36,561 nucleotides of DNA from Oscillospiraceae bacterium (GTDB lineage Bacteria > Bacillota > Clostridia > Oscillospirales > Oscillospiraceae): contig JAFRQP010000028.1 of assembly GCA_017428565.1 (NCBI GenBank), forward strand, positions 1 through 36,561. Direction: 5' to 3'. A program made the position numbers and the translations under genes. The number at the start of each line of letters is the position of its first letter. Positions within the stretch are counted from its first letter, which is position 1. The notes below the pieces were generated by a model, which searched no databases, was not told the origin of the DNA, and saw nothing but the letters and a program-made list of their open reading frames with translations. This document shows, piece by piece, positions 1 through 36,561 of this stretch.

Positions 1-611
1 ATGAGCACGGGGTTATTCTTGGTCTTGCGGGAGAGGATGCGGATCACGTTCCGGATCTCGTTGTCCCGGCCGATCACCGGGTCCAGCTCGTTCTCCCGGG
101 CCCGCTTCACCAGATCGGTTCCGTACTTGCTCAGGGCGTCGTAGGTGCTCTCCGGATTGTCCCCGGTGACGGGGGCGGTCTTCACCTTGGCAAGCTCCGC
201 GGTGAAGGCGTTTTTGGTGATGCCGTGGTCGGCGAAGATGCGCTTGATGGCCGGTGTGGCCGCGGCGAAAATGCCGATCATCAGATGCTCCACGGAGGTA
301 TACTCGTCCCCCATGGATTTGGCCGCCTTCTCGGCGGCGGTGAGGACCCGGTTGGCGTCGGCGGAGAGGTAGACGGAGTCCGCGTTCCCCACCTTGGGCA
401 GCTGCCGGATGGCGCTGTCCAGCTCGGCAAGCAGCGCGTCGGCGTCCACGCCCATCTTACCAAGCAAAGAGGGGATCAGGCCCCCGTCCTGGTCGATCAG
501 GGCATAGAGCAGATGCTCGGGCGTGATGTAGTTGTTGTGGTTCTCCTGGGCCATGGCCTGGGCGGTCTGAATGGCCTCCAGAGACTTGCGGGTATAGGTT
601 TCAGCGTTCAT
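1..611 (-). CDS. clpB: ATP-dependent disaggregase ClpB, N-terminal part (runs off the left edge)
   Basis: ClpB is a cytoplasmic AAA+ chaperone that works with DnaK to pull proteins out of heat-induced aggregates. Only the first 203 codons are in the window. Residues 1-145 form the paired Clp N-terminal repeats (for example [12 protein letters not shown] at 27-38 and [12 protein letters not shown] at 103-114). The linker and start of the first ATPase domain follow, with [15 protein letters not shown] at 176-190 and [10 protein letters not shown] at the edge, just before the Walker A motif. The ATG at 609-611 is preceded by a G-rich site (GGGGGT). Wording such as [10 protein letters not shown] and the short N-terminal linker fit ClpB better than ClpC. 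No promoter or CIRCE operator is visible in the roughly 300 bp upstream, which is filled with repeats. The ribbon-helix-helix gene upstream lies on the same strand, so read-through from its promoter is possible. Confidence 0.92.
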
Positions 612-629
612 AGGAACACCCCCAATTCA

Positions 630-663
630 AGTGAAGAGTGAAGAGTGAAGAGTGAAAAGTGAC
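630..663. repeat. Period-7 tandem array (unit AGTGAAG)
   Basis: About five consecutive 7-nt units, AGTGAAG with one AGTGAAA variant, lie 19 bp upstream of the clpB start and therefore inside its 5' leader. The same unit recurs at 14600-14643 and 19701-19763 and in reverse complement at 17192-17212. Period and unit are read directly; any function is unknown. Confidence 0.85.
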
Positions 664-708
664 GAGTTGAGGTGTCGCCTGCGGCGACGGATCGGAACCC
701 CCCCTATC

Positions 709-828
709 CCCCAGTGTGCGCACTGGGGACTTCCCCCTGAGGGGGAAGCAAGACTTCCCGGCGTCCTTGCCTCCCCCTTAGGGGGAGGTGGCATCCGGCG
801 TCTCACGCAAGCCGGATGACGGTAGGGG
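709..828. repeat. Cluster of palindromic repeats upstream of clpB, including hairpin module copy A
   Basis: Four hairpins follow one another. A perfect 8-bp stem lies in CCCCAGTGTGCGCACTGGGG (709-728). TTCCCCCTGAGGGGGAA is at 731-747. A GCCTCCCCC/GGGGGAGG stem spans 769-788. CATCCGGC (792-799) pairs with GCCGGATG (811-818), followed by ACGGTAGGGG. The last two stems form a two-hairpin module that recurs at 35996-36140 and 36276-36335. An extra small stem, GTCGCC/GGCGAC, lies at 674-688. No gene is seen in this interval. Confidence 0.8.
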
Positions 829-847
829 TGTCGTCTCCTCTTCCGCC

Positions 848-872
848 GTAGGGGCGATAGCCGAATCGCCCG
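848..872 (+). repeat. GTAGGG-type hairpin repeat
   Basis: GTAG is followed by a hairpin whose GGGCGA arm pairs with TCGCCC. It belongs to a family with the same GTAGGG start and pyrimidine-rich CCCG end but different stem sequences at 15605-15631, 17059-17082 (reverse) and 36365-36388. Confidence 0.65.
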
Positions 873-890
873 CCGCGTCCTCCGCCTTCT

Positions 891-921
891 AAAAACTAAA
901 AACTGAAAACTAAAAACTAAA
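891..921. repeat. Period-7 tandem array (unit AAAACTA)
   Basis: Four 7-nt units, AAAACTA with one AAAACTG variant, lie at the 3' end of the ribbon-helix-helix gene, and the TAG stop of that gene (917-919 in complement) falls inside the array. The reverse complement of the array at 36141-36168 is the same unit with C or G at the last position. Confidence 0.85.
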
Positions 922-1564
922 TGTGGATCTTCGCCTGGGTCATGGCGGCGTAGTAGGCGGCCTCCACCTCGTGGGCATCAAAGCGGCCGGAGAGGTAGCC
1001 CTTCATCAGCCGGTCGAACAGCTGGATGTATGCGGACAGGGCCTCGGCCAGCTCCTCGGCCGTGCAGTCCCGCTCCGGGACGGCGATGGAGCGCAGGAAC
1101 TTGCCGTCATAGAGGGCGTAGTCGATCCGCGCGCCGGTGGCGGGGGCCAGATGGGCGTCCTCGATCCGCTTCCAGAGCCGGAAAAACTCGGTCATGGCCT
1201 GCAGCAGCGGGGCGGACTGGGTGCGGAACAGCACCGACAGCTCCCCGATGGACTCGCCCCCACCCCGGTACAGCTCCACCTCGTACTTCACCGTGGGCCG
1301 GTACTTGTACTCCAGAGAGCTTTTCAGCGACATGCTGGAGGAGTTGGGCGCGAAGAAGGGCACCAGGTCCCGGCTGGGGCTCAGCAGGGCCTGGATGGCG
1401 GAGAGCACGTCGTTGATGCGCCGCTCCGGCGTGGTGTAGCCCACGTACTCCGCCAAGATCTGATTGATGAGGCTGGAGCGGTTGGTGCCCATGCGGTGGG
1501 CCATGGCGTCCACCTCCCGCACCACCTCGTCGTTGAGCATCAGGCTGTAAAGGGTCTTTTTCAT
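917..1564 (-). CDS. Ribbon-helix-helix domain protein of unknown function
   Basis: A 215-residue protein. Residues 1-43 look like a ribbon-helix-helix (CopG/Arc-type) DNA-binding fold: a short strand KTLYSLMLNDE, a helix VVREVDAMAHRM, the turn GTNRSS and a second helix LINQILAEYVGY. The remaining ~170 residues contain no motif I recognise and have mixed polar/aromatic composition. The frame is open further upstream to 1756, but the ATG at 1562-1564 has AAAGGATGA just before it and a good promoter at 1631-1659 lies inside the longer version, so the short form is chosen. A DNA-binding role is inferred from the N-terminus alone. It may repress its own AT-rich control region (inverted repeat at 1665-1693). 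It lies on the same strand as clpB, 305 bp upstream of it. Confidence 0.7.
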   Translation of the reverse strand: MKKTLYSLMLNDEVVREVDAMAHRMGTNRSSLINQILAEYVGYTTPERRINDVLSAIQALLSPSRDLVPFFAPNSSSMSLKSSLEYKYRPTVKYEVELYRGGGESIGELSVLFRTQSAPLLQAMTEFFRLWKRIEDAHLAPATGARIDYALYDGKFLRSIAVPERDCTAEELAEALSAYIQLFDRLMKGYLSGRFDAHEVEAAYYAAMTQAKIHI

Positions 1565-1630
1565 GGGAAGATCATCCTTTCCCGGGGGACGCCGGTTCCG
1601 CCGCGCGCCTCCCCCTTTTCTCATGGCTGT

Positions 1631-1659
1631 ATCATACACCCTGCGAAAACTTTTGTCAA
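1631..1659 (-). promoter_or_regulatory. SigA-type promoter of the ribbon-helix-helix gene
   Basis: On the minus strand, TTGACA (1654-1659) and TATGAT (1631-1636) are separated by 17 bp, with the -10 box about 67 bp upstream of the ATG. Confidence 0.75.
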
Positions 1660-1664
1660 CAGTT

Positions 1665-1693
1665 ATATATAAATTTTTATTCAAATTATATAT
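1665..1693. promoter_or_regulatory. AT-rich inverted repeat between divergent promoters (candidate operator)
   Basis: ATATATAA (1665-1672) and TTATATAT (1686-1693) are perfect inverted repeats 13 bp apart, between the divergent promoters of the ribbon-helix-helix gene and tRNA-Ser. Ribbon-helix-helix proteins often bind paired short operators, so autoregulation is plausible but not shown. Confidence 0.35.
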
Positions 1694-1715
1694 GGCGCCG
1701 AGAAAATACTTTCCC

Positions 1716-1744
1716 TTGCAATTTGCAAAAGCTTCGGATATAAT
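1716..1744 (+). promoter_or_regulatory. Promoter of tRNA-Ser
   Basis: TTGCAA (1716-1721), a 17-bp spacer and a perfect TATAAT (1739-1744) end 12 bp before the first base of the mature tRNA. Confidence 0.8.
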
Positions 1745-1756
1745 AGAGCGGCGCAC

Positions 1757-1848
1757 GGAGGGTTACTCAAGTGGTCGAAGAGGCGTGACTCGAAATCTCG
1801 TAGGCCGGCGATCCCGGCGCTAGGGTTCAAATCCCTAACCCTCCGCCA
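1757..1848 (+). tRNA. tRNA-Ser (anticodon CGA)
   Basis: A 92-nt class II tRNA that decodes UCG. The acceptor stem GGAGGGT (1757-1763) pairs with ACCCTCC (1838-1844), followed by discriminator G and an encoded CCA (1846-1848). The anticodon loop CTCGAAA carries CGA at 1791-1793. A long variable arm has a GCCGG/CCGGC stem, and the T arm is TAGGG-TTCAAAT-CCCTA. The anticodon stem CGTGA/TCTCG has a central T-T mismatch (positions 29-41). The transcript is served by the promoter just upstream, and a hairpin follows at 1853-1883. Confidence 0.95.
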
Positions 1849-1852
1849 GAAA

Positions 1853-1883
1853 AGGATTGCTATTTTTACAAGATAGCAATCCT
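1853..1883 (+). terminator. Terminator-like hairpin after tRNA-Ser
   Basis: AGGATTGCTAT (1853-1863) and ATAGCAATCCT (1873-1883) form a perfect 11-bp stem 4 nt after the CCA. The T-tract after it is weak. The right arm ATAGCAATC occurs again in direct orientation at 2782-2790, beyond the AT-rich gene. Confidence 0.55.
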
Positions 1884-1922
1884 GTTTCATATATGGCTGG
1901 AATTACTTGGAGAAGGTGTCTT

Positions 1923-2705
1923 ATGGTTTTCAATAATGAAATCAACCATTTAAAACTGTGGTGTATCCATAAAGCAGAGTCGTATCAACAAAAGTATGCA
2001 GGATACGGAGGCATCTGTTATGTTGGTTATCAAGTCGCCTATGAAATGGAGTTCAAGCTATCAACACTCATAGACAAATCGTTTGAAAGCATAAATGAAT
2101 TGAGAGAAGAAATACTGAATTTCATCTACATTCATTATGAGCCCTCCGTTTTAAAACCTCAGAATAGTGCGGCAAAGCACATCGTTGATAAAACAAATCA
2201 AGAATTTTGTGATTATTTGGAAGAAGTGATTTCCCGAAGGGAAGCTCTTTCTTTGGCAGATATCTCGTATAAGCGAGTTGTTGTTGGCGCGGAAGCTGTT
2301 GCACTGAAAGAGAAGTTTCGTTTGATCTGGCAATATGTAAATACATCATATTGGTTCCCCCTTATGGGGGAGGAACCAACAGAAATCTCAGAGAAGTTTT
2401 TTATCATGTATGACTTTTTTGAGCCTTATGTGAAACAGCTTGAACAGATAATAGGTCTTCCACAAGTACATATATATAGTTTTGGTGAAAACATTTTTCT
2501 ACCAGAACACTGTATTGAAACCACAGAATTGATTGAATTCGGCGGATGCGAAAGGATATATACAGATAAGGGTTTCTCATGGGCGATCTATTTTTCTCAC
2601 GAAGGTACCATTTCATTTGCGGGTTCAATAGTTCCTATTGCTAAAAAACTGCTCTTAGCCGAAAAAGAGCATTGGAACAGATTTGAATGGAATGAAGAAG
2701 AATAA
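1923..2705 (+). CDS. AT-rich orphan protein, 260 aa, unknown function
   Basis: The gene is clearly more AT-rich than all its neighbours and uses A/T-ending codons, which suggests recent acquisition. The ATG at 1923 has GGAGAAGG about 10 bp upstream; an open stretch back to 1857 crosses the tRNA hairpin and is not used. No signal peptide, membrane segment or catalytic motif is recognised. The protein is acidic, soluble-looking and rich in Tyr, Phe and Glu, ending in WNEEE. The segment from about residue 205 (IEFGGCERIYTDKGFSWAIY) to 240 looks like a beta-rich fold reminiscent of immunity-type or SMI1-like cargo proteins, but I cannot assign a family. It sits alone between tRNA-Ser and a strong terminator, typical for cargo at a tRNA integration site. 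Confidence 0.75.
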   Translation: MVFNNEINHLKLWCIHKAESYQQKYAGYGGICYVGYQVAYEMEFKLSTLIDKSFESINELREEILNFIYIHYEPSVLKPQNSAAKHIVDKTNQEFCDYLEEVISRREALSLADISYKRVVVGAEAVALKEKFRLIWQYVNTSYWFPLMGEEPTEISEKFFIMYDFFEPYVKQLEQIIGLPQVHIYSFGENIFLPEHCIETTELIEFGGCERIYTDKGFSWAIYFSHEGTISFAGSIVPIAKKLLLAEKEHWNRFEWNEEE

Positions 2706-2799
2706 AGTATTATTTTCAATTAGTCAAGCATTTTTCGATTTAAGCGTTACGAAATTTAACGACAACCCCTGCTTTGTCAAAATAGCAATCTTTGCTCAT

Positions 2800-2840
2800 G
2801 ACAAAAGGTCCCTGCCCTTTTTGGGCAGGGACCTTTTGTC
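2800..2840. terminator. Strong bidirectional terminator
   Basis: An 18-bp perfect stem, GACAAAAGGTCCCTGCCC (2800-2817) with GGGCAGGGACCTTTTGTC (2823-2840) around a TTTTT loop. The A-rich start and T-rich end of the stem allow termination on both strands. It closes the AT-rich gene on the plus strand. Confidence 0.85.
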
Positions 2841-2847
2841 GTCAAGT

Positions 2848-2862
2848 GGTTAGGGATTTGAA
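2848..2862 (-). repeat. Inverted 15-nt copy of the tRNA-Ser T-arm/acceptor segment
   Basis: GGTTAGGGATTTGAA is the exact reverse complement of TTCAAATCCCTAACC at 1826-1840 in tRNA-Ser. A 15-nt exact match within 1 kb is not expected by chance. It may be an attachment-site remnant of a tRNA-targeting element (inverted after integration) or a relic of a second tRNA gene. No integrase gene is present. Confidence 0.55.
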
Positions 2863-2932
2863 TCATGTCCGAAAGCCCCGGCGATGCTTCCCGTCCCGAT
2901 GCAAAATTCGTCTTCCCCCCGGCGGCTTTTTG

Positions 2933-2941
2933 TGATATACT
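2933..2941 (+). promoter_or_regulatory. Extended -10 promoter for the SpoIIE-type phosphatase
   Basis: TGA-TATACT forms a TGn extended -10 element about 90 bp before the ATG at 3032. No good -35 box is seen 17 bp upstream. The rest of the 2863-3031 gap holds no gene I can support. Confidence 0.4.
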
Positions 2942-3031
2942 TATTTTAATAACTTTCTTTGCCATTTTTTCGGCCGTCGGGGTCCATGGGATGCTTTCCC
3001 GGCGGTGTTCTTCAGAGGGGAGAAGCGTTCC

Positions 3032-4594
3032 ATGGACAATATCATCAAGAAAAAGCTCTTTATATCCAGACGGCTGATGGCGCTGGGCTTTGTCCTCACC
3101 CTGCTTCTGTTCGCGCTGATGGTCATCCTGTGCATCGTCCGCGGCTTTGCCGACATGGAACCGAGATGGGTATTCAATGTCGGGACGGACGTGGTCTCGA
3201 TGGCCGTGTGCGCGGTGGTTTATTTCGGCTGTATGATGGACTCCAACGGCCTGAGCGAAAACACGTCGCTGTTCACCACCCTTGTGCTGGTCAACGACTT
3301 CGCCCTGTTTTTTGACGCCTTCGCCTGGGTCCTGCAGGGGCTGGCGCCTTACGCGTTCTGGAACCGCCTGGTAAACGCGCTGCTGTATGCCAACGGCTCC
3401 GCCGTGATCTATTTATTCTGGCTCTACGTGACCATCACCCTGGAGATGGAGAGCCGGAGACTTCGGATCGTCAAGAAAGTGCTGGGCATCCTGCTGCTTC
3501 CCGATGTGCTGATCAAGCTGGCAAACCTCTTCCTCCCGATCTATTTCGTCGTCGACGCCGCCGGCGTTTATCAGCGCGGAACGTATTTCGGCTTCAGCTA
3601 TCTGTATCTGGGCATCGCGATGTTGACCTTCGTTTCCGAGCTCGTCGGTTCCAGGGTTTCGCTCCGGCAGAAGATCGTGGCGCTCTCCTTTATTACGATC
3701 CCCGTGCTGAACCAGCTGCTGATCGGCCGTTCCTTCGGTCTGTCCACCCAGTATTCCTCCACGCTGCTCTCCATCGTGCTGATCTACGGCGTCCTGTTTG
3801 CGGATCGGGGCAAAACCCTCGCGGCGACAGAGCAGGAGCTGAACACCGCCGCCGGCATTCAGGTCGGTTCCCTGCCCAGCGCTTTCCCGGCCTTTCCGGA
3901 GCGCAGCGATTTCGACATCTACGCCAGCATGGCCCCCGCCAGAGAGGTGGGCGGCGATTTCTACGATTTTTACCTGCTTGACGACGACCATTTGTGTCTG
4001 ATCATCGCGGATGTATCGGGAAAAGGCGTCCCGGCGGCGCTGTTTATGATGTCCACCAAGATCTTGCTCCAGAGCTACGCGCAGACGGATTTTTCTCCCT
4101 CGTCTATCCTCCGGAAGGCAAACAGCCGGATCTGCGCCAGCGACAGCAAGGACATGTTTGTAACCGTCTGGCTGGGCGTCCTGGATCTGCGTACCGGCAC
4201 GCTGACCGCGGCGAACGCCGGGCACGAATACCCCGTCATCCATCGAAAAGGCCGTCCCTTCGAGCTGATGAAGGACAGGCACAGCTTTGTTCTCGGCGGG
4301 ATGGAAAATACGGACTACAAGGAGTATGCGATCCAACTGGAAGCCGGAGACGAGATTTTCCTGTACACGGACGGCATTCCGGAGGCGAACAATCCGGCCA
4401 ACGTTCTCTACGGCACGGAGCGGATGCTGGAAGCGCTGAACCGCACGGAGGAAGGCAGCCTGAAGGACCTGCTGGACGCGGTCAGGCAGGATGTGGATCA
4501 ATTTGCGGAGGGCAAGGAACAATTTGACGACCTGACCATGCTGTGCCTGCGCTATTTGGGCAAAGAAAGGGCCGCGGAAGAAAAAACGGACTGA
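3032..4594 (+). CDS. Membrane-anchored SpoIIE/RsbU-type PP2C serine phosphatase
   Basis: A 520-residue protein. Residues 15-260 hold roughly seven or eight hydrophobic helices (for example FVLTLLLFALMVILCIV at 20-36 and TLLSIVLIYGVLF at 244-256), acting as a membrane sensor module. Residues 290-515 are a SpoIIE-type PP2C phosphatase: MAPAREVGGDFYDFY with metal-binding D309, IIADVSGKGVPAALFM with D327, then NAGHEYPVI, IFLYTDGIPEANN and a final DDLTMLCLRY. Such enzymes dephosphorylate STAS-domain anti-sigma-factor antagonists and so switch sigma-factor partner systems, or act in sporulation signalling. The ATG at 3032 follows AGGGGAG; an ATG-like frame from 3005 overlaps that site and is rejected. 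No STAS or anti-sigma gene is adjacent, so its target is not known. A terminator follows at 4612. Confidence 0.88.
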   Translation: MDNIIKKKLFISRRLMALGFVLTLLLFALMVILCIVRGFADMEPRWVFNVGTDVVSMAVCAVVYFGCMMDSNGLSENTSLFTTLVLVNDFALFFDAFAWVLQGLAPYAFWNRLVNALLYANGSAVIYLFWLYVTITLEMESRRLRIVKKVLGILLLPDVLIKLANLFLPIYFVVDAAGVYQRGTYFGFSYLYLGIAMLTFVSELVGSRVSLRQKIVALSFITIPVLNQLLIGRSFGLSTQYSSTLLSIVLIYGVLFADRGKTLAATEQELNTAAGIQVGSLPSAFPAFPERSDFDIYASMAPAREVGGDFYDFYLLDDDHLCLIIADVSGKGVPAALFMMSTKILLQSYAQTDFSPSSILRKANSRICASDSKDMFVTVWLGVLDLRTGTLTAANAGHEYPVIHRKGRPFELMKDRHSFVLGGMENTDYKEYAIQLEAGDEIFLYTDGIPEANNPANVLYGTERMLEALNRTEEGSLKDLLDAVRQDVDQFAEGKEQFDDLTMLCLRYLGKERAAEEKTD

Positions 4595-4611
4595 TCGGGC
4601 AAAAGCACAGA

Positions 4612-4646
4612 CCGGGACAGAGGATGCTCCTCTGTCCCGGCGTTTT
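4612..4646 (+). terminator. Terminator of the SpoIIE-type phosphatase gene
   Basis: CCGGGACAGAGGA and TCCTCTGTCCCGG form a 13-bp stem around TGC, followed by CGTTTTTG. Confidence 0.9.
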
Positions 4647-4648
4647 TG

Positions 4649-4677
4649 TTGCCGTCAGGCGGCTTTTCTGGTATAAT
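4649..4677 (+). promoter_or_regulatory. Promoter of the YdcF-type gene
   Basis: TTGCCG (4649-4654), a 17-bp spacer and TATAAT (4672-4677), 35 bp before the ATG and right after the preceding terminator. Confidence 0.8.
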
Positions 4678-4712
4678 CGCCTCATCATAACGGGATTCGC
4701 GGAGGAATAGAC

Positions 4713-5519
4713 ATGAAAACGGAAAAACAAGGTTCTCGCGGCAGACGCATCACCGGCGATATTCTGCTTGCGCTGGTCATCCTTCTCACCGCCGATGTGG
4801 CGGTCGTCATGCTGCACAAAATCAACACCGTCGTCCTGAAGGCGGACTATCGGGAAGTCTTCCGGTACGAGCTCATCCTCTGCGCGATTCTTCTGCTGTT
4901 CGCGCTGGATGTCCGCTTCCGTCTCTTCACCCGTTCCAAGCGCCTGGTCCTGCGGATCGCCGGCTGGATTCTGCGTTCTGTGGTCATTCTTCTCACCCTG
5001 GTGATCCTGTTCTTCTGCGGAAAGGTGATCTGCGGCAGTCTGATCAACACCGCCGGCCGGGCAGATTACGCCATCGTGCTCGGTCTGGCGCTGGAAAACG
5101 GGCAGCCCACGGACGATCTGCTGGCAAGGCTGGACACCGCCCAGGCCTATCTGGAGGAATACCCGGAAGCGCGGCTTATTCTGACCGGAGGCAACGCGGA
5201 CGAGTCGGGCCGCACGGAAGCCGCCGTCATGCACGATCTGCTGGCGGAGCGCGGCGTGCCGGAAGAGCGGATGATTCTGGAAGATCAGGCGGAAAGCACC
5301 AAGGACAATTTCCGGAACACGGCGCAGATCATCGATCCCGGCAAGCCGGTTGTGCTCATCAGCAGCAATTACCATATGGACCGGGCGGTTCAGACCGCAG
5401 AAAGCGCCGGTTTTACAAAAGTCCTCCGTCTGCCCGCGCCCTCGTCCTTCTTCTGTTACGGCGCCAATATGATGTCTGAGGTCATCCTGGAATTGAATGA
5501 GCTGACCCTCAGAAGGTAG
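4713..5519 (+). CDS. YdcF/SanA-type DUF218 membrane protein
   Basis: A 268-residue protein of the DUF218 family (E. coli YdcF, SanA, ElyC). Three predicted membrane helices (about 16-35, 52-68 and 86-108) precede a DUF218 domain from residue 117. Family hallmarks are visible: ADYAIVLGLALENG (117-130), RLILTGG (154-160), the acidic ESTKDNFRN (194-202) and VVLISSNYHMDRA (213-225). ElyC is linked to peptidoglycan precursor homeostasis and SanA to vancomycin resistance at the envelope; the biochemical reaction is not settled, so only an envelope role is inferred. The Shine-Dalgarno site GGAGGAATAGAC fixes the ATG. The gene has its own promoter and is monocistronic. No clear terminator was found in 5520-5690, which also contains no convincing gene. 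Confidence 0.85.
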   Translation: MKTEKQGSRGRRITGDILLALVILLTADVAVVMLHKINTVVLKADYREVFRYELILCAILLLFALDVRFRLFTRSKRLVLRIAGWILRSVVILLTLVILFFCGKVICGSLINTAGRADYAIVLGLALENGQPTDDLLARLDTAQAYLEEYPEARLILTGGNADESGRTEAAVMHDLLAERGVPEERMILEDQAESTKDNFRNTAQIIDPGKPVVLISSNYHMDRAVQTAESAGFTKVLRLPAPSSFFCYGANMMSEVILELNELTLRR

Positions 5520-5691
5520 GAACGGCAGCCGGGAACGGAAAATTTGACAGAATTGCCCTTTTCTCGCTGGTCTGCCGGAATGCTGTGGGCGGATGAAGCC
5601 GAGGGCCCATCCTCGCTGCGGACAAGGACCGGCATGCGGAAAGACAAAGCGAAGCTTGCCGCAGGGCTCAAACAGCAAGAAAGCAGAAAAG

Positions 5692-5725
5692 CAACTTCAA
5701 GTTGCGAAAAAGCAAATTGAAGTTG
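5692..5725. promoter_or_regulatory. Twin 13-bp palindromes upstream of the XRE pseudogene (candidate operators)
   Basis: CAACTTCAAGTTG (5692-5704, perfect palindrome around C) and CAAATTGAAGTTG (5713-5725, one mismatch) start 21 bp apart, that is two helical turns on the same DNA face. They lie 53-86 bp upstream of the HTH reading frame, as expected for an autoregulatory operator pair. Another inverted repeat, GAGCAT/ATGCTC, is at 5736-5755. Confidence 0.45.
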
Positions 5726-5777
5726 GGGAAAAAAAGAGCATCAAGCGATATGCTCCTTTTGCAAGGAGGATGATCCT

Positions 5778-6309
5778 ATGAGTTTTGGAGAAAATCTGCA
5801 GAGAATGCGCAAGAAGAATCAGCTGTCACAAGAAGGGCTGGCGGAAATGCTGGGGGTGAGCAGACAGGCCGTGTCAAAATGGGAGCTCGGAGACGGGTAT
5901 CCCGAAGTGGACAAGCTTCTGCTCCTGTAAAAAAAGCTGAACATCTCACTGGACAGCCTGCTGGGGGGGCGAAAACACGCCGGCTTTGTCCGGGGACGGC
6001 AAAACTGCCGGTACGATCAGAATCGTTTCCCCCATGAAGGCGTGATCCTCAACGCGACAAAAGTAACCCGTTCTCAGCAGTTCAAGGGCAGAAAAAACAG
6101 TCCGCAATTTGCCTTGTATGCCTCCGACGGGAATGATCTGTCCCACTGGGGGGGCGCAGAACACCTTCCTCGGCTGGTACAGGAATCTCGAAGACATGAC
6201 AAGAGAGATTGCCGAAATCCAGGCGGCCCCGGACGCAGGGGCGGCTTCCTATACGCTGCAATACAGCGTATAGTGCAAACAGAACCTGTTCAGGACAATA
6301 GAAGACTGA
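5778..6309 (+). pseudogene. Decayed XRE-family transcriptional regulator
   Basis: AAGGAGGATGATCCT precedes an ATG opening a clear helix-turn-helix: MSFGENLQRMRKKNQLSQEG, then LAEMLGVSRQAVSKWE and LGDGYPEVDKLLLL. A TAA stops it after 50 codons, although KKLNISLDSLLGG, the usual end of the HTH segment, follows in the same frame. Further on the family C-terminal domain is still readable but hops frame three times: at a G7 run (near 5964), at a C5 run (near 6030) and at another G7 run (near 6150). GTIRIVSP, HEGVILNATKVTRSQQFKG, FALYASDGND and GAQNTFLGWYRNLEDM therefore lie in alternating frames. A TAG interrupts the tail before CKQNLFRTIED and the final TGA. Every shift sits in a homopolymer, so either phase-variable slippage, ordinary decay or assembly error explains it; the two nonsense codons favour decay. 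Confidence 0.75.
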
Positions 6310-6430
6310 GCGAACAACTCCCCGTTGGACGTGGTGAACACGGACCTTTTCGGCGTCTTCGGCGAAAGGCTGGCGCCATCAGGAAAGAGAGCCCTTCGTC
6401 CTTCTGCGCTTCGGCGGGCAGTCCCTTGTA

Positions 6431-7243
6431 TCACGCCTTTTCCGCGAAGAAGTCCCGCTTGTTAAAAGCGGCGGTCATGAAGCGCCAGGCCGCCTTGCCG
6501 CTGGTGAGCCATTCGATATGGGCGTTGTTCTTCGTGTTCGCCAGCATGCCCTTCACCAGATGCTCCGCCACCACGTCCGGATAGTCGCCCAGGATGTTGT
6601 AAACCTTCTTGGTCTTCTCCGGCAGGGCGATGCTCTCCTTGCCGCCCAGGGCCTTCACCGTGAAGTCGGTGATCATGATGCCCGGAGAGAGACGACCGGC
6701 CTTGACCTTGCTGCCCCGCTCCTCCAGCTCCTTGGCCAGGGCCACGGTGAAATGGGTCACGGCCCGTTTGCTGGTGCCGTACATGTTGAGCCCCAGCATC
6801 ATGGCGTCGTTGCTGCCGTAGCCCTCCAGATTGTAGACGAAGCCGCCCTCGGGCTGCCCCTCCATCAGCCGCACGGCCAGGCGGCTGCCCAGCACGGCGC
6901 CCCGCAGGTCGATGTTCAAAATCGCGTCGATCTCCTGCTCGCTCAGCTCCCAGACGGGCTTCATGGGCTGGTTCACGCCGGCGTTGTTGATCCAGATCTC
7001 CACGGTGCCGAAGCGCTCCCGGGCGAAGTCCGCCAGAGCCTGCAGCTCCTCCGCGCTCTCCACGCTGCCCCGGCAGCCCTCCACGGCCCCCGCTCCCGGC
7101 AGGGCGCGCAGCGCCGCCACCGCCTTGTCCAGCCGCTCCGGGTTCACGCCGTTGAGCACCAGGTTCCAGCCGGCGGCGCGGAAGCGCTTGGCCATCTCCA
7201 GGCCCAGCCCCCGGGTGCTGCCGGTGATTACCGCTGTCTTCAT
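6431..7243 (-). CDS. SDR-family NAD(P)-dependent oxidoreductase
   Basis: A 270-residue short-chain dehydrogenase/reductase with a Rossmann fold. Cofactor motif TGSTRGLG is at 8-15 and NNAG at 86-89. The catalytic residues are Ser144 (in GYGSND), Tyr155 and Lys159 (MYGTSK). The sequence VYNLEGYGSNDAMML resembles the NYC1/NOL-like branch of classical SDRs rather than FabG, but the substrate cannot be told. The start at 7241-7243 follows AAGGAGGACGAGAGC; the reading frame remains open far upstream across a lipoprotein gene on the other strand, which is an artefact of GC-rich DNA. Residues after 190 (SPGIMITDF) fit the usual post-catalytic loop. It is transcribed from 7287-7315, divergently from the lipoprotein gene at 7406. 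Confidence 0.9.
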   Translation of the reverse strand: MKTAVITGSTRGLGLEMAKRFRAAGWNLVLNGVNPERLDKAVAALRALPGAGAVEGCRGSVESAEELQALADFARERFGTVEIWINNAGVNQPMKPVWELSEQEIDAILNIDLRGAVLGSRLAVRLMEGQPEGGFVYNLEGYGSNDAMMLGLNMYGTSKRAVTHFTVALAKELEERGSKVKAGRLSPGIMITDFTVKALGGKESIALPEKTKKVYNILGDYPDVVAEHLVKGMLANTKNNAHIEWLTSGKAAWRFMTAAFNKRDFFAEKA

Positions 7244-7286
7244 GCTCTCGTCCTCCTTGTGTGATATGGAATTCTTTTGTATGATG

Positions 7287-7315
7287 ATTATATCACGCGC
7301 TGCCCCGCCGCGCAA
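7287..7315 (-). promoter_or_regulatory. Promoter of the SDR gene
   Basis: On the minus strand, TTGCGC (7310-7315), a 17-bp spacer and a perfect TATAAT (7287-7292), 43 bp before the ATG. Confidence 0.75.
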
Positions 7316-7344
7316 GCAGAGGGAGGCCCGCTTTCGTTTTTCTC

Positions 7345-7373
7345 TTGCATGTCCGGGCAGATCATGGTATTGT
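7345..7373 (+). promoter_or_regulatory. Promoter of the small lipoprotein gene
   Basis: TTGCAT (7345-7350), a 17-bp spacer and TATTGT (7368-7373), 32 bp before the ATG at 7406. Confidence 0.65.
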
Positions 7374-7405
7374 AGAGGACAGCCAAATATGAGGAGGCGG
7401 ATTCC

Positions 7406-7759
7406 ATGCGGAAAAGCATAGCCCTGCTGCTGGTCCTTCTGATAAGCCTCAGCCTCTGCCCGGCTCTGGCCGGCTGCGGCGTCACCGAGAGCAGCCCCGC
7501 TGCCGTGATCGGCACCTGGGAGGGCGAATGGGACTACAACGGCGCCCACATCAAGTGCACCCTGAAGGTGAAGGACGACGGCACCTATGAGCGCACCCAC
7601 GTCCGGGACAACATCCCCAGCGGCACCGAAAAGGGCGACTATGAATTTGCGGACAACATTCTTACCACCTATAAGGACGAGGAGCACAGCGTCATGATCC
7701 GGTATGAGCTTGTGGCCGGGCAGCTGGCCAACGGCGAACACGTCCTGAAAAAGCGCTGA
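7406..7759 (+). CDS. Small lipoprotein consisting of a single GTWEGEWD domain
   Basis: A 117-residue secreted lipoprotein. The signal peptide (1-23) ends in the lipobox LAGC, with Cys24 as the lipid attachment site. Residues 35-115 form one compact domain: GTWEGEWDYNGAHIKCTLKV, then DDGTYERTHVRD, SGTEKGDYEF and IRYELVAGQLANGEH. The composition suggests a small beta-barrel of the lipocalin-like kind, but I cannot name a family or ligand. The same domain is found as the C-terminus of the zinc-ribbon protein encoded immediately downstream (7932-8765), showing duplication. GAGGAGG lies 8 bp before the ATG. The gene has its own promoter and an imperfect terminator. Confidence 0.85.
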   Translation: MRKSIALLLVLLISLSLCPALAGCGVTESSPAAVIGTWEGEWDYNGAHIKCTLKVKDDGTYERTHVRDNIPSGTEKGDYEFADNILTTYKDEEHSVMIRYELVAGQLANGEHVLKKR

Positions 7760-7788
7760 GCCCGCCGGAGCCGAAGCTCCCCCGCGCG

Positions 7789-7825
7789 CACACCCCCCTG
7801 TCTTTGACCGGGGGCTTGTGTTTTT
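7789..7825 (+). terminator. Imperfect terminator after the small lipoprotein
   Basis: CACACCCCC-type arm pairs with GGGGGCTTGTG (one bulge), followed by TTTTT at 7821-7825. Confidence 0.5.
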
Positions 7826-7838
7826 CCCGGCTTTGGAC

Positions 7839-7867
7839 TGGACAAGTTCTTTTTCTTGTTGTACAAT
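7839..7867 (+). promoter_or_regulatory. Promoter of the zinc-ribbon/TPR protein gene
   Basis: TGGACA (7839-7844), a 17-bp spacer and TACAAT (7862-7867), 64 bp before the ATG. Confidence 0.7.
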
Positions 7868-7931
7868 GACTTTATCGAGCCAAAGACCGGCCGCGAAAAG
7901 CGGTCCTGAAATCACAAAGGAGGAATCGATT

Positions 7932-8765
7932 ATGGCTGTTTGTCCGAACTGCGGAACACAGCTCCCCGACGGCGTGGGCTTCTGCACCGAATGCGGCCAG
8001 CCCCTGCGCGCCCCGGCGCAGACTGGCGGCTATACCGCACCCGTCAACATCCCCGCCCCCGAGGCTCCCAAGCCTGCCCGCTCCGGCGGCGGAAAAACCG
8101 CTTTGATCCTGTGCCTTGCCGTGCTGCTGCTGGCCGGCGCTACCCTCGGCGTGCTGTTTCTCACCGGCGTGCTGGGCGGCAACAAGGACTACGACCGGGC
8201 GATGGAGCTTTTCAAGCAGGGGCAGTACCCCGAGGCCGCCGCGCTCTTTGAGCAGCTGGGCGATTACAAGGACAGCGCGGAGCTGGCCCAAAACTGCCGC
8301 TACCAGCAGGCGCAGCTCGCCTACACCAGGGAGGATTACGAGCAGGCCCTGGAGCTGTTCACGACCTTGGGGAATTACCGGGACAGCGCGGACTGGGCCG
8401 CGCGCTGCGAGCAGAAGCTGGAGGTCGCTCCTCCCGCGGAGCCCGCGCCCGTCATCTTGGAACCCCCCGTCTCTTCCGAGCCGCCCGCCTCTTCTGACAA
8501 CGGGATCTGCGGCGTCTGGGAAGGCGAATGGGACTGGGACGGAGGCCACATCAAGTGCGTCATGGTCGTGCGGGCGGACGGCACCTATGAGCGGCACCAC
8601 ACCCGGGACGGCTCCCCCAGCGGCTCCGACGAGGGCGACTACGAGTTCGACGGCAGCGTGCTCGTCACCTGGAAGGACGCCGGACACACCACCAGCATCC
8701 GCTACGACTACGTCAACGGCGCGCTGACCAACAACAACCACTACCTGTACAAGGTCGGGCCCTGA
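7932..8765 (+). CDS. Zinc-ribbon, single-TM, TPR-like protein with C-terminal GVWEGEWD domain
   Basis: A 277-residue multidomain protein. A zinc ribbon has CPNC (Cys4, Cys7) and CTEC (Cys18, Cys21). A Pro-rich linker leads to one membrane helix at about 56-80. Two TPR-like units follow, YDRAMELFKQGQYPEAAALFEQLGDYKDSAE and YTREDYEQALELFTTLGNYRDSAD in abbreviated form (85-165), then a Pro/Ser linker (166-190). The C-terminal domain (193-276) is homologous to the upstream lipoprotein, with WEGEWD, GGHIKC, ADGTYER and GDYEF shared. The ribbon should lie in the cytoplasm and the TPR and C-terminal domain outside. Function is unknown; scaffolding or envelope sensing is a guess. AAAGGAGGAATCGATT fixes the start, and a longer frame from 7818 is rejected. 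A bidirectional terminator follows. Confidence 0.87.
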   Translation: MAVCPNCGTQLPDGVGFCTECGQPLRAPAQTGGYTAPVNIPAPEAPKPARSGGGKTALILCLAVLLLAGATLGVLFLTGVLGGNKDYDRAMELFKQGQYPEAAALFEQLGDYKDSAELAQNCRYQQAQLAYTREDYEQALELFTTLGNYRDSADWAARCEQKLEVAPPAEPAPVILEPPVSSEPPASSDNGICGVWEGEWDWDGGHIKCVMVVRADGTYERHHTRDGSPSGSDEGDYEFDGSVLVTWKDAGHTTSIRYDYVNGALTNNNHYLYKVGP

Positions 8766-8789
8766 TGATCCCGAAAGACCTTCCTGCGC

Positions 8790-8825
8790 AAAAAGCAGCA
8801 CCCCAAGCTGGGGTGCTGCTTTTTT
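8790..8825. terminator. Bidirectional terminator between convergent genes
   Basis: AAGCAGCACCCCA (8793-8805) and TGGGGTGCTGCTT (8809-8821) form a 13-bp stem with an AGC loop, with A5 before and T5 after, so it serves both convergent genes. Confidence 0.92.
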
Positions 8826-8836
8826 CCATGTCGGAA

Positions 8837-9218
8837 TCACGCATCCGTTTTCTCGCCCGGCTCCGGGCTTCTGTGGCGGCTGTAGTAGCCGTAAGGGATC
8901 GACAAAGGCCGTTTCCCGGCACCAGCGGATCCCCTCGTCCGAGACGATCACCACGGGCTCGTCCGCAGCGTCCGGGTGCAGGATGCTGCGGCGCGTCAGA
9001 AACCACCACAGGGCGGCGGAAGCCAGCATGATCGCCAGGCTCCCCCACCAGGGGAACAGGGCGATTGGGGGAAAGATCAGGGAGCACAGGGCGAACAGGA
9101 AGGGAAATACGCACAGGACGCTGAGAAAGCCCGAATAGCAGCCCCTGTTTTTGTAGACGACAAAGGGCTTGCTGAAGTCGATCCGCTGCGTGCCCGGATT
9201 CTTCTGCCGTTCCTCCAT
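8837..9218 (-). pseudogene. Two-TM membrane protein gene with a 1-nt frameshift near its end
   Basis: The ATG at 9216-9218 has GAGGGAGACCT before it and opens a protein starting MEERQKNPGTQRIDF. Two hydrophobic segments (about 38-62 and 69-86) and a soluble tail IIVSDEGIRWCRETAFVD-like follow. At about 8915 the frame slips in a CCC run. In the shifted frame it reads PYGYYSRHRSPEPGEKTDA and stops at 8837-8839, right before the shared terminator. Removing one C restores V-D-P-Y-G-Y-Y. Without the repair the frame runs on for more than 300 codons antisense through the terminator and the zinc-ribbon gene, which is implausible. The total of 382 nt (not a multiple of 3) agrees with one extra base. 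The family is not recognised. The shift may be real or a sequencing/assembly error. Confidence 0.6.
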
Positions 9219-9234
9219 AGGTCTCCCTCTCTTC

Positions 9235-9271
9235 AAAAAAAGCATAAGCCCTCCGAAACGGAGGGCTTATG
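9235..9271 (-). terminator. Terminator of the NlpC/P60 gene
   Basis: CATAAGCCCTCCG (9243-9255) and CGGAGGGCTTATG (9259-9271) form a 13-bp stem; read on the minus strand it is followed by a C and a run of T. Confidence 0.9.
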
Positions 9272-9278
9272 GCGGGTT

Positions 9279-11243
9279 TCAGTTGATGATGCGGCGGGCC
9301 TCAAAGCCGCGGGAGTTGTAGTAGCCGGACAGGTCGGAAACAATGACGCCGGTGCGGGAGTTGGCCGCGTGGACGAACTGGTTGTTGCCGATGTAGATGC
9401 CGACGTGGCCGATGTAATCGCCGCTGGAATAGAAGCAGAGCACGTCGCCGGGCTGCAGCTGGTTGGGATCCACATGGACGCCGTTGCGGGCCTGGTCGGC
9501 CGCCACACGGTTCATGCTGTAGCCGAACTGGCCGTAGATGTAGTAGACGAAGCCGGAGCAGTCAAAGCCGGTGGAGGGGGACATGCCGCCCCAGACGTAG
9601 GGGTAACCCACGAACTGCAGGGCGTAGTTGGCGACCTCCTGCCCCTTGGCGGAAGCGCCGGGGTTGGGCGCGGGGACGCTGGGCGTGCCGGGCTCCTCCG
9701 GCTCGCTGGGCGTCGTGGTCCCGTAGGTGCCCCTGGCCACATACTGGCTGTACACGTAACCGGCTTTGCCGTTGTAGATCACGGCGGTCCAGCCGTTGAC
9801 CTCGCCGGTGATGGTCACGGCGTTGCCGTAGAAGAGCTCGCCGTAGATCTCGCCGGACATGTACGGGGCGCCGCGGAAGCGCACGTTATTGCCGGTGATG
9901 TAGCCCGGCTCCCCGGTGGTCGGGGTGCTGGGAGCCGGCGTGGGCGTGGGCGTAGGGGCCGCCGTGGGGGCCGGCGTAGGCGTCGGCTCCGGAGTGGGAT
10001 CCGGTTCGCGTTCCGGCTTCTTCTCGATCACGTACTGGCTGAAGACATAGCCGCTGACCCCGTCGATGACGCAGGCGGTCCAGCCGCCGGATTCGCCGGT
10101 GATGGTCAGCTCCTTGCCCTTGTTATACTCGCCCAGGATGCCGTAGTTGGTGCCGGGGCCGGAGCGGAAGCGCACATAGTCGCCGTTGATGTAGCCCGCC
10201 TTGCCGGTGGCAGGGGTCTCCGGGACGGGGGTGGGCTCCGGCGTGGGCTCCGGGGTAGGCGCGGCAGTGGGGGCGGGGGTCGCCGTGGGCTCGGGCTCGG
10301 CTTCCTTCTCCTTCACGTAGAGGCTGTAGACGAAGCCGTCCTTCCCGTCGATGGTGCAGGCCGTCCAGTCGCCGAAAATGCCGGTGATGGTCAGCTCCTT
10401 GCCCTTGTTGTAGGTGGACATCACCCCGTAGTTGGTGCCGGGGCCGGTGCGGAAGCACACGTAGTTGGCGGTGATGGTGCCGGCCTTGTGCTCCACGGGA
10501 GTGACCTCCGGCGTGGGCTCGGGCGTGGGCGTAGGCGCCGGGGTGGGCTCGGGCGTGGGCGTGGGCTCGGGCGTGGGTTCGGGATCCTCGCCGACGATCA
10601 CGACCTCGCCGCCCTCATCCGGATCCGGCGTGGGCTCGGGCGTGGGTTCGGGGGTGGGCTGCACCACCGGAGCGCTGGAGCCGTCCACGGTCACATACTG
10701 CCCGAACACATAGCCGGCCCGGCCGTCGATGACGCAGGCCACCCAGTCGCCGGAGCGGCCGGTGATGGTCAGGGTCTTGCCGTTGTTATACTCCCCCAGG
10801 ATCGCAGAGCTGGTGGAGGGGCCGGAACGGAAGCGCACATACATGGCGTTGATGTGTCCGGGCGTTCCGTCCACCTGGACGGGGGCGGGGGCGGGCGTGG
10901 GATCGGCGACGGGGGCGGGATCGGCGGGCGCCGGGTCGGGCTCGACAGGCGCGGGGGCCGGATCGGGCTCGGGCTGGCTGACCTTCAGGTAGCGGGAGGA
11001 CATGTAGCCGCTGACGCCGTCGTGGGTGACGGCATACCAGTCGGGATTGGACATATCCGTCACGATGACGACCTCGCCCTTGGGCAGACAGTCGATCACG
11101 GGGAAATTGGTGCCCGGGCCGGACCGCAGGTTCACATCGCTGCCCGTGACGGTGGCGTTCTCGTCGGCAAAGGCCGTCGGGAAGCCCAGCATGGAGCAGA
11201 TCAGCAATACCGCGATCAGGGTCCGCAAGAACTTCTTGCTCAT
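9279..11243 (-). CDS. Secreted NlpC/P60 peptidoglycan endopeptidase with five SH3b domains
   Basis: A 654-residue secreted enzyme. A signal peptide ends near TAFADEN (residue 26). Five bacterial SH3 domains, each with a variant of VRFRSGPGT and ending in GYV..QYV, bind the cell wall. They are joined by long Pro-Thr-Glu/Pro-Ala linkers (PTPEPTPEP type). The C-terminal NlpC/P60 domain starts about residue 540 (VANYALQFVGYPYVWGG) and has catalytic Cys562 (GFDCSGFV), His613 (IGHVGIYIG) and a third polar residue around His625 (FVHAAN). Such enzymes cut the D-iGlu-diamino acid bond in stem peptides during wall turnover or daughter-cell separation. The start follows AAGAAGGAAC. The first SH3b is separated from the rest by an unusually long D/P/A linker. 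A GC-rich leader of ~120 nt separates it from the 93-aa gene upstream. Confidence 0.92.
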   Translation of the reverse strand: MSKKFLRTLIAVLLICSMLGFPTAFADENATVTGSDVNLRSGPGTNFPVIDCLPKGEVVIVTDMSNPDWYAVTHDGVSGYMSSRYLKVSQPEPDPAPAPVEPDPAPADPAPVADPTPAPAPVQVDGTPGHINAMYVRFRSGPSTSSAILGEYNNGKTLTITGRSGDWVACVIDGRAGYVFGQYVTVDGSSAPVVQPTPEPTPEPTPDPDEGGEVVIVGEDPEPTPEPTPTPEPTPAPTPTPEPTPEVTPVEHKAGTITANYVCFRTGPGTNYGVMSTYNKGKELTITGIFGDWTACTIDGKDGFVYSLYVKEKEAEPEPTATPAPTAAPTPEPTPEPTPVPETPATGKAGYINGDYVRFRSGPGTNYGILGEYNKGKELTITGESGGWTACVIDGVSGYVFSQYVIEKKPEREPDPTPEPTPTPAPTAAPTPTPTPAPSTPTTGEPGYITGNNVRFRGAPYMSGEIYGELFYGNAVTITGEVNGWTAVIYNGKAGYVYSQYVARGTYGTTTPSEPEEPGTPSVPAPNPGASAKGQEVANYALQFVGYPYVWGGMSPSTGFDCSGFVYYIYGQFGYSMNRVAADQARNGVHVDPNQLQPGDVLCFYSSGDYIGHVGIYIGNNQFVHAANSRTGVIVSDLSGYYNSRGFEARRIIN

Positions 11244-11362
11244 GAAACAGTTCCTTCTTTCTGTATTCGGGAAGCGGCGGCGGGCCGCCCGCTCCCCTCG
11301 GAGGCTGTTCGGAAGCTCCGGAAACGCTGGGTCAGACGTTTCCTGGGAAAGACAAGGCTGTC

Positions 11363-11644
11363 TTAACGGGAGGCCAGTGCGCGTTCAAGCCACACGGCGG
11401 CAACATCAATGGCGGAATACAGGCTGTCCTTTTCGCTCTTCTTCACGATCTTGTCCCGGGTCTTGATGCTGGGATCGGTGAGCTGAAGCTGGACGGAGAC
11501 CTTGGTGGCCACGTCAAGATCCTTCACCTTTTTGGTGTCCAGGATCTGCAGCTGGATAATATACTTATCCGCAAAGCTGCCGTAATAAATGATGTTGTCC
11601 TTCCTTTGGAGAGGATGTCCCTTATACTCCAATGATTTTGCCAA
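11363..11644 (-). CDS. Conserved 93-aa protein with a TTG start, unknown function
   Basis: The best start is a TTG (11642-11644) that has GGAGG 8 nt upstream, giving MAKSLEYKGHPLQRKDNIIYYG and onward. An upstream ATG in frame (11669-11671) overlaps the Shine-Dalgarno site and is rejected. The protein has a beta-rich N-terminal half (IIYYGSFADKYIIQLQIL) with alternating hydrophobic residues and a helical C-terminus (DSLYSAIDVAAVWLERAL). No signal peptide or membrane segment is seen. I recall similar short proteins as unnamed Oscillospiraceae families, but no function is known. It has a strong promoter of its own (11672-11700). It lies between the PBP gene and the NlpC/P60 gene on the same strand. 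Confidence 0.75.
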   Translation of the reverse strand: MAKSLEYKGHPLQRKDNIIYYGSFADKYIIQLQILDTKKVKDLDVATKVSVQLQLTDPSIKTRDKIVKKSEKDSLYSAIDVAAVWLERALASR

Positions 11645-11671
11645 GAATAGCACCTCCAATAATGTAATCAA

Positions 11672-11700
11672 AATGTAACATAATGAACTTGTTTTGTCAA
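11672..11700 (-). promoter_or_regulatory. Strong promoter of the 93-aa protein gene
   Basis: Perfect TTGACA (11695-11700), a 17-bp spacer and TACATT (11672-11677) on the minus strand, 27 bp from the TTG start. Confidence 0.85.
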
Positions 11701-11736
11701 CAACAAAAGCCTGGAAAACGGGTCGAAGTGGGGGAG

Positions 11737-11782
11737 AAACCCCGGTTTTTTCGTTAAATCTTTGTAAAATACCGGGGTTTTT
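11737..11782. terminator. Long-loop terminator after the PBP gene
   Basis: AAACCCCGGT (11737-11746) and ACCGGGGTTT (11771-11780) form a 10-bp stem with A/T at its base and a 24-nt AT-rich loop. Its position fits termination of the PBP gene on the minus strand; it could act in both directions. Confidence 0.6.
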
Positions 11783-11827
11783 GCATGTTTCTTCCTGTTT
11801 TGGGACGATTTGGCGCGGGGGGACGGC

Positions 11828-14026
11828 TCAGCCGTAGACCACCACCGCGTCGTCCCCGCCGTCGCCCCCGCCGTCGTCGGTTCCGGGATCCACATAGATG
11901 CCGCCGTCGTCATCATCGATGATAATGGCGTCGCCCGGGTCCTCGTCCTCCTGATTCAGGCCGAAGACGCCGGTGTTCTCCCCCAGGTAGGGATAGGTGA
12001 AATCCTTCCAGGCGTAGCCCTCCAGCACCCGGGACATGACTCTGTTCCAGATCCGGGCGGCGGGATTGCCGTTGACGTTGATCTTCTCCGGAATGTCGAA
12101 GCCGGTCCAGACCACGGCCACGTAGTAGGGCGTGACGCCGGCGAACCAGCGGTCCTTCTGGTCGGTGGAGGTGCCGGTCTTGCCGCCCACGGGCACGGTC
12201 CAGAGCCGCGCCTCGCTGGCGATGCCCTCCTCCACGTTCTTTTTGAGCATATAGGTCATGACGTAGGCGGTGTTGGGCTGGAAGGCCTGGATGGTGCGGG
12301 GGGAATTGTCCAGCACCACGTTGCCCCGGGCGTCGGTGACCATGGAGTAGGTGCGGCTGTAGGTGAACACGCCGTCGTTGACGAAGGCGCAGTAGGCCTG
12401 GCACATCTCCCGCACGGAGATGCCGTAGGTCAGCTGCCCCAGGGCCATGGGCGCGTAGGAAATGTCGTCCGGCACCAGACTGGTGACGCCCAGATGCTCC
12501 GTCAGATAGTCGTAGGAGGTCTGGGGCCCGCCGGGCAGGATGTCCACGATCTGGGCCGCCACGGTGTTCAGGGACCACTTCAGCGCCTGCTCGATGGTGA
12601 TGACGCCGAAGCTCTGGTAGCTGTCGTTGTGGGGATACCAGCTGGTGCCCCGCAGGCGGACGGTGGGCGAATCGTTCACATAGGTGGCCGGCGTGATGAG
12701 CCCCAGGTCCACCGCCGGCCCGTAGGAGGCGATGGGCTTGATGGAGGAGCCCGGCGAGCGGGTGGCGCCGCCGTAGTCAAAGCCGTTCACGTACTCGGGC
12801 ACGGCCCGGTTCAGGGGGAAGTTGGTGGTCTTCTCCCCCACGCCGCCGGAGAGGGCCAGGATGCGCCCGTCATAGGGGTCCATGATCACGATGGCGCTCT
12901 GGAAGCGCTGGTTGGTCTGGCTGGGGGGCTGGGGGATCTGGGTGGGATCGGTGTAGATCGAATCCACGATGGCCTGGATGCGCGGGTCGATGCAGCAGTA
13001 GATCTGGTAGCCGCCGTTATAGAGCAGGGAGGTCGCGGCGGCGCGGCCGATGCCCTTGGCGTCCATCAGGTCGCGGATCACATCGTTGATGACCACTTCC
13101 TCATAGTAGGTGTAGATTACCTTGTTGGTGTTCTCCCCGGGGCTGTGGGCGAAGACCAGCTCCTCGTCCACGGCGGCCTTGTAGGTGTCGTAGTCGATGT
13201 AGCCCTGCTCATACATCTCCCGCAGGACCACCTCCTGCCGCTGCTTGTTGTTGTCCTCGTTGTAGAAGGGGTCGTAGTAGGTTGGCTTGTTGGTGATGCC
13301 CACGATGGCGGCGCATTCCGCCAGATCCAGCTCCGACACGTCCTTGCCGAAATAGGTCTGGGCAGCGGCCTGCACGCCGTAGCAGCCCTCTCCGAAGTAG
13401 ACGGCGTTGAGATACCACTCGATGATCTCCCGCTTGTCGTACTTCTTTTCCAGCTCCAGGGCGCCGAAGATCTCACCCAGCTTGCGCTGGACGGTGACCT
13501 CGTCGTTGCCGGTCAGGTTCTTGATGAGCTGCTGGGTGATGGTGGAGCCGCCGTAGCCGGAACCGGCAAACATGCGCACGAAGGCGGTGGAGGTGCGGAA
13601 CCAGTCCACCCCGTTGTGCTCGTAAAAGCGCTTGTCCTCGATGGCTACCAGGGCCTGCTCCATGTAGGGCGGGAGGTTCTCATAGTCCACCCAGATGCGC
13701 TTGTACTTGCCCACCAGGGTCACCAGCTCCTGCCACTCGCCGCTGGGCGTCTGGTACCAGATGGTGCTGGACTCGCTGAGCTGGAAATCCTCCAGAGAGA
13801 TGTCCATATTGGGCGTCAGACTGTTCTTGACGTAGTAGGCAAAAATGCAGGCGAACAGAAGCCCGGAGACGATCAGCACCAGCATCACCGAGCCCACGAC
13901 CTTGAACACGGCGCTGATGATGGACGTGGCGGCGTCCGCCGTGAAGCCCAGGGCGCGCAGGGTCATGCGCAGCGGACCGCGCTTTTTCTCCTTGCCCTCC
14001 GGCTGTTTCTCCGCAGGTTTTTTCAT
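11828..14026 (-). CDS. Class A penicillin-binding protein (PBP1A-type glycosyltransferase/transpeptidase)
   Basis: A 732-residue bifunctional peptidoglycan synthase. A basic cytoplasmic tail and one membrane helix (about 42-64) are followed by a GT51 glycosyltransferase with catalytic Glu130 in EDKRFYEHNGVDW, GGSTITQQLIKN (159-170) and RKLGEIFGALELEKKYDK. The transpeptidase domain has SxxK Ser427-Lys430 (RSPGSSIKP), SLN at 485-487 and KTGTS at 616-620. It polymerises lipid II and cross-links stem peptides outside the membrane. The tail after 690 is short and unusually rich in Asp and Gly (DDDDGG, GTDDGGGDGGDD). A TTG nine bases upstream (14033-14035) is an alternative start; AGGAGGTG is 13 nt from the ATG and 4 nt from the TTG, so the choice is uncertain. 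An extended -10 promoter is at 14092. Confidence 0.93.
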   Translation of the reverse strand: MKKPAEKQPEGKEKKRGPLRMTLRALGFTADAATSIISAVFKVVGSVMLVLIVSGLLFACIFAYYVKNSLTPNMDISLEDFQLSESSTIWYQTPSGEWQELVTLVGKYKRIWVDYENLPPYMEQALVAIEDKRFYEHNGVDWFRTSTAFVRMFAGSGYGGSTITQQLIKNLTGNDEVTVQRKLGEIFGALELEKKYDKREIIEWYLNAVYFGEGCYGVQAAAQTYFGKDVSELDLAECAAIVGITNKPTYYDPFYNEDNNKQRQEVVLREMYEQGYIDYDTYKAAVDEELVFAHSPGENTNKVIYTYYEEVVINDVIRDLMDAKGIGRAAATSLLYNGGYQIYCCIDPRIQAIVDSIYTDPTQIPQPPSQTNQRFQSAIVIMDPYDGRILALSGGVGEKTTNFPLNRAVPEYVNGFDYGGATRSPGSSIKPIASYGPAVDLGLITPATYVNDSPTVRLRGTSWYPHNDSYQSFGVITIEQALKWSLNTVAAQIVDILPGGPQTSYDYLTEHLGVTSLVPDDISYAPMALGQLTYGISVREMCQAYCAFVNDGVFTYSRTYSMVTDARGNVVLDNSPRTIQAFQPNTAYVMTYMLKKNVEEGIASEARLWTVPVGGKTGTSTDQKDRWFAGVTPYYVAVVWTGFDIPEKINVNGNPAARIWNRVMSRVLEGYAWKDFTYPYLGENTGVFGLNQEDEDPGDAIIIDDDDGGIYVDPGTDDGGGDGGDDAVVVYG

Positions 14027-14088
14027 GGGATCCAAAACACCTCCTCTTTCAAAGGGGGAAAGGGTATAGTTCTTGATTTTATATCCTG

Positions 14089-14100
14089 GATATTATACCA
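14089..14100 (-). promoter_or_regulatory. Extended -10 promoter of the PBP gene
   Basis: On the minus strand TGG-TATAAT (TATAAT at 14092-14097) forms a TGn extended -10; no good -35 is seen. It lies 66 bp from the ATG. Confidence 0.6.
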
Positions 14101-14261
14101 CAGTTTTTTTCTGCCGGGTGTAGAAAATGTGAATTTTCAGAGAAATTAAGATTTGGGCGGCCGCGGCTTCCCAGGCGTCCCCGCGGCGGATCCGCGAATA
14201 TTTTTCCCAAAACCGGAGAGAATAGCCTTGTCGGGAGTCGGATCGGAAGGAGGAGCGGAGC

Positions 14262-14597
14262 TTGAAGCTGAAAATCGCGCTGCTGCTGTGTCTGATGGGT
14301 GCGGCGCTGTTCTCCGGCGCGGAGGCCCTGCGCAGTCTGAAAAGCGGGGCGGGCGAGGCCTTTCCGGAGGCGCTTTACGCCCCCTTCGCCCGCAACGCGG
14401 ACCGGGCCGCCTATGTTCTGGGCCGGGAGGGGGCCTATCTGGCCGTCTTTCCCCCGGGCGGGGGCCGGGAGCCGCTGAACGTCACGGCCATCGAGCTGCA
14501 GACTCTGCGGCGGGTGGACCGGGCCATGGTGGAGGCGGGGCTGCCCGTGCGCAGCCGCAGGGAGCTGCTGCAGCTGCTGGAGGATCTGGGCTCGTAA
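14262..14597 (+). CDS. Small exported protein with TTG start, unknown function
   Basis: A 111-residue protein. The start is a TTG at 14262 with AAGGAGG 7 nt upstream; no in-frame ATG is close enough to a Shine-Dalgarno site. A short basic start and hydrophobic stretch (MKLKIALLLCLMGAALFSGA) look like a signal peptide or membrane anchor. A soluble part follows with APFARNADRAAYVLGREGAYLAVF, then a helical end VDRAMVEAGLPVRSRRELLQLLEDLGS. The strand-rich middle with YVLGREGAYLAVF resembles BofC/YpmB-like small periplasmic folds, but the similarity is weak and I do not name a family. It is divergent from the PBP gene with 235 bp between starts. A heptad repeat array begins 3 nt after its stop. 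Confidence 0.7.
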   Translation: MKLKIALLLCLMGAALFSGAEALRSLKSGAGEAFPEALYAPFARNADRAAYVLGREGAYLAVFPPGGGREPLNVTAIELQTLRRVDRAMVEAGLPVRSRRELLQLLEDLGS

Positions 14598-14599
14598 AC

Positions 14600-14643
14600 A
14601 GTGAAAAGTGAAGAGTGAAAAGTGAAGAGTGAAGAGTGAAGAA
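14600..14643. repeat. Period-7 tandem array (units AGTGAAA/AGTGAAG)
   Basis: Six consecutive 7-nt units immediately after the TAA of the small exported protein gene. The unit is shared with 630-663 and 19701-19763. Confidence 0.85.
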
Positions 14644-14735
14644 TTATGGCGTCTCTCTGGGGATGATGATAAGGATCGCCGGGCGATCCCCTCGCTTCTC
14701 CCTTTTCACTCGATTTTCCCTCTCCACAAAAACAG

Positions 14736-14764
14736 TTGATTTCTCCTCCCGTTTCGGGTACAAT
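14736..14764 (+). promoter_or_regulatory. Promoter of the DUF1292 gene
   Basis: TTGATT (14736-14741), a 17-bp spacer and TACAAT (14759-14764), 29 bp before the ATG. Confidence 0.75.
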
Positions 14765-14793
14765 AACAGTAGCCTGAACAGGAGGAGAAAAAT

Positions 14794-15090
14794 ATGAGCG
14801 AAGATTTCGGCAGCGATTTTATCACCATCGTGGACGACGACGGTCAGGAGTTCGAGCTGGAGGTCCTGGACGAGATGCAGTATAACGGGGAGACCTATGT
14901 GGCCTTCCTGCCCGCGGACATGAAGGAGGACGATCCGGACTACGGCATCATCATCCTGCGCTCCGTGGAGGACGAGAACGGCGACGAGCTCTTTGAGTCC
15001 ATTGACGACGAGGATCAGCTGGACGACGTGTATCAGCAGTTTATGAAGATCCTCTTCGACGACGAGGACGAGGAAGAAGAGGAAAAATAA
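14794..15090 (+). CDS. DUF1292 domain protein
   Basis: A 98-residue very acidic protein of the DUF1292 (YrzB-like) family, widely conserved in Firmicutes and of unknown biochemical role. Typical features are an opening strand FITIVDDDGQEFELEVLD, YNGETYVAFLPA in the middle and IILRSVEDENGDELFESIDDE near the end, followed by DDVYQQFMKILF. The C-terminus is a long run of Asp and Glu (FDDEDEEEEEK), longer than in the Bacillus relatives. In many Firmicutes this gene follows alaS, yrrL and yrrK; here it stands alone with its own promoter and AGGAGGAG Shine-Dalgarno site, and the candidate 6S RNA gene follows directly. Confidence 0.9.
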   Translation: MSEDFGSDFITIVDDDGQEFELEVLDEMQYNGETYVAFLPADMKEDDPDYGIIILRSVEDENGDELFESIDDEDQLDDVYQQFMKILFDDEDEEEEEK

Positions 15091-15104
15091 TGCGCCCGGG
15101 CCGG

Positions 15105-15133
15105 TTCTGAACCGGCGGCCGGACGCGTAGAAT
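15105..15133 (+). promoter_or_regulatory. Candidate promoter of the structured RNA
   Basis: TAGAAT (15128-15133) with TTCTGA 17 bp upstream (15105-15110). The -35 box is weak and overlaps a CCGGTT/AACCGG hairpin, which may terminate the DUF1292 transcript. Confidence 0.4.
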
Positions 15134-15139
15134 CCAATG

Positions 15140-15380
15140 GAAAACAGAGAACGCTCTGCGGTGCGCGTGTTTGTCCTGATGGACTTGCGGCTCATGAAAC
15201 CCACATCTCTTATAAGGGATGCCGATTTGAATCTGCGGATTGCAGGCCTCCCGGCCTCGGCCGGACGTTGGAAGCAGCGAAACAGAACTTAGGCGACCCA
15301 CCTGCCTATGTGTGCAGGTTACTACTGAGCCGGCACGGCACACGCGGAGAGGCTCCCCCGGGCAACCGGGGGAGTTTTTT
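15140..15380 (+). ncRNA. ssrS: Candidate 6S RNA
   Basis: The interval codes for no protein yet has a -10 box at its start and a strong terminator at its end, about 240 nt in total. Its ends can pair (CTCTGCG at 15154-15160 with CGCGGAG at 15343-15349; GCGTGT at 15165-15170 with ACACGC at 15340-15345), leaving a long largely unpaired middle as in 6S RNA, which mimics an open promoter and sequesters the SigA holoenzyme. A small internal hairpin CATC...GATG encloses CTTATAAG (15204-15221), and a CCTGC/GCAGG hairpin lies at 15300-15318. The ATGAAACCCACAT segment and the GAACTTAGGCGACCC segment look familiar from clostridial 6S RNAs, but I cannot search. It could be another structured RNA. Confidence 0.5.
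15353..15380 (+). terminator. Rho-independent terminator of the structured RNA
   Basis: CTCCCCCGG (15353-15361), GCAA loop, CCGGGGGAG (15366-15374) and TTTTTT. Confidence 0.92.
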
Positions 15381-15383
15381 CGT

Positions 15384-15412
15384 GTCTGAAAAGGCTTTCA
15401 GCCTTTTCAGAC
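15384..15412. repeat. Perfect 13-bp hairpin
   Basis: GTCTGAAAAGGCT and AGCCTTTTCAGAC around a TTC loop. It lies 3 nt after a complete terminator, so it is probably a separate repeat. From here to 15600 the sequence holds further overlapping stems (for example GTTTTTGCCG with CGGCAAAAAC at 15479-15509) and no gene I can support. Confidence 0.6.
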
Positions 15413-15604
15413 ATGGGATTGCGCCCTGCTGCGCGCACTCGCTTGCGGGAGACGCTCGCACACTTGCAGGGCGAGCGATGTTTTTGCCGAGGCAAAGCCC
15501 CGGCAAAAACGGATCGAACTTTTTTCGCGCCTGCGGGCGCGAACTCTGCGAGGCTGTTTCCCGCAGGAACAGCGGCCCGAAAAAATGAGCATGAAAAGCG
15601 CTTT

Positions 15605-15631
15605 GTAGGGGCCGACGCCCCCGGCGGCCCG
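15605..15631 (+). repeat. GTAGGG-type hairpin repeat
   Basis: GTAG followed by a GGGCCG/CGGCCC stem; same boundaries as the copies at 848, 17059 and 36365 but a different stem sequence. Confidence 0.6.
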
Positions 15632-15670
15632 TCCCTGTGCGTCGCAGAGCGCACAGGCCCGCAAGGGCCT

Positions 15671-15825
15671 GTCATTGCGAACCAGCGTCGCAACGCTGGT
15701 GCGGCAATCCGTTCTCCTTTTTTGAGCCTAGGGAGACGGGAGAACAGAAGAAAACGAGGGACGAAAGTGACGGGAGACGGGGGATGCGGATTGCCACGGC
15801 AGTGTGCGCACTGCCTCGCAATGAC
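15671..15825. repeat. Pair of inverted REP-like palindromes
   Basis: The left element starts GTCATTGCGA and ends GGCAATCC (15671-15710), with an internal ACCAGCGT/ACGCTGGT stem. The right element is its mirror, starting GGATTGCC and ending TCGCAATGAC (15788-15825), with an internal GCAGTG/CACTGC stem. The outer 8-10 bases are exact inverted repeats while the inner stems differ. This is the arrangement of REP/BIME-like elements. Confidence 0.7.
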
Positions 15826-15895
15826 AACCCCTCCGTCAGCCTGGCGGCCGACGCCTCCCCTTGCACAGGGGGGATTTTTTGTGTCTCCGTCCCCC

Positions 15896-15951
15896 TAAGC
15901 ACTACGCACTGAGCACTAACTACTCTCTTCCCTGTTCGCTGTTCACTCTTC
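15896..15951. repeat. Period-7 array of eight units
   Basis: Eight 7-nt units in unbroken register change gradually from TAAGCAC through TAACTAC to ACTCTTC. The junction TAACTAC-TCTCTTC is shared with the array at 17171-17212. Confidence 0.85.
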
Positions 15952-15962
15952 TCCCCCTCCGG

Positions 15963-16000
15963 CAAGAAAGGGATGCGCAGACCTGCGCATCCCTTTCTTG
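15963..16000 (-). terminator. Terminator of the D-cysteine desulfhydrase gene
   Basis: An 18-bp perfect stem: CAAGAAAGGGATGCGCAG (15963-15980) and CTGCGCATCCCTTTCTTG (15983-16000). A T-run on the plus side (16002-16008) means it can act in both directions. Confidence 0.85.
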
Positions 16001-16014
16001 TCTTTTTTCCGCCC

Positions 16015-16962
16015 CTATACCGTACCGGCGAAGAGGCCGCCGGCGCCGCCGGAGTGCAGGAACAGCACCTTGTCCTCCGGCCGGAAGGCCCCCTCCTCCG
16101 CCAGCTCCAGCAGACCGGCGAAGGCCTTGCCGGTGTAGACCGGGTCCAGGAACAGGCCCTCCCGGGCGGCCATCAGCGCCACGGCGGCGTTGCCCGCCTT
16201 CGAGGGGATGGCGTAGCCGGGGCCGCACATGTCCCGCAGACGGTAGTCCTCCGGCGTGATCTCCGGCTCCAGCTCCAGCAGCTCCGCCGCCTCCCGCATC
16301 AGCGCGGGGGTGATCTCTTCAAAGGGGTCGGTGTCCACCATCATCCCGTGGACCCGGGTCCCGGGGAGGAAGAGTTTTGCCCCCAGAGCCAGGCCCGCCA
16401 TGGTGCCGCCGCTGCCCTCGGCGCAGACGATGTGATCGAAGGCGAGGCCCTGCCCGGCGATCTCCCGGGCGCAGTCCACGTAGCCCAGGGAGCCCAGGGC
16501 GTTGGAGCCGCCGCAGGGGATCTTGTAATAGGGCCGCCCCAGGGCCGCGCCGATGCGGTCCATCTCCGCGTAGATCTCGGCATAGTCGTCGGTGTCCACA
16601 AAGCGCACCTCCGTCCCCATCAGCTTTTCCAGCAGCTGATTGCCGAGACAGGCGGTGACGCCCCGCTTTTTCAGCACCAGGATGGGCTTGAGGCCCAGCC
16701 TGCCGGCGGCGGCCGCCGTGAGCATGGCGTGGTTGGACTGGGCGCCGCCGGTGGTGAAGACCAGCTCCGCGCCCTTGGCCAGAGCGTCCGCCAGCAGGAA
16801 TTCCAGCTTGCGGGTCTTGTTGCCGCCCAGGCCCAGGCCGGTCAGATCGTCCCGCTTCACGAAGACCTGGGTGTTCAGCAGCCGGCTGATATTCTCCAGT
16901 TTGTGGATCGGCGTGGGGAAGACCCCCAGGCTGACTCTCGGAAAACTGTCCAACGTACGCAT
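16015..16962 (-). CDS. dcyD: D-cysteine desulfhydrase / ACC-deaminase-like PLP enzyme
   Basis: A 315-residue fold-type II PLP enzyme. [12 protein letters not shown] (44-55) carries the PLP lysine Lys49. [21 protein letters not shown] is the usual substrate-binding helix. [13 protein letters not shown] forms the phosphate loop and [12 protein letters not shown] closes the C-terminus, all typical of the D-cysteine desulfhydrase/1-aminocyclopropane-1-carboxylate deaminase family. D-cysteine desulfhydrase releases pyruvate, ammonia and sulfide in the cytoplasm; ACC deaminase gives 2-oxobutyrate. The two cannot be separated with certainty from sequence alone, but length and gut-clostridial context favour DcyD. 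The ATG at 16960-16962 follows AAAGGGAGC; a longer frame to 17130 crosses the promoter. The gene is monocistronic with a perfect-spaced promoter and a strong terminator. Confidence 0.85.
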
Positions 16963-17007
16963 AAAAACCGCTCCCTTTCCGGAAATGTCGTTTTCTTCTC
17001 TGCCGCC

Positions 17008-17036
17008 ATTATACCCGAAGCGCGCCCATGGTTCAA
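17008..17036 (-). promoter_or_regulatory. Promoter of dcyD
   Basis: TTGAAC (17031-17036), a 17-bp spacer and TATAAT (17008-17013) on the minus strand. Confidence 0.85.
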
Positions 17037-17058
17037 GGGCTTTGCGCACGATGGACAG

Positions 17059-17082
17059 CGGACGAGCAATGCTCGTCCCTAC
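17059..17082 (-). repeat. GTAGGG-type hairpin repeat, reverse orientation
   Basis: In complement it starts GTAGGG and has a GGACGAGC/GCTCGTCC stem around AT; same family as 848, 15605 and 36365. Confidence 0.65.
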
Positions 17083-17107
17083 GAGGGGCGAGGGACGTAT
17101 CCCCCCG

Positions 17108-17127
17108 CCCCAGTGTGCGCACTGGGG
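17108..17127. repeat. Exact second copy of the palindrome at 709-728
   Basis: CCCCAGTGTGCGCACTGGGG is identical to 709-728; the core AGTGTGCGCACT is also found at 15801-15812 with different flanking stem bases. A CCCCCC/GGGGGG stem follows at 17130-17150. Confidence 0.8.
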
Positions 17128-17170
17128 CACCCCCCTTTAGGCAAGGGGGGCTTTGGCTTCCCCCGTCTCC

Positions 17171-17212
17171 TAAGCACTAAGCACTAACTACTCTCTTCAC
17201 TCTTCACTGAAA
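17171..17212. repeat. Period-7 tandem array of six units
   Basis: Units TAAGCAC (twice), TAACTAC, TCTCTTC, ACTCTTC and ACTGAAA in register. It lies directly before the terminator of the glutamate dehydrogenase gene. Confidence 0.85.
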
Positions 17213-17213
17213 A

Positions 17214-17239
17214 GACGCCCCGGGGGAACCCGGGGCGTC
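17214..17239 (-). terminator. Terminator of gdhA
   Basis: GACGCCCCGGG and CCCGGGGCGTC (11 bp) around GGAA; on the minus strand TTTT follows. Confidence 0.88.
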
Positions 17240-17273
17240 CTGTTTGGCTTATGCGGTTTTCGCGCAGGAGGGA

Positions 17274-18623
17274 TCAGACAACACCCTGGGCCAGCATGGC
17301 CTGGGCGATCTTCAGGAAGCCGGCCACATTGGCGCCCAGCATCAGGTCGCCGGGCTTGCCGCACTCGACAGAGGCGTCGTAGCAGGCCTTGTAGATCTCC
17401 TTCATGATGGTGTGCAGCTTCTCGTCCACCTCGTCGAAGCTCCAACTGAGACGGATGGAGTTCTGGGTCATCTCCAGACCGGAGGTGGCCACGCCGCCGG
17501 CGTTGGAAGCCTTGCCGGGGCTGTAGAGCAGGCCGTTCTTCTGAACCGTGGCAATGGCCTCGGGAGTCAGAGGCATGTTGGCGCCTTCGAACACGGCCAT
17601 GCAGCCGTTGTCCACCAGAGCCTGGGCGCCCTTCTCGTCCATCTCGTTCTGAGAGGCGCAGGGATGGGCGATGTCGCACTTGACGTTCCAGATGTTGCGG
17701 CAGCCCTCATGGTACTCGGAGCCGGGAACCTCCTGGGCATAGACGGAGATGCGGGCGCGTCTCTTCTGCTTGATGTCGAAGAGCTTGGGCAGGTTGATGC
17801 CGTTGGGATCGTAGATGTAGCCCTGGGAGTCGGACATGGCGACGACCTTGCCGCCCAGCTGGGTGACCTTCTGGGCGCAGTACTGGGCCACGTTGCCGGA
17901 GCCGGAGACGACCACGGTCTTGCCCTCGTAAGAGGTGTTGGCCAGGTACTTCAGCGCCTCGGCGGAGAAGTAGCACAGGCCGTAGCCGGTGGCCTGGGTG
18001 CGGGCCAGGGAGCCGCCGTAGGTCAGGCCCTTGCCGGTGAGCACGCCGCCCTCAAAGCGGTCGACGATGCGCTTGTACTGGCCGTAGAGGAAGCCGATCT
18101 CGCGGGCGCCCACGCCGATGTCGCCGGCGGGGGTATCGGTGAACTGGCCGATGTGACGGTAGAGCTCGGTCATGAAGCTCTGGCAGAAGCGCATGACCTC
18201 AGCGTCGCTCTTGCCCTTGGGGTCGAAGTCGGAGCCGCCCTTGCCGCCGCCCATGGGCAGGGTGGTCAGGGAGTTCTTCAGGCACTGCTCAAAGCCCAGG
18301 AACTTGATAACAGAGAGGTTCACAGAGGGGTGGAAGCGCAGACCGCCCTTGTAGGGGCCGATGGCGGAGTTGTACTGCACGCGGTAGCCGCGGTTGACAT
18401 GGATCTCACCCTTGTCGTCCACCCAGGGAACGCGGAACTCGATCACGCGCTCGGGCTCCACAAAGCGCTCCAGCAGCGCGGCCTTCTCCCACTCGGGATG
18501 CTTGTCGATAACCAGCTCCAGAGACTCAAAAACCTCACGCACGGCCTGCAGGAATTCCGGCTCGTGGCCGTCCCGCTTTTCAACCTGCTCGTATACTCTC
18601 TTCAGATACTCGTTCGTCAGCAT
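17274..18623 (-). CDS. gdhA: NADP-type glutamate dehydrogenase
   Basis: A 449-residue hexameric-type glutamate dehydrogenase, the usual length for clostridial enzymes. It interconverts 2-oxoglutarate plus ammonia and glutamate in the cytoplasm. Substrate-site lysines are Lys92 (GPYKGGLRFHP), Lys116 (CLKN) and catalytic Lys128 (PMGGGKGGSDFDP). The catalytic aspartate lies in AGDIGVGAREIGFLYGQYK. The Rossmann loop VVVSGSGNVAQYCAQ binds the dinucleotide; the S at the end of the second strand (VVAMSDSQG) fits NADP use. The ATG at 18621-18623 has AAGGAGGTCACT in front; a longer frame to 18716 passes through the promoter. It is transcribed divergently from the aldose epimerase gene, and both -10 regions have the same 12-bp sequence. 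Confidence 0.96.
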   Translation of the reverse strand: MLTNEYLKRVYEQVEKRDGHEPEFLQAVREVFESLELVIDKHPEWEKAALLERFVEPERVIEFRVPWVDDKGEIHVNRGYRVQYNSAIGPYKGGLRFHPSVNLSVIKFLGFEQCLKNSLTTLPMGGGKGGSDFDPKGKSDAEVMRFCQSFMTELYRHIGQFTDTPAGDIGVGAREIGFLYGQYKRIVDRFEGGVLTGKGLTYGGSLARTQATGYGLCYFSAEALKYLANTSYEGKTVVVSGSGNVAQYCAQKVTQLGGKVVAMSDSQGYIYDPNGINLPKLFDIKQKRRARISVYAQEVPGSEYHEGCRNIWNVKCDIAHPCASQNEMDEKGAQALVDNGCMAVFEGANMPLTPEAIATVQKNGLLYSPGKASNAGGVATSGLEMTQNSIRLSWSFDEVDEKLHTIMKEIYKACYDASVECGKPGDLMLGANVAGFLKIAQAMLAQGVV

Positions 18624-18687
18624 AGTGACCTCCTTAGACGTCCTTTTCGTTAAATATTCGCCCTTTTCGGAGGGGCGTTCCGAGGCG

Positions 18688-18716
18688 AGTATAGCACAGT
18701 TATTTTGGCAATTCAA
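18688..18716 (-). promoter_or_regulatory. Promoter of gdhA
   Basis: TTGAAT (18711-18716), a 17-bp spacer and TATACT (18688-18693) on the minus strand. CTGTGCTATACT (complement of 18688-18699) is exactly repeated in the divergent promoter. Confidence 0.8.
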
Positions 18717-18732
18717 GCCCGTTATTTGTGAA

Positions 18733-18761
18733 TTGTAAAAAAGAATTTCCTGTGCTATACT
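18733..18761 (+). promoter_or_regulatory. Promoter of the aldose epimerase gene
   Basis: TTGTAA (18733-18738), a 17-bp spacer and TATACT (18756-18761). CTGTGCTATACT at 18750-18761 is the same 12-mer as in the gdhA promoter. Confidence 0.8.
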
Positions 18762-18800
18762 GATCTAAATTAGTAAAATCACCGAAAAAGGAGGATCCTG

Positions 18801-19715
18801 ATGATCACCGAGAAAGCCTTTGGCAAATACCGTCTCTTCACGCTCTCCGCCGGGAAGCTGGAGGTCTCCGTCACCGATCTGGGGGCCACCGTGCAGCGCA
18901 TCCGCTTCCGCGGGCGGGACTGCATCCTGGGCTACGACAGCCCGGAGGAGTACCTGGCGGGCACGGGCTACCTGGGAGCCACCGTGGGCCGGGTGGGCAA
19001 CCGCATCGGCGGCGCGGCCTTCACCCTGGACGGCGTCCGCTACGCCCTCGCGCCCAACGAGGGGCCCAACCAGCTCCACGGCGGGCCGGATTCCTATGAC
19101 CGCCGCCGCTGGGAGGCGGAGGCCCTTGATGAAACCACCCTGCGCTTCACCCTGCTCTCCCCCGACGGGGACAACGGCTTCCCCGGCGCGCTGCGGGCCG
19201 AGGTGGAATACCGGGTCAGCGAAGCGGCCCTGCGCATCCGCTTCGGCGGCCTGTGCGACCGGGACACCCTCTACGCCCCTACGAATCACATGTATTTCGA
19301 CCTGGGAGGCGAGGGTCGGGCCCTGGACCTGCGGATGCAGCTCGCGGCGGACCGCTATGTGGAGACCGGCGAGGGGCTGATCCCCACGGGGCGCCTGCTT
19401 CCCGCGGAGGGGGACTTTGACTTCCGGCAGCTCCGCCCCGTGGCCCGGGACTACGACCACGCCTTCGTCCTCACCGGGGAGCGGGCCTGCGTCCTGGAGG
19501 GCGGCGGGCTGCGCATGGAGCTCTGCACCGACTTCCCCGCCCTGCAGGTCTATACCGGCAGCGGCCTCGCGGCGCCGCACCGGCGCAACCAGGGTCTGGC
19601 CCTGGAGCCGGAGTTTTTGCCGGACAGCCCCAACCACCCCGGCTTCTCCGACATCCGTCTTCGGGCCGGAGAGCCCTTCTCCCGCTGGGCGGAGTACAGG
19701 TTCAGTGAAAAGTGA
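18801..19715 (+). CDS. galM: Aldose 1-epimerase (galactose mutarotase)
   Basis: A 304-residue mutarotase that interconverts alpha and beta anomers of hexoses in the cytoplasm, feeding the Leloir pathway or other sugar use. Catalytic residues are seen as His93 (NQLHGG), His163 (YAPTNHMYFDLGG) and Glu269 (GLALEPEF). GRVGNRIGGAAF (63-74) and DYDHAFVL are also family hallmarks. It is slightly shorter than the 340-aa E. coli enzyme. AAAGGAGGATCCTG fixes the start. The last codons (Phe-Ser-Glu-Lys-stop) are made by the first units of a period-7 repeat array, so the repeat has apparently supplied the natural C-terminus. No gal operon genes are adjacent. Confidence 0.92.
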   Translation: MITEKAFGKYRLFTLSAGKLEVSVTDLGATVQRIRFRGRDCILGYDSPEEYLAGTGYLGATVGRVGNRIGGAAFTLDGVRYALAPNEGPNQLHGGPDSYDRRRWEAEALDETTLRFTLLSPDGDNGFPGALRAEVEYRVSEAALRIRFGGLCDRDTLYAPTNHMYFDLGGEGRALDLRMQLAADRYVETGEGLIPTGRLLPAEGDFDFRQLRPVARDYDHAFVLTGERACVLEGGGLRMELCTDFPALQVYTGSGLAAPHRRNQGLALEPEFLPDSPNHPGFSDIRLRAGEPFSRWAEYRFSEK

Positions 19716-19763
19716 TTAGTGAAATGTGAAAAGTGAAAAGTGAAGAGTGAAGAGTGAAGAGAG
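19701..19763. repeat. Period-7 array of nine units overlapping the galM stop codon
   Basis: Nine 7-nt units (TTCAGTG, AAAAGTG, ATTAGTG, then AAAAGTG and AAGAGTG variants) in perfect register. The galM stop TGA at 19713-19715 is formed within the second and third units. Confidence 0.85.
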
Positions 19764-19783
19764 TTCAGGGGAGAGAATGGAAA

Positions 19784-19821
19784 AACAACGAAGCGGACCT
19801 TGGTGGGTCCGCTTCGTTGTT
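19784..19821 (-). terminator. Terminator of the gate-domain membrane protein gene
   Basis: AACAACGAAGCGGACC (19784-19799) and GGTCCGCTTCGTTGTT (19806-19821), a perfect 16-bp stem; TTTT follows on the minus strand. Confidence 0.92.
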
Positions 19822-19836
19822 CGCTTGACAGGATGC

Positions 19837-21039
19837 TCAGATCAGGCTCAGCAGCACGAAGATCCAGTGGGCCGCCACGCCGGCGCAAAAGCCGCCGATG
19901 GTGTGGCAGAGGATGGCCTTGCCGATGAGCTCCTTGCAGTTGAGACTGTCCATCATGGAGGTGTGGGTGCTGAGATAGCCGCTCCAGCACATGCACATGG
20001 CGGTGAACACCGCGATGTCGTTGGCGCCCACCAGGCCGTTCTTGATCAGATCCGGCACCAGGCCGATGGCGGCTCCCGCCGCGCCCAGGGCGGTGACGGG
20101 CACGCCGATGGCCTCGGGCGAGGTGAAGCCGAAGAGGGGCTTGAGCAGAAAGTCGATCTTGCCGGCCAGCCAGGGAAGCAGGGCGATGCCCTCGTAGGCG
20201 CCGCCGGTATAGCCGCCCTCGGGCATCTTCATGGTCAGCATCATCACCAGGGTGCAGATCACCAGCACCCCGGGTACGATGCTCACGCCCATCTTCACGC
20301 CGTTGTGGCCGCCGTCCAGGATGGCGCCCATGATGCGGTTGCCGATGTTGCCGTCCCGGATCTGGCGCATGTTCTCGGGGATCTGGGAGGCGCTGCCGCC
20401 GGTCTCCATGGGCTCCTCCGTCCCGAAGCGCCTTTTGGTGAAGATCAGCATCAGCCGGGTGCTGACGATGCTGCCCACCACGGCGCCCAGCAGGCCCACC
20501 AGCACCGCCGAGCCCAGAGGCATGGCCGCGGTGGAGCAGCTGTACATGGCGGTGCAGACGATGAGCCCCATGCCGAAGGCGGTGCCCAGGTTGGTCAGCG
20601 CCGGGAACTGGTATTTCTTGAAGTAGCGACGGAAGTTCTGATCCTCCGCCAGGCTCAGGATGGCCGGATTGTCTGACAGGAAGGTGGTGACCACCCCCAG
20701 GGAGGAGGCGCCGGGCATGCCGAAGATGGGCTTCATCAGCGGCTGGAGCAGGCGGTTCAGCAGCGACACAAAGCCGAACTCCGACATCAGGCCCGAGATG
20801 GCGCCCATGATGACGCAGATGGCGGTGAGCTGCAGGACGGTGTCCTTCAGCAGATCCTCCGCCGTTTTCAGCATGGTGCCCAGGGCGTTGGACAGGCCCA
20901 TCTTCCAGGCGAAGAGGGCGAAAATCCCGAAGAAGAACAGAGGGAACAGGAAGGTCTCCAGCCCCAGCTCCTTTTTGAGCAGCGCGGACGAGGCCGGCTT
21001 GCCCCCGGGCTGGGTTTTGCCCTTGCTTTTCTTGAACAT
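19837..21039 (-). CDS. Gate-domain (nucleoside-recognition-like) membrane protein, CD0519/CD1768 type
   Basis: A 400-residue integral membrane protein with 8-10 hydrophobic segments (for example FLFPLFFFGIFALFAW at about 30-45 and IVPGVLVICTLVMMLTM at about 270). The SGLMSEFGFVSLLNRLLQPLMKPIFGMPG segment and FLSDNPAILSLAED are typical of the nucleoside-recognition/Gate family, and the whole resembles the CD0519/CD1768 family of clostridial membrane proteins. The transported compound is unknown, so transport is inference. A basic N-terminus KKSKGKTQPGGK is cytoplasmic. GGAGG lies 5 nt before the ATG. It has a strong promoter (21135-21163) and a ~90-nt structured leader. Confidence 0.8.
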   Translation of the reverse strand: MFKKSKGKTQPGGKPASSALLKKELGLETFLFPLFFFGIFALFAWKMGLSNALGTMLKTAEDLLKDTVLQLTAICVIMGAISGLMSEFGFVSLLNRLLQPLMKPIFGMPGASSLGVVTTFLSDNPAILSLAEDQNFRRYFKKYQFPALTNLGTAFGMGLIVCTAMYSCSTAAMPLGSAVLVGLLGAVVGSIVSTRLMLIFTKRRFGTEEPMETGGSASQIPENMRQIRDGNIGNRIMGAILDGGHNGVKMGVSIVPGVLVICTLVMMLTMKMPEGGYTGGAYEGIALLPWLAGKIDFLLKPLFGFTSPEAIGVPVTALGAAGAAIGLVPDLIKNGLVGANDIAVFTAMCMCWSGYLSTHTSMMDSLNCKELIGKAILCHTIGGFCAGVAAHWIFVLLSLI

Positions 21040-21060
21040 GGCTTTTCCTCCGAAAGATCA

Positions 21061-21143
21061 CCCGAACCGGCAAAGCTCGCGGTTCGGGCGGGATAGAATT
21101 CGGTATCGTTGCGAGCTGTGTCGCATCGAGTATCATTCTATCC
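21061..21143 (-). promoter_or_regulatory. Structured leader of the gate-domain gene
   Basis: CCCGAACCG (21061-21069) pairs with CGGTTCGGG (21080-21088) about 20 nt upstream of the start. GGATAGAAT (21091-21099) is the inverted repeat of ATTCTATCC (21135-21143), which contains the -10 box. This may be an RNA control element or an operator; no known riboswitch is recognised. Confidence 0.4.
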
Positions 21144-21163
21144 AAGAGCGTGCCGCTTGTCAA
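21135..21163 (-). promoter_or_regulatory. Promoter of the gate-domain gene
   Basis: Perfect TTGACA (21158-21163), a 17-bp spacer and TAGAAT (21135-21140) on the minus strand. Confidence 0.85.
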
Positions 21164-21197
21164 TCGGAATCTGCGGAAACGGCAACTTTTCCGCGCA

Positions 21198-21229
21198 AAA
21201 AACGCAGACCCCCGGGGGTCTGCGTTTTT
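21198..21229. terminator. Terminator of the metNIQ operon
   Basis: AAAAACGCAGACCC and GGGTCTGCGTTTTT (14 bp) around CCGG; A and T runs let it work in both directions. Confidence 0.93.
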
Positions 21230-21251
21230 GCAGGCATTCGCGTCTGTCGGA

Positions 21252-22100
21252 TCAGAAGATGGGGACCACGGCGCCGCCGTAGTTCTCGTTGATGTAGTCC
21301 CGCACCTGGTCGGACTGGAGGGCTTTCAGCAGCGCCTGGATGGCGGGGTCGTTCTCCCGGCCGGCCTTCACGCCCAGAAGGTTGGCGTAGGTCTGGGCCG
21401 CGTCGCCGGAGGCATCCTCCACGGCCAGGGCGTCCTCCGCGGCGTTCAGTCCGGCGGCCAGGGCGAAGTTGCCGTTGATCACCGCCAGATCCACATCCGG
21501 CAGGGAGCGGGCCAGCTGGGCGGCGTCCATCTCGGTGATCTTCAGATTCTTCGGATTCTCGGCAATATCATAGACCGTGGCGTTGGAGGAGGCGTTGATG
21601 CCGTCGGCCAGCTTGATCAGCCCCTCCTGCTGCAGCAGGAGCAGGGCGCGGGTCTCGTTGGAGCCGTCGTTGGGGATGATGATCTCGGCCCCGTCGGGCA
21701 GCTCCTCCAGAGAGGCGGTCTTGCCGGCGTAGATGCCGAAGGGCTCATAGTGGATCAGGCCCACAGAGACGATCTGGGTGCCGTTTTCGGCGTTGAAGCT
21801 CTCCAGATAGGGGCTGTGCTGGAAGTAGTTGGCGTCCAGCTCGCCGCTGTCCACCACCAGGTTGGGCTGCACATAGTCGTCGTACTCCACGATCTCCAGC
21901 TCGTAGCCCTCCTGGGCCAGGATCTCGGCGGCCACGGCCAGGATCTCGGCATGGGGGGTGGGAGAGGCGGCCACCCGGATCTTCACGGGCTGGGCGTTCT
22001 CGGTGTTTTCGGTCTTGCCGGTTTCGGCGGCGCCGCCGCAGGCGCACAGCAGCGCCAGGACCAGCAGCAGGGAGAGGATGAGGGTGCATTTCTTTTTCAT
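21252..22100 (-). CDS. metQ: Methionine-binding lipoprotein MetQ (NlpA family)
   Basis: A 282-residue substrate-binding lipoprotein of the methionine importer. A signal peptide ends in LLCACGG, giving a lipidated Cys. The NlpA family core follows: KIRVAASPTPHAEIL, YDDYVQPNLVVDSGELDANYFQHSPYLESFN, the LIHYEPFGIYAGK segment and IIIPNDGSNETRALLLLQQEGLI. The residues ITEMDAAQLARSLPDVDLAVINGNFALAAGL complete the second lobe. It captures D/L-methionine outside and delivers it to MetI. AAGGAGCC before the ATG fixes the start. It is the last gene of metN-metI-metQ, 54 bp after metI, and is controlled with them by the Met T-box. Confidence 0.93.
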   Translation of the reverse strand: MKKKCTLILSLLLVLALLCACGGAAETGKTENTENAQPVKIRVAASPTPHAEILAVAAEILAQEGYELEIVEYDDYVQPNLVVDSGELDANYFQHSPYLESFNAENGTQIVSVGLIHYEPFGIYAGKTASLEELPDGAEIIIPNDGSNETRALLLLQQEGLIKLADGINASSNATVYDIAENPKNLKITEMDAAQLARSLPDVDLAVINGNFALAAGLNAAEDALAVEDASGDAAQTYANLLGVKAGRENDPAIQALLKALQSDQVRDYINENYGGAVVPIF

Positions 22101-22154
22101 GTTGTTCAGGCTCCTTTATTTGTTGTTTTTTTGTTGTTTTGGTTCAAAATCGCC

Positions 22155-22844
22155 TCAGCGGATGCGTTTGTCCGCTTTCTTGACCAGCACGTTGCCCGCG
22201 CTCTGGAACAGCTGCACCAGGATCACCAGCAGGATCACCGCGAAGTACATGACCAGAGGCTTGTAGCGGTTGTAGCCGTAGTTCACGGCGATGCGGCCGA
22301 TGCCGCCGCCGCCCACCGCGCCGGACATGGCGCCGTAGCCGAAGATGGTGATGAGCGCCACCATGAAATTGGCGATCAGGGCGGGGCGCGCCTCCGGGAT
22401 CAGGACCTTCCAGATGATCTGGAAGGTGCTGGCGCCCATGGACTGGGCCGCCTCCACCACCCCCGGGTCCACCTCCCGGATGGAGGTCTCCACCAGCCTC
22501 GCCACAAAGGGGAAGGCCGCCACCACCAGGGGGACCAGGATGGCCCGGGTGCCCACCGTGGTGCCCACCAGCGCCCGGGAGAGGGGCAGCACCACGATCA
22601 GCAGGATCAGGAAGGGCACGGAGCGCAGGATGTTGATGATAAAGTGCAGCAGCTTCATGAGCCAGCGCGGCAGCGGGCGGATGCCCTTCTCGTCCCCCGT
22701 CACCAGCAGGATGCCCAGGGGCAGCCCGATGACGAAGGCCAGGATCGTGGGCACGAAGGTCATCAAAAGCGTTTCCCCCAGCGCCTGCAGTAGGCCCTGG
22801 CTGATGATCTTTTGCAGCAGCTCCAGTTCACCCTCAGAAAACAT
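22155..22844 (-). CDS. metI: Methionine ABC transporter permease MetI
   Basis: A 229-residue ABC permease with five predicted membrane helices (about 20-45, 65-90, 95-115, 155-178 and 197-218). The EAA coupling loop is visible as VEAAQSMGASTFQIIWKVLIPEARPALIANF. LRSVPFLILLIVVLPL and GAVGGGGIGRIAVNYGYNRY are characteristic of MetI. It forms a homodimer in the membrane and couples with the MetN ATPase. Its ATG overlaps the metN stop by 11 nt (ATGTTTTCTGA) with GGAGGTGACGGATT inside metN, which points to translational coupling. Confidence 0.94.
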   Translation of the reverse strand: MFSEGELELLQKIISQGLLQALGETLLMTFVPTILAFVIGLPLGILLVTGDEKGIRPLPRWLMKLLHFIINILRSVPFLILLIVVLPLSRALVGTTVGTRAILVPLVVAAFPFVARLVETSIREVDPGVVEAAQSMGASTFQIIWKVLIPEARPALIANFMVALITIFGYGAMSGAVGGGGIGRIAVNYGYNRYKPLVMYFAVILLVILVQLFQSAGNVLVKKADKRIR

Positions 22845-23838
22845 AATCCGTCACCTCCTCCACCGTCAGACCGGGGATCTCCCGCAGATACAGCAGGGCT
22901 CTTGCCGCCTCCGTCTCGTCCTGGGGCAGGCCGAGGACCATGCTGCCGAAGGTCTTGCCGCCGATGGCGTGGGTGTCGGCGGAGAGGATGTTCAGCAGGA
23001 TCCCCTGCCGGGCGGCCAGGCTCGCCACGATGGGCTCCGTGGCGGCGGCCCCGTCGAAAACCAGGCGCACCAGGCGGTTTTCCGGCAGCACGTGGATCTT
23101 CTCCCCCTCCGGCAGCACCAGTCTCCGTCCCGCCTCGGAGCGGGGATTGGAGAAGACCTCCGACACGGGGCCGGTCTCCTGAATCTCGCCCCCGTCCAGA
23201 ATGGCCACCCGGCTGCAGATCTGCTCCACCACCCGCATCTCGTGGGTGATGATCACCAGGGTGACGCCCAGCTCCCGGTTCAGCTTCCGCAGCAGCTCCA
23301 GGATGGCCCGGGTGGTCTTGGGGTCCAGGGCCGAGGTGGCCTCGTCGCAGAGCAGCACTCTGGGCTCGCTGGCCAGGGCCCGGGCGATGGCCACCCGCTG
23401 CTTCGGCCCGCCGGAGAGCTGCACCGGATAGGCGCCGGCCTTGTCCGGCAGCTCCACCAGCTCCAGCAGCTCCAGGGCGCGCCGGCGGGCCTCCGCCCGC
23501 TTCACGCCGGCCAGCTCCAGGGGGAAGCAGACGTTTTCCAGCGCCGTGCGCTGCATCAGCAGGTGAAAGCCCTGGAAGATCATGCCGATGGATTTGCGCG
23601 CCTTGCGCAGCTCCCGGGAAGAGAGGGCGGTGAGATCCCGCCCGTCCACCAGGATATGCCCCTCCGTTGGCCGCTCCAGCAGATTGATGCAGCGCACCAG
23701 GGTGCTCTTGCCTGCCCCGGACAGGCCGATGATGCCGAAGACGTCTCCGTCCTCGATGCGCAGAGAGATGTCCTTCAGCGCCTCCACCTGCCCGTCGGCG
23801 GTGGAAAAGGTCTTGGACAGCTTTACCAGTTCGATCAT
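22834..23838 (-). CDS. metN: Methionine ABC transporter ATPase MetN
   Basis: A 334-residue ATPase of the D/L-methionine importer. Walker A GLSGAGKST is at 38-46, the Q-loop IFQGFHLL at 87-94, Walker B VLLCDEATSALD at 161-172 and switch His199. The C-terminal NIL/ACT domain (about 265-334: VRLVFDGAAATEPIVASL and TFGSMVLGLPQDE) binds methionine and causes trans-inhibition. The ABC signature reads LSGGPKQR (141-148) instead of the usual LSGGQKQR: a CAG to CCG change puts Pro at 145. The ATG at 23836-23838 follows GGAGTAAATCT and comes right after the T-box terminator; a longer open frame through the T-box is not coding. Confidence 0.94.
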   Translation of the reverse strand: MIELVKLSKTFSTADGQVEALKDISLRIEDGDVFGIIGLSGAGKSTLVRCINLLERPTEGHILVDGRDLTALSSRELRKARKSIGMIFQGFHLLMQRTALENVCFPLELAGVKRAEARRRALELLELVELPDKAGAYPVQLSGGPKQRVAIARALASEPRVLLCDEATSALDPKTTRAILELLRKLNRELGVTLVIITHEMRVVEQICSRVAILDGGEIQETGPVSEVFSNPRSEAGRRLVLPEGEKIHVLPENRLVRLVFDGAAATEPIVASLAARQGILLNILSADTHAIGGKTFGSMVLGLPQDETEAARALLYLREIPGLTVEEVTDYVF

Positions 23839-23841
23839 AGA

Positions 23842-24133
23842 TTTACTCCAACAAAAAACCGCCCTTACAAAAACCTGTAAGGGCGGGATAAAAATCTCGC
23901 GGTACCACCTTGCTTCGCGTCCTGCTCGCGCAGGGCGCCTTTGAGCGTTCCAACAAACGCATCCTCTGTAACGGGAGTACCCGTCGGGCGCTTGCCGTGC
24001 CGGTTCACGCCCGCAGCTCCGAGACCATGTTCTCCCGTCTTCCTTCTGTTCCCTCTCAGCTCCCGGAACTCTCTGTAAAGATCTCCGACGGGGTACTCTT
24101 CTCTTCAATGCCGCTTTATTTCGCTATGGAATT
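23842..24133 (-). promoter_or_regulatory. Methionine T-box leader of metNIQ
   Basis: The minus-strand leader contains the T-box sequence AAGGTGGTACCGCG (complement of 23898-23911), the site that pairs with the free NCCA end of uncharged tRNA. A terminator follows: CCGCCCTTACA (23859-23869) with TGTAAGGGCGG (23876-23886) and a T-run before the metN start. An AUG specifier is seen in GAGAACATGGTCTC (complement; ATG at 24026-24028), matching tRNA-Met. Uncharged tRNA-Met is expected to stabilise the antiterminator and switch on methionine uptake. The specifier position within stem I is judged by eye. Confidence 0.93.
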
Positions 24134-24139
24134 GTCCCG

Positions 24140-24168
24140 ATGATACACCCGCGCCCCTCTCTTGTCAA
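24140..24168 (-). promoter_or_regulatory. Promoter of the T-box-metNIQ transcript
   Basis: Perfect TTGACA (24163-24168), a 17-bp spacer and TATCAT (24140-24145) on the minus strand. Confidence 0.85.
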
Positions 24169-24246
24169 GGGGCGGGGGAAAACTTCGGTCTTCCGACAAA
24201 AGATCGGCGCGCGGGGAGAAAAACTTTGTGAAAAACGCAAAAAAGA

Positions 24247-24287
24247 AAACGGCCCGTCCCTCCGGGAGGAGGAACGGGCGTTTTTCT
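24247..24287 (-). terminator. Terminator of acpP and the rpmH-jag-acpP block
   Basis: AACGGCCCGTCCC pairs with GGAACGGGCGTT (imperfect, one mismatch and a TCC/GGA inner stem), with A-rich DNA before and TTTTT after. It is downstream of acpP on the minus strand. Confidence 0.75.
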
Positions 24288-24297
24288 CGGTAAAGAC

Positions 24298-24525
24298 TTA
24301 CTGCAGCTTCTCCAGATACTCCACGATGCGGCGCACCGTGTAGAGCTGGGCGGCGTCCTCGTCGGAAATGGCGATGCCGAACTCGTCCTCCAGGGACATG
24401 ATCAGCTCCACCACGTCCAGGGAATCGGCGCCGATGTCGTCGATCAGATTGGTGTCCATGGTGATGGTCTGGGGATCCATCTCGAACTGCTTGGCCAGGG
24501 CTTCCTGCACTTTTTCAAAAAACAT
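24298..24525 (-). CDS. acpP: Acyl carrier protein
   Basis: A 75-residue acidic four-helix acyl carrier protein. GADSLDVVEL (32-41) has the phosphopantetheine attachment Ser35. Helix 2 and 3 follow as LIMSLEDEFGIAISDEDA. It carries growing acyl chains for fatty-acid synthesis in the cytoplasm. The start is taken at 24523-24525 because GGGAGGA lies 7 nt before it; two other ATGs upstream (24531 and 24540) overlap the Shine-Dalgarno site. In Firmicutes acpP is normally in the plsX-fabD-fabG-acpP-rnc region; here it follows jag with only 43 bp between and no fab gene nearby. Confidence 0.93.
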   Translation of the reverse strand: MFFEKVQEALAKQFEMDPQTITMDTNLIDDIGADSLDVVELIMSLEDEFGIAISDEDAAQLYTVRRIVEYLEKLQ

Positions 24526-24568
24526 GTTCATTCCTCCCATGTGCTGTGCACATAAAGTGATGTGTTCC

Positions 24569-25411
24569 TCAGGCCCACTCGCGGCTCTGGGGCTTGTTGG
24601 TCTTGGGGGTCTCGGGCTTGACGTAGGAGACCACCACGCGGCGGTTGGGCTCCACGCCGGTGGAGCTGGTGGTGACGCCCTCTACGTTCTGCAGGGCGGT
24701 GTGGATCACATGGCGCTCATAGCTGTTCATGGGCTCGAAGGCCATGCTGCGCTTGTACTTGAGCACCTTCTCGGCCATCTTCTGGGCGGAGTGGGTCAGG
24801 GAGTCCTCCCGCTTGCTGCGGTAGCCCTCGGCGTCCACGCTGATGTGCATGTGCTTGTCGTTGCCCTTGTTGACGGCGTAGTTGGTCAGATGCTGGATGG
24901 CGTCCAGGGTCTCGCCCCGGCGGCCGATGATGGCGCCCATGCTGTCGCCGGCCAGGTTCACGCCGATGCCGCCGTTCTCTCTGCGGCGGATCTCGATGCG
25001 AGCCTTGACGCCCATGTGCTCCAGGAGCCCGGCCAGGAAGGCGCGGACCTCGGCAAACTCCGCCTCCTCATCCGCGGGGGCGGCGGGGGCGGGCGCGGGG
25101 GCCGGCTTCTCGGGCTTTGCGGGCTTTTCGGGCTTGGGGGCGGGGGCGGGTTTCTCCGCCTTGGGAGCGGGGGCTGGCTTCTCCGCCTTGGGAGCGGGCT
25201 TTTCCTCCTTCACGGGGGCGGGGGCGGGCTCGTCCGGCACCTGGTAGCCCACGCGCACCTTGGCGGGCGCGGCGCCGAAGCCCAGGAAACCGGTCTTGGG
25301 CAGCTGCAGGACCTCCACCGTCACGTCCTCGCGCTCCAGATGGAGCTCCGCAAGGGCCGCGGCGATGGCGTCGTCGGTGGTCCGCCCGGTCTTTTCAATA
25401 TACTTTTCCAT
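24569..25411 (-). CDS. jag: RNA-binding protein Jag/KhpB
   Basis: A 280-residue single-stranded nucleic-acid binding protein with the usual Jag order. A Jag-N domain (1-55: MEKYIEKTGRTTDDAIAAAL and KTGFLGFG) is followed by a long Ala/Pro/Lys linker (about 62-115) of repeats like KAEKPAPAP. A KH domain has GAIIGRRGETLDAIQHLTNY (near 160-180), and an R3H domain at the C-terminus reads MNSYERHVIHTALQN...NRRVVVSY in short pieces. In Firmicutes KhpB works with KhpA in post-transcriptional control and cell division. It is 15 nt downstream of yidC and translationally linked. The linker is longer and more repetitive than in Bacillus SpoIIIJ-associated Jag. Confidence 0.93.
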   Translation of the reverse strand: MEKYIEKTGRTTDDAIAAALAELHLEREDVTVEVLQLPKTGFLGFGAAPAKVRVGYQVPDEPAPAPVKEEKPAPKAEKPAPAPKAEKPAPAPKPEKPAKPEKPAPAPAPAAPADEEAEFAEVRAFLAGLLEHMGVKARIEIRRRENGGIGVNLAGDSMGAIIGRRGETLDAIQHLTNYAVNKGNDKHMHISVDAEGYRSKREDSLTHSAQKMAEKVLKYKRSMAFEPMNSYERHVIHTALQNVEGVTTSSTGVEPNRRVVVSYVKPETPKTNKPQSREWA

Positions 25412-25426
25412 GAACTCGTGCTCTCC

Positions 25427-26713
25427 TTATTCCTCTTCGTTGACAGAGGGGATGATCTCCTCCTCCACGCTCTCGTCGATGGAGGCGGCGCCCTCAGACT
25501 CCAGAGCCGCGGCCAGGGTGGCTTCCTCGGCGTGCTCCGGGTTCTCATAGCGATCCGGCACATAGGCGCGGCCGCGGGCATAGCGGCGATTGCCCACCTG
25601 GGAGGCGGGCTGCTCGTTCTCCTTGATGCCAAGGCGCTCCCGCCGGGCGGCGCGCTCCGCCTTCTCGGCGGCGGCTCTGCGCTCGGCGTTCTTCTGCTTC
25701 TCGCCGGCCTGGAGCTTCTTCTTGCTGGTGTTGGTGTTGACCTCGGTCTTGCCCTCGGCCTTCAGGCGCTCGGTCTCCTCCCGCTTGGCCTCCAGCTCCT
25801 TCTCCCGCTCGCTGCGGGCGGCCAAACGCTCCGCGTCCTCCCGATCCAGGACCTTCTTGTAATGCTTGGTGAGCAGGAAGTCGCGGATCATGGCGAAGAG
25901 GCTGTTGGCGATCCAGTAAATACCCATGGCGGCGGGCATCATGAAGCAGAACAGGATGCTCATCAGGGGCATCATGATGTTCATGCTCTTGGTCATGCCC
26001 TGGGCCTGGGGATCCTGGACGTTGGCGTTGGCGGCGCTGGACACCTTCATGCTCAGCCAGGACAGGCCCGCGGAGACGAAGGGGATGAGGAACAGGCCGA
26101 TGGCCGCCCAGGTCCAGGGCCAGGCGAAGATGGACGTGGGGCTGGGCTGCTGGCCCAGGTTCAGACCCAGGAAGCGCAGGTTCACGTCCATGACCTTGTC
26201 CCAGCCCTCCACGCTGCCGCTGAAGGCCGCGTTGACCGCGTCCCAGTTCTCGTGGGTCAGGTGGGTCAGGGCGATTTCCTTATAGGCCTCGGAGGCGCCG
26301 GAAAAGGCGGGATTGTCGGCAAAATACTCGCTCAGCTTGGTGACGACCTCCGCAGGAGCGCGCATCATGCTGGTGATGGGCGCGCGGATGATCCGGTACA
26401 GCGGGATCAGCAGGATGATGGGCAGAAGGGACCAGAGGCAGCCGCCGGTGGGGCTGGCGCCCTCTTCCTGGTAGAGCTTCTGCATCTCCTGCCGCAGCTT
26501 CTGGGGGTTGCCCTCGTGCCGGCGCTGGATCTCCTTCAGCTTGGGCTGCAGGCGGGTGGTGCGCATCATGCCCCGCTTGCTCTTGGCCATGAAGGGGGTC
26601 AGGACCAGGTTCACCACAAGGCTGAAGAGGAGCAGCGACAGGCCGTAGCTCCCGGTCAGATTCAGAAAGCTGCGCATCAGCCATGCGAAGGGCCAAATGA
26701 TATACTCAAACAT
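25427..26713 (-). CDS. yidC: Membrane protein insertase YidC/SpoIIIJ/OxaA
   Basis: A 428-residue insertase. The first helix (about 21-41: GSYGLSLLLFSLVVNLVLTPFMAKS) precedes the cytoplasmic hairpin RTTRLQPKLKEIQRRHEGNPQKLRQEMQKLYQEEGASPTGG. The conserved PLYRIIRAPI segment starts helix 2. An insertion of about 85 residues before WPWTWAAIGLFLIPFV is larger than in Bacillus homologues. The last helices include MNIMMPLMSILFCFMMPAAMGIYWIANSLF. The C-terminal 130 residues are highly charged and Lys/Arg/Glu-rich, fit for ribosome contact, and end acidic. It lacks a clear lipobox at the start. It is 15 nt downstream of yidD. Confidence 0.94.
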   Translation of the reverse strand: MFEYIIWPFAWLMRSFLNLTGSYGLSLLLFSLVVNLVLTPFMAKSKRGMMRTTRLQPKLKEIQRRHEGNPQKLRQEMQKLYQEEGASPTGGCLWSLLPIILLIPLYRIIRAPITSMMRAPAEVVTKLSEYFADNPAFSGASEAYKEIALTHLTHENWDAVNAAFSGSVEGWDKVMDVNLRFLGLNLGQQPSPTSIFAWPWTWAAIGLFLIPFVSAGLSWLSMKVSSAANANVQDPQAQGMTKSMNIMMPLMSILFCFMMPAAMGIYWIANSLFAMIRDFLLTKHYKKVLDREDAERLAARSEREKELEAKREETERLKAEGKTEVNTNTSKKKLQAGEKQKNAERRAAAEKAERAARRERLGIKENEQPASQVGNRRYARGRAYVPDRYENPEHAEEATLAAALESEGAASIDESVEEEIIPSVNEEE

Positions 26714-26728
26714 GGTTCCGTCTCCTTT

Positions 26729-26947
26729 TTACGGTACAGGGTCATAGTAGCCGCGCCTTCCCTTGTAAAAGGGATGGCAGCAGCTCAGGCGCCGCAGGGC
26801 CAGCCAGCCGCCCTTGAGGGCGCCGTACTTTTCAATGGCCTGAAGCGCGTATTGGGAGCAGGTGGGGCGAAAACGGCAGCAGGGCGGGCGCCCCGGAGAG
26901 ATATACTTCTGATAGAAGCGGATCATGGCGAGGAAGAGCGTTTTCAT
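26729..26947 (-). CDS. yidD: Membrane protein insertion efficiency factor YidD
   Basis: A 72-residue protein of the YidD family. The signature [21 protein letters not shown] and LSCCHPF are complete, with four conserved Cys (29-30 and 60-61 region) plus CS. An amphipathic N-terminus ([19 protein letters not shown]) associates with the membrane, near YidC. It overlaps the rnpA stop by 4 nt (ATGA), and yidC follows 15 nt later, as in other Firmicutes. Confidence 0.95.
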
Positions 26948-27294
26948 TCCTCCGCCTCCTTTTCCAGCAGCGAAAGCTTTTCGCAGCTTGCGAGGAAGGC
27001 GGCCTGAAGCCTGGGCCAGGGGGCCTCGGCGCAGCGGGCGCGGGCCACCAGCACGATGTCCCAGCCCTGCTTGAGCCGGGGGCTGTTGAGGCGCACGGTC
27101 TCCCGCAGGCGGCGGCGGATCCGGTTGCGGAGCACCGCGTGGCCAAGCTTTACCGACACGGTGTAGCCCAGCCGGTTCTCCCCCATCCGGTTTCGCCGGC
27201 AGTAGAGCACCATATAGGGGTTCGCCGCGCTTTTTCCCTTGGCGTAGAGCCGTCTGAAATCGCTGTTCTTTTTTAGCGTAACGCGACTCTTCAA
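26944..27294 (-). CDS. rnpA: Ribonuclease P protein component
   Basis: A 116-residue basic RNase P protein. The [20 protein letters not shown] segment and the RNR motif [16 protein letters not shown] are typical. It assists the RNase P RNA in 5' maturation of tRNA. It lies between rpmH (100 bp upstream) and yidD (4-nt overlap). Two Cys in the C-terminal helix (ARCAEAPW and ASCEKL) are unusual but harmless. The RNase P RNA gene (rnpB) is not in the window. Confidence 0.95.
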
Positions 27295-27394
27295 GTCATT
27301 TCTCCTGAACGCACCTTAAGGGCGGATCGCTCCGCCCTGAAAAAATGTTCGTTTTTGCCCTTCGGTCGGACCCTGCTCACGGGCTTGCGTGGGA

Positions 27395-27529
27395 TCAGTA
27401 GCTGAGCTTGGCTCTGCCCTTGGCTCTGCGGCGGGCGAGGACCTTGCGGCCGTTGGCGGTCTTCATTCTCTTGAGAAAACCGTGCTCTTTCTTGCGCTGG
27501 CGCTTCTTGGGCTGGTAGGTACGAAGCAT
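27395..27529 (-). CDS. rpmH: 50S ribosomal protein L34
   Basis: A 44-residue protein read directly: it starts [20 protein letters not shown], continues [19 protein letters not shown] and ends AKLSY, the full L34 signature. The ATG is at 27527-27529 and the TGA at 27395-27397. Its usual Bacillus counterpart begins MKRTFQP. It is transcribed from a perfect promoter at 27661-27690 with a leader of ~125 nt carrying a CGACGG/CCGTCG hairpin. It heads rpmH-rnpA-yidD-yidC-jag. Confidence 0.97.
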
Positions 27530-27660
27530 GTTCTGCACTCCTTTCCGGATATTTTTTTGGCCTGGCCGCTCGGCGGCGGACAGGTCTACTCAACATCGCG
27601 CCCCTTGGGGGACGCGAAGCAGTTGACAAAAGCAGGCGACGGACATGCCGTCGATTGGCC

Positions 27661-27690
27661 ATTATAGCGGAAGAAAGCCCGGTCTGTCAA
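27661..27690 (-). promoter_or_regulatory. Promoter of the rpmH operon
   Basis: TTGACA (27685-27690), an 18-bp spacer and TATAAT (27661-27666), both boxes perfect. Confidence 0.9.
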
Positions 27691-27713
27691 CATAAATTTC
27701 CCTCTTCACGCAT

Positions 27714-27744
27714 CTTGGGGCCCCCGGAACCGGGGACCCCAAGG
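27714..27744 (-). terminator. Terminator-like hairpin after the aminotransferase gene
   Basis: CTTGGGG pairs with CCCCAAG and CCCCGG with CCGGGG around AA, with one mismatch. There is no clear T-run, so it is weak support for termination. Confidence 0.55.
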
Positions 27745-27768
27745 ACTAGTATGCTTTTGGGCGCGTTC

Positions 27769-28959
27769 TCAGCGGGCGTTGTACTTCTGGATGGCGATGG
27801 CCAGGACCTCCATGGCCCGCTCCAGCTTCTCCCGCTCCAGCACGTAGGCCATGCGCACCTCGTTGACGCCCTTGCCGGGCGTGGCGTAGAAGGCGCGGCC
27901 GGCGGCGAACATGAGGGTGTCGCCATGGTCGTCGAATTCGGTGAGCAGCCACTGCTGGAACTTCTCCGCATCGTCCACGGGCAGGGCGGCCATCACGTAG
28001 AAGGCGCCCTGGGGCACCTCGCAGACCACGCCGGGGATCTTCCGCAGGCCGCGGATCATGGTGTCCCGCCGGGCCATGTATTCCTCGCGCATGTCGTCGA
28101 AGTAGCTCTTGCTGAAGGAGTAGAGAGAAGCGGCGGCCAGCTGGTCCACGGTGGGGCTGGAGAGGCGCATCTGGCTCCATTTCAGACAGTGGGCCAGCAG
28201 CTCCCGGTTCCGGGAGATCAGCGCGCCCACCCGTGCGCCGCAGGCGGAGAAGCGCTTGGACACCGAGTCGATGACGATGACCTTGTCCTCATAGCCCTCG
28301 AACTGCAGGGCGCTCATGAGACGCTCCCCGTTGTACACGAACTCCCGGTACACCTCGTCGCAAATGAGGAAAAGGCCGTGCTCCTTGGCGATGTCCAGCA
28401 TCAGCTTCAGCTCCTCACGGTTGATGACGCAGCCGGTGGGGTTGCCGGGATTGGTGATCATGATGGCGCGGGTATGCTCGTTGATGCAGGCCTCCACCCG
28501 CTCCCGCTCCGCGTAGCGGTAGCCCTCCTCCGGGCAGGTGGTGATGGGCCGGACCCGGGCGCCGGTCAGATTGGTCATGGTGGCGTAGTTGGGATAGAAG
28601 GGCTCGGGGATCACGATCTCGTCCCCCTCGTCCAGAATGGCGGAGAGCGCCATCTGCAGCGCCTCGCTGCCGCCGGTGGTGCCCAGCAGCTGCTCCCGGC
28701 TCAGATCCACGCCCAGGCCGTGGTAATAGTGGATCACCGCATCCAGATACTCCGGCAGGCCGTTGGAGGGAGAATAGCTCAGCACCGGCTGGTGGAAGTT
28801 CCGCAGCCGCTCCCAGAAGCTGTCGGGCGTGGGCAGATCGGGCTGGCCGATGTTCAGGCGGAAAATATGCAGTCCCCGCTCGTCGGCCCGCTCGGCCACG
28901 GCGGCGAACTTGCGCATGGGAGAAAGACTGCACCGTTCGATCTTGGACGAAAACTTCAT
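27769..28959 (-). CDS. Class I/II pyridoxal-phosphate aminotransferase
   Basis: A 396-residue fold-type I aminotransferase. It has NIGQPDLPTP (36-45), the TTGGSEALQ phosphate-cup motif (94-102), TNPGNPTGCV with Asn173, CDEVYREFVY with Asp201 and Tyr204, the PLP lysine Lys235 in DSVSKRFSACG and the C-terminal Arg in the NEVRMAYV segment. It matches the aspartate/aromatic/alanine-type group; the substrate cannot be fixed. The start at 28957-28959 follows GGAGGAGCAAGCG. It has its own promoter and is divergent from addB; rpmH follows on the same strand after a separate promoter. Confidence 0.9.
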   Translation of the reverse strand: MKFSSKIERCSLSPMRKFAAVAERADERGLHIFRLNIGQPDLPTPDSFWERLRNFHQPVLSYSPSNGLPEYLDAVIHYYHGLGVDLSREQLLGTTGGSEALQMALSAILDEGDEIVIPEPFYPNYATMTNLTGARVRPITTCPEEGYRYAERERVEACINEHTRAIMITNPGNPTGCVINREELKLMLDIAKEHGLFLICDEVYREFVYNGERLMSALQFEGYEDKVIVIDSVSKRFSACGARVGALISRNRELLAHCLKWSQMRLSSPTVDQLAAASLYSFSKSYFDDMREEYMARRDTMIRGLRKIPGVVCEVPQGAFYVMAALPVDDAEKFQQWLLTEFDDHGDTLMFAAGRAFYATPGKGVNEVRMAYVLEREKLERAMEVLAIAIQKYNAR

Positions 28960-29026
28960 CGCTTGCTCCTCCTTCTGCCTGCCGCTCCGGTTTTTTCTTT
29001 GATATACAGGATCAGCGGCAATTTTG

Positions 29027-29055
29027 AGCATATCACACTTTCCCGCTCCGCGCAA
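29027..29055 (-). promoter_or_regulatory. Promoter of the aminotransferase gene
   Basis: TTGCGC (29050-29055), a 17-bp spacer and TATGCT (29027-29032) on the minus strand. Confidence 0.6.
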
Positions 29056-29105
29056 GTCTCAGCCCCGGACCGGCGCAAGTTTTTCCCGCCGCCCCGGCCG
29101 CTCCC

Positions 29106-29134
29106 TTGCAAGGCTCCGTTTCATTTGGTAAAAT
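29106..29134 (+). promoter_or_regulatory. Promoter of addBA
   Basis: TTGCAA (29106-29111), a 17-bp spacer and TAAAAT (29129-29134), 32 bp before the addB ATG. Confidence 0.7.
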
Positions 29135-29166
29135 AGAGAGGAAGAAAACGAAAAGGAGGCGCGGGG

Positions 29167-32100
29167 ATGCTGCGCTTGATCATCGGAAAAGCCGGGACCG
29201 GCAAGACGGCCGCCATCTACGGGGAGCTCCGCCGGGCGGTGGAGCGGGGGGAGAGCCGCCGCTTCCTGCTGGTGCCGGAGCAATACAGCCACGAGGCCGA
29301 GCGGGAGCTCTGCCGCATCTGCGGGGACGCCCTCTCCCTCACGGCGGAGGTCTTCAGCTTCACGGGCCTTGCCCGGCGGATCGGGCAGGAAAAGGGCGGC
29401 CAGGCGGCGCCCCTGCTGGACAAGGGGGGGCGGCTGCTGTGCATGGCCCTGGCCCTGGACGCGGTGGGGGCGCGGCTGCAGGTCTACGGCGGCGCCCGCC
29501 ACAAGGCGGAGCTGCAGGAGCTGCTGCTGCGGGCCGTGGACGAGCTGAAGGGCGCCTGCGTGGGCGCGGCGCGGCTGACGGAGGCGGCGGAGCGCTGCCC
29601 CGGGGGCCTTGGCGAGAAGCTGCAGGACCTGGCGCTGATCCTGGAGGCCTACGACGCGGTGGTGGCCAAGGGCCGCGCCGATCCCTCCGACCGGCTGAGC
29701 CTCCTGGCCCGGCAGATCGAGGAGGGCGCCCTGGGCCCGGAGGACCGGGTCTATGTGGACGGCTTTCTGGACTTTACCTATCAGGAGCAGGCGGTGCTGA
29801 CGGCCATGCTGCGCCGGGGGGTGCAGCTCACGGTCTGTCTCGGTCTGGACGAGCCGGAGAGCGAGGACGAGATCTTTGCTCTCAGCCGCAGCGCCTTCCG
29901 CCGCCTGTACGCCGCCGCCCGGGAGCTGGGCGCGGAGGTCGAGCTTTCGCGCCCGGAGGCCGACAGGCCCGGCGACCCGGCCCTGCGCTTTTACGCGGAG
30001 GAGCTGTTCCGCTACGGCGGGCAGCGCTGGCAGGGCGATCCACCGCCCATCCGCCTGGGCTGCGCCGAGAGCATCCCCGCCGAGTGCGAGGCCGCGGCCG
30101 CCCGGGTGCTGGAGCTGGTGCGGGACGGGGGCTGCCGCTGGCGGGACATCGCCGTGGCGGTGCGGGGCTTCGAGGACTACCGCAGCGCCCTGGAAAACGC
30201 CTTCCGGCACTACGGCATCCCCCTCTTCGTCACGCGGAAGGACGAGCTGCTGCAAAAGCCCCTTCCGGCGCTGATCTCCCTGGCCTACGAGATCACCGAC
30301 GCCGGCTGGGACGTGGACGACATGATCAGCTATCTGGGCACCGGGCTCACCGGGCTCAGTCCGGACGAGTGCGATCTGCTCTCCGACTACATCTATAAAT
30401 GGCAGCTGCGGGGCGGCGCCTGGGCCCGGGAAAAGGACTGGCGCCAGCACCCGGAGGGCTACGGCGCGGAATACACGGAGGAGACCGAGGCGCGCCTGGC
30501 CCAAATCAACGCTCTGCGCCGCCGGGTGGCGGAGCCGCTGCAGCATTTCGCCTCCCGCTGCCGCCTGGCGGAGACCGCCGCCGGGCAGGCCGCGGCCCTC
30601 TCCGGGCTGCTGGAGGAGCTGCGGCTGCCGGAGCGGCTGGAGGCCCGGAGCCAAGAGCTGCTGGCGGACGGACGGGAGGAGCTGGGGCAGGAGTACCGGC
30701 AGCTCTGGGAGCTGACGGTCAGCGCTCTGGAGCAGAGCGCCGCGCTTTTGGGCGACATGCCCATGGACGCGGCGTCCTTCGGCCGGCTCTTCACCCGGAT
30801 GCTGTCCCAATACGATATCGGACTGATCCCCGTGTCCCTGGACCGGGTGGCCGCCGGCGATTTTGACCGGATGCGCCGCCGCAGTCTTAAGCACCTGCTG
30901 GTGCTGGGCTGCTGCGAGGGGCGGCTGCCCCTGTCCCGGGAGGAGGCCGGGGTCTTCGACCAGGAGGAGCGGGAGCGCCTGCTGGAGCTGGAGATCGACC
31001 TGGGCGCGGGAGAGCAGGAGCTGTGGCGGGAGTTTTCCCTGATCTACAGCGTTTTCACCCTGCCCTCGGAGAGTCTGAGTCTGAGCTATCCTCTCTGCGA
31101 TCACGAGGGGGAAGCCCTGCGCCCGGCCTATGTGTTCGAGCGGGCAAAGGCCCTCTTCTCCCTGCAGACAGAGCGGCTGAGCCTGGACCGTTCCCGGCTC
31201 GCCGCCCCGGCCCCGGCCCTGACTCTGGCGGCCCACGCCCTCCAGGGCGGGAACGCCGCCTCCGCCGCCGCCGCGGCCTACTTCCGGGAAGCGGCGCCGG
31301 AGCGCTTCGCCCGGCTGGAGCGGGCCGCCGAGAGCCGCCGGGGAAAGCTCTCCCCCGCGGCGGTGGAGGCCCTCTACGGCTCCCGGCTCTATCTCAGCGC
31401 CTCCCGCATCGACAAATTCGCCTCCTGCCGCTTCTCCTACTTCTGCCAGTACGGTCTGAAGGCCAAGCCCTATGAGCCGGCGGGCTTCCAGCCGCCGGAG
31501 ATCGGCACCTTCATGCACTATGTGCTGGAAAACGTGGCCCGGGAGGTCAAGCAGAAGGGCGGCTTTGCCCGGGTGGACGACGAGACGGTCAAGGCCCTGA
31601 CCCGGAGCTGGGTGGAGCGCTATATCCACGAGGAGCTGCAGGATTTTCAGGAAAAATCCGGCCGCTTCCTGCATCTGTTCCGGCGGCTCTGCGCCGACGT
31701 GGAGCTGGTGGTGCTGGACACCGCCCGGGAGCTGCGCCGCTCGGACTTTGAACCGCTGGACTTTGAGCTGGACTTCTCCAAGGCCCGGGACATCCGCCCC
31801 CTGGAGCTGGGCGACGGGGAGGGTGCCATGACCCTCACCGGCATAGCCGACCGGGTGGACGGCTGGCTCCACGAGGGGAAGCTCTACCTGCGGGTGGTGG
31901 ACTACAAGACCGGAAAAAAGGCCTTCTCCCTCTCGGACGTGTGGTACGGCATGGGTCTGCAGATGCTGCTGTACCTCTTCGCTCTGGAGGCCGACGGGGA
32001 GGGCCGCTACGGAAAAGAGATCGTCCCGGCGGGGGTCATGTACCTGCCGGCGCGCAGCGTCCTGCTGCAGGTGGACGCCGGCGCGGACGAGGCGGAGATC

Positions 32101-32502
32101 GCCAAAAAGCGCTCCGACGCCCTGCGCCGCAGCGGCCTGGTGCTGAACGACCCGGCGCTGTGGGAGGCCTGGGAAAAGGGCGAGGACAAGCGCTATATCC
32201 CCGTGAAATTCACCAGGCGCAGCTCCGGCGCCGACTCTCTGGCCTCCCTGGAGCAGCTGGGCCGGCTCTCCCGCCACCTGCGGGGGACTTTGAGCCACAT
32301 GGCCGGGGAGCTCCACCGGGGCAGCATCGCCGCCGACCCCTATTACCGCAGCCAGCAGGAGAGCGCCTGCCTGCGCTGCGACTATCTGGACGCCTGCTAT
32401 TTCACCGACGGCGAGGGCGGCGAGAGCTGCCGCTATCTGCCGAAGCTCAGCGACAGCAAGGTCTGGGACCTGCTGGGAGAGGAGGAAGCGGAGCATGCGT
32501 AA
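29167..32502 (+). CDS. addB: ATP-dependent helicase/nuclease subunit AddB
   Basis: A 1111-residue AddB subunit, partner of AddA in the double-strand-break end-processing helicase-nuclease. Walker A GKAGTGKT is at 7-14. FLLVPEQYSHEAEREL and VYVDGFLDFTYQE follow, typical of AddB. The C-terminal nuclease has LTGIADRVDGW and VVDYKTGKK. The four Fe-S cysteines that close the nuclease are at Cys754 (SCRFSYF) and Cys1068, Cys1071 and Cys1077 (CLRCDYLDAC), with the CxxCx5C spacing of B. subtilis AddB. AAGGAGG precedes the ATG. It overlaps addA by 8 nt. It is a little shorter than the ~1160-aa Bacillus subunit. A pair of AddAB should recognise a Chi-like site; none can be identified here. Confidence 0.95.
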   Translation: MLRLIIGKAGTGKTAAIYGELRRAVERGESRRFLLVPEQYSHEAERELCRICGDALSLTAEVFSFTGLARRIGQEKGGQAAPLLDKGGRLLCMALALDAVGARLQVYGGARHKAELQELLLRAVDELKGACVGAARLTEAAERCPGGLGEKLQDLALILEAYDAVVAKGRADPSDRLSLLARQIEEGALGPEDRVYVDGFLDFTYQEQAVLTAMLRRGVQLTVCLGLDEPESEDEIFALSRSAFRRLYAAARELGAEVELSRPEADRPGDPALRFYAEELFRYGGQRWQGDPPPIRLGCAESIPAECEAAAARVLELVRDGGCRWRDIAVAVRGFEDYRSALENAFRHYGIPLFVTRKDELLQKPLPALISLAYEITDAGWDVDDMISYLGTGLTGLSPDECDLLSDYIYKWQLRGGAWAREKDWRQHPEGYGAEYTEETEARLAQINALRRRVAEPLQHFASRCRLAETAAGQAAALSGLLEELRLPERLEARSQELLADGREELGQEYRQLWELTVSALEQSAALLGDMPMDAASFGRLFTRMLSQYDIGLIPVSLDRVAAGDFDRMRRRSLKHLLVLGCCEGRLPLSREEAGVFDQEERERLLELEIDLGAGEQELWREFSLIYSVFTLPSESLSLSYPLCDHEGEALRPAYVFERAKALFSLQTERLSLDRSRLAAPAPALTLAAHALQGGNAASAAAAAYFREAAPERFARLERAAESRRGKLSPAAVEALYGSRLYLSASRIDKFASCRFSYFCQYGLKAKPYEPAGFQPPEIGTFMHYVLENVAREVKQKGGFARVDDETVKALTRSWVERYIHEELQDFQEKSGRFLHLFRRLCADVELVVLDTARELRRSDFEPLDFELDFSKARDIRPLELGDGEGAMTLTGIADRVDGWLHEGKLYLRVVDYKTGKKAFSLSDVWYGMGLQMLLYLFALEADGEGRYGKEIVPAGVMYLPARSVLLQVDAGADEAEIAKKRSDALRRSGLVLNDPALWEAWEKGEDKRYIPVKFTRRSSGADSLASLEQLGRLSRHLRGTLSHMAGELHRGSIAADPYYRSQQESACLRCDYLDACYFTDGEGGESCRYLPKLSDSKVWDLLGEEEAEHA

Positions 32503-35500
32503 TTTCACGCCTACCGACGCCCAGCGCGCCGCCATCCAGCGGCGGGGCTGCGCGATCCTGGTGTCCGCCGGCGCGGGCAGCGGGAAGACCCGGGTGCTCA
32601 CCCAGCGGCTGATGGCGCAGCTTTGCGACCCGGAGGCCCCGGTGGACCTGGACCGCTTTTTGATCATCACCTTCACCCGGGCCGCGGCCGGGGAGCTGCG
32701 GGGCCGGATCATGCAGGAGCTGGCCGAGGCGCTGGCGGAGGATCCCGGCAACCGCCGTCTCCGGCGGCAGAGCGCCCTGCTGCGCCGGGCCCAGATCGGC
32801 ACCATCCACAGCTTCTGCTCCTCCTTTTTGCGGGAGCACAGCCACCTGGCCGGCATCGCCCCGGACTTCGCCGTGCTGGACGAGCAGCGGGGCCGCGCCA
32901 TGAAGGCCAGGGCCCTGGAGCGGGTGCTGGAGCTCTGCTATGACCAGCCGGAGAGCCACCCGGATTTCCTGCTGCTGGCCGATACCGTGGGCGCCGGGCG
33001 GGACGACGGGCGGCTTTCGGAGCTGGTGCTGGAGCTGCACGAGAAGATGCAGTGCCACGCCCGGCCGGCCCGCTGGGTCGCGCAGCAGGTGGAGGCCCTG
33101 GAGGCCGAAGCCGCCGATGCGGGCGAGACGGCCTGGGGCCGGGAGATCCTGCGCAGCGCGGCCGAGACCGTGGACTACTGGGCGGCAGAGTTTGACCGGA
33201 TGCTGGGTCTCATTTCCTCCGAGCCCGCCATCGCCAAGGCCTGGCTGGAGGGTTACGCCGACACCGCCGATGCTCTGCGGGAGCTGCGGCGCTGTCTGGA
33301 TCTGGGCTGGGAGCCCACCCGGGCCTGCTTCCCCCTCCCCTTCAAGATGGGGACCCTGCGCAAGTCCCCCGATCCGGCTCTCAGCGAGGGACTGAAGGCC
33401 CGCCGGGCCGCCTGCAAAACGGCCATGGAAAAGCTGGCCGCCCGCTTTGCCCAGCCCTCGGAGGCGCTGCTGCGGGATCTGCGGCTGACTGCCCCGGCCA
33501 TGAAGGCGCTGCTGCGCCTGGTGCTGGACTTCGACAAGGCCTTTACCGCCTCGAAGCGCAGGGCCAATCTGCTGGACTACGCGGATCTGGAGCATCTGAG
33601 CGCCCAGCTCCTGCTGGAGGAGGACGGCGCGCCCACGGAGCTGGCCCTTCGGCTGCGGGAGCGCTGGGCGGAGATCCTGGTGGACGAGTACCAGGACGTG
33701 AGCCAGGTGCAGGACGACATTTTCCGCGCCCTCAGCCGGGACGGGAGCAATCTCTTCCTGGTGGGGGACGTGAAGCAGTCCATCTACCGCTTCCGCCTGG
33801 CGGACCCGGGCATCTTCACCCGAAAATACGAACAGTACGCCGACGACGGCGACGCCGCCCCCGGCCAGCCCCGGCGCATCCTGCTGCGGGAGAATTTCCG
33901 CTCCCGGCGGGAGATCCTGGACGCGGCCAACGCGGTCTTCTCCCGCTGCATGTCCCGGGCTCTGGGCGACATCGACTACGACGAGGCCGCCGCCCTGCGC
34001 TTCGGCGCCGCGGGCTACGCCGGCAGCGTCCCCGTGCCGGAGCTGACGCTGCTGCGGCTCACGCCCGGCGGGGGCGAGGAGGAGGCGCCGGACAAGCTGC
34101 GGCAGGAGGCCGGCTTCGTGGCCGGCCAGATCCGGCGGCTGATGGCCCAGGGCCTGCAGGTGGAGGGCCGCCCCATGGATTACGGCGATATCGCCATCCT
34201 GCTGCGTTCGGCCAACAACGTGGGTCCCATCTACCGGCAGGAGCTGCAGCGTCTCGGCATCCCCGTGGGCTTCGGCCAGGGCGGGGGCTTCTTCCGGGCC
34301 GCCGAGGTGTCCGCGGTGCTGTCCATGCTGGCCATCCTGGACAATCCCCACCAGGACATCCCCCTGATCGCGGTGCTCCGCTCCCCCGCCCTGGGCTTCG
34401 ATGCGGACACCCTCTCCGCCATCCGGGCGGCGGACAAAAAGGCCGATTTCTTCACCGCCCTGCGCCTCTGGGCGCGGGACGACCGGCGGGGACAGGACTT
34501 TCTGGCCCTGCTGGAGCGGCTGCGCCGCCAGGCGCCGGATCTGCGGGCCGCCCAGCTGGTGGAGCGCATCCTGGAGGAGCTGGATCTGCTGGCCGTGTGC
34601 AGCGCCATGCGGGACGGCGAGCAGCGCCGGGCGCGGCTGCTGGAGCTGGTGGAGCTCTCCGAGCGCTTTGAGAGCACCGGCTACCGGGGCCTGCACCGCT
34701 TCGTGCTCTGGCTGCGCCGCATGGCGGAGCGGGGGCAGGAGCCCTCCCTGGGCGCGGAGAGCGGCTCTGCCGTGCACATCCTGTCCATCCACAAATCCAA
34801 GGGCCTGGAGTTCCCGGTGGTCTTCCTCTGCGACCTGGCCCACAGCTTCAACCGCCAGGACAGCCGCAGCGCCGTGCTGGTGCACCCGGAGCTGGGCCTG
34901 GGCCCCAAGGTCACGGACCTGGAGCGCCGGGTGCAGTACCCGGGTCTGGCCCGGGCCGCCGTCTCCCTGCGCCTGGAGCGGGAGATGCTCTCGGAGGAGC
35001 TGCGGCTGCTGTACGTGGGCATGACCCGGGCCAAGGAGCGCCTCTTTCTCAGCGCCGGGGCGAAGGACCCGGAGGGGCTGCGGGAAAAGGCGCGGCTGCT
35101 GGCGGACACGCCCATGGCCCCCGCCCTGCTGGCCGGGGCCCAGAGCCCCCTGCTGTGGCTGATGGGCGCGGCGCTGGCCGACGGGGAGGAGCATCTGCGC
35201 CTCTCCATCCGGGAGCCGGAGGAGGCCGCGGAGCAGCAGCCGGTCCTGCCGGAGATCCGGCCCGACGAGGAAACGGAAAGAGAGCTCCGGCGGGAGCTGG
35301 CCTTCGTCTACCCCCACCGGACGGCGGAGCGCCTGCCCTCCAAGGTCACGGCCACGGAACTGAAGGGCCGGGCGGCCCCCGACGAGGACGCCCGGGATCT
35401 TTCCCCCAAGCCCCGGCGCCCCTTCCGTCTGCCGGACTTCGCCCGGGGCGACAAGCCTCTCACCGGCGCGGAGAAGGGCACCGCCACCCACCTGGTGCTG

Positions 35501-35983
35501 CAGTACATGGACTTTGCCAAAGCCGGGAGCCTGGACGGCATCCGGGGCGAAATCGAACGCCTGCGGGAGGCCGGCTTCCTCTCCCCGCGGGAGTGTGACG
35601 CCGTGGACGCCGAGGCCATCCGGGCGCTCTTCGCCTCCCCCCTGGGGGAGCGGATGCTCTCCGCGCCCACGCTCAGGCGGGAGTTCAAATTCTCTCTGCT
35701 CTGCGACGCGGGGGACTTCTTCCCCGAGGCCGCCGGTGCCGGGGAGCAGGTGCTGCTGCAGGGCGTGGTGGACGCCTTCTGGGAGGAGGACGGGCAGCTC
35801 GTCATCCTGGACTACAAGACCGACCGGGTGAAAAGCCGCCGGGAGGCCGAGGAGCGGGCCAGGGTCTACGCCGGGCAGCTCCGGGCCTACGCCGGGGCCC
35901 TGACGCGCATCTGCCGCAAGAGCGTGCGGGAGTGCCTGCTGTACTTCCTGAACGCCGGGGAGACGGTGCGGGTGGAGATCTGA
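32495..35983 (+). CDS. addA: ATP-dependent helicase/nuclease subunit AddA
   Basis: A 1162-residue UvrD-like superfamily 1 helicase with C-terminal nuclease. The Q-motif FTPTDAQRAAI (4-14) and Walker A SAGAGSGKT (24-32) begin it. Other motifs are TFTRAAAGELRGRI, DEYQDVSQVQDDIF (Walker B), VGDVKQSIYRFRLADP, LRENFRSR, LSIHKSKGLEFPVVFL and LLYVGMTRAKERLF. The nuclease is seen as QGVVDAFWEEDGQLVILDYKTD. AddA is the 3'-5' motor and cleaves the 3' strand of the double-strand end; it works in the cytoplasm with AddB. Translation is coupled: ATGCGTAA overlaps the addB stop. The usual length is near 1200-1240. Confidence 0.95.
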   Translation: MRNFTPTDAQRAAIQRRGCAILVSAGAGSGKTRVLTQRLMAQLCDPEAPVDLDRFLIITFTRAAAGELRGRIMQELAEALAEDPGNRRLRRQSALLRRAQIGTIHSFCSSFLREHSHLAGIAPDFAVLDEQRGRAMKARALERVLELCYDQPESHPDFLLLADTVGAGRDDGRLSELVLELHEKMQCHARPARWVAQQVEALEAEAADAGETAWGREILRSAAETVDYWAAEFDRMLGLISSEPAIAKAWLEGYADTADALRELRRCLDLGWEPTRACFPLPFKMGTLRKSPDPALSEGLKARRAACKTAMEKLAARFAQPSEALLRDLRLTAPAMKALLRLVLDFDKAFTASKRRANLLDYADLEHLSAQLLLEEDGAPTELALRLRERWAEILVDEYQDVSQVQDDIFRALSRDGSNLFLVGDVKQSIYRFRLADPGIFTRKYEQYADDGDAAPGQPRRILLRENFRSRREILDAANAVFSRCMSRALGDIDYDEAAALRFGAAGYAGSVPVPELTLLRLTPGGGEEEAPDKLRQEAGFVAGQIRRLMAQGLQVEGRPMDYGDIAILLRSANNVGPIYRQELQRLGIPVGFGQGGGFFRAAEVSAVLSMLAILDNPHQDIPLIAVLRSPALGFDADTLSAIRAADKKADFFTALRLWARDDRRGQDFLALLERLRRQAPDLRAAQLVERILEELDLLAVCSAMRDGEQRRARLLELVELSERFESTGYRGLHRFVLWLRRMAERGQEPSLGAESGSAVHILSIHKSKGLEFPVVFLCDLAHSFNRQDSRSAVLVHPELGLGPKVTDLERRVQYPGLARAAVSLRLEREMLSEELRLLYVGMTRAKERLFLSAGAKDPEGLREKARLLADTPMAPALLAGAQSPLLWLMGAALADGEEHLRLSIREPEEAAEQQPVLPEIRPDEETERELRRELAFVYPHRTAERLPSKVTATELKGRAAPDEDARDLSPKPRRPFRLPDFARGDKPLTGAEKGTATHLVLQYMDFAKAGSLDGIRGEIERLREAGFLSPRECDAVDAEAIRALFASPLGERMLSAPTLRREFKFSLLCDAGDFFPEAAGAGEQVLLQGVVDAFWEEDGQLVILDYKTDRVKSRREAEERARVYAGQLRAYAGALTRICRKSVRECLLYFLNAGETVRVEI

Positions 35984-35995
35984 GGAAAGCCCCCT

Positions 35996-36140
35996 GCCTC
36001 CCCCTCAGGGACTTTTGCCGCCCGCAAAAGCTGCCAGTGGCAGGTTTTGCAGGCAAAAGAGGAGCGAAGCGAACAGTGGCATCCGGCGTCTCACGCCCTA
36101 AAGGACTAGCTTCGCGTCGCAAGCCGGATGCCGGAAGGGG
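35996..36140. repeat. Hairpin module copy B, split by two inserts
   Basis: The two-hairpin module found intact at 769-828 is here interrupted twice. GCCTCCCCCTCAGGG (35996-36010) is broken by a ~60-nt palindromic segment (CTTTTGC/GCAAAAG and CTGCCA/TGGCAG stems). The second hairpin, CATCCGGC (36080-36087) and GCCGGATG (36123-36130), carries a 24-nt extra loop containing CTAAAGGACTAGC. Both stems are otherwise unchanged. Confidence 0.65.
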
Positions 36141-36168
36141 TTTTGAGTTTTGAGTTTTCAGTTTTGAG
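36141..36168. repeat. Period-7 tandem array (unit TTTTGAG)
   Basis: Four units TTTTGAG, TTTTGAG, TTTTCAG and TTTTGAG. In complement this is AAAACTC/AAAACTG, the same family as 891-921. Confidence 0.85.
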
Positions 36169-36189
36169 AAAACGGGAGACGCGGCGGTA

Positions 36190-36256
36190 CGCCGTCCAAT
36201 GGACGGCGCAGTGGAAAACGTCCGTCTTCCTCGCAGGGGCCGTTCATGAACGGCCC
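36190..36256. repeat. Two further perfect palindromes
   Basis: CGCCGTCCA/TGGACGGCG around A (36190-36208) and GGGCCGTTCATGAACGGCCC (36237-36256, perfect 20 bp). No gene lies between. Confidence 0.7.
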
Positions 36257-36275
36257 GCGATCGAGGATCCCACTT

Positions 36276-36335
36276 GCCTCCCCCTCCGGGGGAGGTGTCG
36301 CGGCGCGTTCCCCGCAAGCGCCGTGACGGAAGGGG
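36276..36335. repeat. Hairpin module copy C
   Basis: GCCTCCCCC/GGGGGAGG is followed by CGCGGCGC (36299-36306) pairing with GCGCCGTG (36318-36325), then ACGGAAGGGG. Same outline as copies A and B but a different stem sequence that still pairs. Confidence 0.7.
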
Positions 36336-36364
36336 TCGTTCCGCGCCCACGCTCCGCCCACGCC

Positions 36365-36388
36365 GTAGGGACGACCATCGGTCGTCCG
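36365..36388 (+). repeat. GTAGGG-type hairpin repeat
   Basis: GTAGGG, then GGACGACC and GGTCGTCC arms around ATC. Fourth copy of the family. Confidence 0.7.
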
Positions 36389-36426
36389 TCTGCCCGGCCT
36401 GGACGCGTTACGGCGGCCGAGCAATG

Positions 36427-36561
36427 TGTACAGTGAAGTAAGATAGTAAACAGGTGTGAAGGGACATGGTATACAGTTCAGTAGTAAAATAAAAGGCATC
36501 AAAAGGCGGGGAGCTGGTAAAGATGCCGTGGGAGAGCAGAACTGTGAAAGAACAAAGAGAA
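36427..36561 (+). mobile_element. Left end of an insertion sequence (runs off the right edge)
   Basis: TGTACAGTGAAG at 36427 starts a more AT-rich stretch that breaks into CGGCCGAGCAATG, which looks like half of a GTAGGG-type palindrome. A transposase start follows at 36523. The terminal repeat cannot be confirmed without the right end. Confidence 0.45.
36523..36561 (+). CDS. Start of a transposase, IS481/IS3-like (first 13 codons only)
   Basis: ATG at 36523 with GGGGAG about 9 nt upstream reads MPWESRTVKEQRE up to the edge. This opening (MPW followed by a charged helix) is typical of DDE transposases of the IS481/IS3 group, whose proteins begin MPWKE or similar. Thirteen codons cannot prove the family, and the assignment rests on this N-terminus and the change in base composition. 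Confidence 0.4.
   Translation, partial: MPWESRTVKEQRE

Follow-up and report, generated by a model that had tools for sequence, protein, structure and literature searches.

Heptad arrays in gaps of an Oscillospiraceae genome as probable arms of small IVS-like elements that can enclose an S23p gene

Short tandem arrays with a unit of seven nucleotides occur at seven places in a 36,561-nucleotide stretch of an Oscillospiraceae genome (contig JAFRQP010000028.1; this whole stretch is referred to here as the window), and they raise the question of what such arrays are and how they arose. All seven, noticed earlier in a sequence-only reading, were recovered both by TRF and by a plain period scan of the window (Table 1). 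We propose, with a probability of about 0.7, that heptad arrays form the ends of small intergenic selfish elements resembling the intervening sequences (IVS) of rRNA genes, either as arms of a complete element or as orphan arms. This is suggested by the finding that the same repeat words bracket S23p genes, mostly in mirror orientation and in several phyla.

Table 1. Heptad arrays and associated features of the window
Feature	Position	Strand	Remarks
Type A (AGTGAAG) array	630..667	+	TRF; left arm of half element
Hairpin GTCGCC-TGC-GGCGAC	674..688	+	3' of the 630 array; full elements have hairpins of this kind
Type B (AGTTTTT) array	889..921	-	TRF; overlaps end of minus-strand ORF 917-1756
Type A array	14600..14649	+	TRF 14600-14642; left arm of degenerate full element
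Remnant right arm CTTTTCACTC	14699..14711, approximate	-	Same element as the 14600 array
Composite array, type C (AGTGCTT) then type A (AGTGAAG)	15895..15951	-	TRF 15895-15919; recurrent junction
Composite array, type C then type A	17170..17208	-	TRF 17170-17187 plus 17193-17208
Type A array	19704..19768	+	TRF 19704-19758; includes aldose 1-epimerase stop codon (gene 18801-19715)
Type B (AGTTTTG) array	36140..36168	+	TRF; downstream of addA-like gene

Period-7 arrays and their repeat words

Nearly all arrays of the parent genome (G000; 2.69 Mb in 105 contigs, 83.7% complete, with 194 overlapping AGT(N4)x4 matches) are built from words of type A (AGTGAAR), type B (AGTTTTN or AGTTTCN) or type C (AGTGCKT). 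The sequence-only reading had described an exact 7-nt period in register. This description fails across the junction from type C to type A, where the step is 9 nt, and sister species have a period of 8 at the 630 site. The junction unit that had been singled out is indeed common to the 15896 and 17171 arrays, and was seen again at two further loci of the genome (L070:4048 and L073:13962). Contigs C13 (at its end), C20 and C53 (at the start) break within or beside heptad arrays, and copy numbers in the draft are therefore probably too low.

We scanned a genome sample of 363,798 bases, made up of the window and 20 further stretches of G000, with a main threshold of four copies at 85% match and a looser one of 80%. 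The main scan gave 24 arrays of period 7 and 0-3 for each of the other periods from 4 to 15, while Markov shuffles gave none at period 7, two at period 4 and none elsewhere. The comparison with shuffled sequence thus came out in favour of the arrays, and period 7 is the sole strongly enriched period in the genome sample. Stretches of cyanobacterial plasmids (450 kb) were also enriched in period 7, with 11 arrays and at most one at any other period, and several of their words lacked the A-A/G-T triplet discussed below.

The fixed ACT/AGT core claimed earlier is valid in this genus, though not generally. At the 80% threshold, AGT was present in the consensus of 28 of 29 period-7 arrays, without having been required. 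Elsewhere other words are used, namely AGTTCGT, AATGAAT and AATTCGG in G006, AGTTTGG, AGTGTGG and AGTGAAA in G036, AATGCAA and AGTTTAG in G055, and AGTGAAT and AATTCGG in G030. The triplet A-A/G-T occurs in 129 of 142 consensus words from nine genomes of the order, as against a composition expectation of 57%, in arrays that are not independent of each other. AGT as a universal core was rejected, as the arms GGGAAAA, GGGTGTA, ACAGGTG and AAAGCTA lack the triplet; the Chloroflexus heptad word GATAGRA, given in the available text of PMC6749651, also falls outside the AGT core. Variation between adjacent units was not lower at the AGT positions than at positions 4-6. We also considered and rejected the idea that the arrays are stop-codon cassettes: 26 of 29 typed G000 words have a stop in each frame of the AGT strand (5 do so for the opposite strand), but among 24 distinct words only 13 behave in this way. 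Stops in all frames are nevertheless a possible reason for the tolerance of arrays at gene ends.

The view of the arrays as an STRR-like family of related heptads, lying mostly in gaps, was upheld. A crude gene finder, which called 78-89% of bases coding, placed 69 of 101 A-A/G-T arrays from the nine genomes in gaps, 18 other arrays having been excluded beforehand.

S23p genes lie between heptad arms in six phyla

Neighbouring arrays within 160 bp of each other were convergent in 21 of 30 pairs, and the words of the left and right arms agreed at 5.71 of 7 positions, compared with 5.06 in a within-genome permutation (p=0.009, n=21). In full elements the arms enclose a core of the form ..TTATGGTGTC-hairpin-ATTTAAAT-hairpin-GACACCATAA.., and its hairpin stems covary, with changes on both sides in 10 of 25 predicted pairs (14 elements aligned, out of 19 copies). 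For the gene-less elements, pairing of the arms was predicted with z values of -3.6 to -11 in five of seven folded sequences. Two G000 elements matched many unlinked places in at least six and at least five, respectively, of seven sister genomes, and among the matches listed the dispersed copies were about 75-88% identical over 110-130 bp. Neither a target duplication nor a clean empty site was recognised by eye at the loci compared between species.

Long convergent pairs with TTATGG-type cores occurred in two cases, one of which (L148:8341-8791 in G030, 451 bp) encloses an S23p gene, its protein matching PF05635 (E 1e-28) and TIGR02436 (E 2e-32) in a profile search. PF05635 was present in 32 of 60 genomes at 72 places, two of these in G000, and it was found in 15 of 18 array-positive genomes versus 17 of 42 others (one-sided p=0.0023); the array-positive genomes without a match were G022, G033 and G035 (79, 94 and 81% complete), which have 1-2 array matches each.

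We inspected 40 of the 72 loci, 20 being the best match per genome and 20 chosen by hand, mostly from array-bearing genomes. Period-7 arrays lay on both sides of the gene within 200 bp at 17 of the 40 loci (11 of the best matches and 6 of the hand-chosen), and in 16 the two sides matched as reverse complements, whereas random placements in the stretches gave both-sided arrays in 1 of 4000 cases and matching ones in 0 of 4000. At periods 5, 6, 8, 9 and 10 the both-sided counts were 0-1 of 40. Of the 23 loci without arrays on both sides, 19 had none and 4 had them on one side. Four arm-less S23p genes adjoin other repeats by eye: long direct ATTTAGC-rich repeats at L409, and at L412, L417 and L418 units of roughly 25 nt that resemble hairpins.

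A similar arrangement was found on plasmids. Among 18 loci, taken from 28 records with a relative of a Nostoc S23p protein, 15 had a period-7 array on either side, and in 13 of these the words were inverted matches of each other; the corresponding figures for 4000 control placements were 7 and 4. The both-sided counts were 3/18 at period 8 and 1/18 at period 6. Two of the loci, L443 and L444, are near-copies. Four further loci (Treponema, Bernardetia, Monoglobus and Chlorohelix), taken from 26 records for the G030 protein, all had runs on both sides, plainly inverted in three and like-oriented beside the gene in Treponema. Taken together, both flanks carry arrays in 19 of the 22 named plasmid genes; L445, L456 and L457 were not called. 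Positive loci come from Cyanobacteriota, Pseudomonadota, Spirochaetota, Bacteroidota, Bacillota and Chloroflexota, and the single Gemmatimonadota locus was not called. When the lead loci L411 and L316 were dropped, 16 of 39 genome loci and 14 of 17 plasmid loci were still both-sided. The orientation of the arms varies in places, being divergent at L428 and like-oriented beside the gene at L458, with direct arrays at L447 too. Annotated plasmid S23p loci sit between protein genes, as do, by eye, the genome loci that were read. At L445, L447, L454 and L460 the neighbours of the four-helix-bundle gene belong to cas or restriction-modification systems (cas10/cmr3 once, cas6/cas4 twice and hsdS/hsdR once), and some cassettes, such as those at cas6/cas4 and hsdS/hsdR, thus have both neighbours in a single system.

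The arms of S23p genes are made of the words that also form arrays elsewhere. In G000, type C arms flank the gene at L405 and type A arms the gene at L421, which had been fetched as a test, and type B arms flank S23p in G019, G032 and G017. Five species carry S23p at one site, whose neighbours read like the end of a dGTPase gene and the start of DnaG, with four different words, each the same on left and right: AGTGCGT (G000), AGTTCGT (G006), AGTTTCT (G017 and G032) and AGTTTTT (G019). In five genomes, 66 of 100 arrays differed at no more than one position from a cassette word of the genome they belong to, compared with 151 of 400 for the cassette words of the other genomes (AATAATG, AATAGTG and AATAACG, mostly rotated duplicates, were omitted). 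The predicted RNA of S23p cassettes showed pairing of the arms (z -2.9 and -5.9).

We therefore envisage that a complete element would consist of one S23p/IVP gene of about 120 codons, encoding a four-helix bundle, between two arrays that are usually convergent reverse complements. The gene-less form would have the arms and two hairpins only, and a solo array would be an orphan arm. Once transcribed, the arms would base-pair to form a stem that closes a loop made up of the gene or the hairpins. If it behaves like the stem of rRNA intervening sequences, it would be cut by RNase III, in which case the element could be excised from, or cleaved within, polycistronic RNA, and could thus be tolerated at gene ends and inside operons. 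The elements are presumably mobile, and the S23p pentamer may be the factor that binds the arms.

Five of the seven arrays in the window are solo, without core or gene, and no S23p gene was identified in the window. Judging from the identity of their words and the sites shared with relatives, these five are probably orphan arms. One of the composite arrays (17170) adjoins a terminator-like hairpin after a glutamate dehydrogenase-family gene. The fold of positions 14594-14720 had a z value of -2.7, with 3 of 200 shuffles equally good, and is only slightly better than shuffled sequence; that of positions 626-720 (z +1.3) was no better than shuffles. Rfam matched a 6S RNA at 15150-15354 (+) and a T-box leader at 23876-24117 (-), and nothing besides these in the window, L072, L078 and L080.

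Turnover at shared sites and alternative explanations

Relatives were gathered via the AddB protein (80 of 208), and are mostly metagenome genomes labelled Ruminococcaceae, Oscillospiraceae or Clostridiales; many of them carry isolate names of a rumen type. Arrays do occur in relatives, though patchily: AGT(N4)x5 was found in 18 of 60 genomes (our own included), and across the phylum in 56 of 299, with the same core at period 8 in 21 of 299. The stretches covered for G001 and G035, 79 and 66 kb respectively, had no arrays.

At the 630 site, G000, G006 and G089 have period-7 arrays with differing words and G062 and G118 arrays of period 8, and in all five the array precedes the same kind of hairpin. 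The 889 site has an AATTCGG array in G006, G062 and G118. No array was present at the 14600 site in G096, which has only 5 bp there, or in G062. Among 28 readable loci of 29 from relatives, the 17170 site has an array in G030 only, and at the 19704 site G062 has a short AGTGAAC array and G118, G021 and G089 none. Period-8 arrays (AATGAAGA, AATGAAGG and kin) were also noticed in L246, L247, L291 and L310 at sites with period 7 in G000. For the gap L080:5232-5375, 30 orthologous loci were read, including our own. Ten species have one architecture with differing words (AGTGAAR, AATGAAT, AGTGAAT and AGTTTGG/AGTGTGG), one has a type C array, and the others have another palindrome, remnants or no array. 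These same-site comparisons indicate that the arms change jointly at a locus and differ there between species; slippage combined with conversion between arms may be the cause of this joint turnover.

Could local replication slippage alone have produced the arrays? A polymerase that pauses at extragenic hairpins or terminators might slip preferentially by 7 nt, with S23p genes merely lying in repeat-prone gaps. This would agree with the shifts of unit number and word at one site, even to period 8, and with the hairpin directly downstream of 48 of 101 array ends (a raw count without a control set). In most genomes, moreover, long simple repeats are most often heptanucleotides, according to Mrazek 2007 as cited in the available text of PMC4679880. 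We consider this explanation unlikely, since it leaves unexplained why, in six phyla, the arms on either side of a gene of about 350 nt are reverse complements, why unlinked loci of a genome use one word, and why copies of about 120 bp that share a core are dispersed.

A second alternative is that the arrays are sites for a regulatory protein or for post-transcriptional control, as proposed for the TAACTGA repeats of Beggiatoaceae. The arrays do hug gene ends, 42 of 65 placed arrays being nearest to a gene 3' end at a median distance of 1 nt (32 of the 42 on the sense strand), and divergent gaps hold 6 of the 65. However, presence differs among close species at the same gene and words differ by species, which makes a regulatory role very improbable.

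We give hardly any credence to REP/BIME-type elements mobilised by a RAYT (Y1) transposase, and rejected RAYT/Y1 as mobiliser: paired hairpins with a 5' foot (ATGGT) are dispersed 3' of genes, like the GTAG/CGTC REPs in the available text of PMC3733652, and weak Y1 proteins occur in several relatives, but PF01797 has no match in G000 (83.7% complete), which with G036 is the most array-rich of the 60 genomes, and among 17 Y1 loci an array was found within about 1 kb at L224, a short array at L222 and none at 15, which does not amount to a dedicated Y1 transposase flanked by the repeats. The RAYT-like Y1 proteins of L224, L226, L228, L229 and L236 carry in-frame RGDPCGRP and AT(A/T)RVAPT peptides. 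These read like the GTAGGGGCGAC palindrome in both orientations, and the transposase gene therefore seems to contain its own REP pair.

The reading of heptad arrays as arms of IVS-like elements can be extended, tentatively and with some doubt on our part, to STRRs and their kin as a class. All would then be arms belonging to a single, ancient family of minimal mobile elements with S23p as the sole protein, a toroidal pentamer that reads the species-specific word, and the elements would spread via RNA or hairpin DNA and carry gene-less copies along. If the pentamer recognises such a word, arm and protein would be expected to co-evolve.

Significance and relation to known systems

The heptad repeats of bacterial gaps and the 'S23 ribosomal' four-helix-bundle proteins, both long-standing orphans, appear to be parts of one little-noticed element family. 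Regarding them as one element provides a testable origin for the repeats and a candidate substrate for S23p; it also leads one to expect that many bacterial messenger RNAs contain RNase III sites.

Heptad arrays in gaps are already published for cyanobacteria, Xanthomonas and Beggiatoaceae. The GGGAATC heptads of Xanthomonas are described, in the available text of Rehm 2015 (PMC4692102), as lying near the 5' neighbour gene and as forming close convergent pairs (70 and 75 cases; 186 and 183 repeats), and TAACTGA repeats were reported by MacGregor 2015, as far as the accessible part of that work goes. STRRs and these repeats share with the arrays studied here tandem period-7 units in gaps; they differ in that, in the portions available, no link to S23p is made and G-quadruplexes or regulation are proposed. 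In line with the sequence-only reading, no description of heptad arrays in clostridia was found in our literature search, which covered few subscription papers. In the same search, limited also to the accessible parts of the papers, we found no link of gap heptad arrays to S23p genes; the available text of PMC6749651, PMC4853749 and PMC5524665 does not treat it, nor was it matched in that of PMC12699852. Three features are new beyond the sequence-only reading: the convergent pairing, the cores with their hairpins, and the S23p gene that such arms enclose elsewhere in the genome.

Like REP/BIME/REPIN sequences and MITEs, the gene-less copies are short palindromic elements that are dispersed outside genes and encode nothing themselves; they differ in having tandem heptads as arms, and no association with RAYT was found. 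With regard to MITEs, inverted arms are present and no target site duplication was recognised by eye. Avd of diversity-generating retroelements shows weak profile similarity to the Nostoc S23p protein.

Intervening sequences with an S23p ORF occur in the 16S or 23S rRNA genes of Leptospira, Coxiella and Brucella. According to the available text of PMC4990558, the Coxiella IVS has (GACAGAT)3, in a repeat number that varies between strains, before the S23p gene, and a 28-bp terminal stem that is cut by RNase III; Coxiella S23p is thought there probably not to be made in vivo, and Xanthomonas S23p is given as a homopentamer of four-helix bundles. The PDB entries 2gsc (Xanthomonas XCC0516) and 2rld have five chains each. 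The likeness lies in an S23p ORF (here in the gene-bearing copies only) between complementary, stem-forming termini (predicted for the cassettes called here). The difference lies in location, within rRNA genes there and between protein genes here, and in the many gene-less copies and the arrays on both sides. As the elements lie outside a 16S/23S rRNA helix, we term them 'IVS-like' and do not class them as IVS.
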